From IMG/VR virus record IMGVR_UViG_3300020603_000036, positions 1-45,992 of that record: a DNA stretch of 45,992 nucleotides. One strand, written 5' to 3'. Shown one piece after another: positions 1 to 45,992 of this stretch; the first letter of the stretch is position 1; every line of letters begins with the position of its first letter. The DNA is from a virus. Under the pieces are notes generated by a model. The model did no database searches, was not told the DNA's origin, and worked only from the letters and a program-made list of their open reading frames with translations. The translations under genes were made by a program, and so were the position numbers.

Positions 1-96
1 TCACACCTAAACCATGTATTTGACTATTATTCAAGTATATTTTGGTTGGTGGGTTTATTTTCATATCATTTTTGAAAACAAATATAATTCTTTCCG

Positions 97-624
97 ATGT
101 ATTTATCAACAATGGAAAGACAGGTCCCAATTACAAGGTTAGGTAAGTTCTTTGGTGGAGAAGACTACGCACTTGATATCGGTATGGGTGAAGAGTGGTT
201 GGAAGGTGACATGAATTTTACTTTGGTGTTATACAAGGTTGATAAGAAAAAGACAAAGACAGATGACGTATACGGAGAAGCTCTACAAGACGGTATTCAA
301 TTCTTACCTCCCGTTGAGTTTAAGGGATATGTTAAGGTTCTTATACCAACAAACACGATGCTGGGTGGGTCAAGAATTACGCAATCTGAACCGGGAAATA
401 TTCAGATTTCAGTTTATCAAAAGACCTTGGACGATTTAGAGATCTCTATAGATTTTGGAGACTACATAGGATATTATGAGACTGAAAATAGAGTCAGATA
501 TTATAGTGTTGTTGATGATGGAAGGGTTAACTCAGACAATAAACACACTTATGGTGGTTACAAGCCGTTCTACAGAACAATAGTTGCCACTTATGTAAAC
601 GATAACGAGTTCAGAGGTTTATGA
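97..624 (+). CDS. Neck protein candidate (gp14-like)
   Basis: 175 residues. I do not recognise it by a strict motif. It lies three genes upstream of the sheath, where T4-type phages keep neck genes 13 and 14. The segment DDVYGEAL followed by beta-rich sequence and an acidic FGDYIGYYE stretch loosely resembles the gp14 region around its FGEDL and GDLIYFP segments; this is inference from memory, not an alignment. T4 gp14 is longer (about 256 residues). The ATG at 97 gives MYLSTM; a second in-frame ATG at 112 gives MERQVP and is possibly the true start, because a TATTTAT promoter-like heptamer at 100-106 falls inside the longer version. It ends in an ATGA overlap with the next gene, so the two are likely translationally coupled. 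It could instead be another head-tail joining or tail-terminator protein. Confidence 0.6.
   Translation: MYLSTMERQVPITRLGKFFGGEDYALDIGMGEEWLEGDMNFTLVLYKVDKKKTKTDDVYGEALQDGIQFLPPVEFKGYVKVLIPTNTMLGGSRITQSEPGNIQISVYQKTLDDLEISIDFGDYIGYYETENRVRYYSVVDDGRVNSDNKHTYGGYKPFYRTIVATYVNDNEFRGL
100..106 (+). promoter_or_regulatory. TATTTAT promoter-like heptamer
   Basis: TATTTAT five bases before the ATG at 112. It belongs to the heptamer set found before many genes here. If it acts as a -10 element the transcript would be nearly leaderless and would start at or next to ATG 112. Confidence 0.3.
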
Positions 625-1043
625 TTTATTTAATTTCAGAATCACAAGAGTCTTTGCTCCGTGACAACATACTTGGTCAAAAAGTTATGGTTTACTATAA
701 TTTACACAAACATACGTTCTCGGTTCAAAAAAATGGTATTGTTGTCTTACACGCCGATTACGTTTATTTGTATGACGTTGAGTTTCGTGTGAGAAAAGGT
801 GGTAGGGAGAGAGTAAGAAAAGATAAATCAAAAAACGTTCATGCATTTGTGATTGGGACAATCGAGGATTATTGTGTGCAAAATTGTGAAAATATTCCAA
901 ACATGGACCAATCGGAAATTATTTCATATGACCCATACATTAATGATTCTTTTGTAATCAAATCTACACAAGAGCCAATATATCACGCATCAGAAGTTGC
1001 TTTGATTAACGCTAAAAATAAAATCCATTTAATAGAACCATAA
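621..1043 (+). CDS. Conserved phage protein of unknown function
   Basis: 140 residues, overlapping the previous gene by four bases (ATGA) and directly abutting the next gene at 1044, so it sits inside a tight neck/tail-completion operon. The N-terminal half has the pattern MVYYNLHKHTFSVQ, then HADYVYLYDVEFRVR, a basic GRERVRKDKSKNVHAFV segment and IGT. I recall this arrangement from small unassigned proteins of other large phages and some bacteria, but no biochemical role is known to me. The C-terminal half is acidic and ends with an ALINAKNKIHLIEP tail. No membrane segment or signal peptide is seen. Its place suggests a virion or assembly role, but the basic central patch would also fit nucleic-acid binding. 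Confidence 0.75.
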   Translation: MIYLISESQESLLRDNILGQKVMVYYNLHKHTFSVQKNGIVVLHADYVYLYDVEFRVRKGGRERVRKDKSKNVHAFVIGTIEDYCVQNCENIPNMDQSEIISYDPYINDSFVIKSTQEPIYHASEVALINAKNKIHLIEP

Positions 1044-2084
1044 ATGCCGTTTCCCAAACAAGTAAAAAAGAAAATTGATTTAGTACCTCAGAAAGAGCTT
1101 TTAGCTCGTAGGGAACAGCTTTTGGATTACATTACAAGAGATGGTACTTTTTTACCCAAGTCTGTTTTACACGCTGATTTGGATAGAGGTATGTTAGATT
1201 TTGTGAAGAAAGATCTTGAGACTGTAACATCAGGAAAGGTGGTGCCAGTTGTTGATATTATAATTACAACTCAGAATTGGTCACAGTTTACTGAGACTTG
1301 GAACTTTAGTGATTTAGATAAAAACGTCAAGGTTCCTTTCATGACTGTTGTTAGAAATCCAGATGTCAAATACGGATCAAATCCATCACTTATTTACAAT
1401 ATACCGAACAGAAGACAGTATTATTTTGCAACAGTCCCAACGTGGGACGGTCAAAGGAAAGGAATTGACATATACACTATACCTCAACCAGTGCCAGTTG
1501 ATATAATTTATAGTCTAAAGTTTATGTGTAATAGGATGCGTGAGTTGAACCAACTAAATAAGATTGTAATGCAGAAGTTTGCTTCTCGTCAGGCTTATAC
1601 TTTTGTAAAAGGACATTTTGTTCCAATCATATTACAGAACGTTTCTAATGAGTCTGTCTTAGAATTAGACAAGAGAAAATATTATATTCAAAATTATGAT
1701 TTTTTAATGATGGGATTCTTAATAGATGAGGAAGAATTTCAGGTAAAACCAGCAATTTCAAGAACGGTCCAACTTATAGAAACAAGTAATTTCAAAAGAA
1801 GAAAGCCAAAAAAGATATATCCAGAGAACGCAACAGAATTTCCTCTGACTTTTAATTTTAGTGTCGGTGAAACAGGATATACTGAGAATTTCAAATACAC
1901 TGCGAATCTAAATTTTAATAGTAAAATAAACCTTGAAACTTGGGATGTCTACCTGAATGACTATTATTATGGTCAAGATGTTTCCACAATTCAAATCACA
2001 TCAGGAGATACGGTAAGATTCGAGATAATACCTGAGGACGCATCTGCAGTGTCATCTTTGGAGTATATTGCTAAACTACTCTAA
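1044..2084 (+). CDS. Tail sheath stabiliser / completion protein (gp15-like)
   Basis: 346 residues. The central part contains PVPVDIIYSLKFMCNRMREL, then a QKFASRQ segment and FVPIILQNVS. This matches the layout of T4 gp15 (PSPIKMIYELSIF, then a QILPYFQP segment and a KIVLMSA strand). gp15 caps the finished tail and joins it to the neck. The order gp14-like, unknown, gp15-like, sheath agrees with T4 synteny (13-14-15-18). T4 gp15 is about 272 residues; this one carries an extra C-terminal beta-rich module (about residues 258-346) after a basic linker KRRKPKK, possibly an Ig-like decoration. The start ATG directly follows the previous stop codon. Its stop overlaps by three bases the stop of the minus-strand gene at 2081-2254. 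Confidence 0.6.
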   Translation: MPFPKQVKKKIDLVPQKELLARREQLLDYITRDGTFLPKSVLHADLDRGMLDFVKKDLETVTSGKVVPVVDIIITTQNWSQFTETWNFSDLDKNVKVPFMTVVRNPDVKYGSNPSLIYNIPNRRQYYFATVPTWDGQRKGIDIYTIPQPVPVDIIYSLKFMCNRMRELNQLNKIVMQKFASRQAYTFVKGHFVPIILQNVSNESVLELDKRKYYIQNYDFLMMGFLIDEEEFQVKPAISRTVQLIETSNFKRRKPKKIYPENATEFPLTFNFSVGETGYTENFKYTANLNFNSKINLETWDVYLNDYYYGQDVSTIQITSGDTVRFEIIPEDASAVSSLEYIAKLL

Positions 2085-2254
2085 TCCTCGCCGTAAAGGT
2101 CAGTCTTTTCTTTGCATCTCTCCATTATGAGGTTTTCCAAGAATTTGTAAATTTTCAAACCCCTCTTATCACAGTATCTTCTCAATCTTTCGTGAGACTC
2201 TATTGAGATTTTTATATTCTTTATCTCTTTGTTCGATTTAGGGGGTGTTTTCAT
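2081..2254 (-). CDS. Small ribbon-helix-helix-like DNA-binding protein
   Basis: 57 residues on the minus strand, ATG at 2254-2252 and TAG at 2083-2081. I translated it by hand: MKTPPKSNKEIKNIKISIES, then HERLRRYCDKRGLKIYKFLE, NLIMERCKEKTDLYGED. The layout (a short beta strand NIKISIES, a helix HERLRRYCDKRG, a turn, then a helix IYKFLENLIMERC) fits a ribbon-helix-helix (Arc/CopG/MetJ-type) fold, known to dimerise on DNA through the strand. It is the only convincing minus-strand gene in the window and fills the gap between the gp15-like and sheath genes. It is convergent with the former (stop codons overlap) and divergent from the latter. No Shine-Dalgarno is seen. A role as a transcriptional regulator is inferred. 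The alternative is a chance ORF, but its composition and fold pattern argue against that. Confidence 0.6.
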   Translation of the reverse strand: MKTPPKSNKEIKNIKISIESHERLRRYCDKRGLKIYKFLENLIMERCKEKTDLYGED

Positions 2255-2332
2255 AGGCAGAAAAAAGGCAGAATTAAATATCCTGATTTACAAATACATA
2301 TTCAGGAACAAAGATTTTTGTCTTTAATTTAA

Positions 2333-2339
2333 TATTTAT
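2333..2339 (+). promoter_or_regulatory. TATTTAT promoter-like heptamer before the sheath gene
   Basis: TATTTAT 33 bases before the sheath ATG, the same distance as for the tube gene. On the opposite strand the same site reads ATAAATA, close to the T4 late box, and points towards the minus-strand ribbon-helix-helix gene, so it could serve either direction. Confidence 0.45.
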
Positions 2340-2372
2340 GAATAAAATAAATTCAACTAGAACCTTTTAATA

Positions 2373-5300
2373 ATGGCAACAGCACAAAAAGTATTCGTAT
2401 CACCTGGTGTTTACACCAGAGAGACTGATTTATCATTCATATCTCAGAGTGTGGGAGTAACCACTTTAGGTATCGTTGGTGAAACCTTGACTGGTCCAGC
2501 CTTCGAACCAATTTTTATAACAAGTTTCGATCAGTTCCAAGCTCTTTTTGGTCCAACGTCCCCCGAGAAATTTGTTAACACTCAAATACCTAAATATGAA
2601 GCGGCTTACATCGCTAAGTCGTATCTTCAACAATCGAACCAATTGTTCGTGACAAGAGTTCTTGGTCTATCAGGATATGATGCGGGACCCTCTTGGTCTT
2701 TCACAACAATAGCTAATGTCGATCAATCAACAATTGGAACTTCGGGATCTCCTGTTGACTTCGCTTTCACCTTCTCAGGTAACAGTGGTGGAACAATTAC
2801 AATAACTCAGCTCGCGTCTACATCGCCGACAGGGTCAACAGTACCAGACATTATCTTCGATACTCTTGATATACCTTACACTCAGAACGACGGTTCTGTC
2901 TCTTCTTTGAGAGAGGATATTGAATCTCAAATTATGGGTATTGCTAATGCCTCGGGTGCTACTTCAGGAGATAGTTTGTATGTGTACGGGGCTATTGATA
3001 CATCTGATTTTGATCCATCTTCATACACTGTAGAAAACGTGTTTGATTGTAGTGATGTGGATAATTCAACCATAGTATACTCAGCAGAGACAAATGATGA
3101 GTGGTATTATGCAACATTTGACAAACCAGATCTTACAACAAATAGTTACACAGGGTATTCATTCTTAACCTACTGTTCAAAAGTAACTGGTGGAACTTCA
3201 GCAACATATGAAATTTTTTCAGGTGCTATGAGTGGAACTATTTATACCTATTCAGGTACGTCTTTCTCTGAGTACGACAACTTAGTTGTCGCTACTTTGA
3301 GGTCAAGAGGTATATCTCTTTATAACGCGACCACAGCAGGCCCGAGATATCAAGTAACAGGCTCAACAGATCTTGGTTTGGACACCTCTGGGTCATACTC
3401 AGGTCTAACTTCAAACCCGTATGCAACATTCGCGATAACAGGTGAGACATATGAAGGTGATGTTTTCTCAATCGAAACATCATTCCAATCTTCCGATTCC
3501 GAATACATAACCAAAGTATTAAGTGTTTCTAACTTTTCTAAGTCGAGGTTGGATATCCCCGTCTTTGTTGAGGAGATATATCAAACAATGTTGAACTGGT
3601 CATACAATAACGGTTATATCCGTGGTATTGTTCCAGACTTCGTATCACTTCCTGAAGCACGAGGTGGAAATATTTCTTCAATCGCAAATAACTTATTTGA
3701 ATATCAAAGTCCAACAACACCGTATGTGGTTTCGGAACTTAGAGGTAATAAAGTTTACAATCTATTCAAGTTTGTTTCTATTTCTGACGGAGACGCAGCA
3801 AATACACAGGTAAAAATTTCTATCATGAACATGTCGTTCAACAACTCGACATTTGATATCGTGGTTAGATCTTTCTTCGATACTGATGCTAATCCTGTGG
3901 TTCTTGAAAAATTCACGAACTGTACTATGGATCCAGCATCTAACTCATTTGTTGCTAAAAAGATTGGATCGTCTGATGGTGAGTATCCTTTGAATTCGGC
4001 ATACATTATGGTTGAGCTCTCAGAAGAATATCCTATTGATGCACTTCCTTGTGGATTCGAAGGATATAATATGAGAGATTATTCAGGAAATAATCAATCA
4101 CCTATACCGATTTATAAAACAGCTTACTATTTCCCTGGTCAAGTAATTTACAATCCTCCTTTTGGTACGACAAATGGTGGTTCAAATGTTGTTACAAGTT
4201 CGGGTGATAATGTTAGAAGAACATTTTTAGGTTTCTCAAATACATTAGGTATTGATGAATCGCTTTTACAGTTTAAAGGGTATCAAAATATTTCTGATCA
4301 TTGTGATACAAATGTTGAGACACCTTTCAATTATAGAACAAAAGGTTTCCACATGGACTCAGGCGCAACTGTTGTGGAAATTGCAAATACGTTTATGACA
4401 AGTGGTCAATCAGCTTTCGAAGTTGGTGTTGCAAGTTTCAACTCTGAACCTACCTCTCCTACAAACCCTTACTATAGAATCTTTGCTAGAAAATTCACAA
4501 TATGTTTTGCTGGTGGATTTGATGGATGGGATATCTACAGAGAATCAAGAACCAATACAGATGAATATATCTTAGGTGCTTCAGGTTACCTCAAAGGTGC
4601 TTGTCCAACCTCAAGATATCCTACAGCTACTGGTTGGGGTGCTTTCAGAGACTATGCTTATGGTGACTTGGTATCAAATTGGGGAAACAGTGATTTCTAC
4701 GCTTACCAACTTGGTATTGCGACTTTTGCTAATCCTGAGGCTACAAACATTAATGTTTTTGTTTCTCCAGGTATCGATTATGTGAATAACAGCGGTCTAG
4801 TTGAATATGCTGTAGACATGGTTGAGGACGACAGAGCAGATTCTATCTATATCTGTACTACTCCTGACTACGATATGTTCCTTCCAACAACATACGATAA
4901 CATTGGTTTAATTTACCCAACTGAGGCGGTTAACAATTTGGAAGAAACAGGTATAGATTCTAATTACACTGCTACCTACTATCCTTGGATCTTAACAAGA
5001 GACACAGTAAATAACACACAACTTTACATCCCTGCAACGGGTGAGGTTTGTAGAAACTTAGCTTTGACTGACAACATTGCTTTCCCTTGGTACGCATCTG
5101 CGGGTTACACAAGAGGTTTGGTAAATTCAATTAAGGCTCGGATCAAGTTAACTCAAGAGGATAGAGACACTCTTTATCAAGGAAGAATTAACCCAATCGC
5201 GACTTTTTCAGATGTAGGTACTGTAATTTTTGGTAACAAAACACTTCAAATTGCTGACTCTGCTCTTGACAGATTGAACGTTAGAAGACTGTTACTACAA

Positions 5301-5579
5301 GCTCGTAAGTTGATTTCCGCTGTAGCAGTTAGATTGTTGTTCGAGCAAAACGATGAAATTGTAAGACAACAATTCTTGGATAGTGTTAACCCTATTATGG
5401 ACTCAATCAGAAGAGACAGAGGTGTGTACGACTTCCGTGTGACCGTTTCTTCTTCACCTGAGGATCTTGATAGAAATACATTATCGGGTAAGATTTTTCT
5501 CAAACCAACTAAAGCTCTTGAATTTATTGATATTGAGTTTTTGATTACACCGGCAGGTGCTACATTCGAAAATATCTAA
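2373..5579 (+). CDS. 18: Contractile tail sheath protein (gp18-like)
   Basis: 1068 residues. It polymerises around the tail tube and contracts on infection. The N-terminus has the sheath signature SPGVYTRETDLSF (residues 9-21) and VGVTTLGIVGETLTGPAF. The C-terminal sheath domain (about residues 955-1068) contains DSALDRLNVRRLLLQARKLI, then VRLLFEQND, the FRVTVS strand and LKPTKALEFIDIEFLITP, the part that links neighbouring subunits. T4 gp18 is 659 residues, so roughly 400 extra residues lie in the middle, rich in Ser, Thr, Gly and Tyr and beta-like; these probably form surface domains. The ATG at 2373 follows an A/T-rich leader without Shine-Dalgarno. A strong hairpin terminator follows the stop directly, as expected for a highly expressed single-gene late transcript. 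Confidence 0.95.
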   Translation: MATAQKVFVSPGVYTRETDLSFISQSVGVTTLGIVGETLTGPAFEPIFITSFDQFQALFGPTSPEKFVNTQIPKYEAAYIAKSYLQQSNQLFVTRVLGLSGYDAGPSWSFTTIANVDQSTIGTSGSPVDFAFTFSGNSGGTITITQLASTSPTGSTVPDIIFDTLDIPYTQNDGSVSSLREDIESQIMGIANASGATSGDSLYVYGAIDTSDFDPSSYTVENVFDCSDVDNSTIVYSAETNDEWYYATFDKPDLTTNSYTGYSFLTYCSKVTGGTSATYEIFSGAMSGTIYTYSGTSFSEYDNLVVATLRSRGISLYNATTAGPRYQVTGSTDLGLDTSGSYSGLTSNPYATFAITGETYEGDVFSIETSFQSSDSEYITKVLSVSNFSKSRLDIPVFVEEIYQTMLNWSYNNGYIRGIVPDFVSLPEARGGNISSIANNLFEYQSPTTPYVVSELRGNKVYNLFKFVSISDGDAANTQVKISIMNMSFNNSTFDIVVRSFFDTDANPVVLEKFTNCTMDPASNSFVAKKIGSSDGEYPLNSAYIMVELSEEYPIDALPCGFEGYNMRDYSGNNQSPIPIYKTAYYFPGQVIYNPPFGTTNGGSNVVTSSGDNVRRTFLGFSNTLGIDESLLQFKGYQNISDHCDTNVETPFNYRTKGFHMDSGATVVEIANTFMTSGQSAFEVGVASFNSEPTSPTNPYYRIFARKFTICFAGGFDGWDIYRESRTNTDEYILGASGYLKGACPTSRYPTATGWGAFRDYAYGDLVSNWGNSDFYAYQLGIATFANPEATNINVFVSPGIDYVNNSGLVEYAVDMVEDDRADSIYICTTPDYDMFLPTTYDNIGLIYPTEAVNNLEETGIDSNYTATYYPWILTRDTVNNTQLYIPATGEVCRNLALTDNIAFPWYASAGYTRGLVNSIKARIKLTQEDRDTLYQGRINPIATFSDVGTVIFGNKTLQIADSALDRLNVRRLLLQARKLISAVAVRLLFEQNDEIVRQQFLDSVNPIMDSIRRDRGVYDFRVTVSSSPEDLDRNTLSGKIFLKPTKALEFIDIEFLITPAGATFENI

Positions 5580-5590
5580 TAAAATATAAT

Positions 5591-5614
5591 GGGGGGATCA
5601 ATGTCCCCCCTTTT
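5591..5614 (+). terminator. Rho-independent terminator after the sheath gene
   Basis: Seven-base stem GGGGGGA / TCCCCCC (5591-5597 with 5604-5610), loop TCAATG, followed by TTTT. It starts 12 bases after the sheath stop. It also overlaps the first codons of the longest reading of the next ORF, which argues that ORF starts further downstream. Confidence 0.8.
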
Positions 5615-5621
5615 AGCCAAG

Positions 5622-6443
5622 ATGAAAAATGAATTTAGGGAAGGTTTTACAGAAAAGGGAAGTCCCGATATGAAATATTATGCTTTTGATTGGGACGATA
5701 ACATAGTTCACATGCCAACAGAAATTATCCTGAAAACAAAAGATGGAGATGAGGTGGGTATGTCAACAGCTGATTTTGCTGAGTATAGAGATAGGATAGG
5801 AAAAAAAAATTTAGATTACAAAGGTGATATTATTGTGGGACTTGCTGAAAACCCTTTCAGAAATTTCAGAACAAGTGGAGACAAACAATTCCTTATCGAC
5901 GCAATGAAAGCTAAAGTAGGTCCAGCATTTGACGACTTCAAAGAGGCAATCAATAATGGATCAATTTTTTCTATTATCACAGCAAGAGGTCACAACCCAA
6001 ACACTATAAAACAAGGAGTATACAATTATATCATCAATGATTTCAACGGTATCAGTAAAAAGGAACTACTTAAGAATCTGAGAAAATACCGTTCTTTTGT
6101 GGGTGAAGGAGAAATGACGGATGATGAATTAATAAAAACCTATTTGGAGTTAAACAAATATCATCCAGTCTCATTTGGTAATGAGGATTCTGCAAAAAAC
6201 CCCGAAAAGGCAAAAGTGGAAGCAATGGAAGGGTTTGTAAATTACATCAAAGCCATGGCTGCTTTATTAAACAAGAGAGCATTTCTTAAAAAAGATATTG
6301 CTAATAAATTCACACCTACTATTGGATTTTCTGATGACGACTTAAAAAATGTGGAAGTTATGAGAAAAAGGTTTGAAAAAGATTCAGATAATGTTGTTAA
6401 AACTTATTACACTGGAACTGGAAAAAAATCTAAGATGGAATAA
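5622..6443 (+). CDS. HAD-like hydrolase inserted between sheath and tube genes
   Basis: 273 residues from ATG 5622. The longest frame begins at 5589, but its first 8 codons lie in the terminator hairpin, so I prefer 5622 (ATG at 5670, just before motif I, is also possible). Motif I is YYAFDWDDNI with the catalytic DxD pair; motif II is the hydrophobic strand ending in SIITARG (Thr and Arg); a late GFSDDDLKN carries the acidic motif IV residues. These are the elements of the haloacid dehalogenase superfamily, usually phosphatases acting on nucleotides, sugars or nucleic-acid ends. The motif III lysine is not assigned, with KRAFLKK or the EKAK segment as candidates. The 100-odd residues between motifs II and IV would be a cap or insertion. 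The substrate is unknown. T4 Pnk has a HAD 3'-phosphatase domain, but no kinase domain is present here. Confidence 0.75.
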   Translation: MKNEFREGFTEKGSPDMKYYAFDWDDNIVHMPTEIILKTKDGDEVGMSTADFAEYRDRIGKKNLDYKGDIIVGLAENPFRNFRTSGDKQFLIDAMKAKVGPAFDDFKEAINNGSIFSIITARGHNPNTIKQGVYNYIINDFNGISKKELLKNLRKYRSFVGEGEMTDDELIKTYLELNKYHPVSFGNEDSAKNPEKAKVEAMEGFVNYIKAMAALLNKRAFLKKDIANKFTPTIGFSDDDLKNVEVMRKRFEKDSDNVVKTYYTGTGKKSKME

Positions 6444-6494
6444 TGAATATTTTTTTTTGAGGATTAAGTAAATAGAAAAAAATTTTTAGGGATA

Positions 6495-6501
6495 TATTTA
6501 T
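6495..6501 (+). promoter_or_regulatory. TATTTAT promoter-like heptamer before the tube gene
   Basis: TATTTAT, embedded in GATATATTTATAC, 33 bases before the tube ATG. The spacing is identical to that before the sheath gene. Confidence 0.5.
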
Positions 6502-6534
6502 ACTTATAAAGACAAAAACAAAAATTAATATATT

Positions 6535-7023
6535 ATGGCTGATTTACTAATGAAAATGCCGATACCTTACGAACCGAAACGTCAGAATCGATTTATTCTG
6601 AGATTTCCTTCGACATTAGGTATAAATGAGTGGTTTGTAGAATCTGCTGCAAGACCTCACATTTCAATTGCTTCTACAGAGATTCAATTTTTAAATACAT
6701 CAACATATGTTGCTGGTAGATTCAACTGGCAACCAATCAATGTAACATTCCGAGATCCTATTGGACCATCTGCAGCACAAGCTCTTATGGAGTGGGTTCG
6801 TTTACACGCAGAATCTGTTACAGGTCGTATGGGTTACGCCGCGGGTTACAAAAAAGACATTGACCTTGAAATGTTGGATCCAACAGGAGTAGTGGTTGAG
6901 AAATGGATACTCTATGGTACGTTCTTGACAGATGTTAACTTCAACGCACTAAATTATAGCCAAGATGCGTTGGCAAACATAACTACAACCTTGAGAATGG
7001 ACAGATGTGTTCTTGTATATTAA
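6535..7023 (+). CDS. 19: Tail tube protein (gp19-like)
   Basis: 162 residues, against 163 for T4 gp19. It forms the hexameric rings of the inner tail tube through which DNA passes. The sequence shows the expected pattern: N-terminal IPYEPKRQNRFILRFP, a central GRFNWQPINVTFRDPIGPS strand pair, LMEWVRLHAESVTGRMGYAA, then DIDLEMLDPTGVVVEKWILY and a final SYSQDA-type segment NYSQDALANITTTLRMDRC. The gene is flanked by its own promoter-like heptamer upstream and a strong terminator downstream, so it is probably a monocistronic, highly expressed late gene. The ATG at 6535 gives the family's normal N-terminus. Confidence 0.95.
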   Translation: MADLLMKMPIPYEPKRQNRFILRFPSTLGINEWFVESAARPHISIASTEIQFLNTSTYVAGRFNWQPINVTFRDPIGPSAAQALMEWVRLHAESVTGRMGYAAGYKKDIDLEMLDPTGVVVEKWILYGTFLTDVNFNALNYSQDALANITTTLRMDRCVLVY

Positions 7024-7055
7024 TTCTTTAAAAAAAGTAAAGTCAGTTTATATTT

Positions 7056-7087
7056 AACCGTGGAGACAAAACTCCACGGTTTTTTTT
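7056..7087 (+). terminator. Strong terminator after the tube gene
   Basis: Ten-base stem AACCGTGGAG / CTCCACGGTT (7056-7065 with 7072-7081), loop ACAAAA, then T tract 7082-7087. The next gene's ATG follows the T tract immediately at 7088, so no separate leader or promoter fits between them. Confidence 0.9.
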
Positions 7088-7831
7088 ATGGATAACCAAA
7101 CACTACAATACGCAACACAAAACCTAAGTTTTCCACATGATGTGGTTCCACTACCATCGGGTGGTGTATTTTATAAGAACAAAAAATCATCTGTAAAAGT
7201 TGGATATCTTACAGCCAATGATGAGAACATCATTATGGGTGGGAGTAACAATCTTACTCTTGATCTTATAAGAGCTAAATTATTTGAACATGACATAAAA
7301 CCTGAAGATCTTATGGAAACTGATATTGAAGCAATTCTCATTTTTTTGAGGAACACTTCATTTGGTCCTGAGATTATAATGACGGTTAATGATCCGAAAA
7401 CAAATAAAACTTTTGAGACGACACTATCTCTTGCAGAACTTAGTATCAAAAAGGGTATTGAACCGAACGAGGAAGGTCTATTCGAAACAAAACTCCCTGT
7501 TTCAGGTAGTATTGTTAAAATTAAACCGCTCACACTTGGACAACTCAATGAGATTACCACAATGGTTGACCAATATCCTAAGGGTAGGACGGCTCCAAGA
7601 ATTACATGGAAACTCGAAAGACAAATTGTTGAGTTAGATGGATCGAGAGACAGAGGTCAAATCTCCACATTTGTAAGTAAAATGTTGATTGGTGATTCAA
7701 AACACATAAGAAAATTCTTGGAGGACAACGAGCCAAGACTTGATATGCAACGTGTTGTAACAACCCCATCAGGAGATAAGCTGACCGTATTCGTTGGCTT
7801 TGGGGTGGACTTTTTTCGTCCTTTCTTCTGA
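7088..7831 (+). CDS. gp26-like tail/baseplate assembly protein (upstream frame)
   Basis: 247 residues. The N-terminal VPLPSGGVFYKNKKSSVKVG, YLTANDENIIMGG and the following DLIRAKLFEH match the T4 gp26-type family (PLPS-G-FY, then a strand, then LT--DE-IL). Members act in baseplate hub or tail assembly. It lies directly after the tube gene and directly before the tape-measure gene, the position of the lambda G-type tail assembly chaperone in long-tailed phages. The reading frame ends at TGA 7829-7831 just after FGVDFFRPFF, and a second frame continues past it, suggesting a frameshifted longer product. The ATG directly follows a terminator T tract with no ribosome-binding site. This gene may therefore depend on terminator read-through of the tube transcript, which would set a low ratio to tube protein. 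Confidence 0.75.
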   Translation: MDNQTLQYATQNLSFPHDVVPLPSGGVFYKNKKSSVKVGYLTANDENIIMGGSNNLTLDLIRAKLFEHDIKPEDLMETDIEAILIFLRNTSFGPEIIMTVNDPKTNKTFETTLSLAELSIKKGIEPNEEGLFETKLPVSGSIVKIKPLTLGQLNEITTMVDQYPKGRTAPRITWKLERQIVELDGSRDRGQISTFVSKMLIGDSKHIRKFLEDNEPRLDMQRVVTTPSGDKLTVFVGFGVDFFRPFF

Positions 7832-7976
7832 TTATAGAAAGTCTCAAATCGATGAATTCTACTATTTGAATACACTTTTGAAGATAACTTGGCAGGACTT
7901 CTTAGTGATGCCAATATTCGTAAGAAAATATCTTTTGGAAAAGTGGGTTGAAGATAATAAAAAAGAGGGAACTTAA
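7794..7976 (+). CDS. gp51-like C-terminal extension in the +1 frame (probable frameshift product)
   Basis: Open frame of 60 codons if counted from TTG 7794; it overlaps the preceding gene by 38 bases in the +1 frame. It has no ATG before codon 39, so independent initiation looks poor. At 7811-7817 the upstream frame reads TTT TTT C; a phenylalanyl-tRNA on the second TTT can re-pair with TTC after a +1 slip, and translation then continues GTC CTT TCT. The joined protein would be 243 + 52 = 295 residues. The extension contains QIDEFYYLNTLLKITWQDFL and MPIFVRKYLLEKWVE. This resembles the short gp51-type segment (hydrophobic helix, then MP--RK--L) that follows gp26 in other T4-like phages, and echoes the lambda G/GT design. 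Confidence 0.65.
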   Translation: MALGWTFFVLSSDYRKSQIDEFYYLNTLLKITWQDFLVMPIFVRKYLLEKWVEDNKKEGT

Positions 7977-7990
7977 AATTGTTCCCTCTT
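7963..7990 (+). terminator. Hairpin terminator across the stop of the assembly-chaperone frame
   Basis: Ten-base stem AAGAGGGAAC / GTTCCCTCTT (7963-7972 with 7981-7990), loop TTAAAATT that contains the TAA stop. Only a weak T-rich tail (CTATTTAT) follows, and that tail is the promoter-like heptamer of the next gene. Confidence 0.7.
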
Positions 7991-7991
7991 C

Positions 7992-7998
7992 TATTTAT
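7992..7998 (+). promoter_or_regulatory. TATTTAT promoter-like heptamer before the tape-measure gene
   Basis: TATTTAT two bases after the hairpin terminator and 14 bases before ATG 8013: a terminator-promoter pair. Confidence 0.5.
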
Positions 7999-8012
7999 AA
8001 GAAAAGCTAATA

Positions 8013-9800
8013 ATGGCACAGGATGATAAAATAGGATCGGCAAAGGAAGAATTTGAAAAATTCGGATCAATACCAAGCCAAATTGCGGATGCAGTACAGG
8101 CTTTGAATCTATATGCCTCAGATGTAAACCGAACTTTCGGTCAAATGAGACAACGAATTAGTGATGCCGTTCGTGAAATATCTCTCGCAACACCTGAGTT
8201 AAATAAACTCGACGCTACAGCTAAAGACGCAACTGAGACAATAATTGCTGCGTCATCAGCCACTAAAAGAAATGTTGTTGCATCGAGTGAAGCAATCACA
8301 GAATTATTTGCGACTTCGAAAGTGTTAGGAAAAGACATAGAATCTATTGTTAGTACTATGACTGACGTTGGTATTCAGTTTGGAAATTTAGAGGAAAACA
8401 TGATTGGTGCTGTAAATTATGTACAGTCTATAGGAATGAACACCCAACAAATAATGGGAGACGTTGTATACAATGCCGAACTTTTGAATAAGTTCAACTT
8501 TGAAGGTGGGGTAATGGGTCTGACCAAAATGGCCGCTCAGTCAGCAATGTTGAGGGCTAATATGAGAGATGCCGAGAACTTTGCAGATAAGGTCTTTGAT
8601 CCCGAAGGAGCTATCGAAACTGCAGCGGCTTTTCAAAGATTAGGAGTGACTACTGGATTGCTAGGAGATCCATTTGCTTTGATGAACGCATCAATCAATG
8701 ATCCTGCTGGACTACAAATGTCTTTAGCTGAAGTTGCAAAAAAATTCACAGCGTTTGATGAAAAAACGGGATCTTTCAAGATTGACCCAGGTGGTATCAG
8801 ACAGATGAAAGAACTTGCCAAGGCGGCGGGAATGTCTTATGAAAACTTTAGTAAAATGGGACTAGCTGCGGCAAACTCAGAAAGAGTATTATCACAACTC
8901 AAATTTACCGGTAATATGTCTGAAGAAGATAAGATGTACATAGCGAGTATTGCAGAAATGAAGGGAGGGGAATACCAAATTAAGGTCAGAGACGAAAAAG
9001 GAGAAGAAGTATTCAAGAATATTAAAGATTTGAATGAAGAACAACTAAAGCAAGCCATAGAACAAAATAAGAAAGAGCCTAAAACCATGGAGGAAATTGC
9101 AAGGGCTCAAATGGATACAGGAAGAGTCATGGCGGGTGATATTGCATCGATAAGAAACAGAATAGTATATGGAGTTGCAGGTGCTGATGGTTTGAGACAA
9201 CTACCTGAATTGACTAGAAAATTAGGTGAGAGTGTCACAGATGCATTTCAAAAAGTTGCACCTGGTACCGAGGATATACAAAAACTTACAGGTAATGCTA
9301 TAAGTGAACTTGGAAAGACAATGGTAGATGTAATCCAAGGAAACAAATCTTTCCAAGATGTTGGTAAAGAACTTATGGATAAACTGAAAGGATCAGGGGT
9401 GGATATTTCTAAGTTTGCCGATAAGATGGGAACCATACCTGAAAAACTAATGGATTCTCTTTATGAAAGGTTTAAAGATGACAGGACAGAGGTTGGTAAG
9501 ATGATAAGTGGTTATTTGAAACCTGGGTCATCTCGCAGAGGTGAATTCCAAAAAGGAATGTCTTCAACGATGGATCTTGGAAAGATAAGTAAGAACGTGA
9601 ATGTGACAGAAACCAAAAACGTAAATCACGACGGAAAAATTACATTTGAATTCAAGTCTGATGGTAGTATGAACCGAGAAGTTGTACGTTCAATCGAAAA
9701 GTGGATTGAATCACAAGAAGGATCTAAAAAACTTTATACTTTATTATCAGGAATGAAAGATGCAACAGGACGTTCGATATTGGAAAAAGTTGACAAATAA
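8013..9800 (+). CDS. Tape-measure-like tail protein (gp29-like position and length)
   Basis: 595 residues, close to T4 gp29 (590). Assignment rests on position (directly after the gp26/51-like assembly chaperone, before large baseplate genes) and on character: long, largely helical, Ala/Lys/Glu/Met-rich. N-terminal heptad-like segments run through QIADAVQALNLYASDVNRTF and TPELNKLDATAKDATETI. A middle region has small-residue-rich AAQSAMLRANMRDAENFADK and AAAFQRLGVTTGLL. The C-terminus has a short beta stretch (GKITFEFKSDGSMNREVV) and a helical end. The tape-measure protein sets tail length and lines the tube until ejection. If it spans the tube as in T4, a T4-like tail of about 100 nm is implied. 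No catalytic domain was recognised. Confidence 0.7.
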   Translation: MAQDDKIGSAKEEFEKFGSIPSQIADAVQALNLYASDVNRTFGQMRQRISDAVREISLATPELNKLDATAKDATETIIAASSATKRNVVASSEAITELFATSKVLGKDIESIVSTMTDVGIQFGNLEENMIGAVNYVQSIGMNTQQIMGDVVYNAELLNKFNFEGGVMGLTKMAAQSAMLRANMRDAENFADKVFDPEGAIETAAAFQRLGVTTGLLGDPFALMNASINDPAGLQMSLAEVAKKFTAFDEKTGSFKIDPGGIRQMKELAKAAGMSYENFSKMGLAAANSERVLSQLKFTGNMSEEDKMYIASIAEMKGGEYQIKVRDEKGEEVFKNIKDLNEEQLKQAIEQNKKEPKTMEEIARAQMDTGRVMAGDIASIRNRIVYGVAGADGLRQLPELTRKLGESVTDAFQKVAPGTEDIQKLTGNAISELGKTMVDVIQGNKSFQDVGKELMDKLKGSGVDISKFADKMGTIPEKLMDSLYERFKDDRTEVGKMISGYLKPGSSRRGEFQKGMSSTMDLGKISKNVNVTETKNVNHDGKITFEFKSDGSMNREVVRSIEKWIESQEGSKKLYTLLSGMKDATGRSILEKVDK

Positions 9801-9816
9801 AAAATCCTGTTTTCCC

Positions 9817-9823
9817 TATTTAT
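9817..9823 (+). promoter_or_regulatory. TATTTAT promoter-like heptamer before the 1625-residue baseplate gene
   Basis: TATTTAT followed by TATAAAA, 15 bases before ATG 9839. Confidence 0.45.
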
Positions 9824-9838
9824 TATAAAATTAACTAA

Positions 9839-12800
9839 ATGCCGAGTCCATTAGATTACGGTAGTACCGAAGCTTTCAGAAAACGTCTTCTCACAAGAAA
9901 TCTGAGACCTTACAAGTTGGCACCATACGTCGACCCGAGTCAAATTGCGTATTCTACAATACTTACGGACCAATCTGTAGTTGATGCTAGCCCCGACCCA
10001 AGCGGATATGGACTTTTTGTTTTTAACGACAGAATGGCTAGATTCAATGTTTATTCACCTGATACACCATTTGAATACTCGACCCAAACTGTAATAAAAG
10101 AATCCGAGTTTGAACCATATCCAAATTTCAATTCATCTTTCTACTCACCTGTAGATATCTTATTTGATAGAGATCCATTAGGATCTAATGGTCTTTTAAG
10201 TTCTGACTCATTTATTGCTAAGATTGGTGCGACACAACTAAAAAAATTATTCGAAGAAAGAATCGCTCTTGAGATTTATCAAAGAACAGTAGGAAGAGCA
10301 AATATTGCCGGAGCAGCAAGTGGAAGTAACCTATTTGGTGTATTAACTAATAGAATACCTTTGATAGAGCCAAACTATCAAATTACAAGACCAGCAAACC
10401 CACTGATTGCCGCAGCAGATCTGGCGGTTAGACTATCAGGTAGTTACATACCATTCTCACCAATACCAGGATCATATTTCGATACAGAGATTAGACTTGG
10501 TCAACCAACTACAATTGAACAAATTGAGAGAGCTTTTTCATTTATTCCTGAGTCGGGAATTGGGAGATTCTTTGCACGGCTATTAGGTGCACCACAATCG
10601 GGATCCGAAAAATTCCTACTCAATACAGGACCAGGACAAAAAAGTGTTCTATTCAGGAACATAGATATGAACAGGTTCAAGCCTGATTACGACAGAAACT
10701 TTTTCGATAGGCTAGCTGGGGCTATTGTAAGAGGTACTGCAAATAGTTCTAATTATTATGTTGGATCAAGAACATCTGAGCCGAGCATGGTATTTTCACC
10801 TTTGGGTGATATACCAACAGACCATTTTGGAAGAGCGGTACAATCACCTGTTTACGGTCCATCAGAGCTAGCAGAACTTTATGAAGGTGTAGAACAATCA
10901 CCAGGTTTGGGTGCCGCTGGAGTACCTTACGTTGATGGTGGAGGTATTGAAGGAGGTATGACATGGGTTTCACCAAAGTATCGTAAGAACGCTGGAAAAT
11001 ATGTTGGACCAGGTGGAAAAGAGATGGGAGAGGACCCTGATTACGACCCATCAACTTATGATGACTCGAACTCTACGAGATTTAAATTTAGAACAGGTTC
11101 TATATTAGATGAAACACAACGAATTGTAGAAAGCCAACCACCCGGCAAAAAGAAATTTGAGCATGTTGGTAATGCGATAGACCAGGTAAGTAAGGTATTC
11201 AACGATGGATATAAAGAAATGACTAAAGGATCTAAAGTAATTTCTTATGTTGGTGAAATAGGTAATGAGGTTGGTGCTGAGTATTGTAGAGTATTTGCTA
11301 AAGACACTCCATTTTTACAATACAATGACCTACAAAAAACCGACGGTATAACAACCGAGGGAAGAAGATTTTCATACTCAATTTTCGATAAGACATACAA
11401 CCTAAACATTGTTCCAAACAGGAGAAATGGAGGACAAGACTCAAGTAATTTGATTGGTGGTGCAAACGGAGCATACGCTAAAAAGTATATGTTTTCAATT
11501 GAAAACTTGGCTTGGAGAACATCTAAAATGTTTGAGGATTTAGCCGATTGTGAAAAAGGACCAAACGGGGGTAGAGTAATGTGGTTTCCACCGTATGGAC
11601 TTTCCGTGAACGAAAACGTGAGTACCGGATGGAATACTTCAGAGTTTCTTGGTAGGCCAGAACCAATATACACTTATAAGTCCACATCAAGATCAGGCAC
11701 GTTGAATTGGAAAATAGTTGTTGACCATCCATCAATTTTGAATGTGATTGTCAATAAGGTTTTAAAAGATCAGACCAAAAAAAATATCATAGATGGTCTC
11801 ATTAATTCATTTTTAGCGGGTTGTACAAAGTATGACATTTATGAGTTAGCTAAAAAATATGCAACAATAAACAGATCCGATTTGTTTGAGATACAAAGAA
11901 TGTTGACTAATCCATCTGTAACAAAAGAAGAAATAATTGAAGCAAATGCCCAACTTAATGTTGGTATACCTGGAGCAACTAATAAAGTAGGTACACAATC
12001 TGAAACAAAAGATCCGACACCGAATACGTTAGATCAGTATAAAAATTCATCAGTATATTTTGATAACGATATTCCTAAAAAAGGACAAGTCGGTAGTTAC
12101 GGAGGGTATTATACGGTCTATACCTCACCTGCAAACCAAGCCACATATACCAAAAACGCAACAGGACCTAATGGTCAGAAAGATCCGAATGCCAAACAAC
12201 AAGTCGAAAACATGTTTAGGGATGGTGTAATTGCTAGTTTCAATGTGATTAATAATACATCAAACTTTTATAATGAACTCAAAAAGATTTTGGAAGACGG
12301 ATATACTGTTCGCATTGTTATCAAGGGAGGTGCTTCCGCCCCAAATACAGTTAACTATAACAAAGAATTAAGTGAAAGAAGGGTTAAATCTTTGATTGAA
12401 TATTATAAAGAGACAGACTTAAACAAATTCATTACGAGTACCCCCCAAACACTAATTTTCAAGGAAGAATCTGTTGGTGAACAAGGGGTTGTCGAGGTCA
12501 ACAGTAAGGGAGTCCCTGTTGCTGGTGTGACATCCGTGAAAACTTTAAAAACGGAGCAGATTAATTGTACTGATGGTGATGGAAAAAATAACAACGGTGT
12601 TGTTAACAAAGACATTTACACAAGAAATGCGATGGCTTGTAGAAGAGCAACAATTACAGATATTACTGTTGTACCAAAAACATCTTTACCACAAAATAAT
12701 CAGACAACAACACAGACAATAAGTCCAGCCGTACCTGACGGACAAGCACCTCAAGTTGTGACAGGTCCAACCCAAACAAACGTACAAGGACCAACAGAAA

Positions 12801-14716
12801 CAATAACTGAAGTCCAAAGAGATAATATTACAAAAAGAGTGTTGAGAAAGTTTTTAACGGAGTGTGATTATTTTGAGGTTATCAAAGAGGAAACGCCATT
12901 GGTGTTTGACAACTTGAAAGACAAGTTACAATTCTTCGATCCAACTTTCCACTCTATGACACCTGAAGGACTGAATACAAGACTTACATTTTTACAACAA
13001 TGTATGAGACCCGGCGAGTCGATTCCAACAATCAAAGAAGTTAATGGACAAACGACAGTACAATATGATCAGGCAGTTAATACAGCTTTTGGTGCACCAC
13101 CAATATTAATTTTGAGAGTTGGTGACTTTTATAATATTAAGATAGCCCCAACAAGTTTAGGTATTACATATGAACCTTTATTATTGGATATAAATCCTGA
13201 AGGTATAGGTGTTCAACCCATGATTGCTAGTATCCAACTTGGCTTCAATTTTATTGGTGGAGCCGGTCTTAAAGAACCAATTGACAAACTACAGAATGCG
13301 TTGTCGTTCAATTACTATGCGAACACGGAGATTTATGACGAAAGAGCAGACGCGACTGACATTGAAAGTGCACAAGCTTTAGATGCGGAATTTATTAAGA
13401 ATATACAAGCAAATGAGACACTCAACAATTTGAATGCACTAAATGACCCAAATGCATATAATGGAAAAGGGAATAGCGAAACAATCGGTGTAATCACAAG
13501 AAGATCAATTACTGACTCACAATTAGACCAAGGTGACATCAACTATAATGATATAATGAACTCTCTATTAAATTCTTCACAAACGTTCTTTACAAACACA
13601 ATCAACCAATCCAAAACAATTGTCAATCAATATGGTGGTGTTATGTTACAACAGTGGGGATATGAGAGGTATTACATGGAAGGGCTGATAAACTCAAACG
13701 GTGTTACAACTAACAACTTGGTAGGTAAGTCCCAAAACATCGAAAAAAGAATTAATAAGTTCTTTACTGATTATGAAACGAGTATCAACAATGGAAGTAA
13801 TCAATTTATAGAATATTTGGAAAGTAAAAACTTTGCATTCTCACCTAAAATCATAAGAGTAATAAAGAAAAACTTTTCAACTTTTGTGAACGAAAAACGT
13901 TCGAGTTACTATAATGCGATTACACAAACAATACAAGAATCAACACAACAACAATTGAATCTTACTGCAATATTGAATAGACTGAATGTTTTATTCCAAG
14001 ATAGTGGGTCTTTATTAACCGATGGATATGCTTTACAGAACGGCACAATTAAAATTTACCAATGTGCACCAGTTAGTCCATCAACATATAATGATATGAA
14101 GAGTGACATCACAAAAGTTGCGGTGGCTTTAAAAGATTTTAACGAAAAACTTTCTACTATTAATACATACAATACATCGAGTGGACAAATCCAAGGGACT
14201 GTGATGAGAAATGGTCTTAAGAATCAAGGGGGGCTCGAAACAAACGTTTTTATACCTTTAACAAATCCAAACAATCCCGTTGGGTCAGGATTATTTTGGG
14301 AGGCAAACGGTAAGACAAACAAGATTGGTTACATGATTTTGAATAATGTGATCTTGAATGACAAAGAATACCAAAACTTCAGATCAAAAATGATTGATAA
14401 TGTCATCAATAACGCAGAATTCAAAGGTAATCAGGAAATTCAAAGAGTATTCGACGAATATTGGAAAATAAAAGTTAAACCAGTCTATGATGGTGAAACT
14501 AAAGCCACACAGACATTGATTGAGAAATTTTCAAAAGATCATGTTGCTGACTTTATGAAGTTCACGCCCTATAATAAGGGTATAGAAAGAAAGTTTACGT
14601 TTGAACAAGTTCTTACACCAACAAATAATCAAAAGAATTCTATTAAAGATTTGGGAAAGACGGTAAACTCAAATACAAGTAATAAAACTTGGAACAACAA
14701 AGTAAAGTTTAATTAA
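9839..14716 (+). CDS. Large baseplate / tube-adaptor protein with OmpA-like domain
   Basis: 1625 residues. Three parts can be seen. (a) An N-terminal region of about 700 residues, unrecognised, Pro/Ser/Tyr-rich. (b) An OmpA-like domain (about 735-955): VYFDNDIPKKG start, a long helix, TVRIVIKGGAS, NYNKELSERRVKSLIEYY and a late MACRRATITDI strand. These are hallmarks of the peptidoglycan-binding OmpA C-terminal family, although the usual acidic residue after the central strand is replaced by GGASAP. (c) A region near residues 1090-1160 with FGAPPILILRVGDFYNIKI, LLLDINPEGIGVQPM and GFNFIGG, which fits proteins joining tube to baseplate (gp48/gp54 or Afp7 type); this is inferred. The C-terminus is Asn/Gln-rich and helical. 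It lies directly downstream of the tape measure and overlaps the gp53-like gene by one base (TAATG). Confidence 0.75.
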   Translation: MPSPLDYGSTEAFRKRLLTRNLRPYKLAPYVDPSQIAYSTILTDQSVVDASPDPSGYGLFVFNDRMARFNVYSPDTPFEYSTQTVIKESEFEPYPNFNSSFYSPVDILFDRDPLGSNGLLSSDSFIAKIGATQLKKLFEERIALEIYQRTVGRANIAGAASGSNLFGVLTNRIPLIEPNYQITRPANPLIAAADLAVRLSGSYIPFSPIPGSYFDTEIRLGQPTTIEQIERAFSFIPESGIGRFFARLLGAPQSGSEKFLLNTGPGQKSVLFRNIDMNRFKPDYDRNFFDRLAGAIVRGTANSSNYYVGSRTSEPSMVFSPLGDIPTDHFGRAVQSPVYGPSELAELYEGVEQSPGLGAAGVPYVDGGGIEGGMTWVSPKYRKNAGKYVGPGGKEMGEDPDYDPSTYDDSNSTRFKFRTGSILDETQRIVESQPPGKKKFEHVGNAIDQVSKVFNDGYKEMTKGSKVISYVGEIGNEVGAEYCRVFAKDTPFLQYNDLQKTDGITTEGRRFSYSIFDKTYNLNIVPNRRNGGQDSSNLIGGANGAYAKKYMFSIENLAWRTSKMFEDLADCEKGPNGGRVMWFPPYGLSVNENVSTGWNTSEFLGRPEPIYTYKSTSRSGTLNWKIVVDHPSILNVIVNKVLKDQTKKNIIDGLINSFLAGCTKYDIYELAKKYATINRSDLFEIQRMLTNPSVTKEEIIEANAQLNVGIPGATNKVGTQSETKDPTPNTLDQYKNSSVYFDNDIPKKGQVGSYGGYYTVYTSPANQATYTKNATGPNGQKDPNAKQQVENMFRDGVIASFNVINNTSNFYNELKKILEDGYTVRIVIKGGASAPNTVNYNKELSERRVKSLIEYYKETDLNKFITSTPQTLIFKEESVGEQGVVEVNSKGVPVAGVTSVKTLKTEQINCTDGDGKNNNGVVNKDIYTRNAMACRRATITDITVVPKTSLPQNNQTTTQTISPAVPDGQAPQVVTGPTQTNVQGPTETITEVQRDNITKRVLRKFLTECDYFEVIKEETPLVFDNLKDKLQFFDPTFHSMTPEGLNTRLTFLQQCMRPGESIPTIKEVNGQTTVQYDQAVNTAFGAPPILILRVGDFYNIKIAPTSLGITYEPLLLDINPEGIGVQPMIASIQLGFNFIGGAGLKEPIDKLQNALSFNYYANTEIYDERADATDIESAQALDAEFIKNIQANETLNNLNALNDPNAYNGKGNSETIGVITRRSITDSQLDQGDINYNDIMNSLLNSSQTFFTNTINQSKTIVNQYGGVMLQQWGYERYYMEGLINSNGVTTNNLVGKSQNIEKRINKFFTDYETSINNGSNQFIEYLESKNFAFSPKIIRVIKKNFSTFVNEKRSSYYNAITQTIQESTQQQLNLTAILNRLNVLFQDSGSLLTDGYALQNGTIKIYQCAPVSPSTYNDMKSDITKVAVALKDFNEKLSTINTYNTSSGQIQGTVMRNGLKNQGGLETNVFIPLTNPNNPVGSGLFWEANGKTNKIGYMILNNVILNDKEYQNFRSKMIDNVINNAEFKGNQEIQRVFDEYWKIKVKPVYDGETKATQTLIEKFSKDHVADFMKFTPYNKGIERKFTFEQVLTPTNNQKNSIKDLGKTVNSNTSNKTWNNKVKFN

Positions 14717-15039
14717 TGGGAGGACAATACTATAATCGATACCAAGAGTTTCTCATCAATGGTGAGCAAACCGTCGTGCCCTTTGTTAATATACCCAATA
14801 AACCAACCGACAAAGTACACATTTATAAAGTTAATAGAAGTAGACTTGATAAAGTTTCAGATGAATATTATGGATCACCATATTTTGGATGGTTGATATT
14901 ACAAGCCAATCCCCAATTTGGTGGATTAGAACAGAACATTTTTGACGGTGCTTTCTTGGTTGTCCCATTTCCATTAATCACTTCACTTCAGGATTATAAA
15001 GCGGCTTTGGATAACCAGTTCTTATATTATGGCAGGTAA
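14716..15039 (+). CDS. 53: Baseplate wedge protein, gp53/LysM-like
   Basis: 107 residues. Pattern: an N-terminal FVNIPNKPTDKVHIYKVN, then SRLDKVSDEYYGSPYFGWLI, LQANPQFGG and a final FDGAFLVVPFPL. The arrangement D--S--YYG-P--W-LI--N with a closing G--L-VP is that of LysM-like phage baseplate proteins. T4 gp53, which clamps the wedges around the hub, has such a fold. T4 gp53 is 196 residues, so this is a short form. Its start shares an A with the previous stop (TAATG), and its last 11 bases overlap the next gene, so the three baseplate genes from 9839 to 22033 are almost certainly one translationally coupled operon. Confidence 0.75.
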   Translation: MGGQYYNRYQEFLINGEQTVVPFVNIPNKPTDKVHIYKVNRSRLDKVSDEYYGSPYFGWLILQANPQFGGLEQNIFDGAFLVVPFPLITSLQDYKAALDNQFLYYGR

Positions 15040-18000
15040 TAGTGTATTCACAGGACAGGACGGAAATATCTATGTAGATTTTGACGTTCAAAATTTTATT
15101 GTGGTTGATCCTAATAAAATAGTTGACAACCAAGGAAAGATTAAAGAGAGATCTGTTGCCCAAGAAAACTTGGTAATGTATGCTAACTTGGAAACAAAAC
15201 TGTTACCAAGAACCAAATTAGCCGTAGGACAAACAGTTCAAGATCAAATTAGTACAGTTTCTATCGCAGAAATAAATTTCATGAAACCAGGTGGTCAAAA
15301 GTATTTGACCAATGATTATACAAACGAAATTACAGGTCTCGGGGTGCTCAATAAAGGAAGTAATAATAAATCTTCAGCCTCTTTCGTACCACCAACGGGA
15401 CAAAAACCAGTAGCAAATTTGGAACCGGGTCTACCAACACAAAATCAAAATGATACTGGATTACTTGGAATCACACAAATCAACTGTAAGATAGATACAT
15501 CATTTATACCTCAGGTTACAATAGAGTTGGAGGATATACAAGGAAGAGCTTTATTTGAAAAAGGAGATTTATCACCATACGCCGCTTTTTTCCAATTACC
15601 ATATCCACCATTCTACCTAACTCTCAAAGGTTTTTATGGACAAGCAATCAGATATCAATTGAACTTGATTTCGTTCAATGCAAGATTCAATACTTTTTCG
15701 GGAAACTATGGAGTAACATTACAATTTTATGGGTATAAGTTCAACATACTTAACGAAATATCTTTACAGTCGATACTGTCAGTTCCACACATGTATCAAA
15801 GTCAATACACGATCAGTAAAAAATTGTCTGATTCAACAAAATCAGCATCGATAACTCAATTTGAGGAAGGTGGTACCGCCAAAATACATGAAGTCTACAG
15901 AGATTACAAACAGAAAGGATTGATACCAAATGATTTCCCCGAGCTAGCTCTTGACGAACTTTTGAATAGATTGGAGTTGTTTGAGCAGAACTTAGTAAAT
16001 TGTTGGACAAAAGAAGACGTATCATCACTAACTGAAAGTAAAACATTCAGTAAAGACTTGGACACTTTTTTAGGGGTAATATACACAAACAAAGATTCTT
16101 GGTTTGAAGTCAATTGTGATCAAGAGAAGGCAATTATTGTTAAGGGTATGGGTGAAACTTTGTATCCATTAAAAAAAGCAGTACAAGAAGGAACTAATAC
16201 AAATGGTGTAACTCAAAAACAAGAGGTTGATAGTAAACTTAAAAGTCTTGTAACAGAAAACAATTCAAAATTGGCTCAAAACTCAGTATTCGGATCAGAG
16301 GGTGGAAAAGATAAAAACTTGGAAGTTAAAAGCACCGTTACATATGAAAACATGTTTGTGGAAATCGAATCTAGTTCAATAGATTATGTTGCCACTTTCA
16401 AAATCAGAAAAAAAGTAGATAGAAAACCTGAGACATCAGAAGAAGCTGAGTTAAGAGCCCAAATTGCTAAAGAATTATTACTTAAAATAGAATTCAATGA
16501 TCAAGGACAAGAAAAAAGTGACAAGGTAAAGTTGTATGTCTTTGAAGGTAATGGTAGGTTCACAGGTTTAATAAATAAAATGTATGAAACTCTGAACTCA
16601 AAGGCCCAAGCAGAAGAGGAGAGAATCACTGCGGTTTTGGCTGCTAGACTAGAAAGTAAGGATCAAGGTGTTGGATTCAGACCATCAATTAAGAATATTA
16701 TTACAGTTATAATGGCTTCGACCGAGGCTTTTATCAGATTACTCGACGATGTACATAAAAAGGCTTGGGATCAGAGGGAAGATCCTGATAGAAGAACAGC
16801 TGTTTTGAAATATCCATCTTCTGATGCTAAGGACGATGTACAAATTCTCAACAAACAAAATTTAGTTCCGATATATCCATGGCCACAATATTTTGTACAA
16901 GACGATAAAAACCCCCAAAGATTCGTGATTCAATATCCAGGCGACGCCAGTGTTGTAGACTCTACTAAAGCATTTGACTATAAAAAATGGCCTGAGGTTG
17001 AATTTGTTGAAGAGTTCATCAAAGCGACAACAGAAAGAGGACCACAAGTGCCTGATACCACAACGAAAGAAAACGAAGAGGAAGAAATTAATAGATTAAC
17101 ACTAAACGGAATTGAATTTCCACAAAGTAATTTACCTTATTTTTCCAAAGAGGAAGTCAAGTTTTTCTTTGAAATTTGGGAGAGAACTTATTTGAATTCA
17201 CATTATAATAGATTTCAAAGAGGTGGTAATATCAAAGAAATATATGAAACGATTGGAAGAAATGAGGCAGATAATATTATTAATGCTTTGGGTATATCAT
17301 CACCCTTCCTTATACAGAAGTTGAAAAACTACGGTTTCAACTTCGAAAACTATTTAGGTGTCTTATCCCATATATCAAATCAAGGTACTGGCCCTTCAAT
17401 ACAAAAATTAATTAGAGACATTTTTGCAACATCGTATATTCAAAGTGAGGTGGAAAGACCTTTTGAAATCTACGATAATAGCACGATACAGGGAGCAAGT
17501 CCAACGGTGAATAGAGGTCTTACTCAAACAGACCTAAATAATTTCAAAACCCTTATTGAAACAAACGTAAAGCCCGACTTTTGTGACACATATCCTTTCA
17601 CCAATATAAGTTGGGACCAGACAAACTTAGAAACAAGTGCAAAGGGTTTGGCTGGATTATTTTACAACACAAAGAATACTTTATTTGTAAATAATGATAA
17701 AAAAGTTATCACTAATTTTATAGAGACGACCACTAATGAAAGTATTAGACCTGTTACAAGCTTTAGTTATAAAAACTTCACTCAGCCCGTTGTACCACAA
17801 AACAACCTTAATATATTTTATCAATACAGAGATAAACCATCACAATTTCTTTCTACGGAAGGAATCTGCGTGGGTTCAAATGGAAATGATTATGTCGCCC
17901 AAACCACATCTATCCTTAATACATCTTATTTTGTAAACGCCTTACAGAACGGTGTTGCTGATTGGCAGGCCAAAAAAGAATATCCATTTGTACAAGGTGC

Positions 18001-21000
18001 GTATCTGTTATTGAACTCACTTCCTTTATCTACGTTGAGAGGAACCTACAAGAATAAGGGAGGAGTTGAGAGTTTAGATTATATTGCTTCTTCAATCAAA
18101 AGATTCGGAGGTGTCCACAAATTACCATATCCTTGGATTCTAAAGTTAGGTTCAATCTACCACAGATACAAAAAGTTTGTAAATGATAATGTTGACATAC
18201 TTGATACTTGTTGGAAAAATTTTGACTACGTGAACAATTTCGATCCGGTAACGGGTAGAGTTGACAAAGTATATGAATTGAGTTTCGAACCGGACACTTT
18301 ATCCAAAGTATATTTACAAGGATATTATTTTAGTACAACAACACCTCAAGCGCCAATTTCCTTCACAAGTCAAACCATACAATCAGGATTTTATCCTAAA
18401 TTGATAAACGACATGAATGTGTTCTTGAACGGTGAGCCGTGTTTTTCAACCTATTCCGATGAAGAAATACAATTGTATGTTGATGTGACTATGAAAGTAG
18501 GTAACATCAATGAATCTAATGTGGATCAGACATTTGTGTCGGCGGGTACTCCATTCAATATCTTCAGAATGAATCCGTGGACAACCACAATAAAAAATAC
18601 TTCAACGGGGACTTATTACACTTCACCCTCATTCGGATCGATATACAATCAAGTTCCATATTCAATTTTTGATACAACATCGACTCAAGGAACGTATAAA
18701 TCAACCATCAATATTTTAGATAATTCTGCAATATACAATGGTAGTGTGAGATCATTTTGGGGGGCACCAAACTACGGTTATTTTGATATTCTAAGAAATC
18801 CAAAGCCAAACCCGAATGAGTACATGACTTTGGTCCAACCAGAAGGTGAAGTACAACCTATGAGTTTGGGTTTTACTTATTCAAGTATTGAAGAAATTTT
18901 TGCAGTTTTCAACAAAGAACAGTTAGAGATAATGGAACAAAAGTTCCTCGATTTCAGTAAATCGGTTTATAACATAAACGATAATGTTGGTCCAAGCCAG
19001 CCCAAGATTACCCTGAATGTTGATACAAATGACCCCAATAGATACTTGAAGAATTTTCAACTTATGGTAAGAGAGTTTTTTGAAATCAGAAGTCCCGAAG
19101 TCAATCAACCAATAAAAGATTATTTGAAAAGCGCCATAACCCAACAATTTGGTAACGTAATATCAATCTTGAATAATTTTATGGAGTATGATGTTGTACT
19201 CAGAATGGGTAATCCATCAAACTACAATAGAAAATTGTTTGACAGTTTCAACCCTGACTATAAAACAGGGTATATTTTTGTTGACAATACCTCCACACCA
19301 TCAACAACTACGTCCGTAGATTTTAGATTGGTGGATCCATTCAAATTCGAAACATATGTGACAGGATCCCTGCCTACCCTTGGTGGTAATGTAACCTTAT
19401 CCGCATCTATTGCGGCAAATCCTGAGGCTTGGAAAGAACTACTTTTACAAGTGGGACCCACAACAATCCCTGAATTAATATTTAATGACGACGGATCATT
19501 TATAACAGATTTTTTTGTAGACAATAATATTAGGTTTAATAAAAACAACGTCCTTATATGTGCACCACTTATAAGAATATATGCCACTCAGAAACTAAGT
19601 GACAAATCTCTGAATTCAGTTTCATTCCAAAATTTAGTCCGAGAGTATTCTAATCAGATGTTGGAGTATCACAAGAACGTTTTCAATAATTTATTTTCAA
19701 ACTTACAGAAAGGATTACCTGATGTTAACTATCCTGTACAAGGTAAGATCAAAAGTGCAATTTCAGGTGATCTAGTAAAAGCACAACTTTATGAAATGTT
19801 CAAAGCTCTCAATGACAAATGGATTTCAGGGAATGCCTACAACGAAGAGACACTATTACAAGATTTCCTATTTGTAGATAGAGCATCAAGAAGCGTTGGG
19901 GATAGTATATTAGTAGACGTGTTGGACCTTCCAAGAAGAGTCAGAAATCTTAATACTGCTGCAAGTGTTTTTACATTAATCTCAGGTATTCTAGTTGAAA
20001 ATAACTTCTCAGTTATGCCATTACCAGCTTATGTTAATTTCTATAACATACAAACACCTGATGGTAGGAATCCTGTACCTAAGACAGAAAGTTCTGCAGA
20101 CTTTGCAAACAACTTATGGGGTACATTTTTGAACGTTGATTATAGAAACTCACAACCAAAATTGGTCTGTTTTTATTCTGAGAAACCTTCTAATTACCCT
20201 GAATTGGGAAGAAACAAAGATTTCCGATATAAAAACGATGGATTCAATTGTAATAGTATAACGGATAATCCAGTGATTTCAGATGACGGAAAAGAAACAA
20301 ACTACGCCCTCTCCAACAGATGTGTAGGATTTAACGTTGATATGGGTATTAGAAATCAAAATGTTTTCAAACAATTTACAATATCACAAGATATAGGTAA
20401 GGCAACTACCGAAAGTTTAGTCGCAGTCAATAATTTAGCAAATCAATCCTCAGGTAGGGATGTAGTTTCGAATAACGTGTCATTGCTGAACATATACAAC
20501 GAAAGGAGCTACGCTAGCACTGTGACATGCTTGGGAAACGCACTATTACAACCCACAATGTATTTCTGTTTAAACCACGTTCCGATGTTTAACGGAGCAT
20601 ATTTGATAACTTCGGTTCAACACACAATTAGTCCAGGTGTTTTTGAAACAACATTTTCGGGAGTCAGACAACGAGTATTTTCAAGCATAAGACCTAACAA
20701 TTATTTGATAAGTTTGAATAAAAATTTATTACAAAAACTAACAACCACGGATCTGAAAACAGCTACCGTCAAACCAAACATAGGAGAGGTAAATCAAACG
20801 AGCGACAAAACGAATGCTGCTCAAAACAGTTGTGTAGAACTAATAACAACAGGTGTTACAACGTACCAAAAGGATTATAGTGTCACTGCCGCTAACGAAA
20901 CGAAAACAAGCCTACAAACTTTCGTAAATGAAATGAAAAACAATAACAATAGTTCGTCTTCCGATGAAAAAAAGAGATCACAACTTGCAATGGCTGTCTT

Positions 21001-22033
21001 TGTGTTCAGTTATGTTTCATCCGCTAAGGGAGAAGAAATGAAGTCTTTCGGAAACAATTACACAAATGTCAGTCTACAAATAGATTGGGGTGTAGGTAAG
21101 TCTAACAAATATTTTCAAAAACAATTCTGTTGTGTCAACGTGGGAACTGATAAAGGTCAACAATCCAAACCGTTCGCTAGATTTGAAACCTTGGCTAAGT
21201 TTTTAGGATTTATGTTCGACTCTTTAGATCAATCATGTAAAGCTACTGAATTCGAGACTGTGTCGGCGAACTCATTTATACCAACGGCTGATGCAATGTA
21301 CAATTACTATAAGAGATTTTGGCCACAGATTAGAGACGAGAAACAACAGAAAAATTTTGAAACGAACCAAGGAAAACAAGTCAAAGCCAAGATAGAAGAA
21401 GCAATGACAAAGATTGCAGCATTATTCCCAACTGCAGGAATACCATACGTTTCAACGGCAAACCCAACAACGACTACACCGTCAGGACAACAGGTAAACT
21501 CCAATGTTACACCTAACGCTACCGATAGAACAATTTTCTCAAACGCCAGGATTCCAAACACTGGTATAGTTTATGTAATTAATGCAAATGTACAAAATGA
21601 TGGAAAGTTAAAAATCAAAGGAGTTATAGGTCCCAACACCCTTAGCAAGGATTACCCTGTCGACATCTACTTAGTCCCATTAACAGGAATGGGTGGTGAA
21701 GTAAAAATTGGATCAAGTATTATGGTTAAATCAACCACAGGTGGTAACTCCTTCGAATTTATAACACCTAACTCTTATACGAGAGAACTTAGTGCCGCGG
21801 CTAACGACAAAGATAAAATAGGTATAAGATTCAAAATCAAAGAATATCCTGAATATTCATATAGTATTGTACAAGTAGTGTTACCATTAGGATGTCCTGG
21901 TCTGAACTTCATTGCTAATCAATTGATTGACGAACAAGACTATCAGGAAATACTTGAGGACCCATGTGGTGTGTGTTACCCTAATGGAACCAACGGTAGG
22001 GAAATAATTCTTTACGGTAAGAAATGTACATAA
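15029..22033 (+). CDS. Giant baseplate hub-like protein
   Basis: 2334 residues, the largest protein here. Near residues 150-250: a beta-rich block with FIPQVTIELEDIQGRALF and PYPPFYLTLKGFYGQAIRYQ. Near residues 1825-1895: TVTCLGNALLQPTMYFCLNH, FNGAYLITSVQHTISPGVFE and FSGVRQRVF. The latter pattern (G-P-L-PGM-F, G-Y-V--V-H-I--G-F-T----R) is typical of the ring domains of hub proteins such as T4 gp27, P2 gpD and VgrG. This supports a central baseplate role at the tail tip. Residues about 1955-2090 form a distinct Cys-containing domain (see findings). The C-terminus, about 2180-2334, is beta-rich and ends in a Cys cluster CGVCYPNG...KKCT. No classical lysozyme motif is seen. It overlaps the gp53-like gene by 11 bases. 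Confidence 0.75.
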   Translation: MAGNSVFTGQDGNIYVDFDVQNFIVVDPNKIVDNQGKIKERSVAQENLVMYANLETKLLPRTKLAVGQTVQDQISTVSIAEINFMKPGGQKYLTNDYTNEITGLGVLNKGSNNKSSASFVPPTGQKPVANLEPGLPTQNQNDTGLLGITQINCKIDTSFIPQVTIELEDIQGRALFEKGDLSPYAAFFQLPYPPFYLTLKGFYGQAIRYQLNLISFNARFNTFSGNYGVTLQFYGYKFNILNEISLQSILSVPHMYQSQYTISKKLSDSTKSASITQFEEGGTAKIHEVYRDYKQKGLIPNDFPELALDELLNRLELFEQNLVNCWTKEDVSSLTESKTFSKDLDTFLGVIYTNKDSWFEVNCDQEKAIIVKGMGETLYPLKKAVQEGTNTNGVTQKQEVDSKLKSLVTENNSKLAQNSVFGSEGGKDKNLEVKSTVTYENMFVEIESSSIDYVATFKIRKKVDRKPETSEEAELRAQIAKELLLKIEFNDQGQEKSDKVKLYVFEGNGRFTGLINKMYETLNSKAQAEEERITAVLAARLESKDQGVGFRPSIKNIITVIMASTEAFIRLLDDVHKKAWDQREDPDRRTAVLKYPSSDAKDDVQILNKQNLVPIYPWPQYFVQDDKNPQRFVIQYPGDASVVDSTKAFDYKKWPEVEFVEEFIKATTERGPQVPDTTTKENEEEEINRLTLNGIEFPQSNLPYFSKEEVKFFFEIWERTYLNSHYNRFQRGGNIKEIYETIGRNEADNIINALGISSPFLIQKLKNYGFNFENYLGVLSHISNQGTGPSIQKLIRDIFATSYIQSEVERPFEIYDNSTIQGASPTVNRGLTQTDLNNFKTLIETNVKPDFCDTYPFTNISWDQTNLETSAKGLAGLFYNTKNTLFVNNDKKVITNFIETTTNESIRPVTSFSYKNFTQPVVPQNNLNIFYQYRDKPSQFLSTEGICVGSNGNDYVAQTTSILNTSYFVNALQNGVADWQAKKEYPFVQGAYLLLNSLPLSTLRGTYKNKGGVESLDYIASSIKRFGGVHKLPYPWILKLGSIYHRYKKFVNDNVDILDTCWKNFDYVNNFDPVTGRVDKVYELSFEPDTLSKVYLQGYYFSTTTPQAPISFTSQTIQSGFYPKLINDMNVFLNGEPCFSTYSDEEIQLYVDVTMKVGNINESNVDQTFVSAGTPFNIFRMNPWTTTIKNTSTGTYYTSPSFGSIYNQVPYSIFDTTSTQGTYKSTINILDNSAIYNGSVRSFWGAPNYGYFDILRNPKPNPNEYMTLVQPEGEVQPMSLGFTYSSIEEIFAVFNKEQLEIMEQKFLDFSKSVYNINDNVGPSQPKITLNVDTNDPNRYLKNFQLMVREFFEIRSPEVNQPIKDYLKSAITQQFGNVISILNNFMEYDVVLRMGNPSNYNRKLFDSFNPDYKTGYIFVDNTSTPSTTTSVDFRLVDPFKFETYVTGSLPTLGGNVTLSASIAANPEAWKELLLQVGPTTIPELIFNDDGSFITDFFVDNNIRFNKNNVLICAPLIRIYATQKLSDKSLNSVSFQNLVREYSNQMLEYHKNVFNNLFSNLQKGLPDVNYPVQGKIKSAISGDLVKAQLYEMFKALNDKWISGNAYNEETLLQDFLFVDRASRSVGDSILVDVLDLPRRVRNLNTAASVFTLISGILVENNFSVMPLPAYVNFYNIQTPDGRNPVPKTESSADFANNLWGTFLNVDYRNSQPKLVCFYSEKPSNYPELGRNKDFRYKNDGFNCNSITDNPVISDDGKETNYALSNRCVGFNVDMGIRNQNVFKQFTISQDIGKATTESLVAVNNLANQSSGRDVVSNNVSLLNIYNERSYASTVTCLGNALLQPTMYFCLNHVPMFNGAYLITSVQHTISPGVFETTFSGVRQRVFSSIRPNNYLISLNKNLLQKLTTTDLKTATVKPNIGEVNQTSDKTNAAQNSCVELITTGVTTYQKDYSVTAANETKTSLQTFVNEMKNNNNSSSSDEKKRSQLAMAVFVFSYVSSAKGEEMKSFGNNYTNVSLQIDWGVGKSNKYFQKQFCCVNVGTDKGQQSKPFARFETLAKFLGFMFDSLDQSCKATEFETVSANSFIPTADAMYNYYKRFWPQIRDEKQQKNFETNQGKQVKAKIEEAMTKIAALFPTAGIPYVSTANPTTTTPSGQQVNSNVTPNATDRTIFSNARIPNTGIVYVINANVQNDGKLKIKGVIGPNTLSKDYPVDIYLVPLTGMGGEVKIGSSIMVKSTTGGNSFEFITPNSYTRELSAAANDKDKIGIRFKIKEYPEYSYSIVQVVLPLGCPGLNFIANQLIDEQDYQEILEDPCGVCYPNGTNGREIILYGKKCT

Positions 22034-22047
22034 TTGTATTTGCAGTA

Positions 22048-22054
22048 TATTTAT
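22048..22054 (+). promoter_or_regulatory. TATTTAT promoter-like heptamer before the two small genes
   Basis: TATTTAT in TATATTTATAAATAAA, 13 bases before ATG 22068. The same stretch also contains TATAAATA (22052-22059), the T4 late box, in the forward direction. Confidence 0.5.
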
Positions 22055-22067
22055 AAATAAAAAAAGT

Positions 22068-22292
22068 ATGAACATCAAAGAAGCCTTAGACAACTACTTG
22101 GGTAAGTCTACAAGATATTCAGAAATGGATAATGGTGACGGTACAAAACAAGTTTGTGATTTAGATACTGGTGACTGTTATACAGTTCGTATAAAAGATG
22201 GACTTATTGAAAGGGTTGATAATACCATAACGATAAATAAAAAAGTTAGAGTTGAGACACCACACGGTGTTAAACAATTATTAAACGGATAA
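22068..22292 (+). CDS. Small protein of unknown function
   Basis: 74 residues, not recognised. It reads as a compact beta-rich domain: a short N-terminal helix (IKEALDNYLGKS), then DGTKQVCDLDTGDCYTVRIK with two Cys six residues apart, and DGLIERVDNTITINKKVRVE followed by a Gly/Lys tail. No membrane segment is present. It is preceded by a TATTTAT heptamer and separated by only three bases from the acidic gene downstream, so both probably share one transcript that ends at the terminator near 22960. The repeated DG/GD turns resemble small beta-hairpin domains, but I infer no function. Confidence 0.7.
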   Translation: MNIKEALDNYLGKSTRYSEMDNGDGTKQVCDLDTGDCYTVRIKDGLIERVDNTITINKKVRVETPHGVKQLLNG

Positions 22293-22295
22293 GAA

Positions 22296-22937
22296 ATGAG
22301 CTTGGATAAGAAAATTTTAGCTGAGATTGAAAAATACAATAAAGTAAATCGTTACATAACAGAACAAGAAGCTGCGGCTGTAGCTGCCCCTGAAGATCCT
22401 ATTGCGGGACAAGCTCCTGCAGATCCCGCTGCAGCAGCACCTGAATCCGCGGCTACCCCTGAAAAGATAGACGTAGAAAATGATCCTGATGTCGAGAAAA
22501 TTGACATGAAAGGTAAAAGTCAAGAGGGTGAAGAAGAGGGTACTGAAGAATTGGATGTAACAGAACTTGTAGATTCACAAAAAAAAATAGAAACAAAGCA
22601 GGACGACTATTTTGAAAACCTATTTAATCAATTGAATTCACTTGAACAGAAACTTTCTGAGATGGATAGTATTATGGCAAGATTGAATTCAATCGAAAAC
22701 AAAATTGAAAAATATAGAACAAAAACTCCTGAAGAAAGACTTGAACTAAGAAGTTACGATTCCTATCCTTTTAATCAAAAACTTTCACAATTTTTCGACG
22801 AAAAAGAAGAGGAAATGGAAAAGACAGGTAAGAGGGACTATGTACTTACACCAGATGATGTAACAGACATCAACCCTTCAGAAATCAAGGATACATTCCA
22901 ACCAAAACCAGACAATGTAAAAGATTTTGGTTATTAA
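22296..22937 (+). CDS. Acidic coiled-coil protein of unknown function
   Basis: 213 residues, very acidic overall. After a helical N-terminus there is a disordered Ala/Pro-rich tract (about residues 26-55: AAAVAAPEDP, PADPAAAAPE), then a Glu/Asp-rich tract (GEEEGTEELDVTELVD), then a clear heptad region YFENLFNQLNSLEQKLSEMD and IMARLNSIENKIEKYRTKTP (about residues 103-145), and an acidic tail. Such architecture fits a scaffold, chaperone or core-like protein, but no family is recognised. It is the last gene before a strong terminator and the host-type gp32 promoter, so it closes the upstream late unit. Confidence 0.75.
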   Translation: MSLDKKILAEIEKYNKVNRYITEQEAAAVAAPEDPIAGQAPADPAAAAPESAATPEKIDVENDPDVEKIDMKGKSQEGEEEGTEELDVTELVDSQKKIETKQDDYFENLFNQLNSLEQKLSEMDSIMARLNSIENKIEKYRTKTPEERLELRSYDSYPFNQKLSQFFDEKEEEMEKTGKRDYVLTPDDVTDINPSEIKDTFQPKPDNVKDFGY

Positions 22938-22956
22938 AAGTAATATACACACAAGA

Positions 22957-22983
22957 GGGGATTAGGAAACTAATCCCTTTTTT
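22957..22983 (+). terminator. Terminator closing the upstream late block
   Basis: Stem GGGATTAG / CTAATCCC (22958-22965 with 22970-22977), GAAA tetraloop, then TTTTTT. It lies just upstream of the gp32 promoter, separating late structural from replication genes. Confidence 0.9.
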
Positions 22984-22985
22984 AT

Positions 22986-23016
22986 TTGACAGATACCCCA
23001 AGTTCAACTATATTTT
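22986..23016 (+). promoter_or_regulatory. Host-type promoter for gp32
   Basis: TTGACA at 22986-22991, 17-base spacer, TATATT at 23009-23014: an almost ideal sigma-70 promoter. It also fits the Bacteroidota pattern (TTG near -33 and TAnnTTTG near -7), reading TTG, 20 bases, TATATTTT. The gp32 ATG is at 23052, allowing a leader of about 30 bases. It is the only such promoter I found. Confidence 0.7.
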
Positions 23017-23051
23017 ACATACATTAATAAACAATTTAAAACAGAGTAATC

Positions 23052-23900
23052 ATGAGTGCATTAGATGCCGTATTGGCACAGTACGAAAAAAACAAACAGT
23101 CATCGGGCGGGGCCCAATCAAAAATGTCACAAGAGGAAAGAATGAAGAAATACTTTGCTCTTATTCTTGAAGACAAAGAAAGTTCAGGATCAAGAAAAAT
23201 TAGAATTCTTCCCACACCTGATGGATCATCACCATTCAAAGAAGCTTGGTATCACGAAATCCAAGTTGGTGGTAAATGGCAAAAGTTCTACGATCCAGGA
23301 AAAAACGATAACGAACGTTCTCCATTGAATGAAGTCTACGAAGAGCTGATCTCAACAGGTAAGGAGTCAGACAAAGAACTCGCAAAACAATATAAGTCAC
23401 GTAAGTTCTACATCGTAAAAGTTATAGACCGTGACAAAGAGGATGAGGGACCAAAGTTTTGGCGTTTCAAACACAACTACAAGAATGAGGGTATTCTCGA
23501 CAAAATCATCCCGATTTGGAGAAATAAAGGTGATATTACTGACCAAGATAAAGGTCGTGATCTTATCATCGAACTGACAAAATCAAAAACACCTAAAGGT
23601 AAGGAATACACAACAGTATCAACTATAATGTATGATGATCCGTGTTCTGTTCATCCAGATAAAGATGTGATGAAACAATGGGTCAACGATGAATTGACAT
23701 GGTTAGATGTTTATTCTAAAAAACCAGTTGAATATCTCGAAGCAATCGCAAGAGGTGAAGTTCCACGTTGGGATAATGAAAAGGGTGGATATGTTTATGG
23801 TAACGATGAGGTATCCACGACATCTATGGGTGGAGGAAAATCTTCGACTAACGCAGACCTTCAAATAGATTCTGAGGTTGATGGTGATTTACCATTCTAA
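23052..23900 (+). CDS. 32: Single-stranded DNA-binding protein (gp32-like)
   Basis: 282 residues (T4 gp32: 301). It coats single-stranded DNA during replication and recombination. The core matches the gp32 family: KIRILPTPDGSSPFKEAWYH, KFYDPGKND with SPLNEVYEEL, a RKFYIVKVIDRDKEDEGPKF strand pair, and GRDLIIELTKS. The C-terminal tail is Gly/Ser-rich, then acidic, and ends DGDLPF, like the protein-binding tip of bacterial SSB. The T4 zinc site (His and three Cys) is absent; I see only one Cys (DDPCSVHPD). The gene has its own host-type promoter and a strong terminator, and begins the replication block. The ATG at 23052 gives the short basic N-terminal arm expected for cooperative binding. Confidence 0.9.
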   Translation: MSALDAVLAQYEKNKQSSGGAQSKMSQEERMKKYFALILEDKESSGSRKIRILPTPDGSSPFKEAWYHEIQVGGKWQKFYDPGKNDNERSPLNEVYEELISTGKESDKELAKQYKSRKFYIVKVIDRDKEDEGPKFWRFKHNYKNEGILDKIIPIWRNKGDITDQDKGRDLIIELTKSKTPKGKEYTTVSTIMYDDPCSVHPDKDVMKQWVNDELTWLDVYSKKPVEYLEAIARGEVPRWDNEKGGYVYGNDEVSTTSMGGGKSSTNADLQIDSEVDGDLPF

Positions 23901-23907
23901 TTCTTAT

Positions 23908-23940
23908 TATGTTCCCGACATTTGTGTCGGGAACATATTT
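23908..23940 (+). terminator. Terminator after gp32
   Basis: Thirteen-base perfect stem TATGTTCCCGACA / TGTCGGGAACATA (23908-23920 with 23925-23937), TTTG loop, followed by TTT. It makes gp32 a self-contained unit. The next gene starts 14 bases later. Confidence 0.85.
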
Positions 23941-23953
23941 TCAATACTAAAAT

Positions 23954-24184
23954 ATGAATATCAAAAAAAAAATGTACGAATCTCTCGTAAGGAAATATGA
24001 GAGTGAAATCTTGGAAGCTGAAGCTGCTTTGATGGTTTATATGGAAAACTCTGTGGGTATCGGAGAACATCCACAACTAATTGAAGAGATGGACAAGTTA
24101 GTTGATAAACTTGCCACTGCTTCAGATAAGTTAAATACATTACAACAATTTTTTAAGTATACTTATGGCAATCAAGAAAACTGA
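23954..24184 (+). CDS. Small conserved helical protein upstream of uvsX
   Basis: 76 residues, almost wholly helical: MNIKKKMYESLVRKYESEIL, then EAEAALMVYMENSVGIGEHP, then QLIEEMDKLVDKLATASDKL. The GIGEHP break between two amphipathic helices, followed by a heptad-like EEMDKLVDKLATASDKLNTL, suggests a helical hairpin or small coiled coil. I recall similar small proteins in other T4-like phages but no assigned role. It overlaps uvsX by 20 bases, so the two are translationally coupled. Its position between gp32 and uvsX suggests a helper in replication or recombination, such as a mediator, but this is inference from location alone. Confidence 0.75.
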   Translation: MNIKKKMYESLVRKYESEILEAEAALMVYMENSVGIGEHPQLIEEMDKLVDKLATASDKLNTLQQFFKYTYGNQEN

Positions 24185-25166
24185 TTTTAATTCCGTAAAG
24201 AAAAAATTCTCAACCTCGGCAAAGTACAAACCACAAAGATTTTTGGATCTTGGATCAAATTTTTTGGATGCAGTAGGACTTCCCGGTCCTGCAATTGGTC
24301 ATATAAACATGTTCTTAGGTCACTCTGATACTGGAAAAACTACTGGAGCAATAAAAGCGGCAGTTGACGCTCAGAAAAAAGAAATGCTTCCTGTATTCAT
24401 AATCACAGAACAGAAATGGAGTTTTGAACATGCTAAACTGATGGGTCTTCAATGCGAAGAAGTAGTCGATCCCGAGACCGGAGAAATGGATTGGGATGGT
24501 TTTTTCTTATTTAATAACAATTTTAGCTATATTGAACAAATCACTGATTACATCAATCAGCTCTTAGATGCTCAAGAGAAGGGTGAATTGAACTACAGTT
24601 TATGTTTTATTTGGGACTCAGTCGGATCTGTTCCTTGTAAAATGACTTACGAGGGTAAAGGTGGAAAACAACACAACGCATCAGTTTTGTCAGATAAAAT
24701 TGGTATGGGAATCAATCAAAGAATCTCGGGCTCAAGGAAGTCTGATACAGAGTATGAGAACACTCTTATCATTATCAATCAACCATGGGTTGAATTACCT
24801 GACAATCCATTTGGACAACCAAAGATAAAAGCTAAGGGAGGGGAATCAGTTTGGTTAAACTCCTCTTTAGTATTTCTTTTCGGTAATCAGAAAGGTGCTG
24901 GTACAACAAAGATTACTGCGACTAAAGACAAGAGAACAGTCAAATTCGCTGTCAGGAGTAAAGTATCTGTCATGAAAAATCATATCAATGGTTTAGGGTA
25001 CGACGATGGGAGAATTATCGTTACACCTCACGGTTTTTTGGCGGGTAAAGATACCACCGAAGAAAAATCTTCTATAGAAGCTTACAAAAAAGAATATGCA
25101 GACTATTGGAAAGACATCATCGGAGCTGAAGGCGACTTTGATTTGAAAGAAGAAAAAGAAGATTGA
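24165..25166 (+). CDS. uvsX: UvsX, RecA-like recombinase
   Basis: 333 residues (T4 UvsX: 391). It forms ATP-dependent filaments on single-stranded DNA and drives strand exchange and recombination-dependent replication. Walker A is GHSDTGKTT (residues 52-60, Lys58, Thr59); Walker B is LCFIWDSVGS with Asp151. RecA loop regions follow: DKIGMGINQRISGSRKSDTE, then the NTLIIINQPWVELP strand and KAKGGESVWLNSSLVFLFG. The C-terminal region is acidic (DFDLKEEKED). It overlaps the 76-residue helical gene upstream and its stop overlaps the presumed TTG start of the exonuclease gene (TTGA), so the segment is a tightly coupled operon. Confidence 0.92.
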   Translation: MAIKKTDFNSVKKKFSTSAKYKPQRFLDLGSNFLDAVGLPGPAIGHINMFLGHSDTGKTTGAIKAAVDAQKKEMLPVFIITEQKWSFEHAKLMGLQCEEVVDPETGEMDWDGFFLFNNNFSYIEQITDYINQLLDAQEKGELNYSLCFIWDSVGSVPCKMTYEGKGGKQHNASVLSDKIGMGINQRISGSRKSDTEYENTLIIINQPWVELPDNPFGQPKIKAKGGESVWLNSSLVFLFGNQKGAGTTKITATKDKRTVKFAVRSKVSVMKNHINGLGYDDGRIIVTPHGFLAGKDTTEEKSSIEAYKKEYADYWKDIIGAEGDFDLKEEKED

Positions 25167-26185
25167 CAACCTGTAAAATAGATTATGTGACTAAGACATT
25201 ATTGGTGGATGGGGATAACCTATTCAAAATTGGATTTCACGGGGTCAAAGAACTATTTTACGACGGTAATCACATCGGAGGAGTATATCACTTCATTAAT
25301 ACATTACGTAGATTTTTAGAGGAGATAGAATACGATAAAGTTGTTGTATTTTGGGATGGTGATTCAAATTCATCCACTAGAAAAAAAATATATCCTGAAT
25401 ATAAGGCCAATCGTAGAGTTAGCATGAACGAATACAAATACGAGTCCTATCTTACACAGAAGGGTAGAGTAAAACAGTATTTGGAGGAAGTTTTTGTTCG
25501 ACAAGTGGAGATAAAAGATAACGAAGCGGATGACCTGATAGCACACTATTGTTCCGTCGCTACAAAAGAAACAATTACAATATTCTCAGCGGACAAAGAC
25601 TTGACACAATTAATAAGTCCAAGAGTATCAATTTACTCACCTGTGTCAAAACAGATACACAAGTTCGGAGAAAAAATAAAATTCAAAGATATTGATGTAC
25701 CTCACGAGAATGTCATAGTGTGTAAAATACTGATGGGGGATAAGTCAGATAATATTGATGGTATTGAAGGTTTAGGTGAAAAAACATTGGTGAAATTATT
25801 TCCACAAATGTTGGAAAAATCATGCACAGTCGAAGAAATTATTGATAATGTACGAAATATCCCACAACAAAAACCTATAAAAGTTATCAATAATATTTTG
25901 ACTGGAAGAACAAAAAAGGGTATACTTGGAGAAGAATACTACCGAATAAACAAACTGATTGTGGATTTAAAAAATCCACTAATTACAGATGAAGGAAAAC
26001 AACTTGTTGAGTCCATTCATACTGAAGAACTCGATCCCACAGATAGGGGATATAAAAACTTGATGAAATATATGATGGCAGATGGATTATTCAAATACCT
26101 ACCAAAAAACGATGAAGCGTGGGTCAATTTCCTCAAACCATTTATGAAGTTGATACGAAAAGAAAAACGAAAAAACAAAAACTAA
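25163..26185 (+). CDS. rnh: RNase H / 5'-3' exonuclease (FEN-like)
   Basis: 340 residues (T4 RNase H: 305). It removes RNA primers and flaps during lagging-strand synthesis. PIN-domain acidic motifs are LLVDGDN (residues 14-19), VVFWDGDS followed by RKKIYPEYKANR, KDNEADDLIAH (about 118-128) and FSADKDL. A helix-hairpin-helix/H3TH region is GDKSDNIDGIEGLGEKT (about 191-207). The start is uncertain. There is no ATG before the first catalytic motif; TTG 25163 overlaps the uvsX stop (TTGA), and GTG 25187 is a second option eight codons later. The C-terminus is very basic (RKEKRKNKN). It lies in the uvsX operon. Confidence 0.9.
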   Translation: MTTCKIDYVTKTLLVDGDNLFKIGFHGVKELFYDGNHIGGVYHFINTLRRFLEEIEYDKVVVFWDGDSNSSTRKKIYPEYKANRRVSMNEYKYESYLTQKGRVKQYLEEVFVRQVEIKDNEADDLIAHYCSVATKETITIFSADKDLTQLISPRVSIYSPVSKQIHKFGEKIKFKDIDVPHENVIVCKILMGDKSDNIDGIEGLGEKTLVKLFPQMLEKSCTVEEIIDNVRNIPQQKPIKVINNILTGRTKKGILGEEYYRINKLIVDLKNPLITDEGKQLVESIHTEELDPTDRGYKNLMKYMMADGLFKYLPKNDEAWVNFLKPFMKLIRKEKRKNKN

Positions 26186-26191
26186 TAAAAC

Positions 26192-26641
26192 ATGAAAGAG
26201 CAAGATCAAGTTAAGATGGAATTCCTTCTTACACTTAATGACAACATTGTCGTCCAAAGATTTTTTAACGTTAGAGGTTACAATCCAAAGGCAAGACTAT
26301 CAACCGACTTGTACGAGTACATGTATGGAGTTAAAGAAACTCTTCACCAATACCTGAAGATGAAGACTGTTGTCTATATGTTAGACAATAAGGAGGCAAT
26401 CATTCATGACCAAAAAATCATGGAGACCTCTTTTACAGAAGGACCCGAAGTTTTTCATCTTTATGTAAAAGTTGGAGATGAGACAATTTGTCATAGAATT
26501 TTTGATGGAAAAAATTATCCTCCAAAAGTTCGTTATACAGTGGATGTAAGACCATATTTGAAAGAGATCCTTTCATCACTGACTGACATTTTTTCAAAAA
26601 CAGAATTAAATCACGAATACTGTGGAATTGAGTTAGTATAG
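26192..26641 (+). CDS. Conserved protein with internal duplication, unknown function
   Basis: 149 residues. Two halves repeat the same pattern. The first has EFLLTLNDNIVVQRFFNV, then YNPKARLSTDLYEYM and a helix. The second has VFHLYVKVGDETICHRIFDG, then YPPKVRYTVDVRPYL and a helix. This indicates an ancient tandem duplication of a module of about 45 residues (strand, strand, a Y-P-K/R loop, helix). The family is not recognised with certainty. It is embedded between the exonuclease and gp41 genes, six bases after the former, so a replication-accessory role is likely by context (T4 has gp40 and gp59 as helicase helpers), but no similarity to those was seen. Confidence 0.75.
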   Translation: MKEQDQVKMEFLLTLNDNIVVQRFFNVRGYNPKARLSTDLYEYMYGVKETLHQYLKMKTVVYMLDNKEAIIHDQKIMETSFTEGPEVFHLYVKVGDETICHRIFDGKNYPPKVRYTVDVRPYLKEILSSLTDIFSKTELNHEYCGIELV

Positions 26642-26645
26642 GAGG

Positions 26646-26652
26646 TATTTAT
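26646..26652 (+). promoter_or_regulatory. TATTTAT promoter-like heptamer before the helicase gene
   Basis: TATTTATAAA, 29 bases before ATG 26682. It allows gp41 to be transcribed separately from the uvsX operon. Confidence 0.4.
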
Positions 26653-26681
26653 AAATTCAAGGGTAGTGGGGACATACATAT

Positions 26682-28064
26682 ATGCAAAAAAATTTCGATT
26701 ATTTAGGTAATACATTTCAGGTTCAATTAATCAATCAGATTATAGAAGACAAGGAGTTTTCACAGACGATAGTAAATGTCTTGGAAACTTCTTATTTCGA
26801 CAACAAATACTTTAAAATGATTGTTGCGATGGTAAAGGAGTATTACACGAAATACCAATCCACCCCAACCTTCGAAACCTTGGAACAGATTGCTAAATCT
26901 GAAATCTCGACTGAGATGGTCCTGAAAATAATTTTGGATACAATCAAACAAGTAAAAGACGCCCCTTTTGACGGTAGCATTTTTGTACAAGAAAAAGCTT
27001 TGAAGTTCTGTAAACAACAGGAGTTACAGAAAGCAATGAAACAAGCTCAGAAAATAATCGATGAAGGTGATTTCGAATCCTATGACAAAGTTGAAGAACT
27101 AGTTAGAGATGCTATCCAAGTTGGAGAACGTGAATTGGGTACTGGAGATGTTTTTGCTAATTTAGATGTGGTTTTAGATGAGGATTTCAGATCACCAGTA
27201 CCGATGGGAATTAGAGGTATTGACAATCTTCTTAAGGGTGGACTAGCAAAAGGTGAGATTGGTGTGATACTTGCGCCTACCGGTGTTGGTAAAACAACTA
27301 TCCTGACAAAAATAGCTAACACAGCATTTAACATGGGTTTCAATGTTGTTCAAGTATTCTTTGAGGACAATCCAAAAATTATACAAAGAAAACATTTTAC
27401 AATATGGACAGGTATAGAGCCTGATAAACTTGTGTTACACAAAGAAAAAGTATTTGAGAAGATAGATGAAATTCAAAACTCAATGAAAAACAAATTGATT
27501 CTAAAAAAACTTCCATCTGATTCACTTACAATGTTACAAATAAAAAATCAAATCCGTAAAATGATAGCTGATGGTAATAAAGTAGATTTGGTTGTATTGG
27601 ATTACATAGATTGTGTAATGCCCGAAAAAGTTTTGGGTGATGAGTGGAAAAGCGAAGGATCAGTCATGAGACATTTTGAAGCCATGTGTCACGAACTTGG
27701 ATTAGTCGGTTGGACTGCAACACAAGGTAATAGAAGTTCAATTTCATCTGAAGTTGTAACAACCGATCAAATGGGTGGATCAATTAAAAAAGCTCAAGTC
27801 GGACACGTAATCATTTCTGTAGCTAAAACTCTTCAACAGAAAGAGTTAAATTTAGCTACGATTGCGATTACTAAGTCTCGTATTGGTAAAGATGGTGTCG
27901 TTTTTGAAAACTGTAAGTTTAACAACGAACTTTTGGAAATTGACACCGATACTTCTGTAACCTTTTTAGGATTTGAAGAACAACAAGAACAAAAAAAATC
28001 GGATCGAGTCAAAGAACTTCTCGATAAAAGAAAGCAAAGAGAAGAACAAAAAAAAATAAATTAA
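26682..28064 (+). CDS. 41: DnaB-type replicative helicase (gp41-like)
   Basis: 460 residues (T4 gp41: 475). It is a hexameric helicase moving 5'-3' on the lagging-strand template. The N-terminal helical domain (about 1-160) is followed by a linker with PMGIRGIDNLLKGGLAKGEI, Walker A APTGVGKTT (198-206, Lys204), the FFEDNPKIIQRK motif 1a region, Walker B LVVLDYIDCVMP (about 303-314), ATQGNRSS (DnaB motif 3) and KAQVGHVIISVAKT. The tail is basic and Gln/Lys-rich. No primase domain is present, so a separate primase must be encoded elsewhere. A TATTTAT heptamer lies upstream and a hairpin with T tract follows. Confidence 0.92.
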   Translation: MQKNFDYLGNTFQVQLINQIIEDKEFSQTIVNVLETSYFDNKYFKMIVAMVKEYYTKYQSTPTFETLEQIAKSEISTEMVLKIILDTIKQVKDAPFDGSIFVQEKALKFCKQQELQKAMKQAQKIIDEGDFESYDKVEELVRDAIQVGERELGTGDVFANLDVVLDEDFRSPVPMGIRGIDNLLKGGLAKGEIGVILAPTGVGKTTILTKIANTAFNMGFNVVQVFFEDNPKIIQRKHFTIWTGIEPDKLVLHKEKVFEKIDEIQNSMKNKLILKKLPSDSLTMLQIKNQIRKMIADGNKVDLVVLDYIDCVMPEKVLGDEWKSEGSVMRHFEAMCHELGLVGWTATQGNRSSISSEVVTTDQMGGSIKKAQVGHVIISVAKTLQQKELNLATIAITKSRIGKDGVVFENCKFNNELLEIDTDTSVTFLGFEEQQEQKKSDRVKELLDKRKQREEQKKIN

Positions 28065-28066
28065 AT

Positions 28067-28110
28067 ATCTCTTCGTTTGAAAAAAAAACTAAAAAAAACG
28101 GAGATTTTTT
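28067..28110 (+). terminator. Imperfect terminator after gp41
   Basis: ATCTC (28067-28071) pairs with GAGAT (28101-28105) and CGTTT (28074-28078) with AAACG (28096-28100), with a two-base TT bulge and an A-rich loop, followed by TTTTT. It is weaker than the other hairpins here. Confidence 0.5.
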
Positions 28111-28144
28111 TATTCAAAATCGGGTAGATTAGATGATGGACCTA

Positions 28145-28151
28145 TATTTAT
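28145..28151 (+). promoter_or_regulatory. TATTTAT heptamer, distal copy upstream of nrdJ
   Basis: CTATATTTATC, 55 bases before the nrdJ ATG. A second copy lies at 28184. The 142-base region from 28065 to 28206 holds the gp41 terminator and both heptamers and no gene. Confidence 0.35.
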
Positions 28152-28183
28152 CATTTAAAATCCTCGATTTTTTCATAAATTAG

Positions 28184-28190
28184 TATTTAT
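28184..28190 (+). promoter_or_regulatory. TATTTAT heptamer, proximal copy upstream of nrdJ
   Basis: GTATTTATAAAAA, 16 bases before ATG 28207; same spacing class as for the tape-measure and 1763-residue genes. Confidence 0.45.
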
Positions 28191-28206
28191 AAAAATTCAC
28201 AAAAAA

Positions 28207-30069
28207 ATGGACATTTCAAACCGAATTCTCTCAGACATCACAGTGTACATGAAATACGCTAAGTATATCCCTGAGTTGAAGAGAAGAGAGACTTGGCAAG
28301 AGCTCGTAACAAGAAACATGCAGATGCATATTAAGATGTATCCCAAATTAGAAAAAGAAATTCGTGAGAACTACATGTACGTTTACAAGAAACAAGTTCT
28401 CCCATCTATGAGATCAATGCAATTTGCAGGGAAACCAATTGAGATATCACCCAACAGAATTTACAACTGTGCATTTGTTCCAGTTGATGATTGGAGAGTA
28501 TTCTCAGAAATCATGTTCCTTTTATTAGGTGGAACAGGTGTTGGTTACTCAGTTCAAAAACATCACGTAGAACAAATACCAGAAATTAGAAAACCAAACA
28601 AAGATAGAGGAAGAAGATGGTTGGTAGCTGATTCTATTGAAGGTTGGGCAGATGCCGTTAAGGTTTTAGTCAAGTCTTATTTCTTCGGTGGTTCAAAGAT
28701 TGAATTTGATTTTTCTGACATAAGACCGAAAGGTGCCCGTCTTGTCACATCAGGAGGTAAAGCTCCTGGTCCTCAACCATTGAAAGAGTGTCTTATCAAA
28801 CTTGAAGGTATCTTAGATTCAAAAGAAGATGGAGAAAAACTAAGACCGATCGAAGTTCACGATATGGTATGTCACATAGCTGACGCAGTTCTTGCTGGTG
28901 GTATCAGAAGAGCGGCACTTATCTCTTTATTCTCTGCATCGGACGATGAGATGATTGGATCTAAGAGTGGATCATGGTGGGAAACAAATCCACAAAGAGG
29001 AAGAGCTAACAACTCTGTAACTCTTATGAGACATAAGATTGATAAAGAATATTTCATGGATTTATGGAAGAGAATCGAAGTAAGCGGAGCTGGTGAACCC
29101 GGTATTTACTTGAGTAATGATAAAGATTGGGGAACAAATCCTTGTTGTGAAATTGCACTTCGCCCATTCCAATTTTGTAATCTTACAGAGGTGAACGTAT
29201 CAAATGTCGTATCACAAGAGGACTACGAATCAAGAGTTAAAGCAGCATCATTTATTGGTACATTACAGGCAGGATATACTAATTTTCATTATCTTAGACC
29301 AATATGGAAAAGAACAACAGAAAAAGACGCTCTTGTTGGAATCTCTATGACAGGTATTGGATCAGGTGCGGTTATTGGACTTAATATGAAATCTGCGGCT
29401 AAAGTTGTCAAAGAAGAAAACGAAAGAGTTGCAGACCTAATAGGTATCAACAAAGCGGCTAGATGTACAACTGTAAAACCCGCGGGTACAACATCACTTA
29501 CACTTGGTACATCTTCAGGTATTCACGCTTGGCACAATGATCACTACATCCGTAGAGTGAGAGTAGGCAAAAACGAAGCAATATATTCTTACCTAAAGAA
29601 TAATCATCCTGAACTTATCGAGGACGAATATTTCAGACCACACGACACAGCGGTCATTGGCATACCACAAAAATCCCCCGATGGAGCAATAATCAGAAAC
29701 GAATCACCAATTCAATTATTGGAAAGAGTAAAAAAGGTACACCTTGAGTGGGTAAAAGGAGGTCACAGAACAGGAAGTAACACACACAATGTATCGGCAA
29801 CAATCTCAATCAGAGAACACGAGTGGCCGGCTGTTGGGGAGTGGATGTGGGAAAACCGAGATCACTACAATGGACTTTCAGTTTTACCATACGACGGTGG
29901 AACATATATCCAAGCTCCATTTGAAGATTGTACAAAAGAAAAATACGAAGAGTTATTAAAACCACTCAAAGACATTGATCTTTCAAAAATTATTGAAGTT
30001 GACGATAATACTGATCTCTCAGGCGAAGTAGCTTGTGCGGGAGGTGCCTGTGAAATTGTAATGGCATAA
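28207..30069 (+). CDS. nrdJ: Class II (adenosylcobalamin-dependent) ribonucleoside-triphosphate reductase
   Basis: 620 residues. It reduces ribonucleotides to deoxyribonucleotides using a coenzyme B12-derived radical. It matches the monomeric class II type (Lactobacillus leichmannii RTPR, 739 residues). The signature NPCCEIALRPFQFCNLTE carries Asn311, Cys313, Glu315 and Cys324 with exactly the spacing of N406, C408, E410 and C419 of that enzyme. Cys in YNCAFVP (near residue 88) would be the partner of Cys324. The C-terminal CAGGAC pair (Cys610, Cys615) is the mobile re-reducing dithiol. GGTGVGYSVQ, GGIRRAALIS and KPAGTTSLTLGTSSG are further conserved segments. The host must supply or take up cobalamin. 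It overlaps the DUF5522-like gene by one base. Confidence 0.93.
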   Translation: MDISNRILSDITVYMKYAKYIPELKRRETWQELVTRNMQMHIKMYPKLEKEIRENYMYVYKKQVLPSMRSMQFAGKPIEISPNRIYNCAFVPVDDWRVFSEIMFLLLGGTGVGYSVQKHHVEQIPEIRKPNKDRGRRWLVADSIEGWADAVKVLVKSYFFGGSKIEFDFSDIRPKGARLVTSGGKAPGPQPLKECLIKLEGILDSKEDGEKLRPIEVHDMVCHIADAVLAGGIRRAALISLFSASDDEMIGSKSGSWWETNPQRGRANNSVTLMRHKIDKEYFMDLWKRIEVSGAGEPGIYLSNDKDWGTNPCCEIALRPFQFCNLTEVNVSNVVSQEDYESRVKAASFIGTLQAGYTNFHYLRPIWKRTTEKDALVGISMTGIGSGAVIGLNMKSAAKVVKEENERVADLIGINKAARCTTVKPAGTTSLTLGTSSGIHAWHNDHYIRRVRVGKNEAIYSYLKNNHPELIEDEYFRPHDTAVIGIPQKSPDGAIIRNESPIQLLERVKKVHLEWVKGGHRTGSNTHNVSATISIREHEWPAVGEWMWENRDHYNGLSVLPYDGGTYIQAPFEDCTKEKYEELLKPLKDIDLSKIIEVDDNTDLSGEVACAGGACEIVMA

Positions 30070-30266
30070 TGACAGACGAAATAAAGAAAAATCATGACGG
30101 GGAGAAGAACGAACTTCTCCCCTCTGATTTTTATATGGAAGGTACAAGAAAGGTTTATACTGAATATTGGCACATCAAAAGGGGGGTTTGTTGTGGATCA
30201 GTATGTAGACATTGTCCATATGAACCTAAATACGAAAGAGGGTCTATTACTTTAATTGAAAAATAA
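30069..30266 (+). CDS. DUF5522-like small Cys-rich protein
   Basis: 65 residues. The core YWHIKRGVCCGSVCRHCPYE, preceded by DFYMEGTRKVYTE, matches the pattern I know for DUF5522 (YHxxRGxCCGxxCRHCPY). Four Cys and two His in this segment suggest metal binding, but the function is unknown. It begins one base inside the nrdJ stop (TAATG), so the two are translationally coupled; a link to ribonucleotide reductase (metal or redox support) is possible but unproven. A nine-base hairpin lies within codons 11-18. The ATG at 30135 (MEGTRK), downstream of the hairpin, is an alternative start, but the family pattern appears to begin slightly upstream of it. Confidence 0.7.
   Translation: MTDEIKKNHDGEKNELLPSDFYMEGTRKVYTEYWHIKRGVCCGSVCRHCPYEPKYERGSITLIEK
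30099..30130 (+). terminator. Intragenic hairpin at the start of the DUF5522-like gene
   Basis: Nine-base perfect stem GGGGAGAAG / CTTCTCCCC (30099-30107 with 30114-30122), loop AACGAA, followed by TCTGATTTTT. It could be a partial terminator or attenuator for the nrdJ transcript. The T run is interrupted and the hairpin is within a coding frame. Confidence 0.45.
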
Positions 30267-30274
30267 TCCAAGTA

Positions 30275-30281
30275 TATTTAT
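30275..30281 (+). promoter_or_regulatory. TATTTAT promoter-like heptamer before gene 25
   Basis: TATATTTATGA, six bases before ATG 30288. No other in-frame ATG is near, so transcription starting 6-8 bases downstream of the heptamer would make a nearly leaderless mRNA. Confidence 0.45.
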
Positions 30282-30287
30282 GACTAT

Positions 30288-30749
30288 ATGGGAGACGGTA
30301 CTACATATGGTATAAATTTTCCTTTTCGTGATTCTTTGCGAGGTGATTACTTGGCTCTGACAAATACGGTTAACCAAGAAATCCGAGCTGACCTTATTAA
30401 TCTTTTACTCACAAGGAAAGGTGCGAGATATTATTTACCAGACTTTGGGACAAGATTGTATGAATATATCTTCGAACCTATGGACGGTTTGACCTTCGAC
30501 GCAATTGAATCAGACATAAGAGCAAACGTTGAAAAATATATTCCAAATTTAATTCTAAATAAAATAACTATTGAACCGTTGGACCCCAAAGAAGAATCAG
30601 AATTTCAAGTAGGTACCGACACACAAACATCCCAAATTTATAGATATCCAGGAAAGGGTACAGCTGAATACACTGCTAAAGTGAAAATAGATTTCTCAGT
30701 GCAAGACTCGACATTCGCGACCAGTGATTTCGTAATAATCAATATTTAA
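30288..30749 (+). CDS. 25: Baseplate wedge protein gp25-like
   Basis: 153 residues (T4 gp25: 132). It nucleates the sheath-proximal baseplate ring and belongs to the gp25/lysozyme-like structural family, with counterparts in P2 (gpW) and type VI secretion (TssE). The sequence shows INFPFRDSLRGDYLALTNTV, then NQEIRADLINLLLTRKGARY and the hallmark DFGTRLYEYIFEPM, followed by ESDIRANVEKYIPNLILNKI. The basic-Gly-Arg-Tyr-(5)-FGT-L core is well preserved. It lies five bases upstream of the gp6-like gene; the gp25-gp6 pairing is the usual start of a contractile-tail wedge operon. It is separated here from the first baseplate block by the replication module. Confidence 0.93.
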   Translation: MGDGTTYGINFPFRDSLRGDYLALTNTVNQEIRADLINLLLTRKGARYYLPDFGTRLYEYIFEPMDGLTFDAIESDIRANVEKYIPNLILNKITIEPLDPKEESEFQVGTDTQTSQIYRYPGKGTAEYTAKVKIDFSVQDSTFATSDFVIINI

Positions 30750-30754
30750 AATAA

Positions 30755-32593
30755 ATGGCTAATCGTAGAATACCATATACAACAAGGGACTTTGAAGGTA
30801 TAAGAGAAGAACTAATACAATATGTAAGAACGTATTATCCTGAACTTATACAGAACTTTAATGATGCCTCTGTGTTTTCTGTATTCTTGGATTTGAACGC
30901 CGCGGTAGCCGACAACTTACACTATCACATAGATAGAAGTATACAAGAGACCGTATTACAATACGCACAACAGAGGTCTTCAATTTATAATATTGCCAGA
31001 ACTTATGGACTAAAAATACCGGGACAAAGACCCTCTGTTGCTCTTGTTGATTTTTCAATCACAGTACCGGCATTTGGTGACAAGGAGGATGAAAGATACT
31101 TAGGCCAATTAAGAAGAGGATCTCAAGTTGTAGGTGCTGGACAAGTATTTGAAAATGTTGAAGACATTGACTTTGCTTCGCCATACAACTCTCAAGGATT
31201 TCCGAACAGATTGAAAATTCCAAACTTCGACTCGAGTAATAGAATTATAAACTACACAATTACAAAGAGAGAAGTTGTCGTCAATGGAATTACCAAAGTA
31301 TTCAAAAGAGTTATTGGTCCTGCAGATGTAAGACCATTCTTGGAAATATTTTTACCCGAAAAAAACGTGCTTGGAGTGACAAGTGTTCTTCTAAAAGATG
31401 GTACAAGTTACACAACAGTTCCAACGGTCAACGAATTTTTAGGTTTTGAAAATAAAAGCTTTGAGGTGGACGCATTAGCTGAGGACAGAATATTCATAGA
31501 AGATCCAACAAAAGTTTCGGATCAACCAGGTATCAAAGTTGGAAAATATATTCAAACCCAAAATCGATTTATAACTGAATATACACCCGAGGGTTTCTTG
31601 AAAATGACATTCGGTGGTGGAACTAATACTTCACAAGATGCATTGAATCAATTTACAACTTTGGGAGTACCATTGAATTTACAACTTTACCAAAACAATA
31701 TGTCATTGGGTTCCGCTTTGAGAGCTAACACTACTCTATTTGTTCAATACAGGACAGGTGGTGGTTTATCAACAAACTTGGGAACAAATGTTATTAATCA
31801 AATCGGAACAATAAGTTTTTTTGTTAATGGTCCCTCCGATAACATAAATCAACAAGTTACAAGTTCACTAAGATGTAATAACGTAACTGCCGCGATTGGT
31901 GGTGCTGGACAACCCACAGTCGAAGAAACAAGAAATTATGTTGCTTTCAACTTTTCTTCACAAAATAGAGCAGTCAGCGTTAACGATTACGAAGCTTTAA
32001 TAAGAAAAATGCCCTCTCAGTTCGGAGCCCCTGCTAAAGTTGCGATCACTGAGAATAACAATAAGATTAATGTTCAAATACTTTCTTATGACACCACAGG
32101 TAAGTTGACATCCATTGTCTCGAACACTCTGAAACAAAATTTGGCTAATTACTTGTCAAATTATCGTATGATGAATGACTACATAGCAATCGAGACTGCT
32201 GAGGTTATTGATTTGAGTTTGGATATATCTGTAGTACTTGATTCAACACAAAACCAAGGACAAGTCATCACAAATATCATCAACAAAGTGTCAACTTTCT
32301 TGGATCCTCAAATTAGAAATTTGGGTCAGAACATTTACATATCTCAGCTCAATAGTCTTATACAAGACGAGAACGGAGTAATTACCGTGACCGCAATAGA
32401 CGTGTTTAACGAAGTAGGTGGACAATATTCAGGGTTCCAAACATCGATGGCATATTCAAATGATGTAACAAAACAAATTAGACCTGTTGATGACACCATC
32501 TTTGCTCAACCGAACCAAGTTTATCAGATAAGATATCCAAACAAAGATATCAGGGTCAAAGTCAAGAACTTCCAAAACGTTCAGTTCTCTTAA
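30755..32593 (+). CDS. 6: Baseplate wedge protein gp6-like (J family)
   Basis: 612 residues (T4 gp6: 660). It forms the inner iris of the baseplate and links neighbouring wedges. Pattern: IPYTTRDFEGIREELIQYVR and YPELIQNFNDASVFSVFLDL at the N-terminus, then LHYHIDRSIQETVLQYAQQR with SIYNIARTYG, all typical of gp6/gpJ proteins. The C-terminal half contains RAVSVNDYEALIRKMPSQFG and VNKVSTFLDP-type segments, the J-family domain pair. No Shine-Dalgarno precedes the ATG; the leader is AAAATAA. The gene is cotranscribed with gp25, and a 90-base gap then precedes the next promoter-like heptamer. Confidence 0.92.
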   Translation: MANRRIPYTTRDFEGIREELIQYVRTYYPELIQNFNDASVFSVFLDLNAAVADNLHYHIDRSIQETVLQYAQQRSSIYNIARTYGLKIPGQRPSVALVDFSITVPAFGDKEDERYLGQLRRGSQVVGAGQVFENVEDIDFASPYNSQGFPNRLKIPNFDSSNRIINYTITKREVVVNGITKVFKRVIGPADVRPFLEIFLPEKNVLGVTSVLLKDGTSYTTVPTVNEFLGFENKSFEVDALAEDRIFIEDPTKVSDQPGIKVGKYIQTQNRFITEYTPEGFLKMTFGGGTNTSQDALNQFTTLGVPLNLQLYQNNMSLGSALRANTTLFVQYRTGGGLSTNLGTNVINQIGTISFFVNGPSDNINQQVTSSLRCNNVTAAIGGAGQPTVEETRNYVAFNFSSQNRAVSVNDYEALIRKMPSQFGAPAKVAITENNNKINVQILSYDTTGKLTSIVSNTLKQNLANYLSNYRMMNDYIAIETAEVIDLSLDISVVLDSTQNQGQVITNIINKVSTFLDPQIRNLGQNIYISQLNSLIQDENGVITVTAIDVFNEVGGQYSGFQTSMAYSNDVTKQIRPVDDTIFAQPNQVYQIRYPNKDIRVKVKNFQNVQFS

Positions 32594-32661
32594 GTTTATT
32601 ATCACCCCGAGTCAACTATTATTAGATTGTACGCCCTTTCCTTAGAAAATGGGTGTTAAAC

Positions 32662-32668
32662 TATTTAT
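32662..32668 (+). promoter_or_regulatory. TATTTAT promoter-like heptamer before the 1763-residue gene
   Basis: CTATTTATGAAA, 15 bases before ATG 32684, opening the second baseplate/tail operon. Confidence 0.5.
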
Positions 32669-32683
32669 GAAAAAAGTCAATTA

Positions 32684-35600
32684 ATGACCAATTCGTATAG
32701 AATTAAAACTCAAATTGGACAAGACCAAACCCTAAATGTAAACATAGATCAAGAGTACGATTTCTTAGAAATCCTCTCTATGAAGATACAAAGTGAGGAC
32801 ATCTACACAAGAAACTGTGCGGACTATGGTGTTGTTGTTGGTCGTGTAGTTGCAAACGGTGGATACGGCATACCAAACGTAAAAGTTGCTGTTTTTGTAC
32901 CAATACAAGAAGAAGATAGAAACAACGATATTATAACTTCTCTATATCCTTATAAATCGACAGGGGATAAAAACGAAGATGGATTTAGATTCAATCTTTT
33001 ACCATACGAAAAATCTTATTCGACACACGTTCCAACTGGTACTTTCCCGTCAAGAAATGATGTTTTAACAAATCCGACAGTAATACAAGTCTATGACAAG
33101 TATTACAAATACACAGTGAGAACCAACGAGAGTGGGGATTACATGATTATGGGCGTTCCGTTGGGTAATCAAACTGTGTTCATGGATTGTGATCTTTCCG
33201 ATATAGGTGAGTTTAGTTTGACACCACAAGATCTCATAAGAATGGGAGTTGCAAATGAAACTCAACTTAATGGAAATAAATTTGCGTCATCGCCAAACCT
33301 CGCATCATTACCACAGATTATTTCATTACAAGCCAATATAGATGTTTCTCCACTTTGGGGACAACCCGAGGTTTGCCAAATTGCAATCAACAGAGTTGAT
33401 TTTGATTTGAGAGAACAGGCCAACATCGATATCCAACCAACTGCCGTATTCATGGGGTCTGTTATTTCTGCAAGTGACAGAAGAGTACTGAGAAAAAACT
33501 GTAGACCTTCAACTGAAGCGGGTAATTTATGTGACTTAATATCAGGGCCAGGAGAGATCTTATGTATCAGACAGACGGTCGGACAAGATTCCAATGGTAG
33601 GCCAGGTTTAGAAGTTTACGAGTTTGACGGAGGTGCGAAAGTGATAGACGGAGATGGAACTTTTTTAGTCGATTTACCAATGAATTTGGACTATATTGTG
33701 ACCAATGAATTTGGAGAAAAAACAATCTCTTTAGACCCAAATGTAGGTATACCAACCAAAGGAAAATATAGATTTAAAGTAAAATGGGAACAAGACCCTG
33801 ATTTAGGAAAACAAGTAAAGAGGGCATATTATCTAGTCCCGAATGTTAGAGAATATGGTTGGACATCTCCAAATATAGATCCCGCAGATTTCTCGGATCC
33901 TAAAAGTCCAATATACACACCAAACTATAGTGCCAACACACAATGGAACCAATTTCAAAAATCATATGCGTTTTCATTAGATTGGAATGATTATTCAAGT
34001 CCTCAATCAGCAATAAATTGCGAAGATACTTTTTATCAATTTGGATACAATAAAGTTTATACTATATCTCAATTTATAGATGGTTACCACAATGGTGCAA
34101 ACAGAGGAAGGTTTATTGGTATCAAAGAAATTTTAGATTCTGCGTGTGATTCAACTAACAATAGGTTTCCAACTAACGACGGTGTTAAGAATTTCGATCT
34201 TATATTCATTATTTTTAACTTCTTTTTTTCATTTATCCTACTTCTTTTATTCCCATTGTTGGTCAATGTTCATATTGTTGCATTCCTGTGGCCTATACTT
34301 AAAATTCTTATAACATTTGTATATGGAGTAATTGCTACATTCATTTTCGTCCTCTGTAAAATTATTGATGCTATCCCATTCGTGAATATAAATTGTCCAA
34401 AACCGCCATCATTTAAAGATATATTCAATTCGCTTGGAAATCCATTCAAGAATATTTCTTTACCTACAATAATTTATCCTGACTGTGAGTTATGTAGTTG
34501 TAAAGAAGAATCACCCGAGGAAAATGCAAGCGCTGCAGCCTTTATACAAGAGTCATTAAAGACAACGTCACTTACGCTCCTGATTGATTCGCCAAATCCC
34601 GTCAGTTATGGAAATATATTTGACGAACAATATTGTCAAGATGATCCTTGGTTCAAATATTATTCAGCCAACTATTTGAATTTAGAAGATCAAGGAATTG
34701 CATGTAGAATCGAAACAGTAGAAAATGCCATGGCTTATCAGCAACAAAATATTCAAAGAATCGTTGCAGGTAATAATCAGGGAATAGTTGGACAAAGAAC
34801 ACCCGCGACAATATGGATGCCTGTAGGAGACCAAACAAACAGACCAGTATGTTCTATGGACCTTACTTTGTCAGAGAGATTGAATCTCTTCAATATGAAG
34901 GCTAACTATTTCAATTCGACAGGGGGATGGAATCAAGTTAGAACATACGTTGCCTCTGACATAACCGCAAACTCAGGTTTATTTCATTATGATAATACAA
35001 TAACAATTCTTTGTGATGCGGCATCTGCCGAACAGTTTATCACAGGAAGAATGATGACATTCCAAAACCCTTTTAATTCTTTGGATCCGAACACTAGTCA
35101 AGCAGAAACTAATTTCTCTGGATTTAGTTCCTCTACAGGTTATGCCAAAAATTTGAGAGCGGTGACTGTAAATTATGCAAACCCTGATTTTCCAGATCAG
35201 TCACTGAGTCAACAATACATCGTGAATCAAAGTGCGGATACTATACAGAACTGTTGGGTAGGATCTATCATCACAGTTGAAGACGGTGAAAAATGGTTTT
35301 ACACTGATTGTGATGGGGTATACCATTCTGGTGATACCCCAACTACAGGTTCTATTTGTGTTAATGATCTATTCCCATACGAAGGTGTTAATATTACCAC
35401 AGCGACCTGTTCCAATCCTAAATATTTGATGTATACCAAGGCTAAGTCGGATTGTGAGTATTTCCAAGTGATCACAGCAATGACTTATCAAAATTTCGCC
35501 TCATTGAATCCTCCCACATTCTCAGGTCAAAAAAGTTTGAATGAGAGGTATATTGGTGGTACCATGTATCTATGGGAAGAGCATCACCGCAGAACCGGTT

Positions 35601-37975
35601 TCTTGGGCTTAGGTTCAGGTGCTAAAACTTGGTTACCTAACACAGCGACAAGACCTTTCTTTGCAATCCCTGATAATAAAGAAATAGTAGTTGTAATACT
35701 ACAGAGAGGAGTTGATCCAAATAGTACAAGACAGACGACAACTGTTGATATATCAAGAATATGCGGTCAGAACTACGGATCTGTTTTAGTAACATCAAAA
35801 TACAAGTTGAATATACCTATTCAACCTGGATTGGTCTTACCAAGACATGATCAATATCAATCCAATGAAGACAATCCTATATTTTTTGATTCTTACATAT
35901 TTGATACTGGTAATAATTACTCGGGTTATACGACAAATATGCACACAAACTATTCTTCTTTGGATTCAACCAAAGTTGGTTACAACGGTTTTCAAGTATC
36001 ACCCCAAAATACATATTCAATTTTGACACCAACCCACATTAACATAAACACAGGTAGTGGTGGTGGATATGTGAAATCGAACACTTCGGTCAACATTTTT
36101 GGAATGTCGAGCTATCCAATTGTAATCAGACAGCCAAATTATCTTTCTGATGCATTCGCATGGGATCCTTGGTATCGAATCTTCGGGTCTTATTATAGTA
36201 ACCAACCGTGGTCGCAAGGTAAAAAGATGAATGGTTACTGGAATGATGAGTATGTTGAGGGTGGATCGTATTTCTTTTCATCTGTTGGAGGTAGTTTGGA
36301 AGAGGGTTTAGCTTCAATTAGATACGATAGATTTGTTTATTTCTCACCTGCATATTCAACGGCAACAACATTGGATGTTCAGGCAAGAACACAAAAAATT
36401 GTGATGAGAACTGATCGACTACCAACATCGACATCGAGATCTGGTTATCTTAACAATACCTACCTTTTACACCAAAACACAAACTTTGCATTTTATTTTA
36501 TAACAGACGAAGGTTTAGTAGAATCATATGATGCGGAAGGGTCTTCATTCTTAATTAATGATGCGGCCGAAGAACTAAGTCAGTATGAAGACCAATTTGC
36601 ATCAACTTTTTCATGTCAAGGGTTAGTACCACTCAAATGTTATTCAGGGGATTCTGAAACTTTTGGGATTTACCCCAAAACAGATAAATGCTATAAAAAA
36701 ACAGTTATAAAAGGTGGGTGTTATGTCTTCGTTAGTAAAGTTATACTTTCACTTCCAAACGACTTCAAACAACTTGCCGAGTTCAAAGCTAGAACTAGAG
36801 TTAATTTTGCGGCATGTAGAGGTGTTTTTGGACATACTTTTTTAAATAACTGGGTTAATGGAGTGTTATACCATTTCCCATTTAGGAATTTGAGATTTTT
36901 CAAATCACCTAAAGATCCTGTAGATCCTAATGGACCATATAATGAATATTGTAATGACGTGGTTCTATTACATAATCAAACAAACAATTTCTACTACAGA
37001 TCATCACCGTTCAATGGAACAACATTCGTAGGTAAACAAAGGACTGGATCACGTGGAAGAAACGACAAAGAAATACTTTTTCCAACCACAATTATGGATA
37101 TGGGACCGAGAGACGCCTTCACTCAAGAAGTTACATTGAACGCTGATTTCTTTGGGTATAACATGAACAAGGTACCGACAACTTCATTCAACAATCCTCA
37201 AGATATATTGACATTATTCATATTATCGAGACAAGTCAATTCAAGTTGGCTTGCAAATATTATTGGACTAGGAGATGGATCCGTGAATTCGTTTTTCTCA
37301 AGAACAAAATCTAAAATTGACGGTGACTATGCACAAATGATTTCAATTAATTCAGAGATAGGGGTGCAAGAATTCAATTTTGAGGCTTACACCGCTCAGT
37401 CGGGTTCTAATGTAAATAATCCATTCTATATTGGTCAAGATAGATCTAAGGAACCTGTGATGGGTATATTTTTTTCTTCAGAAACACAGACTAGAGATTT
37501 AATATCTCCGAGAAGGTTGATAAGAAATGATAACGTTAATTATAACAATGCTGTTTACGATTATTTGGGTAGTAATTCCCAACTGATACCATACTACAGT
37601 TGGACCACCAAAGATAGTAATGCAATATTTGGAACAGAGAAAAATGAATGGAAAACAAATACCATTCAAAAAAGTTATTACCAAAGATTTAATCGTACAG
37701 ATATTAACTCAAATTATTTTATGGGTGAAAACCCTAAGGCGGACTTTATGAGAGGATACATCTATAATAGAAGTAATATCCTGTTTCAGCCTAACACATT
37801 GAATGAAGCATATCAATTTGAGGGTGATAAGAATACATCCGATTCACCGAGCTATGATCCTGTAAATTTAAATACTTATTTCACTGTTGGTCTTCCTTAT
37901 CACTTCTACTTCGGATTAGGTGTTGGAAAGTCATCCATGAATAGATTTATTAAAAAATACGTTACAACAGAATGA
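32684..37975 (+). CDS. Giant tail/baseplate protein with membrane-hairpin segment
   Basis: 1763 residues, family not identified. The N-terminus has VVVGRVVANGGYGIPNVKVA, then TNESGDYMIMGVPLGNQTVF, a carboxypeptidase-regulatory/Ig-like beta sandwich pattern. Residues about 503-562 are strongly hydrophobic (FIIFNFFFSFILLLLFPLLV, then AFLWPILKILITFVYGVIAT and FIFVLCKI), enough for two or three membrane helices. They are followed by a Cys-rich stretch (NINCPKPPSF, PDCELCSCKEE). The remaining 1150 residues are beta-rich with scattered Cys and Trp, like receptor-binding or fibre proteins. It heads a coupled set of tail genes (ATGA overlap with the next). Membrane helices in a presumed virion protein suggest insertion into a host membrane at infection; this is inference. 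No frameshift or truncation is visible. Confidence 0.75.
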   Translation: MTNSYRIKTQIGQDQTLNVNIDQEYDFLEILSMKIQSEDIYTRNCADYGVVVGRVVANGGYGIPNVKVAVFVPIQEEDRNNDIITSLYPYKSTGDKNEDGFRFNLLPYEKSYSTHVPTGTFPSRNDVLTNPTVIQVYDKYYKYTVRTNESGDYMIMGVPLGNQTVFMDCDLSDIGEFSLTPQDLIRMGVANETQLNGNKFASSPNLASLPQIISLQANIDVSPLWGQPEVCQIAINRVDFDLREQANIDIQPTAVFMGSVISASDRRVLRKNCRPSTEAGNLCDLISGPGEILCIRQTVGQDSNGRPGLEVYEFDGGAKVIDGDGTFLVDLPMNLDYIVTNEFGEKTISLDPNVGIPTKGKYRFKVKWEQDPDLGKQVKRAYYLVPNVREYGWTSPNIDPADFSDPKSPIYTPNYSANTQWNQFQKSYAFSLDWNDYSSPQSAINCEDTFYQFGYNKVYTISQFIDGYHNGANRGRFIGIKEILDSACDSTNNRFPTNDGVKNFDLIFIIFNFFFSFILLLLFPLLVNVHIVAFLWPILKILITFVYGVIATFIFVLCKIIDAIPFVNINCPKPPSFKDIFNSLGNPFKNISLPTIIYPDCELCSCKEESPEENASAAAFIQESLKTTSLTLLIDSPNPVSYGNIFDEQYCQDDPWFKYYSANYLNLEDQGIACRIETVENAMAYQQQNIQRIVAGNNQGIVGQRTPATIWMPVGDQTNRPVCSMDLTLSERLNLFNMKANYFNSTGGWNQVRTYVASDITANSGLFHYDNTITILCDAASAEQFITGRMMTFQNPFNSLDPNTSQAETNFSGFSSSTGYAKNLRAVTVNYANPDFPDQSLSQQYIVNQSADTIQNCWVGSIITVEDGEKWFYTDCDGVYHSGDTPTTGSICVNDLFPYEGVNITTATCSNPKYLMYTKAKSDCEYFQVITAMTYQNFASLNPPTFSGQKSLNERYIGGTMYLWEEHHRRTGFLGLGSGAKTWLPNTATRPFFAIPDNKEIVVVILQRGVDPNSTRQTTTVDISRICGQNYGSVLVTSKYKLNIPIQPGLVLPRHDQYQSNEDNPIFFDSYIFDTGNNYSGYTTNMHTNYSSLDSTKVGYNGFQVSPQNTYSILTPTHININTGSGGGYVKSNTSVNIFGMSSYPIVIRQPNYLSDAFAWDPWYRIFGSYYSNQPWSQGKKMNGYWNDEYVEGGSYFFSSVGGSLEEGLASIRYDRFVYFSPAYSTATTLDVQARTQKIVMRTDRLPTSTSRSGYLNNTYLLHQNTNFAFYFITDEGLVESYDAEGSSFLINDAAEELSQYEDQFASTFSCQGLVPLKCYSGDSETFGIYPKTDKCYKKTVIKGGCYVFVSKVILSLPNDFKQLAEFKARTRVNFAACRGVFGHTFLNNWVNGVLYHFPFRNLRFFKSPKDPVDPNGPYNEYCNDVVLLHNQTNNFYYRSSPFNGTTFVGKQRTGSRGRNDKEILFPTTIMDMGPRDAFTQEVTLNADFFGYNMNKVPTTSFNNPQDILTLFILSRQVNSSWLANIIGLGDGSVNSFFSRTKSKIDGDYAQMISINSEIGVQEFNFEAYTAQSGSNVNNPFYIGQDRSKEPVMGIFFSSETQTRDLISPRRLIRNDNVNYNNAVYDYLGSNSQLIPYYSWTTKDSNAIFGTEKNEWKTNTIQKSYYQRFNRTDINSNYFMGENPKADFMRGYIYNRSNILFQPNTLNEAYQFEGDKNTSDSPSYDPVNLNTYFTVGLPYHFYFGLGVGKSSMNRFIKKYVTTE

Positions 37976-39714
37976 ACGGAACAACAACCATAGTACCAAG
38001 TAGGTTGAGATTCAAATCTGCACCAACTGTAGATCAAAGTCTCAAAGTTTCAATTAAATCGAAAGAAAACGAACTAACAGAATATGATCGGATTGCCTCT
38101 GTTAACCTCGCCGTTTTGTTCAATGACGAAAGACAAGCCTCAACAACTTTCAGACCTACTTTTAAGGTCAGCCCGATTTACGAAAACTCCTACACTGGCA
38201 CAACTGAATACATTCCATTTCTATACAACCTATACTATGTTGATGCTCAGAAATCTTTAGTGAATGGTATTTGGAGAGGGTTTCCTCAATATTATGAGTT
38301 TGAATTTTTTAGACCTAACATACAGGATCAACATATCAGTTATGTTGCTAAAAGTGCTTACACTTATAATTGGACTTATTACTTAAGTTTACCACAAGAG
38401 AACAATTATACAAAACAGATGTTTTGGACGGATGGAATTAACGAAATTGAATGGCTATCAGGGGATGGTATTCCTTTTGTTGTTAAAAATATGAAGTTTG
38501 ATGGTACAAATTACATTTCATTTATTTGTATTAGTGAACACAACTTACAGATAGGAGATTATGTAGAATTGTCTTTAAAGTATGACGGAAATAATCTATT
38601 CCAAGTTAACACACTCGGTGATGGTACATTTGGGTCAGAAACTTACATATTCAATCTAACAAATGTTGGATATACTGGTACGACATTTGCAAACAATGCA
38701 AAGGGAACTTTCAAAAAGATTGTTGATATAACAAATTCAGGTGAATCAAAGTCCACGTATTATGTAAAAATGCACAAGATTATCACAAACGTTAATGATA
38801 TTGTTGTAACAAAAACTGGATTTGAGGAAGTACCATTTACCGCAAACAAGAAGTTTGAATTTTCCTCGTTAACCCCAAACAATATATCAAGAATTTCCCA
38901 AAAGAACGCATCCACCGTATACACATTCACTGCAAACTACGACCTGAATATTGATAATATTTTGGACAATCAGAAAAGACCCCTAAATGAGATATTTCTC
39001 ACAATTATCAATAAAGGTTTTACTGGATATTTCAATAAGCCAACACAAGGAACAGGACTAAAAGAAGGTTGGGAATTCAACATAACAGAAAGAAACAATT
39101 TATATTGGGACAGTAACAACCTCAAGTCAAATTCCAACATCGGATATTCTTCTTATACAAAAACTAATGGATCAACTGAGGAATTTTATTATAATAAGGA
39201 TCTGAAATCGGGAGACACAATCTGTGGAGATTGGTGTGAATGGAATGATGTAACTCAGTCAGAGAGAATAATATCACCATATTATCATAAGATTAAATAC
39301 AACCAAGATGTATTCAAAAGTGAACCAATCACAAATACAAATCCAAGCGGATATTATTACCAACCACATATTGGTATGGTGATTAGAGTATTTTCAAATT
39401 ATATTGAAACAGGGGAACTCTACAACGTTGATCAAATACCTTTTTGGGCTTTTTATTCAAACGCATATGAACAGTTTATGTGGAGAGACATTTATGAGTA
39501 TGGTTTTATCGATGAGGCGGACAGAGGAGTTAATTATCCTTTTTTAAATTTTTCACATTATCCATTCAACGCATCTCAATTTAGACTAATACCGGACGGA
39601 GGGTATGATCTTGGAGGAGTCATAAGCGAAGGTCCCAAATTCGGACCGTTGAGTGGGTTTAGCATAAACACAGGAGATAAAGTAGTCAAACCTATAGTGG
39701 ATGAGTGTGAGTAA
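37972..39714 (+). CDS. Tail/baseplate structural protein, unknown family
   Basis: 580 residues, overlapping the previous gene by four bases (ATGA). The sequence is beta-rich and aromatic: an N-terminal PSRLRFKSAPTVDQSLKVSI, a NLYYVDAQKSLVNGIWRGFP segment, a Gly/Asn/Thr-rich middle with a small beta domain (about 185-260, IGDYVELSLKYDGNN, NLTNVGYTG), then DTICGDWCEWNDVTQSERII and YYHKIKYNQDVF followed by GYYYQPHIGMVIRVF. No catalytic motif, signal peptide or membrane segment is present. Neighbours on both sides overlap it, so it is almost certainly produced with the baseplate/tail-tip set. A distal tail or fibre-attachment role is likely but unproven. Confidence 0.75.
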   Translation: MNGTTTIVPSRLRFKSAPTVDQSLKVSIKSKENELTEYDRIASVNLAVLFNDERQASTTFRPTFKVSPIYENSYTGTTEYIPFLYNLYYVDAQKSLVNGIWRGFPQYYEFEFFRPNIQDQHISYVAKSAYTYNWTYYLSLPQENNYTKQMFWTDGINEIEWLSGDGIPFVVKNMKFDGTNYISFICISEHNLQIGDYVELSLKYDGNNLFQVNTLGDGTFGSETYIFNLTNVGYTGTTFANNAKGTFKKIVDITNSGESKSTYYVKMHKIITNVNDIVVTKTGFEEVPFTANKKFEFSSLTPNNISRISQKNASTVYTFTANYDLNIDNILDNQKRPLNEIFLTIINKGFTGYFNKPTQGTGLKEGWEFNITERNNLYWDSNNLKSNSNIGYSSYTKTNGSTEEFYYNKDLKSGDTICGDWCEWNDVTQSERIISPYYHKIKYNQDVFKSEPITNTNPSGYYYQPHIGMVIRVFSNYIETGELYNVDQIPFWAFYSNAYEQFMWRDIYEYGFIDEADRGVNYPFLNFSHYPFNASQFRLIPDGGYDLGGVISEGPKFGPLSGFSINTGDKVVKPIVDECE

Positions 39715-40489
39715 ACAAATATTGTTATCGGGTATTACCAACAATAGTATCAACATTCCCGTAAATTTGGATTGGGAGTATCTTGATACTGAGGCAGATA
39801 TTGTTGCCTTCCAAGATAATGTTATCGAAGAATTACTCAGATCTGACAAGGATTTTGAAGTCAACAGATTTGCTCACGCTGATTATCAAACATCCACAGA
39901 AATAAACTATGAATTCTATTTCTACGAGGGTGCTGGTTTGTCCAACGTAAACAATTGGAAGATTGATTACAGAGCCGAGGGTTTTACAACACAAGAAATA
40001 TATTACTATGCTAACTCATTTAAAAACTCATTTTTCAAGTTAGACCTTTATGATAGTCCGATTGATACTCAACAAACTAACTACATCACAATTATTATAC
40101 CCACACAACAAGGTGAAAGAATGAATACTCTGATGCAGACAACGGATGTTTTAATCAGAAAACCTAAATACATATTAAACTATGTTGGTGATAAAGAAGG
40201 GTTCTTTATTTATTGGTTGAAGAAAAGAACTTTCTTAGATATATCAAGATTTTTTATGTCTGCCAAGTTTTTTGATGGAAAGACCGGTCAATTTGTAAGA
40301 ATGATGAATAGACCACAGTCATCAATTTTAGGTAACAAATTTAATTTCTCACAGAGTGAGTATTTCTACTACAGAGTAGATTTAGATTACGCTAACAGAA
40401 CTTATCAAGTATTTGATACGTTCAACATAGAACCTCAAAGGGTTGGGGGCCTAACACCCATAAAATGGTATGAATACATAAATCCATAA
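39701..40489 (+). CDS. Tail protein, unknown family
   Basis: 262 residues, starting 14 bases inside the previous gene and ending one base into the next (TAATG). Beta-rich N-terminus (LLSGITNNSINIPVNLDWEY), an acidic helix FQDNVIEELLRSDKDFEVNR, YEFYFYEG, then ITIIIPTQQGERMNTLMQTT and a basic aromatic region YWLKKRTFLDISRFFMSAKF. The C-terminus is SEYFYYRVDLDYANRTYQVF. I do not recognise the family. The strong overlap with its neighbours means it is made in fixed proportion with them, as expected for subunits of one baseplate-attached assembly. Confidence 0.7.
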   Translation: MSVSKQILLSGITNNSINIPVNLDWEYLDTEADIVAFQDNVIEELLRSDKDFEVNRFAHADYQTSTEINYEFYFYEGAGLSNVNNWKIDYRAEGFTTQEIYYYANSFKNSFFKLDLYDSPIDTQQTNYITIIIPTQQGERMNTLMQTTDVLIRKPKYILNYVGDKEGFFIYWLKKRTFLDISRFFMSAKFFDGKTGQFVRMMNRPQSSILGNKFNFSQSEYFYYRVDLDYANRTYQVFDTFNIEPQRVGGLTPIKWYEYINP

Positions 40490-41565
40490 TGCCCGATTAC
40501 AATTACATTATATCACCCGAAGTTATCAGTGGAGATCTGTTCACGGTCAACGTATCAGGCAGCCCTGTGGGAGTTTATTCAGCAATGACACAGGTTCTTA
40601 GTTCGGGACCAGGTGGATCTTCACTTTTGACTGGATTAACAATACCCATACTTATAACTGAAAATGTTGTAGATTGTGGATACTACTCACCTTTTGATGG
40701 TGCTGTGCACCAAAAAGATGTTGTAACAAATTTCATCTTTTCATCCACGACATCTAACCCATACATTTATAATGTTTACAACACATCAGACGAGTTCAAA
40801 AAGTTTATTGAGTTATCAACCTATACAATTGATTGGGGAGATGGATCATCCCCAAATAGTTTCAATCAACTCACCCCCGCATCAATATCTCATCAATACC
40901 CCACGGTTGTGAGTGCTTATACAATTACTTTGACTCAAAATAATCCTTGGGGTACAAATATTGTTAAAAAGGAAGTAGTTACCCCATATAGAATAGCAAC
41001 AATTATCAATCCAAACGGAACCGCATTTTTTGTATCAAACACAGGAAGTTGGACCTTTACACCTGTAAGTTACAATTTCATTTTTTCAGGTGATGCTGAA
41101 AACAACATACAGGATCAAGTATCTTCAACGTTTACAACTGTACCATATACGGTCTCGGGTGTAACAAATTCGAGAATACAAGAGCTTGCTCAATATGGTC
41201 CTCAGAAATTTATCGTTGGGGCACCCGTAATTAAAGACGGAGGTATATTCGGAGTTATAAATAATAGGTCCCCATTATTTACAGCATACACAATACACAA
41301 TGTGGATTACTACGACTTTGCCAATGGAGAAACTAAATTCTTCGTCCAAAGTTCAGGATTCACTGAAAATGAACTAACAGCACAATTCTTTTTCAAGAAT
41401 CCTGCATTACAGAAGGCTGTGGGAGATGCGGAGATTGTTACTAATATCTACATAGAAAGGGGAAAGAACTCCGCTTACGAACAAATACAAAGACTTGGAG
41501 AGGTAGATAACTTGGGAGACTTAATCAATTATGGTTACAAGTTTTTCAACGTTGAAACCAAATAA
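40489..41565 (+). CDS. Tail protein with PKD-like domain
   Basis: 358 residues. Residues about 111-170 form a PKD/Ig-like module: STYTIDWGDGSSPNSF, then SISHQYPTVVSAYTITLTQN; the WGDG turn followed by the H-Y-----Y-ITL strand is the PKD signature. PKD domains are common in extracellular adhesins and some phage tail proteins, where they act as spacers or sugar-binding supports. The N-terminal part (about 1-100) and the C-terminal part (about 200-358) are beta-rich and unassigned. It starts within TAATG shared with the previous stop. A 35-base gap with a TATTTAT heptamer follows, so this gene ends the operon begun at 32684. Confidence 0.75.
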   Translation: MPDYNYIISPEVISGDLFTVNVSGSPVGVYSAMTQVLSSGPGGSSLLTGLTIPILITENVVDCGYYSPFDGAVHQKDVVTNFIFSSTTSNPYIYNVYNTSDEFKKFIELSTYTIDWGDGSSPNSFNQLTPASISHQYPTVVSAYTITLTQNNPWGTNIVKKEVVTPYRIATIINPNGTAFFVSNTGSWTFTPVSYNFIFSGDAENNIQDQVSSTFTTVPYTVSGVTNSRIQELAQYGPQKFIVGAPVIKDGGIFGVINNRSPLFTAYTIHNVDYYDFANGETKFFVQSSGFTENELTAQFFFKNPALQKAVGDAEIVTNIYIERGKNSAYEQIQRLGEVDNLGDLINYGYKFFNVETK

Positions 41566-41575
41566 ACAGATAAAC

Positions 41576-41582
41576 TATTTAT
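41576..41582 (+). promoter_or_regulatory. TATTTAT promoter-like heptamer before the last operon
   Basis: CTATTTATAGAAAA, 18 bases before ATG 41601. Confidence 0.5.
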
Positions 41583-41600
41583 AGAAAATAAAACAAAGAA

Positions 41601-42506
41601 ATGGCAATAGCTTCATACGGGACAATAAGACCAGCTGACTGTTCACCAGATGACATGGAGATAATTTTGAATTATACTCCCTCAAGAGACGTAACAAACA
41701 ATTTCGTTTTGAAAAAACTCGATGCTAAAACTCTATTACGTCCTTATTTCAGCAATCAACAAATCGGAGGGTCCCCTGTAGAAATCTTGGGTGGATTATA
41801 CAACTTAACCCTTCCAGCGACAGAATTCAATGCTCTTGGGATTTACACACTTTTGATTAGACCTGCACAAATAAGAACTGTAATTGTGGATTGTGGCGTT
41901 CTAAGCGCATTACCAAACGTAAAAGGACTTGTATTAGACCTTAATTTGATACCTCAGGAATATAGAAATAAATTTGTTCCTCAAGGTCTTGTTGGATTTA
42001 GAATAGAATATCTGAATAGTGATGGTACAAAAATACCTAATTTCTTTAGAGTTGTTACATCTAATTTCTTTTGTGAGCCAGTCGTCACAAATCAGGTAAA
42101 TACCCAACAAAAATCAATAAGATACAGATACACTGATAGTACGGCAAACTTAATGTTCCTAACCCTATCACCTTCATCATCACCAACAAACAAACCAAAC
42201 GCAACACCATATATCGGACAACCCGATCAAGACATCGTTTTAACAAACACCTTTTTCAATCCTGTAACAATTGATATTGAAATGGTTGAATATGACGTGT
42301 CAACGCTAGCAATCGCGCTTTACGGAAATCAGACTAAATCTATGGATGATGGAATTTACACAATCTATGACTTTAACAATAATATCTACAGACAATACAA
42401 CTTGTTTGAAATCAGAGACCAGTTCAATGATCTTCTATATGAAGTTAGACAAAATAGGGGTGATAATATAGATTTCAGTAAAAACTTCAACACGATTATT
42501 AGTTAA
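41601..42506 (+). CDS. Baseplate/tail protein, unknown family
   Basis: 301 residues, first gene of the operon running off the window end. Conserved-looking features are a DCSPDDMEIILNYTPSRDVT start, LGGLYNLTLPATEFNALGIY, TLLIRPAQIRTVIVDCGVLS, then a long beta-rich body and a C-terminal helix (YNLFEIRDQFNDLLYEVRQN). No membrane segment or catalytic motif. The next gene starts on its stop codon (TAATG). Its place directly before the gp7/gpI-like gene suggests a wedge or wedge-fibre connector, for which T4 would use gp8, gp9 or gp10; I see no direct similarity to those. Confidence 0.7.
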   Translation: MAIASYGTIRPADCSPDDMEIILNYTPSRDVTNNFVLKKLDAKTLLRPYFSNQQIGGSPVEILGGLYNLTLPATEFNALGIYTLLIRPAQIRTVIVDCGVLSALPNVKGLVLDLNLIPQEYRNKFVPQGLVGFRIEYLNSDGTKIPNFFRVVTSNFFCEPVVTNQVNTQQKSIRYRYTDSTANLMFLTLSPSSSPTNKPNATPYIGQPDQDIVLTNTFFNPVTIDIEMVEYDVSTLAIALYGNQTKSMDDGIYTIYDFNNNIYRQYNLFEIRDQFNDLLYEVRQNRGDNIDFSKNFNTIIS

Positions 42507-45505
42507 TGCCACAACGAGAAAAATATTTTTATCCACCAAGGCCAGGTAGTGGTTCTGCAACTCCCTTTGACAACATTGTAGGTTTACAAACTGTTGAAGG
42601 TGGCGGGCTTACGCAAGGTAACTTCGAGTTCACAACAAGTGTTGTTGAAAAAGTTACGAGAGAATTTAACATTGGAGCATTTTCCTCACCCATTAGCTTA
42701 GAAGATTTGGAGATAGAGAGTTTGGATGAAAGCAGATTGATATTTGCTAAAGAATTCAGAGTTTATCCAAACTTAGATTTAACTGAGGTTTCGAATTTCT
42801 CAATGTATGGATCGTTATCCAAGAGACTTCAAGTATCGGTGACAAAAATAATTAATAAATTTCCCGCCGCATTGGACGTCAGGTTCATGAATGAACAATC
42901 AATTACTGGATTGACAGCCTATAATATTGTATATGATGGTGTCAATGATGAGACTATATTCTCAGTTGATGTTGATAGACTAGCAAATCCATTTTCCATT
43001 GATTATTCTATTTCTGCAGCAACAAATATTGTTGCTCGAGAGATAGTTACCTCTCCACTTAGGAATTTGAATAGTACTTACTTGGATTATTGTATTGCAA
43101 TTGCAAACTCAGGTAACACAGATAATCCTTATGATATTTTCAAGGTATTATCGTTTGAACCATCAGTAAGTTTAGCATCAGGTACTTTGGTATTTTATGT
43201 TTCAGGATCACCATTCGGGACGACAGCCACAACTTATACAACTAATTACCATATAAGACCAAACGACTTAGTAGTTGATGAGGTGTTTGCTGAATCTTTT
43301 GATGAGGTAGAAAAATTCCTGTTAAATAGATATATTCAACCACCATATACAGCGGTTTTTCAAGTTCCGAGCGAGGATGAAAACGGTCAGTTTTATAATA
43401 ATTTTACATCAATCACTTGGCCATTACAAGGCACATGGAATTTAGACATTATAACAAATTCATTTGATGAATATCTCAGACAATTATTTTTCGTTTCAGA
43501 GGAGTTAGATTCATATAAAACAAATCTGATTTCCCGTTTCTTGATACAAGATTCTTTCAAAGAGTTCGATACCAAGGATAGAAAGGTTGAAAAAATTCTT
43601 CAGATATATGGTAGAAGTTTTGATGAAGTTAAAAAGTTTATTGACGGCATGGCAAACATGACCTCGGTTAACTATACGATCCAAAATGACATACCATCAC
43701 TACTACTAAAAAATTTGGCCGCGACATTAGGGTGGGAACCTAATATATCACCAATTACCAACGAAAACTTTCTAGACTCAGTATTTGGACAAACCAACGC
43801 GCCCGTCTATCCAGGTTACGCAAGAGCTCTTACACCAACAGAATTGAACTATCAATTTTATAGAAATCTAATTTTAAATTCCGGATATCTTTTCAAATCA
43901 AAAGGTACAAGAAGATCCGTTGAGTTTCTGTTAAGATTAGTGGGAGCACCTGACGCTTTGATAGAATTTAATGAAAACATATATGTTGCCGACCAAAGAA
44001 TAAATCTTGATCAATTTGCAGTTCAATATGCAAAGATTTCAGGAGGTACATATGTAGATAATGTGCCAACATTATCCTCAACGGTGACTTACAAGTTTCA
44101 AGGAGAAACTTACAGTGCATTCACCTCAACAACAATTTTTGAACAAGTGAATTTGGGACTTGATGATTTTCCTATGGATACAGAGGGTTTTCCATACGCG
44201 CCCCTTCCTACACAAGACTATTTTTTCCAAGTAGGTGCTGGTTGGTATGAGTCCACACCACAACATAGGAGTCCTGAGATCCCTGTAGAGACAAATGTAT
44301 TCACAGGTACGAATCCAACATTTCAAACCCAACTTGAACCATTTACTTATGGACAGATTTATTTGGAAAGATACAGAGATTTTCCATACATGACTGAAGG
44401 GTTCAAACTTCGAAAAACTATTGATAACAAAAAATCTTGGTTGACAGATGATGAAGACCTTAGAATATCAACAGAAGGTGGATATGAAGCATTTTACTAC
44501 ATCGACAAAGAGAAATTGGTGCTAAACGTAAAAAATGTTGATCTTTTTCTAAATCCTGGACAAGGGTTAGTATATGATGTGTGGAATCAATCAAGATTGT
44601 ATGATTACCCAATACCTGAGACAGGAATGACAACTCCATTTCCTACGCCAGGAGGTGTCGATTGGACATTTATAAACCCACAACCAAAGAAAAAAACCTT
44701 CTTCGAGTTCGCACAAACTTTCTGGCAAAATACAATCAATGTTAGAAATAGAATGTACATCACTGATGGTCACACTGGCGGGTATCCAACTCTATCATCA
44801 ATATTTTGGAAGTATCTTGAACAAGAAAATACAATTGGTATACCAAACAACAACTACACTTATCAGAAATTAATAGATTATGTTGATGGTCTTGGTCCAT
44901 ATTGGATAAAATTGGTTGAACAAATGATTCCAGCAACAACGATATGGAATTCAGGTACAAGATTCGAGAATTCTATTTTCCAAAAACAGAAATTCGTCTA
45001 CAGAAGACAAAGAGGATGTCAATTTATACCCGTACCTGCTGAAGCCTGTTATATTATAGGTTCAATGTTCAACTACGACTGTTCAACTGAGTTTGTTGAA
45101 TTCAAAGTTTTTCCTTGGTTGAACGGAAATACCACTGTATCTAATTTCCAAGGAGTATTACTACAAGCCTTACAGAATTATTTGACTGAGGAAGGACTAA
45201 CACTTAATGATTGTATAACTAATACACTTTCAACAACATGGTTTGTCGACCTGAAGTTAGGTAATGAACAAATAATTAAATCCACTTTCTATCAGGGGGA
45301 GGGATTAAATGACGTACCGACTAACAGCCTTTGGAAAAATAGTTTAGCGGATAACTTGGACAATTTATATCAGTACGGATTGAATTACTTTTTGAATGGA
45401 AACACACTGAACGTCACAAACATGGATTGTATACCAAAAAACTTACAGACAAAACTCCAACTGAATGTTGGAATAAACATATCAATAAATTGTTTACGTG
45501 GCTGA
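42506..45505 (+). CDS. Baseplate wedge protein, gp7/gpI-like
   Basis: 999 residues. The central part resembles the tail-protein-I module of contractile tails: DRKVEKILQIYGRSFDEVKK, then a helix FIDGMANMTS, LLLKNLAATLGWEP, and RNLILNSGYLFKSKGTRRSV followed by EFLLRLVGAPDALIEFNENI (about residues 350-495). In T4 this role belongs to gp7, which joins the inner baseplate to peripheral fibres; P2 uses gpI. The N-terminal 330 residues and the C-terminal 450 residues are beta-rich. Near residues 800-850 lies EQMIPATTIWNSGTRFENS with QKQKFVYRRQRGC, another segment I associate with this family. It overlaps the next gene by eight bases (GTG start inside CGTGGCTGA). Confidence 0.7.
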   Translation: MPQREKYFYPPRPGSGSATPFDNIVGLQTVEGGGLTQGNFEFTTSVVEKVTREFNIGAFSSPISLEDLEIESLDESRLIFAKEFRVYPNLDLTEVSNFSMYGSLSKRLQVSVTKIINKFPAALDVRFMNEQSITGLTAYNIVYDGVNDETIFSVDVDRLANPFSIDYSISAATNIVAREIVTSPLRNLNSTYLDYCIAIANSGNTDNPYDIFKVLSFEPSVSLASGTLVFYVSGSPFGTTATTYTTNYHIRPNDLVVDEVFAESFDEVEKFLLNRYIQPPYTAVFQVPSEDENGQFYNNFTSITWPLQGTWNLDIITNSFDEYLRQLFFVSEELDSYKTNLISRFLIQDSFKEFDTKDRKVEKILQIYGRSFDEVKKFIDGMANMTSVNYTIQNDIPSLLLKNLAATLGWEPNISPITNENFLDSVFGQTNAPVYPGYARALTPTELNYQFYRNLILNSGYLFKSKGTRRSVEFLLRLVGAPDALIEFNENIYVADQRINLDQFAVQYAKISGGTYVDNVPTLSSTVTYKFQGETYSAFTSTTIFEQVNLGLDDFPMDTEGFPYAPLPTQDYFFQVGAGWYESTPQHRSPEIPVETNVFTGTNPTFQTQLEPFTYGQIYLERYRDFPYMTEGFKLRKTIDNKKSWLTDDEDLRISTEGGYEAFYYIDKEKLVLNVKNVDLFLNPGQGLVYDVWNQSRLYDYPIPETGMTTPFPTPGGVDWTFINPQPKKKTFFEFAQTFWQNTINVRNRMYITDGHTGGYPTLSSIFWKYLEQENTIGIPNNNYTYQKLIDYVDGLGPYWIKLVEQMIPATTIWNSGTRFENSIFQKQKFVYRRQRGCQFIPVPAEACYIIGSMFNYDCSTEFVEFKVFPWLNGNTTVSNFQGVLLQALQNYLTEEGLTLNDCITNTLSTTWFVDLKLGNEQIIKSTFYQGEGLNDVPTNSLWKNSLADNLDNLYQYGLNYFLNGNTLNVTNMDCIPKNLQTKLQLNVGINISINCLRG

Positions 45506-45992
45506 TTTTAATTACATACTATTTGTCACTGGTGATTGTCAAAACAATTCTTCAGGTTCCATAGAGGCCGGTTTCTCGGGTGGAACACCACCGTATACGG
45601 TTACTTGGTATTACCCAAGTAATGCTGGTAGTATAGAGGGTATTATGGCAATAGATTATTTAGCGTATGACTACGACTACATTGACCCACTTTCGCCAAA
45701 ACTTACGTTCTCACAAGTTAATAATCTATCCGCAGCAACATACCCCTTCAGAGTAAATGATTCTACCGTTCCTGTCAACTTAGAGTTCACTGTCAACGTA
45801 CCAGTATCATCGGGTAACTGCGCAACAATAATCGATGTCTCGGCAACAACCTGTAGTCTGAATAACGGTACAGTTTCGGCTGAAGATTCATCTGATTACT
45901 CTGAGACTTCTTTCTTTTTATACACGTTTGAAGGAGAATTATTGCAATCTGCAACAACAGACTTAGAAGTGATAACATTCCAATATCTCTCT
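45498..45992 (+). CDS. SprB-repeat-like tail adhesin, 5' part (truncated by window end)
   Basis: 165 codons remain open to the window edge. The likely start is GTG 45498, overlapping the previous stop by eight bases; the first in-frame ATG is about 48 codons later, inside the first repeat. The first repeat reads VTGDCQNNSSGSIEAGFSGG, then TPPYTVTWYYPS; the second begins SATTCSLNNGTVSAEDSSDY. The pattern (Cys, N-GS/T--, GGTPPYT--W) matches SprB repeats of Bacteroidota cell-surface gliding adhesins. By context it is a tail-tip or fibre protein of the operon begun at 41601. Its full length, C-terminal receptor-binding part and repeat number cannot be seen here. Confidence 0.75.
   Translation, partial: MADFNYILFVTGDCQNNSSGSIEAGFSGGTPPYTVTWYYPSNAGSIEGIMAIDYLAYDYDYIDPLSPKLTFSQVNNLSAATYPFRVNDSTVPVNLEFTVNVPVSSGNCATIIDVSATTCSLNNGTVSAEDSSDYSETSFFLYTFEGELLQSATTDLEVITFQYLS

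Follow-up and report, generated by a model that had tools for sequence, protein, structure and literature searches.

The heptamer TATTTAT, which recurs between genes and shortly before their starts in a 45,992-base IMG/VR contig (the whole contig, hereafter the window), is very probably a phage-specific promoter, as the first-pass annotation of this DNA had proposed: it is enriched genome-wide in related phages, is orientation-specific, is kept at orthologous genes and is largely exclusive of the host-type promoter. We also consider it probable that the word defines a single-element promoter class serving mainly structural and middle/late units and read by a phage sigma factor with host polymerase, a gp55-like protein being the candidate reader. 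In this model TATTTAT would be the sole recognition element, at about -12 to -6, in a large clade of jumbo myophages whose hosts are probably Bacteroidota; a phage sigma would redirect host RNA polymerase to it, transcription would begin some 6 nt past the motif, and the units driven from it would be chiefly structural or otherwise middle/late, while some remaining units would use the host sigma-A promoter TTTG-N18-20-TAnnTTTG. The best candidate for the reader is a conserved 249-aa protein that appears to carry sigma domain 2 and a domain-4-like C-terminus.

TATTTAT copies in the window

Every called gene of the window lies on the + strand, and coding sequence makes up 97.2% of it, close to the 97% first estimated. 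The genes encode a myovirus tail (sheath, tube and baseplate), SSB, a UvsX-like recombinase, a DnaB-like helicase and a B12-dependent ribonucleotide reductase. Relatives of the window comprise hundreds of IMG/VR contigs, some of them >300 kb and up to about 320 kb, and the window is therefore probably a fragment of a genome of jumbo-phage size. Microcystis phage Mel-JY01 is among the nearest cultured phages by comparison of tail sheath and nrdJ, and the sole isolate match to the recombinase is Flavobacterium phage immuto.

On the + strand, TATTTAT occurs 12 times outside genes and twice within them (3239 and 40207); on the - strand there are one intergenic copy (22053, the overlap of TATTTATAAATA) and three genic copies. 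The whole-window count of 18 shows no excess over the 19.4 expected from shuffles. The 12 + strand intergenic copies, however, fall within just 1,325 bases, where 3,000 dinucleotide shuffles gave 0.81 on average and at most 5, none of the 3,000 reaching 12. The excess is thus one of placement and strand, and it is hidden in the whole-window count, which would mislead. The intergenic copies, with the one hairpin that runs into a copy, are as follows.

100..106, + strand: TATTTAT, 5 nt before the likely ATG (112) of gene 112-624; kept in 36/40 orthologues
2333..2339, + strand: TATTTAT, 33 nt before the tail sheath gene 2373-5579 (PHROG); 59/59 orthologues
6495..6501, + strand: TATTTAT, 33 nt before the tail tube gene 6535-7023 (PHROG); 55/56 orthologues
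7963..7990, + strand: terminator-like hairpin whose tail continues into the TATTTAT at 7992
7992..7998, + strand: TATTTAT, 14 nt before gene 8013-9800; 15/15 orthologues
9817..9823, + strand: TATTTAT, 15 nt before gene 9839-14716; 21/21 orthologues
22048..22054, + strand: TATTTAT, 13 nt before gene 22068-22292; 23/23 orthologues
26646..26652, + strand: TATTTAT, 29 nt before the DnaB-like helicase gene 26682-28064 (PHROG); weakly conserved, 9/47 orthologues
28145..28151, + strand: distal TATTTAT, 55 nt before nrdJ 28207-30069; 26/37 orthologues have a copy, mostly the distal one
28184..28190, + strand: proximal TATTTAT, 16 nt before nrdJ 28207-30069
30275..30281, + strand: TATTTAT, 6 nt before the baseplate wedge (gp25-like) gene 30288-30749 (PHROG); 37/37 orthologues, spacing 4-6 nt
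32662..32668, + strand: TATTTAT, 15 nt before gene 32684-37975; 26/26 orthologues
41576..41582, + strand: TATTTAT, 18 nt before gene 41601-42506; 6/6 orthologues

All 14 + strand positions in the first-pass annotation are exact, and its statement that only two copies lie within genes is true of that strand. The gaps from motif end to ATG (in order 5, 33, 33, 14, 15, 13, 29, 55 and 16 for nrdJ, 6, 15 and 18 nt) agree with the 5-33 nt it had given for all but the distal nrdJ copy. At 100, the longest ORF (ATG 97) would include the copy, but the in-frame ATG at 112 agrees with the orthologues and places that copy 5 nt upstream of the gene. The further claim that several copies directly follow terminators holds for 7992, next to the stem at 7963-7990, and by eye for 28145, but not for most copies.

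Enrichment, orientation and conservation in related phages

Extending the comparison of intergenic with coding DNA, and the search for upstream motifs, beyond the window bore out the pattern first noticed there. Genes of the relatives were called by a simple longest-ORF script rather than a trained gene finder. The strongest 7-mer in 632 related upstream regions is TATTTAT (400 against 33 expected; reverse complement 87), and 1.71 Mb of coding DNA contains just 220 sense copies. Since the 632 regions include many orthologues and are not independent, single-genome tests were added: in a 321-kb relative, G013, TATTTAT stands in 101 of 208 upstream regions (105 against 9.5), and it is the top upstream 7-mer of Mel-JY01. 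In immuto, the main upstream word is TATTTAGGTATCA, and TATTTAT occurs in 15 of 67 upstream regions. No TATTTAT was found upstream of genes in the region of S-CAM9 tested, nor was it enriched in the first 49 kb of Tenacibaculum phage PTm1.

On nine contigs, several of which have genes on both strands, 204 of 215 intergenic copies aim at the next gene and 11 away from it. These counts bear on the proposal that TATTTAT is a T4-type late box, TATAAATA, in inverted orientation. The proposal derives from the exact reverse-complement match between TATTTATA and TATAAATA, yet 5'-TATTTAT-3' is the coding-strand sequence of the downstream gene in those 204 cases, on both genome strands, and the same pipeline, applied as a control to the T4 late region, picks out the known late box by its ATAAATA core, in the sense orientation; cyanophages likewise use NATAAATA (PMC2984593). 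A reversed T4 box would fire away from the gene, and the reverse-complement relation is therefore best read as a coincidence of two AT-only words. We regard an inverted T4 box as extremely improbable, and this part of the first-pass annotation does not stand.

Orthologous starts for every window gene were collected from the relatives, and conservation of the word was counted gene by gene. TATTTAT is kept at structural units (sheath 59/59, tube 55/56, wedge 37/37, others 100%), where the proteins are often just 40-65% identical and the remaining upstream sequence drifts. By contrast, most within-operon genes have TATTTAT in none of their orthologues. Between these lie nrdJ (26/37), the helicase (9/47, the rest having TATTTAA-type words) and SSB (8/29). 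In G013 the word also precedes portal and tail-fibre genes, and many copies lie in a region of small genes, beyond the structural genes. Judged by gene content, the units behind TATTTAT are probably late; because the word is also frequent at the G013 small genes, "middle/late" is a safer description than "late".

Anatomy of the element and a second promoter class

Aligned copies read M-TATTTAT-A-N3-AAA, and from -30 to -35 the aligned upstream regions have no further conserved block, i.e. no -35 element. An A that follows the motif by 6 nt shows 87-95% conservation and occupies the expected start site; if transcription does begin there, the motif would span about -12 to -6, the register of the host -7 element. 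Short conserved intergenic words can also serve as operators, and TATTTAT could in principle bind a phage repressor or activator that controls another promoter. We find this very unlikely: no other conserved element accompanies TATTTAT at a constant distance, and the word is the sole shared block, is oriented and has a start-site-like A downstream.

Upstream regions without TATTTAT are enriched in TTTG-N18-22-TAnnTTTG (18 against 0.6), with a spacing peak at 18-20. This is the form of the published Bacteroidota sigma-A promoter, the presumed host promoter, which consists of TTTG at -33 and TAnnTTTG at -7 (PMC6847099). Its -7 element lies in the same register as TATTTAT and begins T-12 A-11, but TATTTAT lacks both the TTTG at -33 and the one that closes the -7 element, and the two classes are largely exclusive. 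Just 2 of 239 TATTTAT upstream regions carry a host-type promoter, which rules out such promoters as an explanation of the TATTTAT genes. General sigma-70 promoter scans were at chance level or lower. A host-type candidate in the window is the following.

22985..23016, + strand: host-type promoter candidate TTTG-N20-TATATTTT, of Bacteroidota sigma-A type, before the SSB gene 23052-23900

Among SSB orthologues, 19 of 29 have TTTG-N17-22-TAnnTTT. Sites resembling Shine-Dalgarno sequences precede 4-7% of genes in these phages, against 72% in the T4 late region. This near absence, the promoter class and a recombinase whose sole isolate relatives infect Flavobacterium together point to a host that is probably a member of the Bacteroidota.

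The scarcity of Shine-Dalgarno sites (4-7% SD-like), together with the position of TATTTAT in putative leaders at a modest distance from start codons, would also fit an RNA-level element of 5' leaders, such as a processing site or a translation signal. The spacing to ATG, however, ranges from 4 to 55 nt between genes while being nearly constant within one gene, most within-operon genes lack TATTTAT, the word largely excludes the host-type promoter, and one copy adjoins a terminator, where fresh initiation is needed. An RNA-level role is thus improbable, and we continue with the promoter reading.

The TATTTAT-ATG spacing is gene-specific, at 4-6, 13-20 or 33-36 nt, nearly fixed within a gene and spread from 4 to 55 nt across genes. 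At a promoter, a spacing of 4-6 nt, as at the wedge gene, would mean a leaderless or nearly leaderless mRNA. Leaderless mRNAs are rare in Flavobacterium (5.5%; PMC9723704), and the 4-6 nt group is at odds with that rarity, which counts against the promoter model.

Candidate sigma factors

The search suggested at the outset for a divergent gp55-like sigma gene elsewhere in the genome led to a candidate in related genomes; the gene is absent from the 46-kb window. A protein of 248-249 aa in four related contigs weakly matches the T4 gp55 family profile (PHROG 234; E 1e-5 to 2e-3 per genome). Searched against the PHROG library, the 249-aa protein gives a weak gp55 match (E 0.016), and hhalign against the gp55 alignment gives P 5e-5 and 67% probability across the sigma region 2 signature. 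AlphaFold models show two helical domains (pLDDT 67 and 74, pTM about 0.42), and in a fold search almost all of the 50 top PDB matches are sigma factors, mostly two-domain ones with domains 2 and 4, at E-values of only 0.02 or more. On these models, the protein seems to join sigma domain 2 and a domain-4-like C-terminus in one chain.

The candidate gene and the motif co-occur. Contig G001 (behind L066 and L213) holds both the sheath gene and the gene for the 249-aa protein, 129 of 258 upstream regions contain TATTTAT at loci retrieved solely by that protein, at identities as low as 62%, and Mel-JY01 has both TATTTAT and a sigma homologue; a scan with the Mel-JY01 sigma as query found no relatives. 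The distant LR756508 has a sigma homologue, but TATTTAT is not enriched in the 100 kb of it that were tested, which shows that the two are not always together.

A second phage sigma could instead be the reader. Relatives G003, G013, G014 and G016 encode an RpoD-like protein of 265 aa (regions 1.2, 2 and 4) that is a clear sigma factor (PF04542 and PF04545 at about 1e-15), and TATTTAT was shown to be enriched in the genomes G003 and G013. RpoD-like sigmas normally use a -35-type element, and none was seen at TATTTAT promoters; moreover, Mel-JY01 has TATTTAT and a gp55-like protein but no PF04542 match was found in it. For the latter reason we favour the gp55-like 249-aa protein, which is reasonably likely to be the reader of TATTTAT, over the RpoD-like sigma, which we consider an unlikely one. 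When the RpoD-like sigma was searched against genome contigs for a host, just distant Firmicutes-type matches appeared. A multisubunit RNA polymerase of the phage was ruled out as the reader, there being no match to an RNA polymerase beta subunit in 7 related records.

Comparison with known late transcription systems

The TATTTAT system most likely resembles T4 late transcription, with a different promoter sequence and a differently built reader. T4 late promoters, which depend on gp55, gp33 and gp45 (PMC2988020), share several features with it: one element made of A and T alone, placed roughly a helical turn before the start (here a predicted start), no -35 element, an association with structural genes, and host RNA polymerase working with a gp55-like phage sigma, here a candidate. 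The sense word, however, is TATTTAT rather than TATAAATA, so that the T4 consensus is not matched and the reverse complement is a minority, and TATTTAT precedes not only sheath, tube, wedge, portal and fibre genes but also nrdJ and small genes, so its use is not exclusively structural. In T4, gp55 is short and has domain 2 without domain 4, which gp33 supplies, and the pair has been termed a split sigma (PMC2988020); the 249-aa candidate, in contrast, seems to be a two-domain protein, as modelled with weak fold E-values and low pTM. No match to the gp45 family (PHROG 223) was found in 11 related contigs or in Mel-JY01, although a divergent clamp may escape that profile.

The cyanophage late promoter NATAAATA (S-PM2 and Syn9; PMC2984593) is also a T4-like late promoter upstream of structural genes but, unlike TATTTAT, it keeps the T4 sequence; S-CAM9, in the region tested, had no TATTTAT upstream of genes. 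Group 2 jumbo phages have no RNA polymerase of their own, have two sigma types including an RpoD-like one and number Bacteroidota-infecting phages among them, according to the part of PMC7824862 drawn on here; sigma factors in such phages were thus already known, but that part gives no promoter sequence for them, and the member PTm1 differs in lacking TATTTAT enrichment in its first 49 kb. No description of such a promoter turned up when the literature was searched for TATTTAT(A) in connection with late promoters of phages.

It is tempting to view the 249-aa protein as an "unsplit" late sigma, in which the promoter-reading domain of gp55 and a domain-4/gp33-like flap-binding domain are combined in one protein whose specificity has shifted from TATAAATA to TATTTAT, and thus as a separate route by which evolution arrived at late transcription of the T4 type in Bacteroidota jumbo phages, but we offer this as a tentative idea that is rather less likely than the model itself. 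If the protein truly unites gp55 and gp33 functions, it would provide a natural counterpart for asking why T4 splits its late sigma, a question from the T4 literature. The work names a candidate sigma factor that neither PHROG nor Pfam recognizes confidently, and TATTTAT would serve as a promoter code that can be read in an abundant clade of very large phages from aquatic habitats, most of them uncultured, making transcription units predictable from sequence in hundreds of contigs. The cultured pair of Mel-JY01 and Microcystis appears to share the TATTTAT system.

Upstream elements, and an RpoD-like sigma factor in related phages

The sequence upstream of most orthologues of the DnaB-like helicase gene (26682) retains TATTTAA(T) rather than TATTTAT. 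This word may be a form of the putative promoter element that has lower strength or another timing. A terminator-like hairpin is found at positions 7049-7087 of the window and also upstream of the orthologues of hub gene 7088. Across the window and these orthologues, its pairing is kept through compensatory changes (CCGTGGAG/CTCCACGG, CCATAGGG/CCCTATGG and CCGTAAAG/CTTTACGG), and the nearly invariant sequence TATATTTAAC stands ahead of it. The hairpin terminates in a T run immediately 5' of the hub gene ATG and could function either in the leader or as an attenuator.

The jumbo-phage relatives G003, G013, G014 and G016 encode, on top of the gp55-like protein, an RpoD-like sigma factor of 265-267 aa (loci L301-L304). 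Other words recur upstream of genes in cultured phages: two more, TTCTTGCATAC and CAACCTAACAGGA, in Microcystis phage Mel-JY01 (L202-L205), perhaps representing an early promoter class, and a long, repeated element around TATATTTAGGTATCAATAATT in Flavobacterium phage immuto (L415, L416), possibly a promoter class of its own.

Kinship of nrdJ

The window nrdJ (28207-30069), encoding a B12-dependent ribonucleotide reductase, is 69% identical to that of Mel-JY01 and 62-63% identical to the copies in Vibrio and Oceanospirillum phages. Because neighbouring genes are far less similar (28% for the helicase), these identities suggest that nrdJ has been exchanged between unrelated phages. Some of these phage copies carry the annotation recombinase.

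Follow-up and report, generated by a model that had tools for sequence, protein, structure and literature searches.

The window, by which we mean the whole stretch of viral DNA that was analysed (45,992 nucleotides, a 46-kb fragment), contains a gp26-like open reading frame (ORF) at 7088..7831 on the plus strand, the strand of all features described here. It encodes 247 amino acids and is probably the short form of a tail assembly chaperone. A tail tube gene lies directly 5' of it (6535..7023; phrog_4542, E=1.3e-27; phrog_45, E=1.2e-10), and a probable tape-measure gene lies directly 3' of it (8013..9800), tentatively named from its position and a weak match to the tape-measure family phrog_10613 (E=0.015). 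The chaperone gene thus sits between tube and probable tape measure, as is the case for genes of the G/GT type. Further upstream, between the sheath and tube genes, a 284-aa ORF (5589-6443) has a weak PHROG match that carries no function and no Pfam match.

The gp26-like ORF matches PF12322 (T4 base plate protein) with E=3.7e-7 and 30.5 bits (curated cut-off 24.5) and phrog_150 with E=1.8e-8, and it is the only PF12322 copy in the 46-kb record. A small match to NdhL fell below the cut-off and was discarded, and a search for known RNA families at the chaperone locus found none. An AlphaFold model of the 247-residue short form reached a pLDDT of 87.8, and in BFVD it matched the SP-15 baseplate hub subunit (TM 0.83) and gp26 of Aeromonas phage 25 (TM 0.51/0.60). 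As modelled, the short form shares the fold of gp26/gp51-family members. The same model had no match in the PDB at E<=0.001, and none to solved chaperones such as HK97 gp13. Known tail chaperones are highly diverged from one another, so this null result is weak evidence against a chaperone of the G/GT type. Our claim is one of analogy, that the gene would work like a G/GT chaperone, not that it matches the solved ones in structure.

The 0-frame ORF ends in ...GVDFFRPFF*, its last codons being GTG GAC TTT TTT CGT CCT TTC TTC TGA, and the TGA (7829..7831) terminates the short form. Over this 3' end the +1 frame has no stop from 7785 until a TAA (7974-7976) closes it. The first-pass annotation had given both frame ends as they stand here and had described the main part of the +1 frame as lacking a usable ATG. 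That description holds: no ATG occurs in the window's +1 frame before the middle of the extension, and the ORF listed at 7794-7976 has a mechanically assigned TTG start. Within the overlap lies the sequence TTTTTTC (7811..7817), read in frame 0 as TTT TTT CGT (7811-7819), at which the annotation had proposed that tRNA-Phe slips from TTT to TTC. A +1 slip here would join 243 residues to a 52-codon extension (7818..7973), producing a long form of 295 amino acids with the junction VDFF-VLSSDYR, exactly as had been calculated. The T tract has the wrong phase for a -1 slip, and the -1 frame shuts 12 codons past the 0-frame stop; the in-phase X_XXY_YYZ heptamer and open -1 frame of the T4-like -1 group are absent from this locus.

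This arrangement is widely shared. Homologue searches gave two sets of relatives, each dereplicated separately, so their total of about 95 is approximate. These relatives, which reach down to about 21% identity, carry the same Phe-Phe codons ahead of a conserved +1-frame extension, and the slip site and frame overlap, which the first-pass annotation had suggested comparing among homologues, are both conserved in them. In the first set, the +1 frame continues for 46-89 codons past the 0-frame stop in 49 of 50 relatives (the +2 frame typically for about 12 codons), and in the second set a +1 extension is present in 46 of 49. All four exceptions across both sets have a -1 heptamer instead. As a control, +1 extensions of at least 44 codons were found in 3.8% of 131 other ORFs from the same loci. 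An estimate from base composition gives a probability of about 10^-92 for all 50 relatives of the first set, a figure that ignores shared ancestry. The +1 extension is beyond chance.

An insertion or deletion from sequencing or assembly, or the decay of a pseudogene, could likewise cut one gene into two overlapping frames. The split recurs, however, in four contigs from different samples that encode an identical protein and in the roughly 95 diverged relatives, with coding conserved on both sides, and this conservation already excludes such an origin, to which we give a negligible probability. One record does look irregular: in Stenotrophomonas phage IME-SM1 (1471-2313) the 0-frame overruns its expected end into the extension region and the normal pattern is broken, possibly by an indel in that record.

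The 0-frame junction most commonly reads TTT TTT TGG CCT or TTT TTT CGT CCT. Variants include TTC TTT TGG, TTC TTT CGT, TTT CTT TGG, TTT CTA TTC, TTT TTT CAC, CTT TTT TGG, and TTT TTT TAC; farther out, Streptomyces phage BRock shows CTG TTT CGC. The clade has cultured members, namely Flavobacterium phage immuto, whose site is TTT CTT TGG, Bacillus phage SP-15, and Microcystis phage Mel-JY01. The second codon is TTT in all 46 first-set representatives that encode Phe at that position, compared with a TTT:TTC ratio of 271:136 at upstream Phe codons; the representatives are related to one another, so these counts are not independent events. A scan of a genome collection gave one relative, in the chromosome of a WOR-3 bacterium bin: its junction is TTT TTT TGG CCT, its extension is very like that of a marine viral contig, and it would be either a prophage or a misbinned phage. 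One homologue query returned at least 600 matches.

Selection acts on both the slip codons and the extension. Comparison of 14 dereplicated near relatives with one another found no synonymous differences at the last seven codons (0 of 637 comparisons), vs approximately 35-50% over most of the gene. In the extension, change rates by codon position in the +1 frame are 0.18/0.10/0.39, i.e., concentrated at the third position. Of the codon differences, 54% are synonymous when read in that frame, vs 10% and 17% in the other two. These biases appear in the +1 frame alone, as expected if it is the only one of the three under coding selection. Its pattern FFxLxxxY...LPIxxRxWF is conserved in 37 sequences.

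A coding extension could also be a small gene in its own right, translated from an independent start codon. The downstream ORF is indeed annotated as a separate gp51 in cyanophages and others, and the window offers a TTG at 7794. We nevertheless consider a separate gene highly improbable: relatives have no conserved start codon or Shine-Dalgarno (SD) sequence; the +1 frame has no ATG upstream of the slip point or up to 10 codons past it in 22 of 49 relatives (with the slip point set several codons late for the window's group, six in the window itself); SD sites are hardly used by the window's genes (1/25); and the frozen slip codons would be left unexplained. Nor did any junction we inspected lack a slip site and have the extension solely as an independent gene, the arrangement that the first-pass annotation had held would count against frameshifting.

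If a single gene makes both products, the change of frame could lie in the mRNA, with RNA polymerase slipping on the T run and producing a mixed population of transcripts. The site does carry a run of T6-T7, but the window has only six Ts and the run is interrupted in relatives that keep the +1 arrangement (TTC TTT, TTT CTT, TTT CTA, and CTG TTT), so we give polymerase slippage very little weight. A different possibility is that ribosomes slip by -2, which leads to the same frame as +1 and has been inferred for Mu-type tail chaperones. In the window, the tRNA on TTT 7814-7816 could re-pair with TTT 7812-7814, and the product would be one residue longer. In relatives with TTC TTT TGG or TTC TTT CGT (L013, L037, L042, and L043), however, a -2 slip brings the second Phe tRNA onto TCT, whereas a +1 slip lets it pair perfectly. 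Those variants therefore disfavour -2 for these members and fit +1 re-pairing of tRNA-Phe, and -2 also fails in L158 (CTG TTT CGC), where +1 fits. A -2 slip is thus very unlikely.

Our preferred reading, to which we assign a probability of roughly 0.93, is that this member of the T4 gp26/gp51 family encodes a tail assembly chaperone in two forms, the long one of which would be made by +1 ribosomal frameshifting. The majority of ribosomes would stop at the TGA (7829-7831) and release the 247-residue short form. A minority would stall while tRNA-Phe occupies TTT (7814-7816) and the A site presents the rare codon CGT (7817..7819), and the tRNA would then re-pair with TTC (7815-7817), with slipped ribosomes continuing to the end of the 295-residue long form. 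UUU is listed among the codons capable of forward slip; +1 slip motifs in general are described as poorly defined (PMC10885494). CGT is used 3.0 times per 1000 codons in this genome (AGA 28.1), and the competing +1 codon GTC is commoner at 8.1 per 1000. If the two forms divide the work as lambda gpG and gpGT do, the short one would coat the tape-measure protein and the extension of the long one would recruit tube subunits.

Just 5' of the slip site lies an SD-like stretch, GGGGTGG (7802..7808), which in the near group is conserved beyond what coding needs. Its duplex with the anti-SD sequence averages -8.9 kcal/mol in that group vs a background of -2.0, and the Gly codon GGG is retained in 14 of 14 near-group genes, even though, across five large ORFs of the window, GGG is used for 46 of 523 Gly residues. 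It is therefore a possible SD-like stimulator of the slip. However, an SD motif precedes almost none of the window's start codons, so a stimulator of this type may not act in this host. The scarcity of SD motifs also suggests a host, for example among the Bacteroidota, that initiates translation independently of SD sequences. Downstream RNA structure was not significant in the window (z 0.04 by dinucleotide shuffles), and none was conserved across relatives (mean -0.9 vs simple shuffles).

T4 itself has two members of this family. Both gp26 (208 aa) and gp51 (249 aa) match PF12322 and phrog_150, gp51 has about 45 further C-terminal residues, and their genes lie on opposite strands. By sequence, the two are paralogues, a short and a long form, and the fusion as a whole therefore corresponds to gp51. 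The first-pass annotation had seen the fusion as a gp26-like half joined to a gp51-like half. This stands insofar as the added tail, and only that tail, corresponds to the gp51 C-terminus; it does not stand for the product as a whole, which is gp51-like over its full length.

The link to gp51 passes through relatives that use the -1 frame. Twelve loci have a -1-frame extension: cyanophages (S-PM2, P-HM1, S-SSM7, and Syn10), pf16, Aeromonas Asswx_1, Acidovorax ACP17, Vibrio phages, Agrobacterium OLIVR6, and Rhizobium I1_9. At the Phe-Phe position most read GAT or TCT TTT TTC, the canonical T_TTT_TTC heptamer, and the others a close variant of it. With hhalign, the +1 fusions align to the -1 fusions over their full length with junctions in register (E=1e-29), the +1 extensions match the -1 extensions (E=1.7e-7), the -1 extensions match the gp51 C-terminus (E=1.6e-9), and the -1 fusions match whole gp51 (E=5e-26). 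The direct comparison of the +1 extension with gp51 is not significant (E=0.027, probability 0.9%), which is why the connection has to be made via the -1 group.

In a tree of the family, the +1 group and the -1/T4 group lie on either side of a strongly supported branch, and T4 26/51 are nested among -1 phages. The N-domain of one -1 locus, L016, groups weakly with the +1 phages, so the direction may have changed once or twice. L016 had been a candidate for an exception with a separate gene and was rejected as such: it, L176, and L178 show an open -1 frame and T_TTT_TTC, and L179 is also -1. The 595-kb phage LR756511 is part of the small group made up of L016, L176, and L178, in which the -1 T_TTT_TTC site is accompanied by a longer linker.

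The two directions use the same place in different ways. The T4-like -1 loci (e.g., S-PM2, where gp26 and gp51 are annotated, KVP40-like phi-pp2, pf16, and Pootjesviridae) share with the window's clade a homologous N-domain and extension, a slip at the same Phe-Phe codons, and a T6 tract, but they form a separate branch of the tree and the phase of the tract differs: GAT TTT TTC G in the -1 loci, and GAC TTT TTT CGT or TTT TTT TGG in the +1 clade. T4 shares PF12322 and has in gp51 a gp26-like domain with a C-terminal extension, but its two separate full-length genes make a frameshift unneeded, unlike at the window locus. The first-pass annotation had noted that gp26 and gp51 of T4-like phages are usually described as separate genes, which is true of T4 but not of the cyanophages and others, which have a -1 arrangement at the same codons. 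We lean, with some reserve, towards a history in which an ancient change in the phase of the U6 tract switched recoding between -1 and +1 while the two Phe codons stayed the same and the extension was kept; in which the T4 core lineage dropped recoding for gene duplication; and in which a very large group of uncultured phages uses +1.

Frameshifting of the G/GT type has been described as widely conserved in long-tailed phages 'except T4' (PMC5009743). According to PMC10885494, which cites Vladimirov et al. 2022, a short gene and a longer, fused one take the place of frameshifting in some T4-like phages, and PMC12846349 credits the same study with polyT -1 signals in the chaperones of T4-like phages. 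Among T4-like relatives frameshifting is therefore not new, and neither is the -1 arrangement at the same codons in cyanophages and others. The new part appears to be the large +1 clade of the gp26/gp51 family, which, setting Vladimirov et al. 2022 aside, appears undescribed in the literature consulted. There would then be three routes to a short and a long chaperone within one gene family (-1 slip, +1 slip, and duplicated genes), making the evolution of recoding direction traceable and testable within it. This reading would also explain a widespread misannotation, in cultured and many metagenomic phages, of the locus as a baseplate hub subunit followed by an unexplained small ORF, and the roughly 95 diverged natural sites, mostly TTT-TTT-TGG-CC or TTT-TTT-CGT-CC, would be a useful reference set for +1 frameshifting.

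Other systems resemble the window locus in part. Like lambda gpG/gpGT, it lies between tube and tape measure and would give a short and an extended product with a common N-terminus, but lambda and most others shift by -1, the window's clade probably by +1, and the search of the PDB gave no structural match to known chaperones. The haloarchaeal myovirus HSTV-2, for whose tail chaperone a +1 shift is considered very likely (PMC5009743), has an archaeal host and resembles the window's clade in the direction described for its shift. As in the +1 frameshift of prfB, a P-site tRNA would slip forward with an SD-like stretch upstream; in prfB the pause is at a stop codon (CUU-U), whereas the window's clade has a sense codon (CGT or TGG) in the A site.

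The chaperone gene is flanked by two hairpins. One, terminator-like with a T run, abuts the chaperone ATG (7056..7081; z -5.8) and is preserved in relatives through compensating changes, and the other spans the end of the +1 frame (7963..7990; z -5.0) and is preserved likewise in near relatives. Together they may lower expression of the chaperone and tape measure relative to the tube. In SP-15, a terminator is annotated at the same place, between tube and chaperone. A recurring motif, TATTTATA, is found on the plus strand nine times in the window vs 4.5 expected, a count reached in 7 of 100 shuffles. Six of the nine occurrences lie shortly ahead of gene starts or in gaps (6495, 7992, 22048, 26646, 28184, and 41576), and the motif is possibly a promoter or RNA-processing element.
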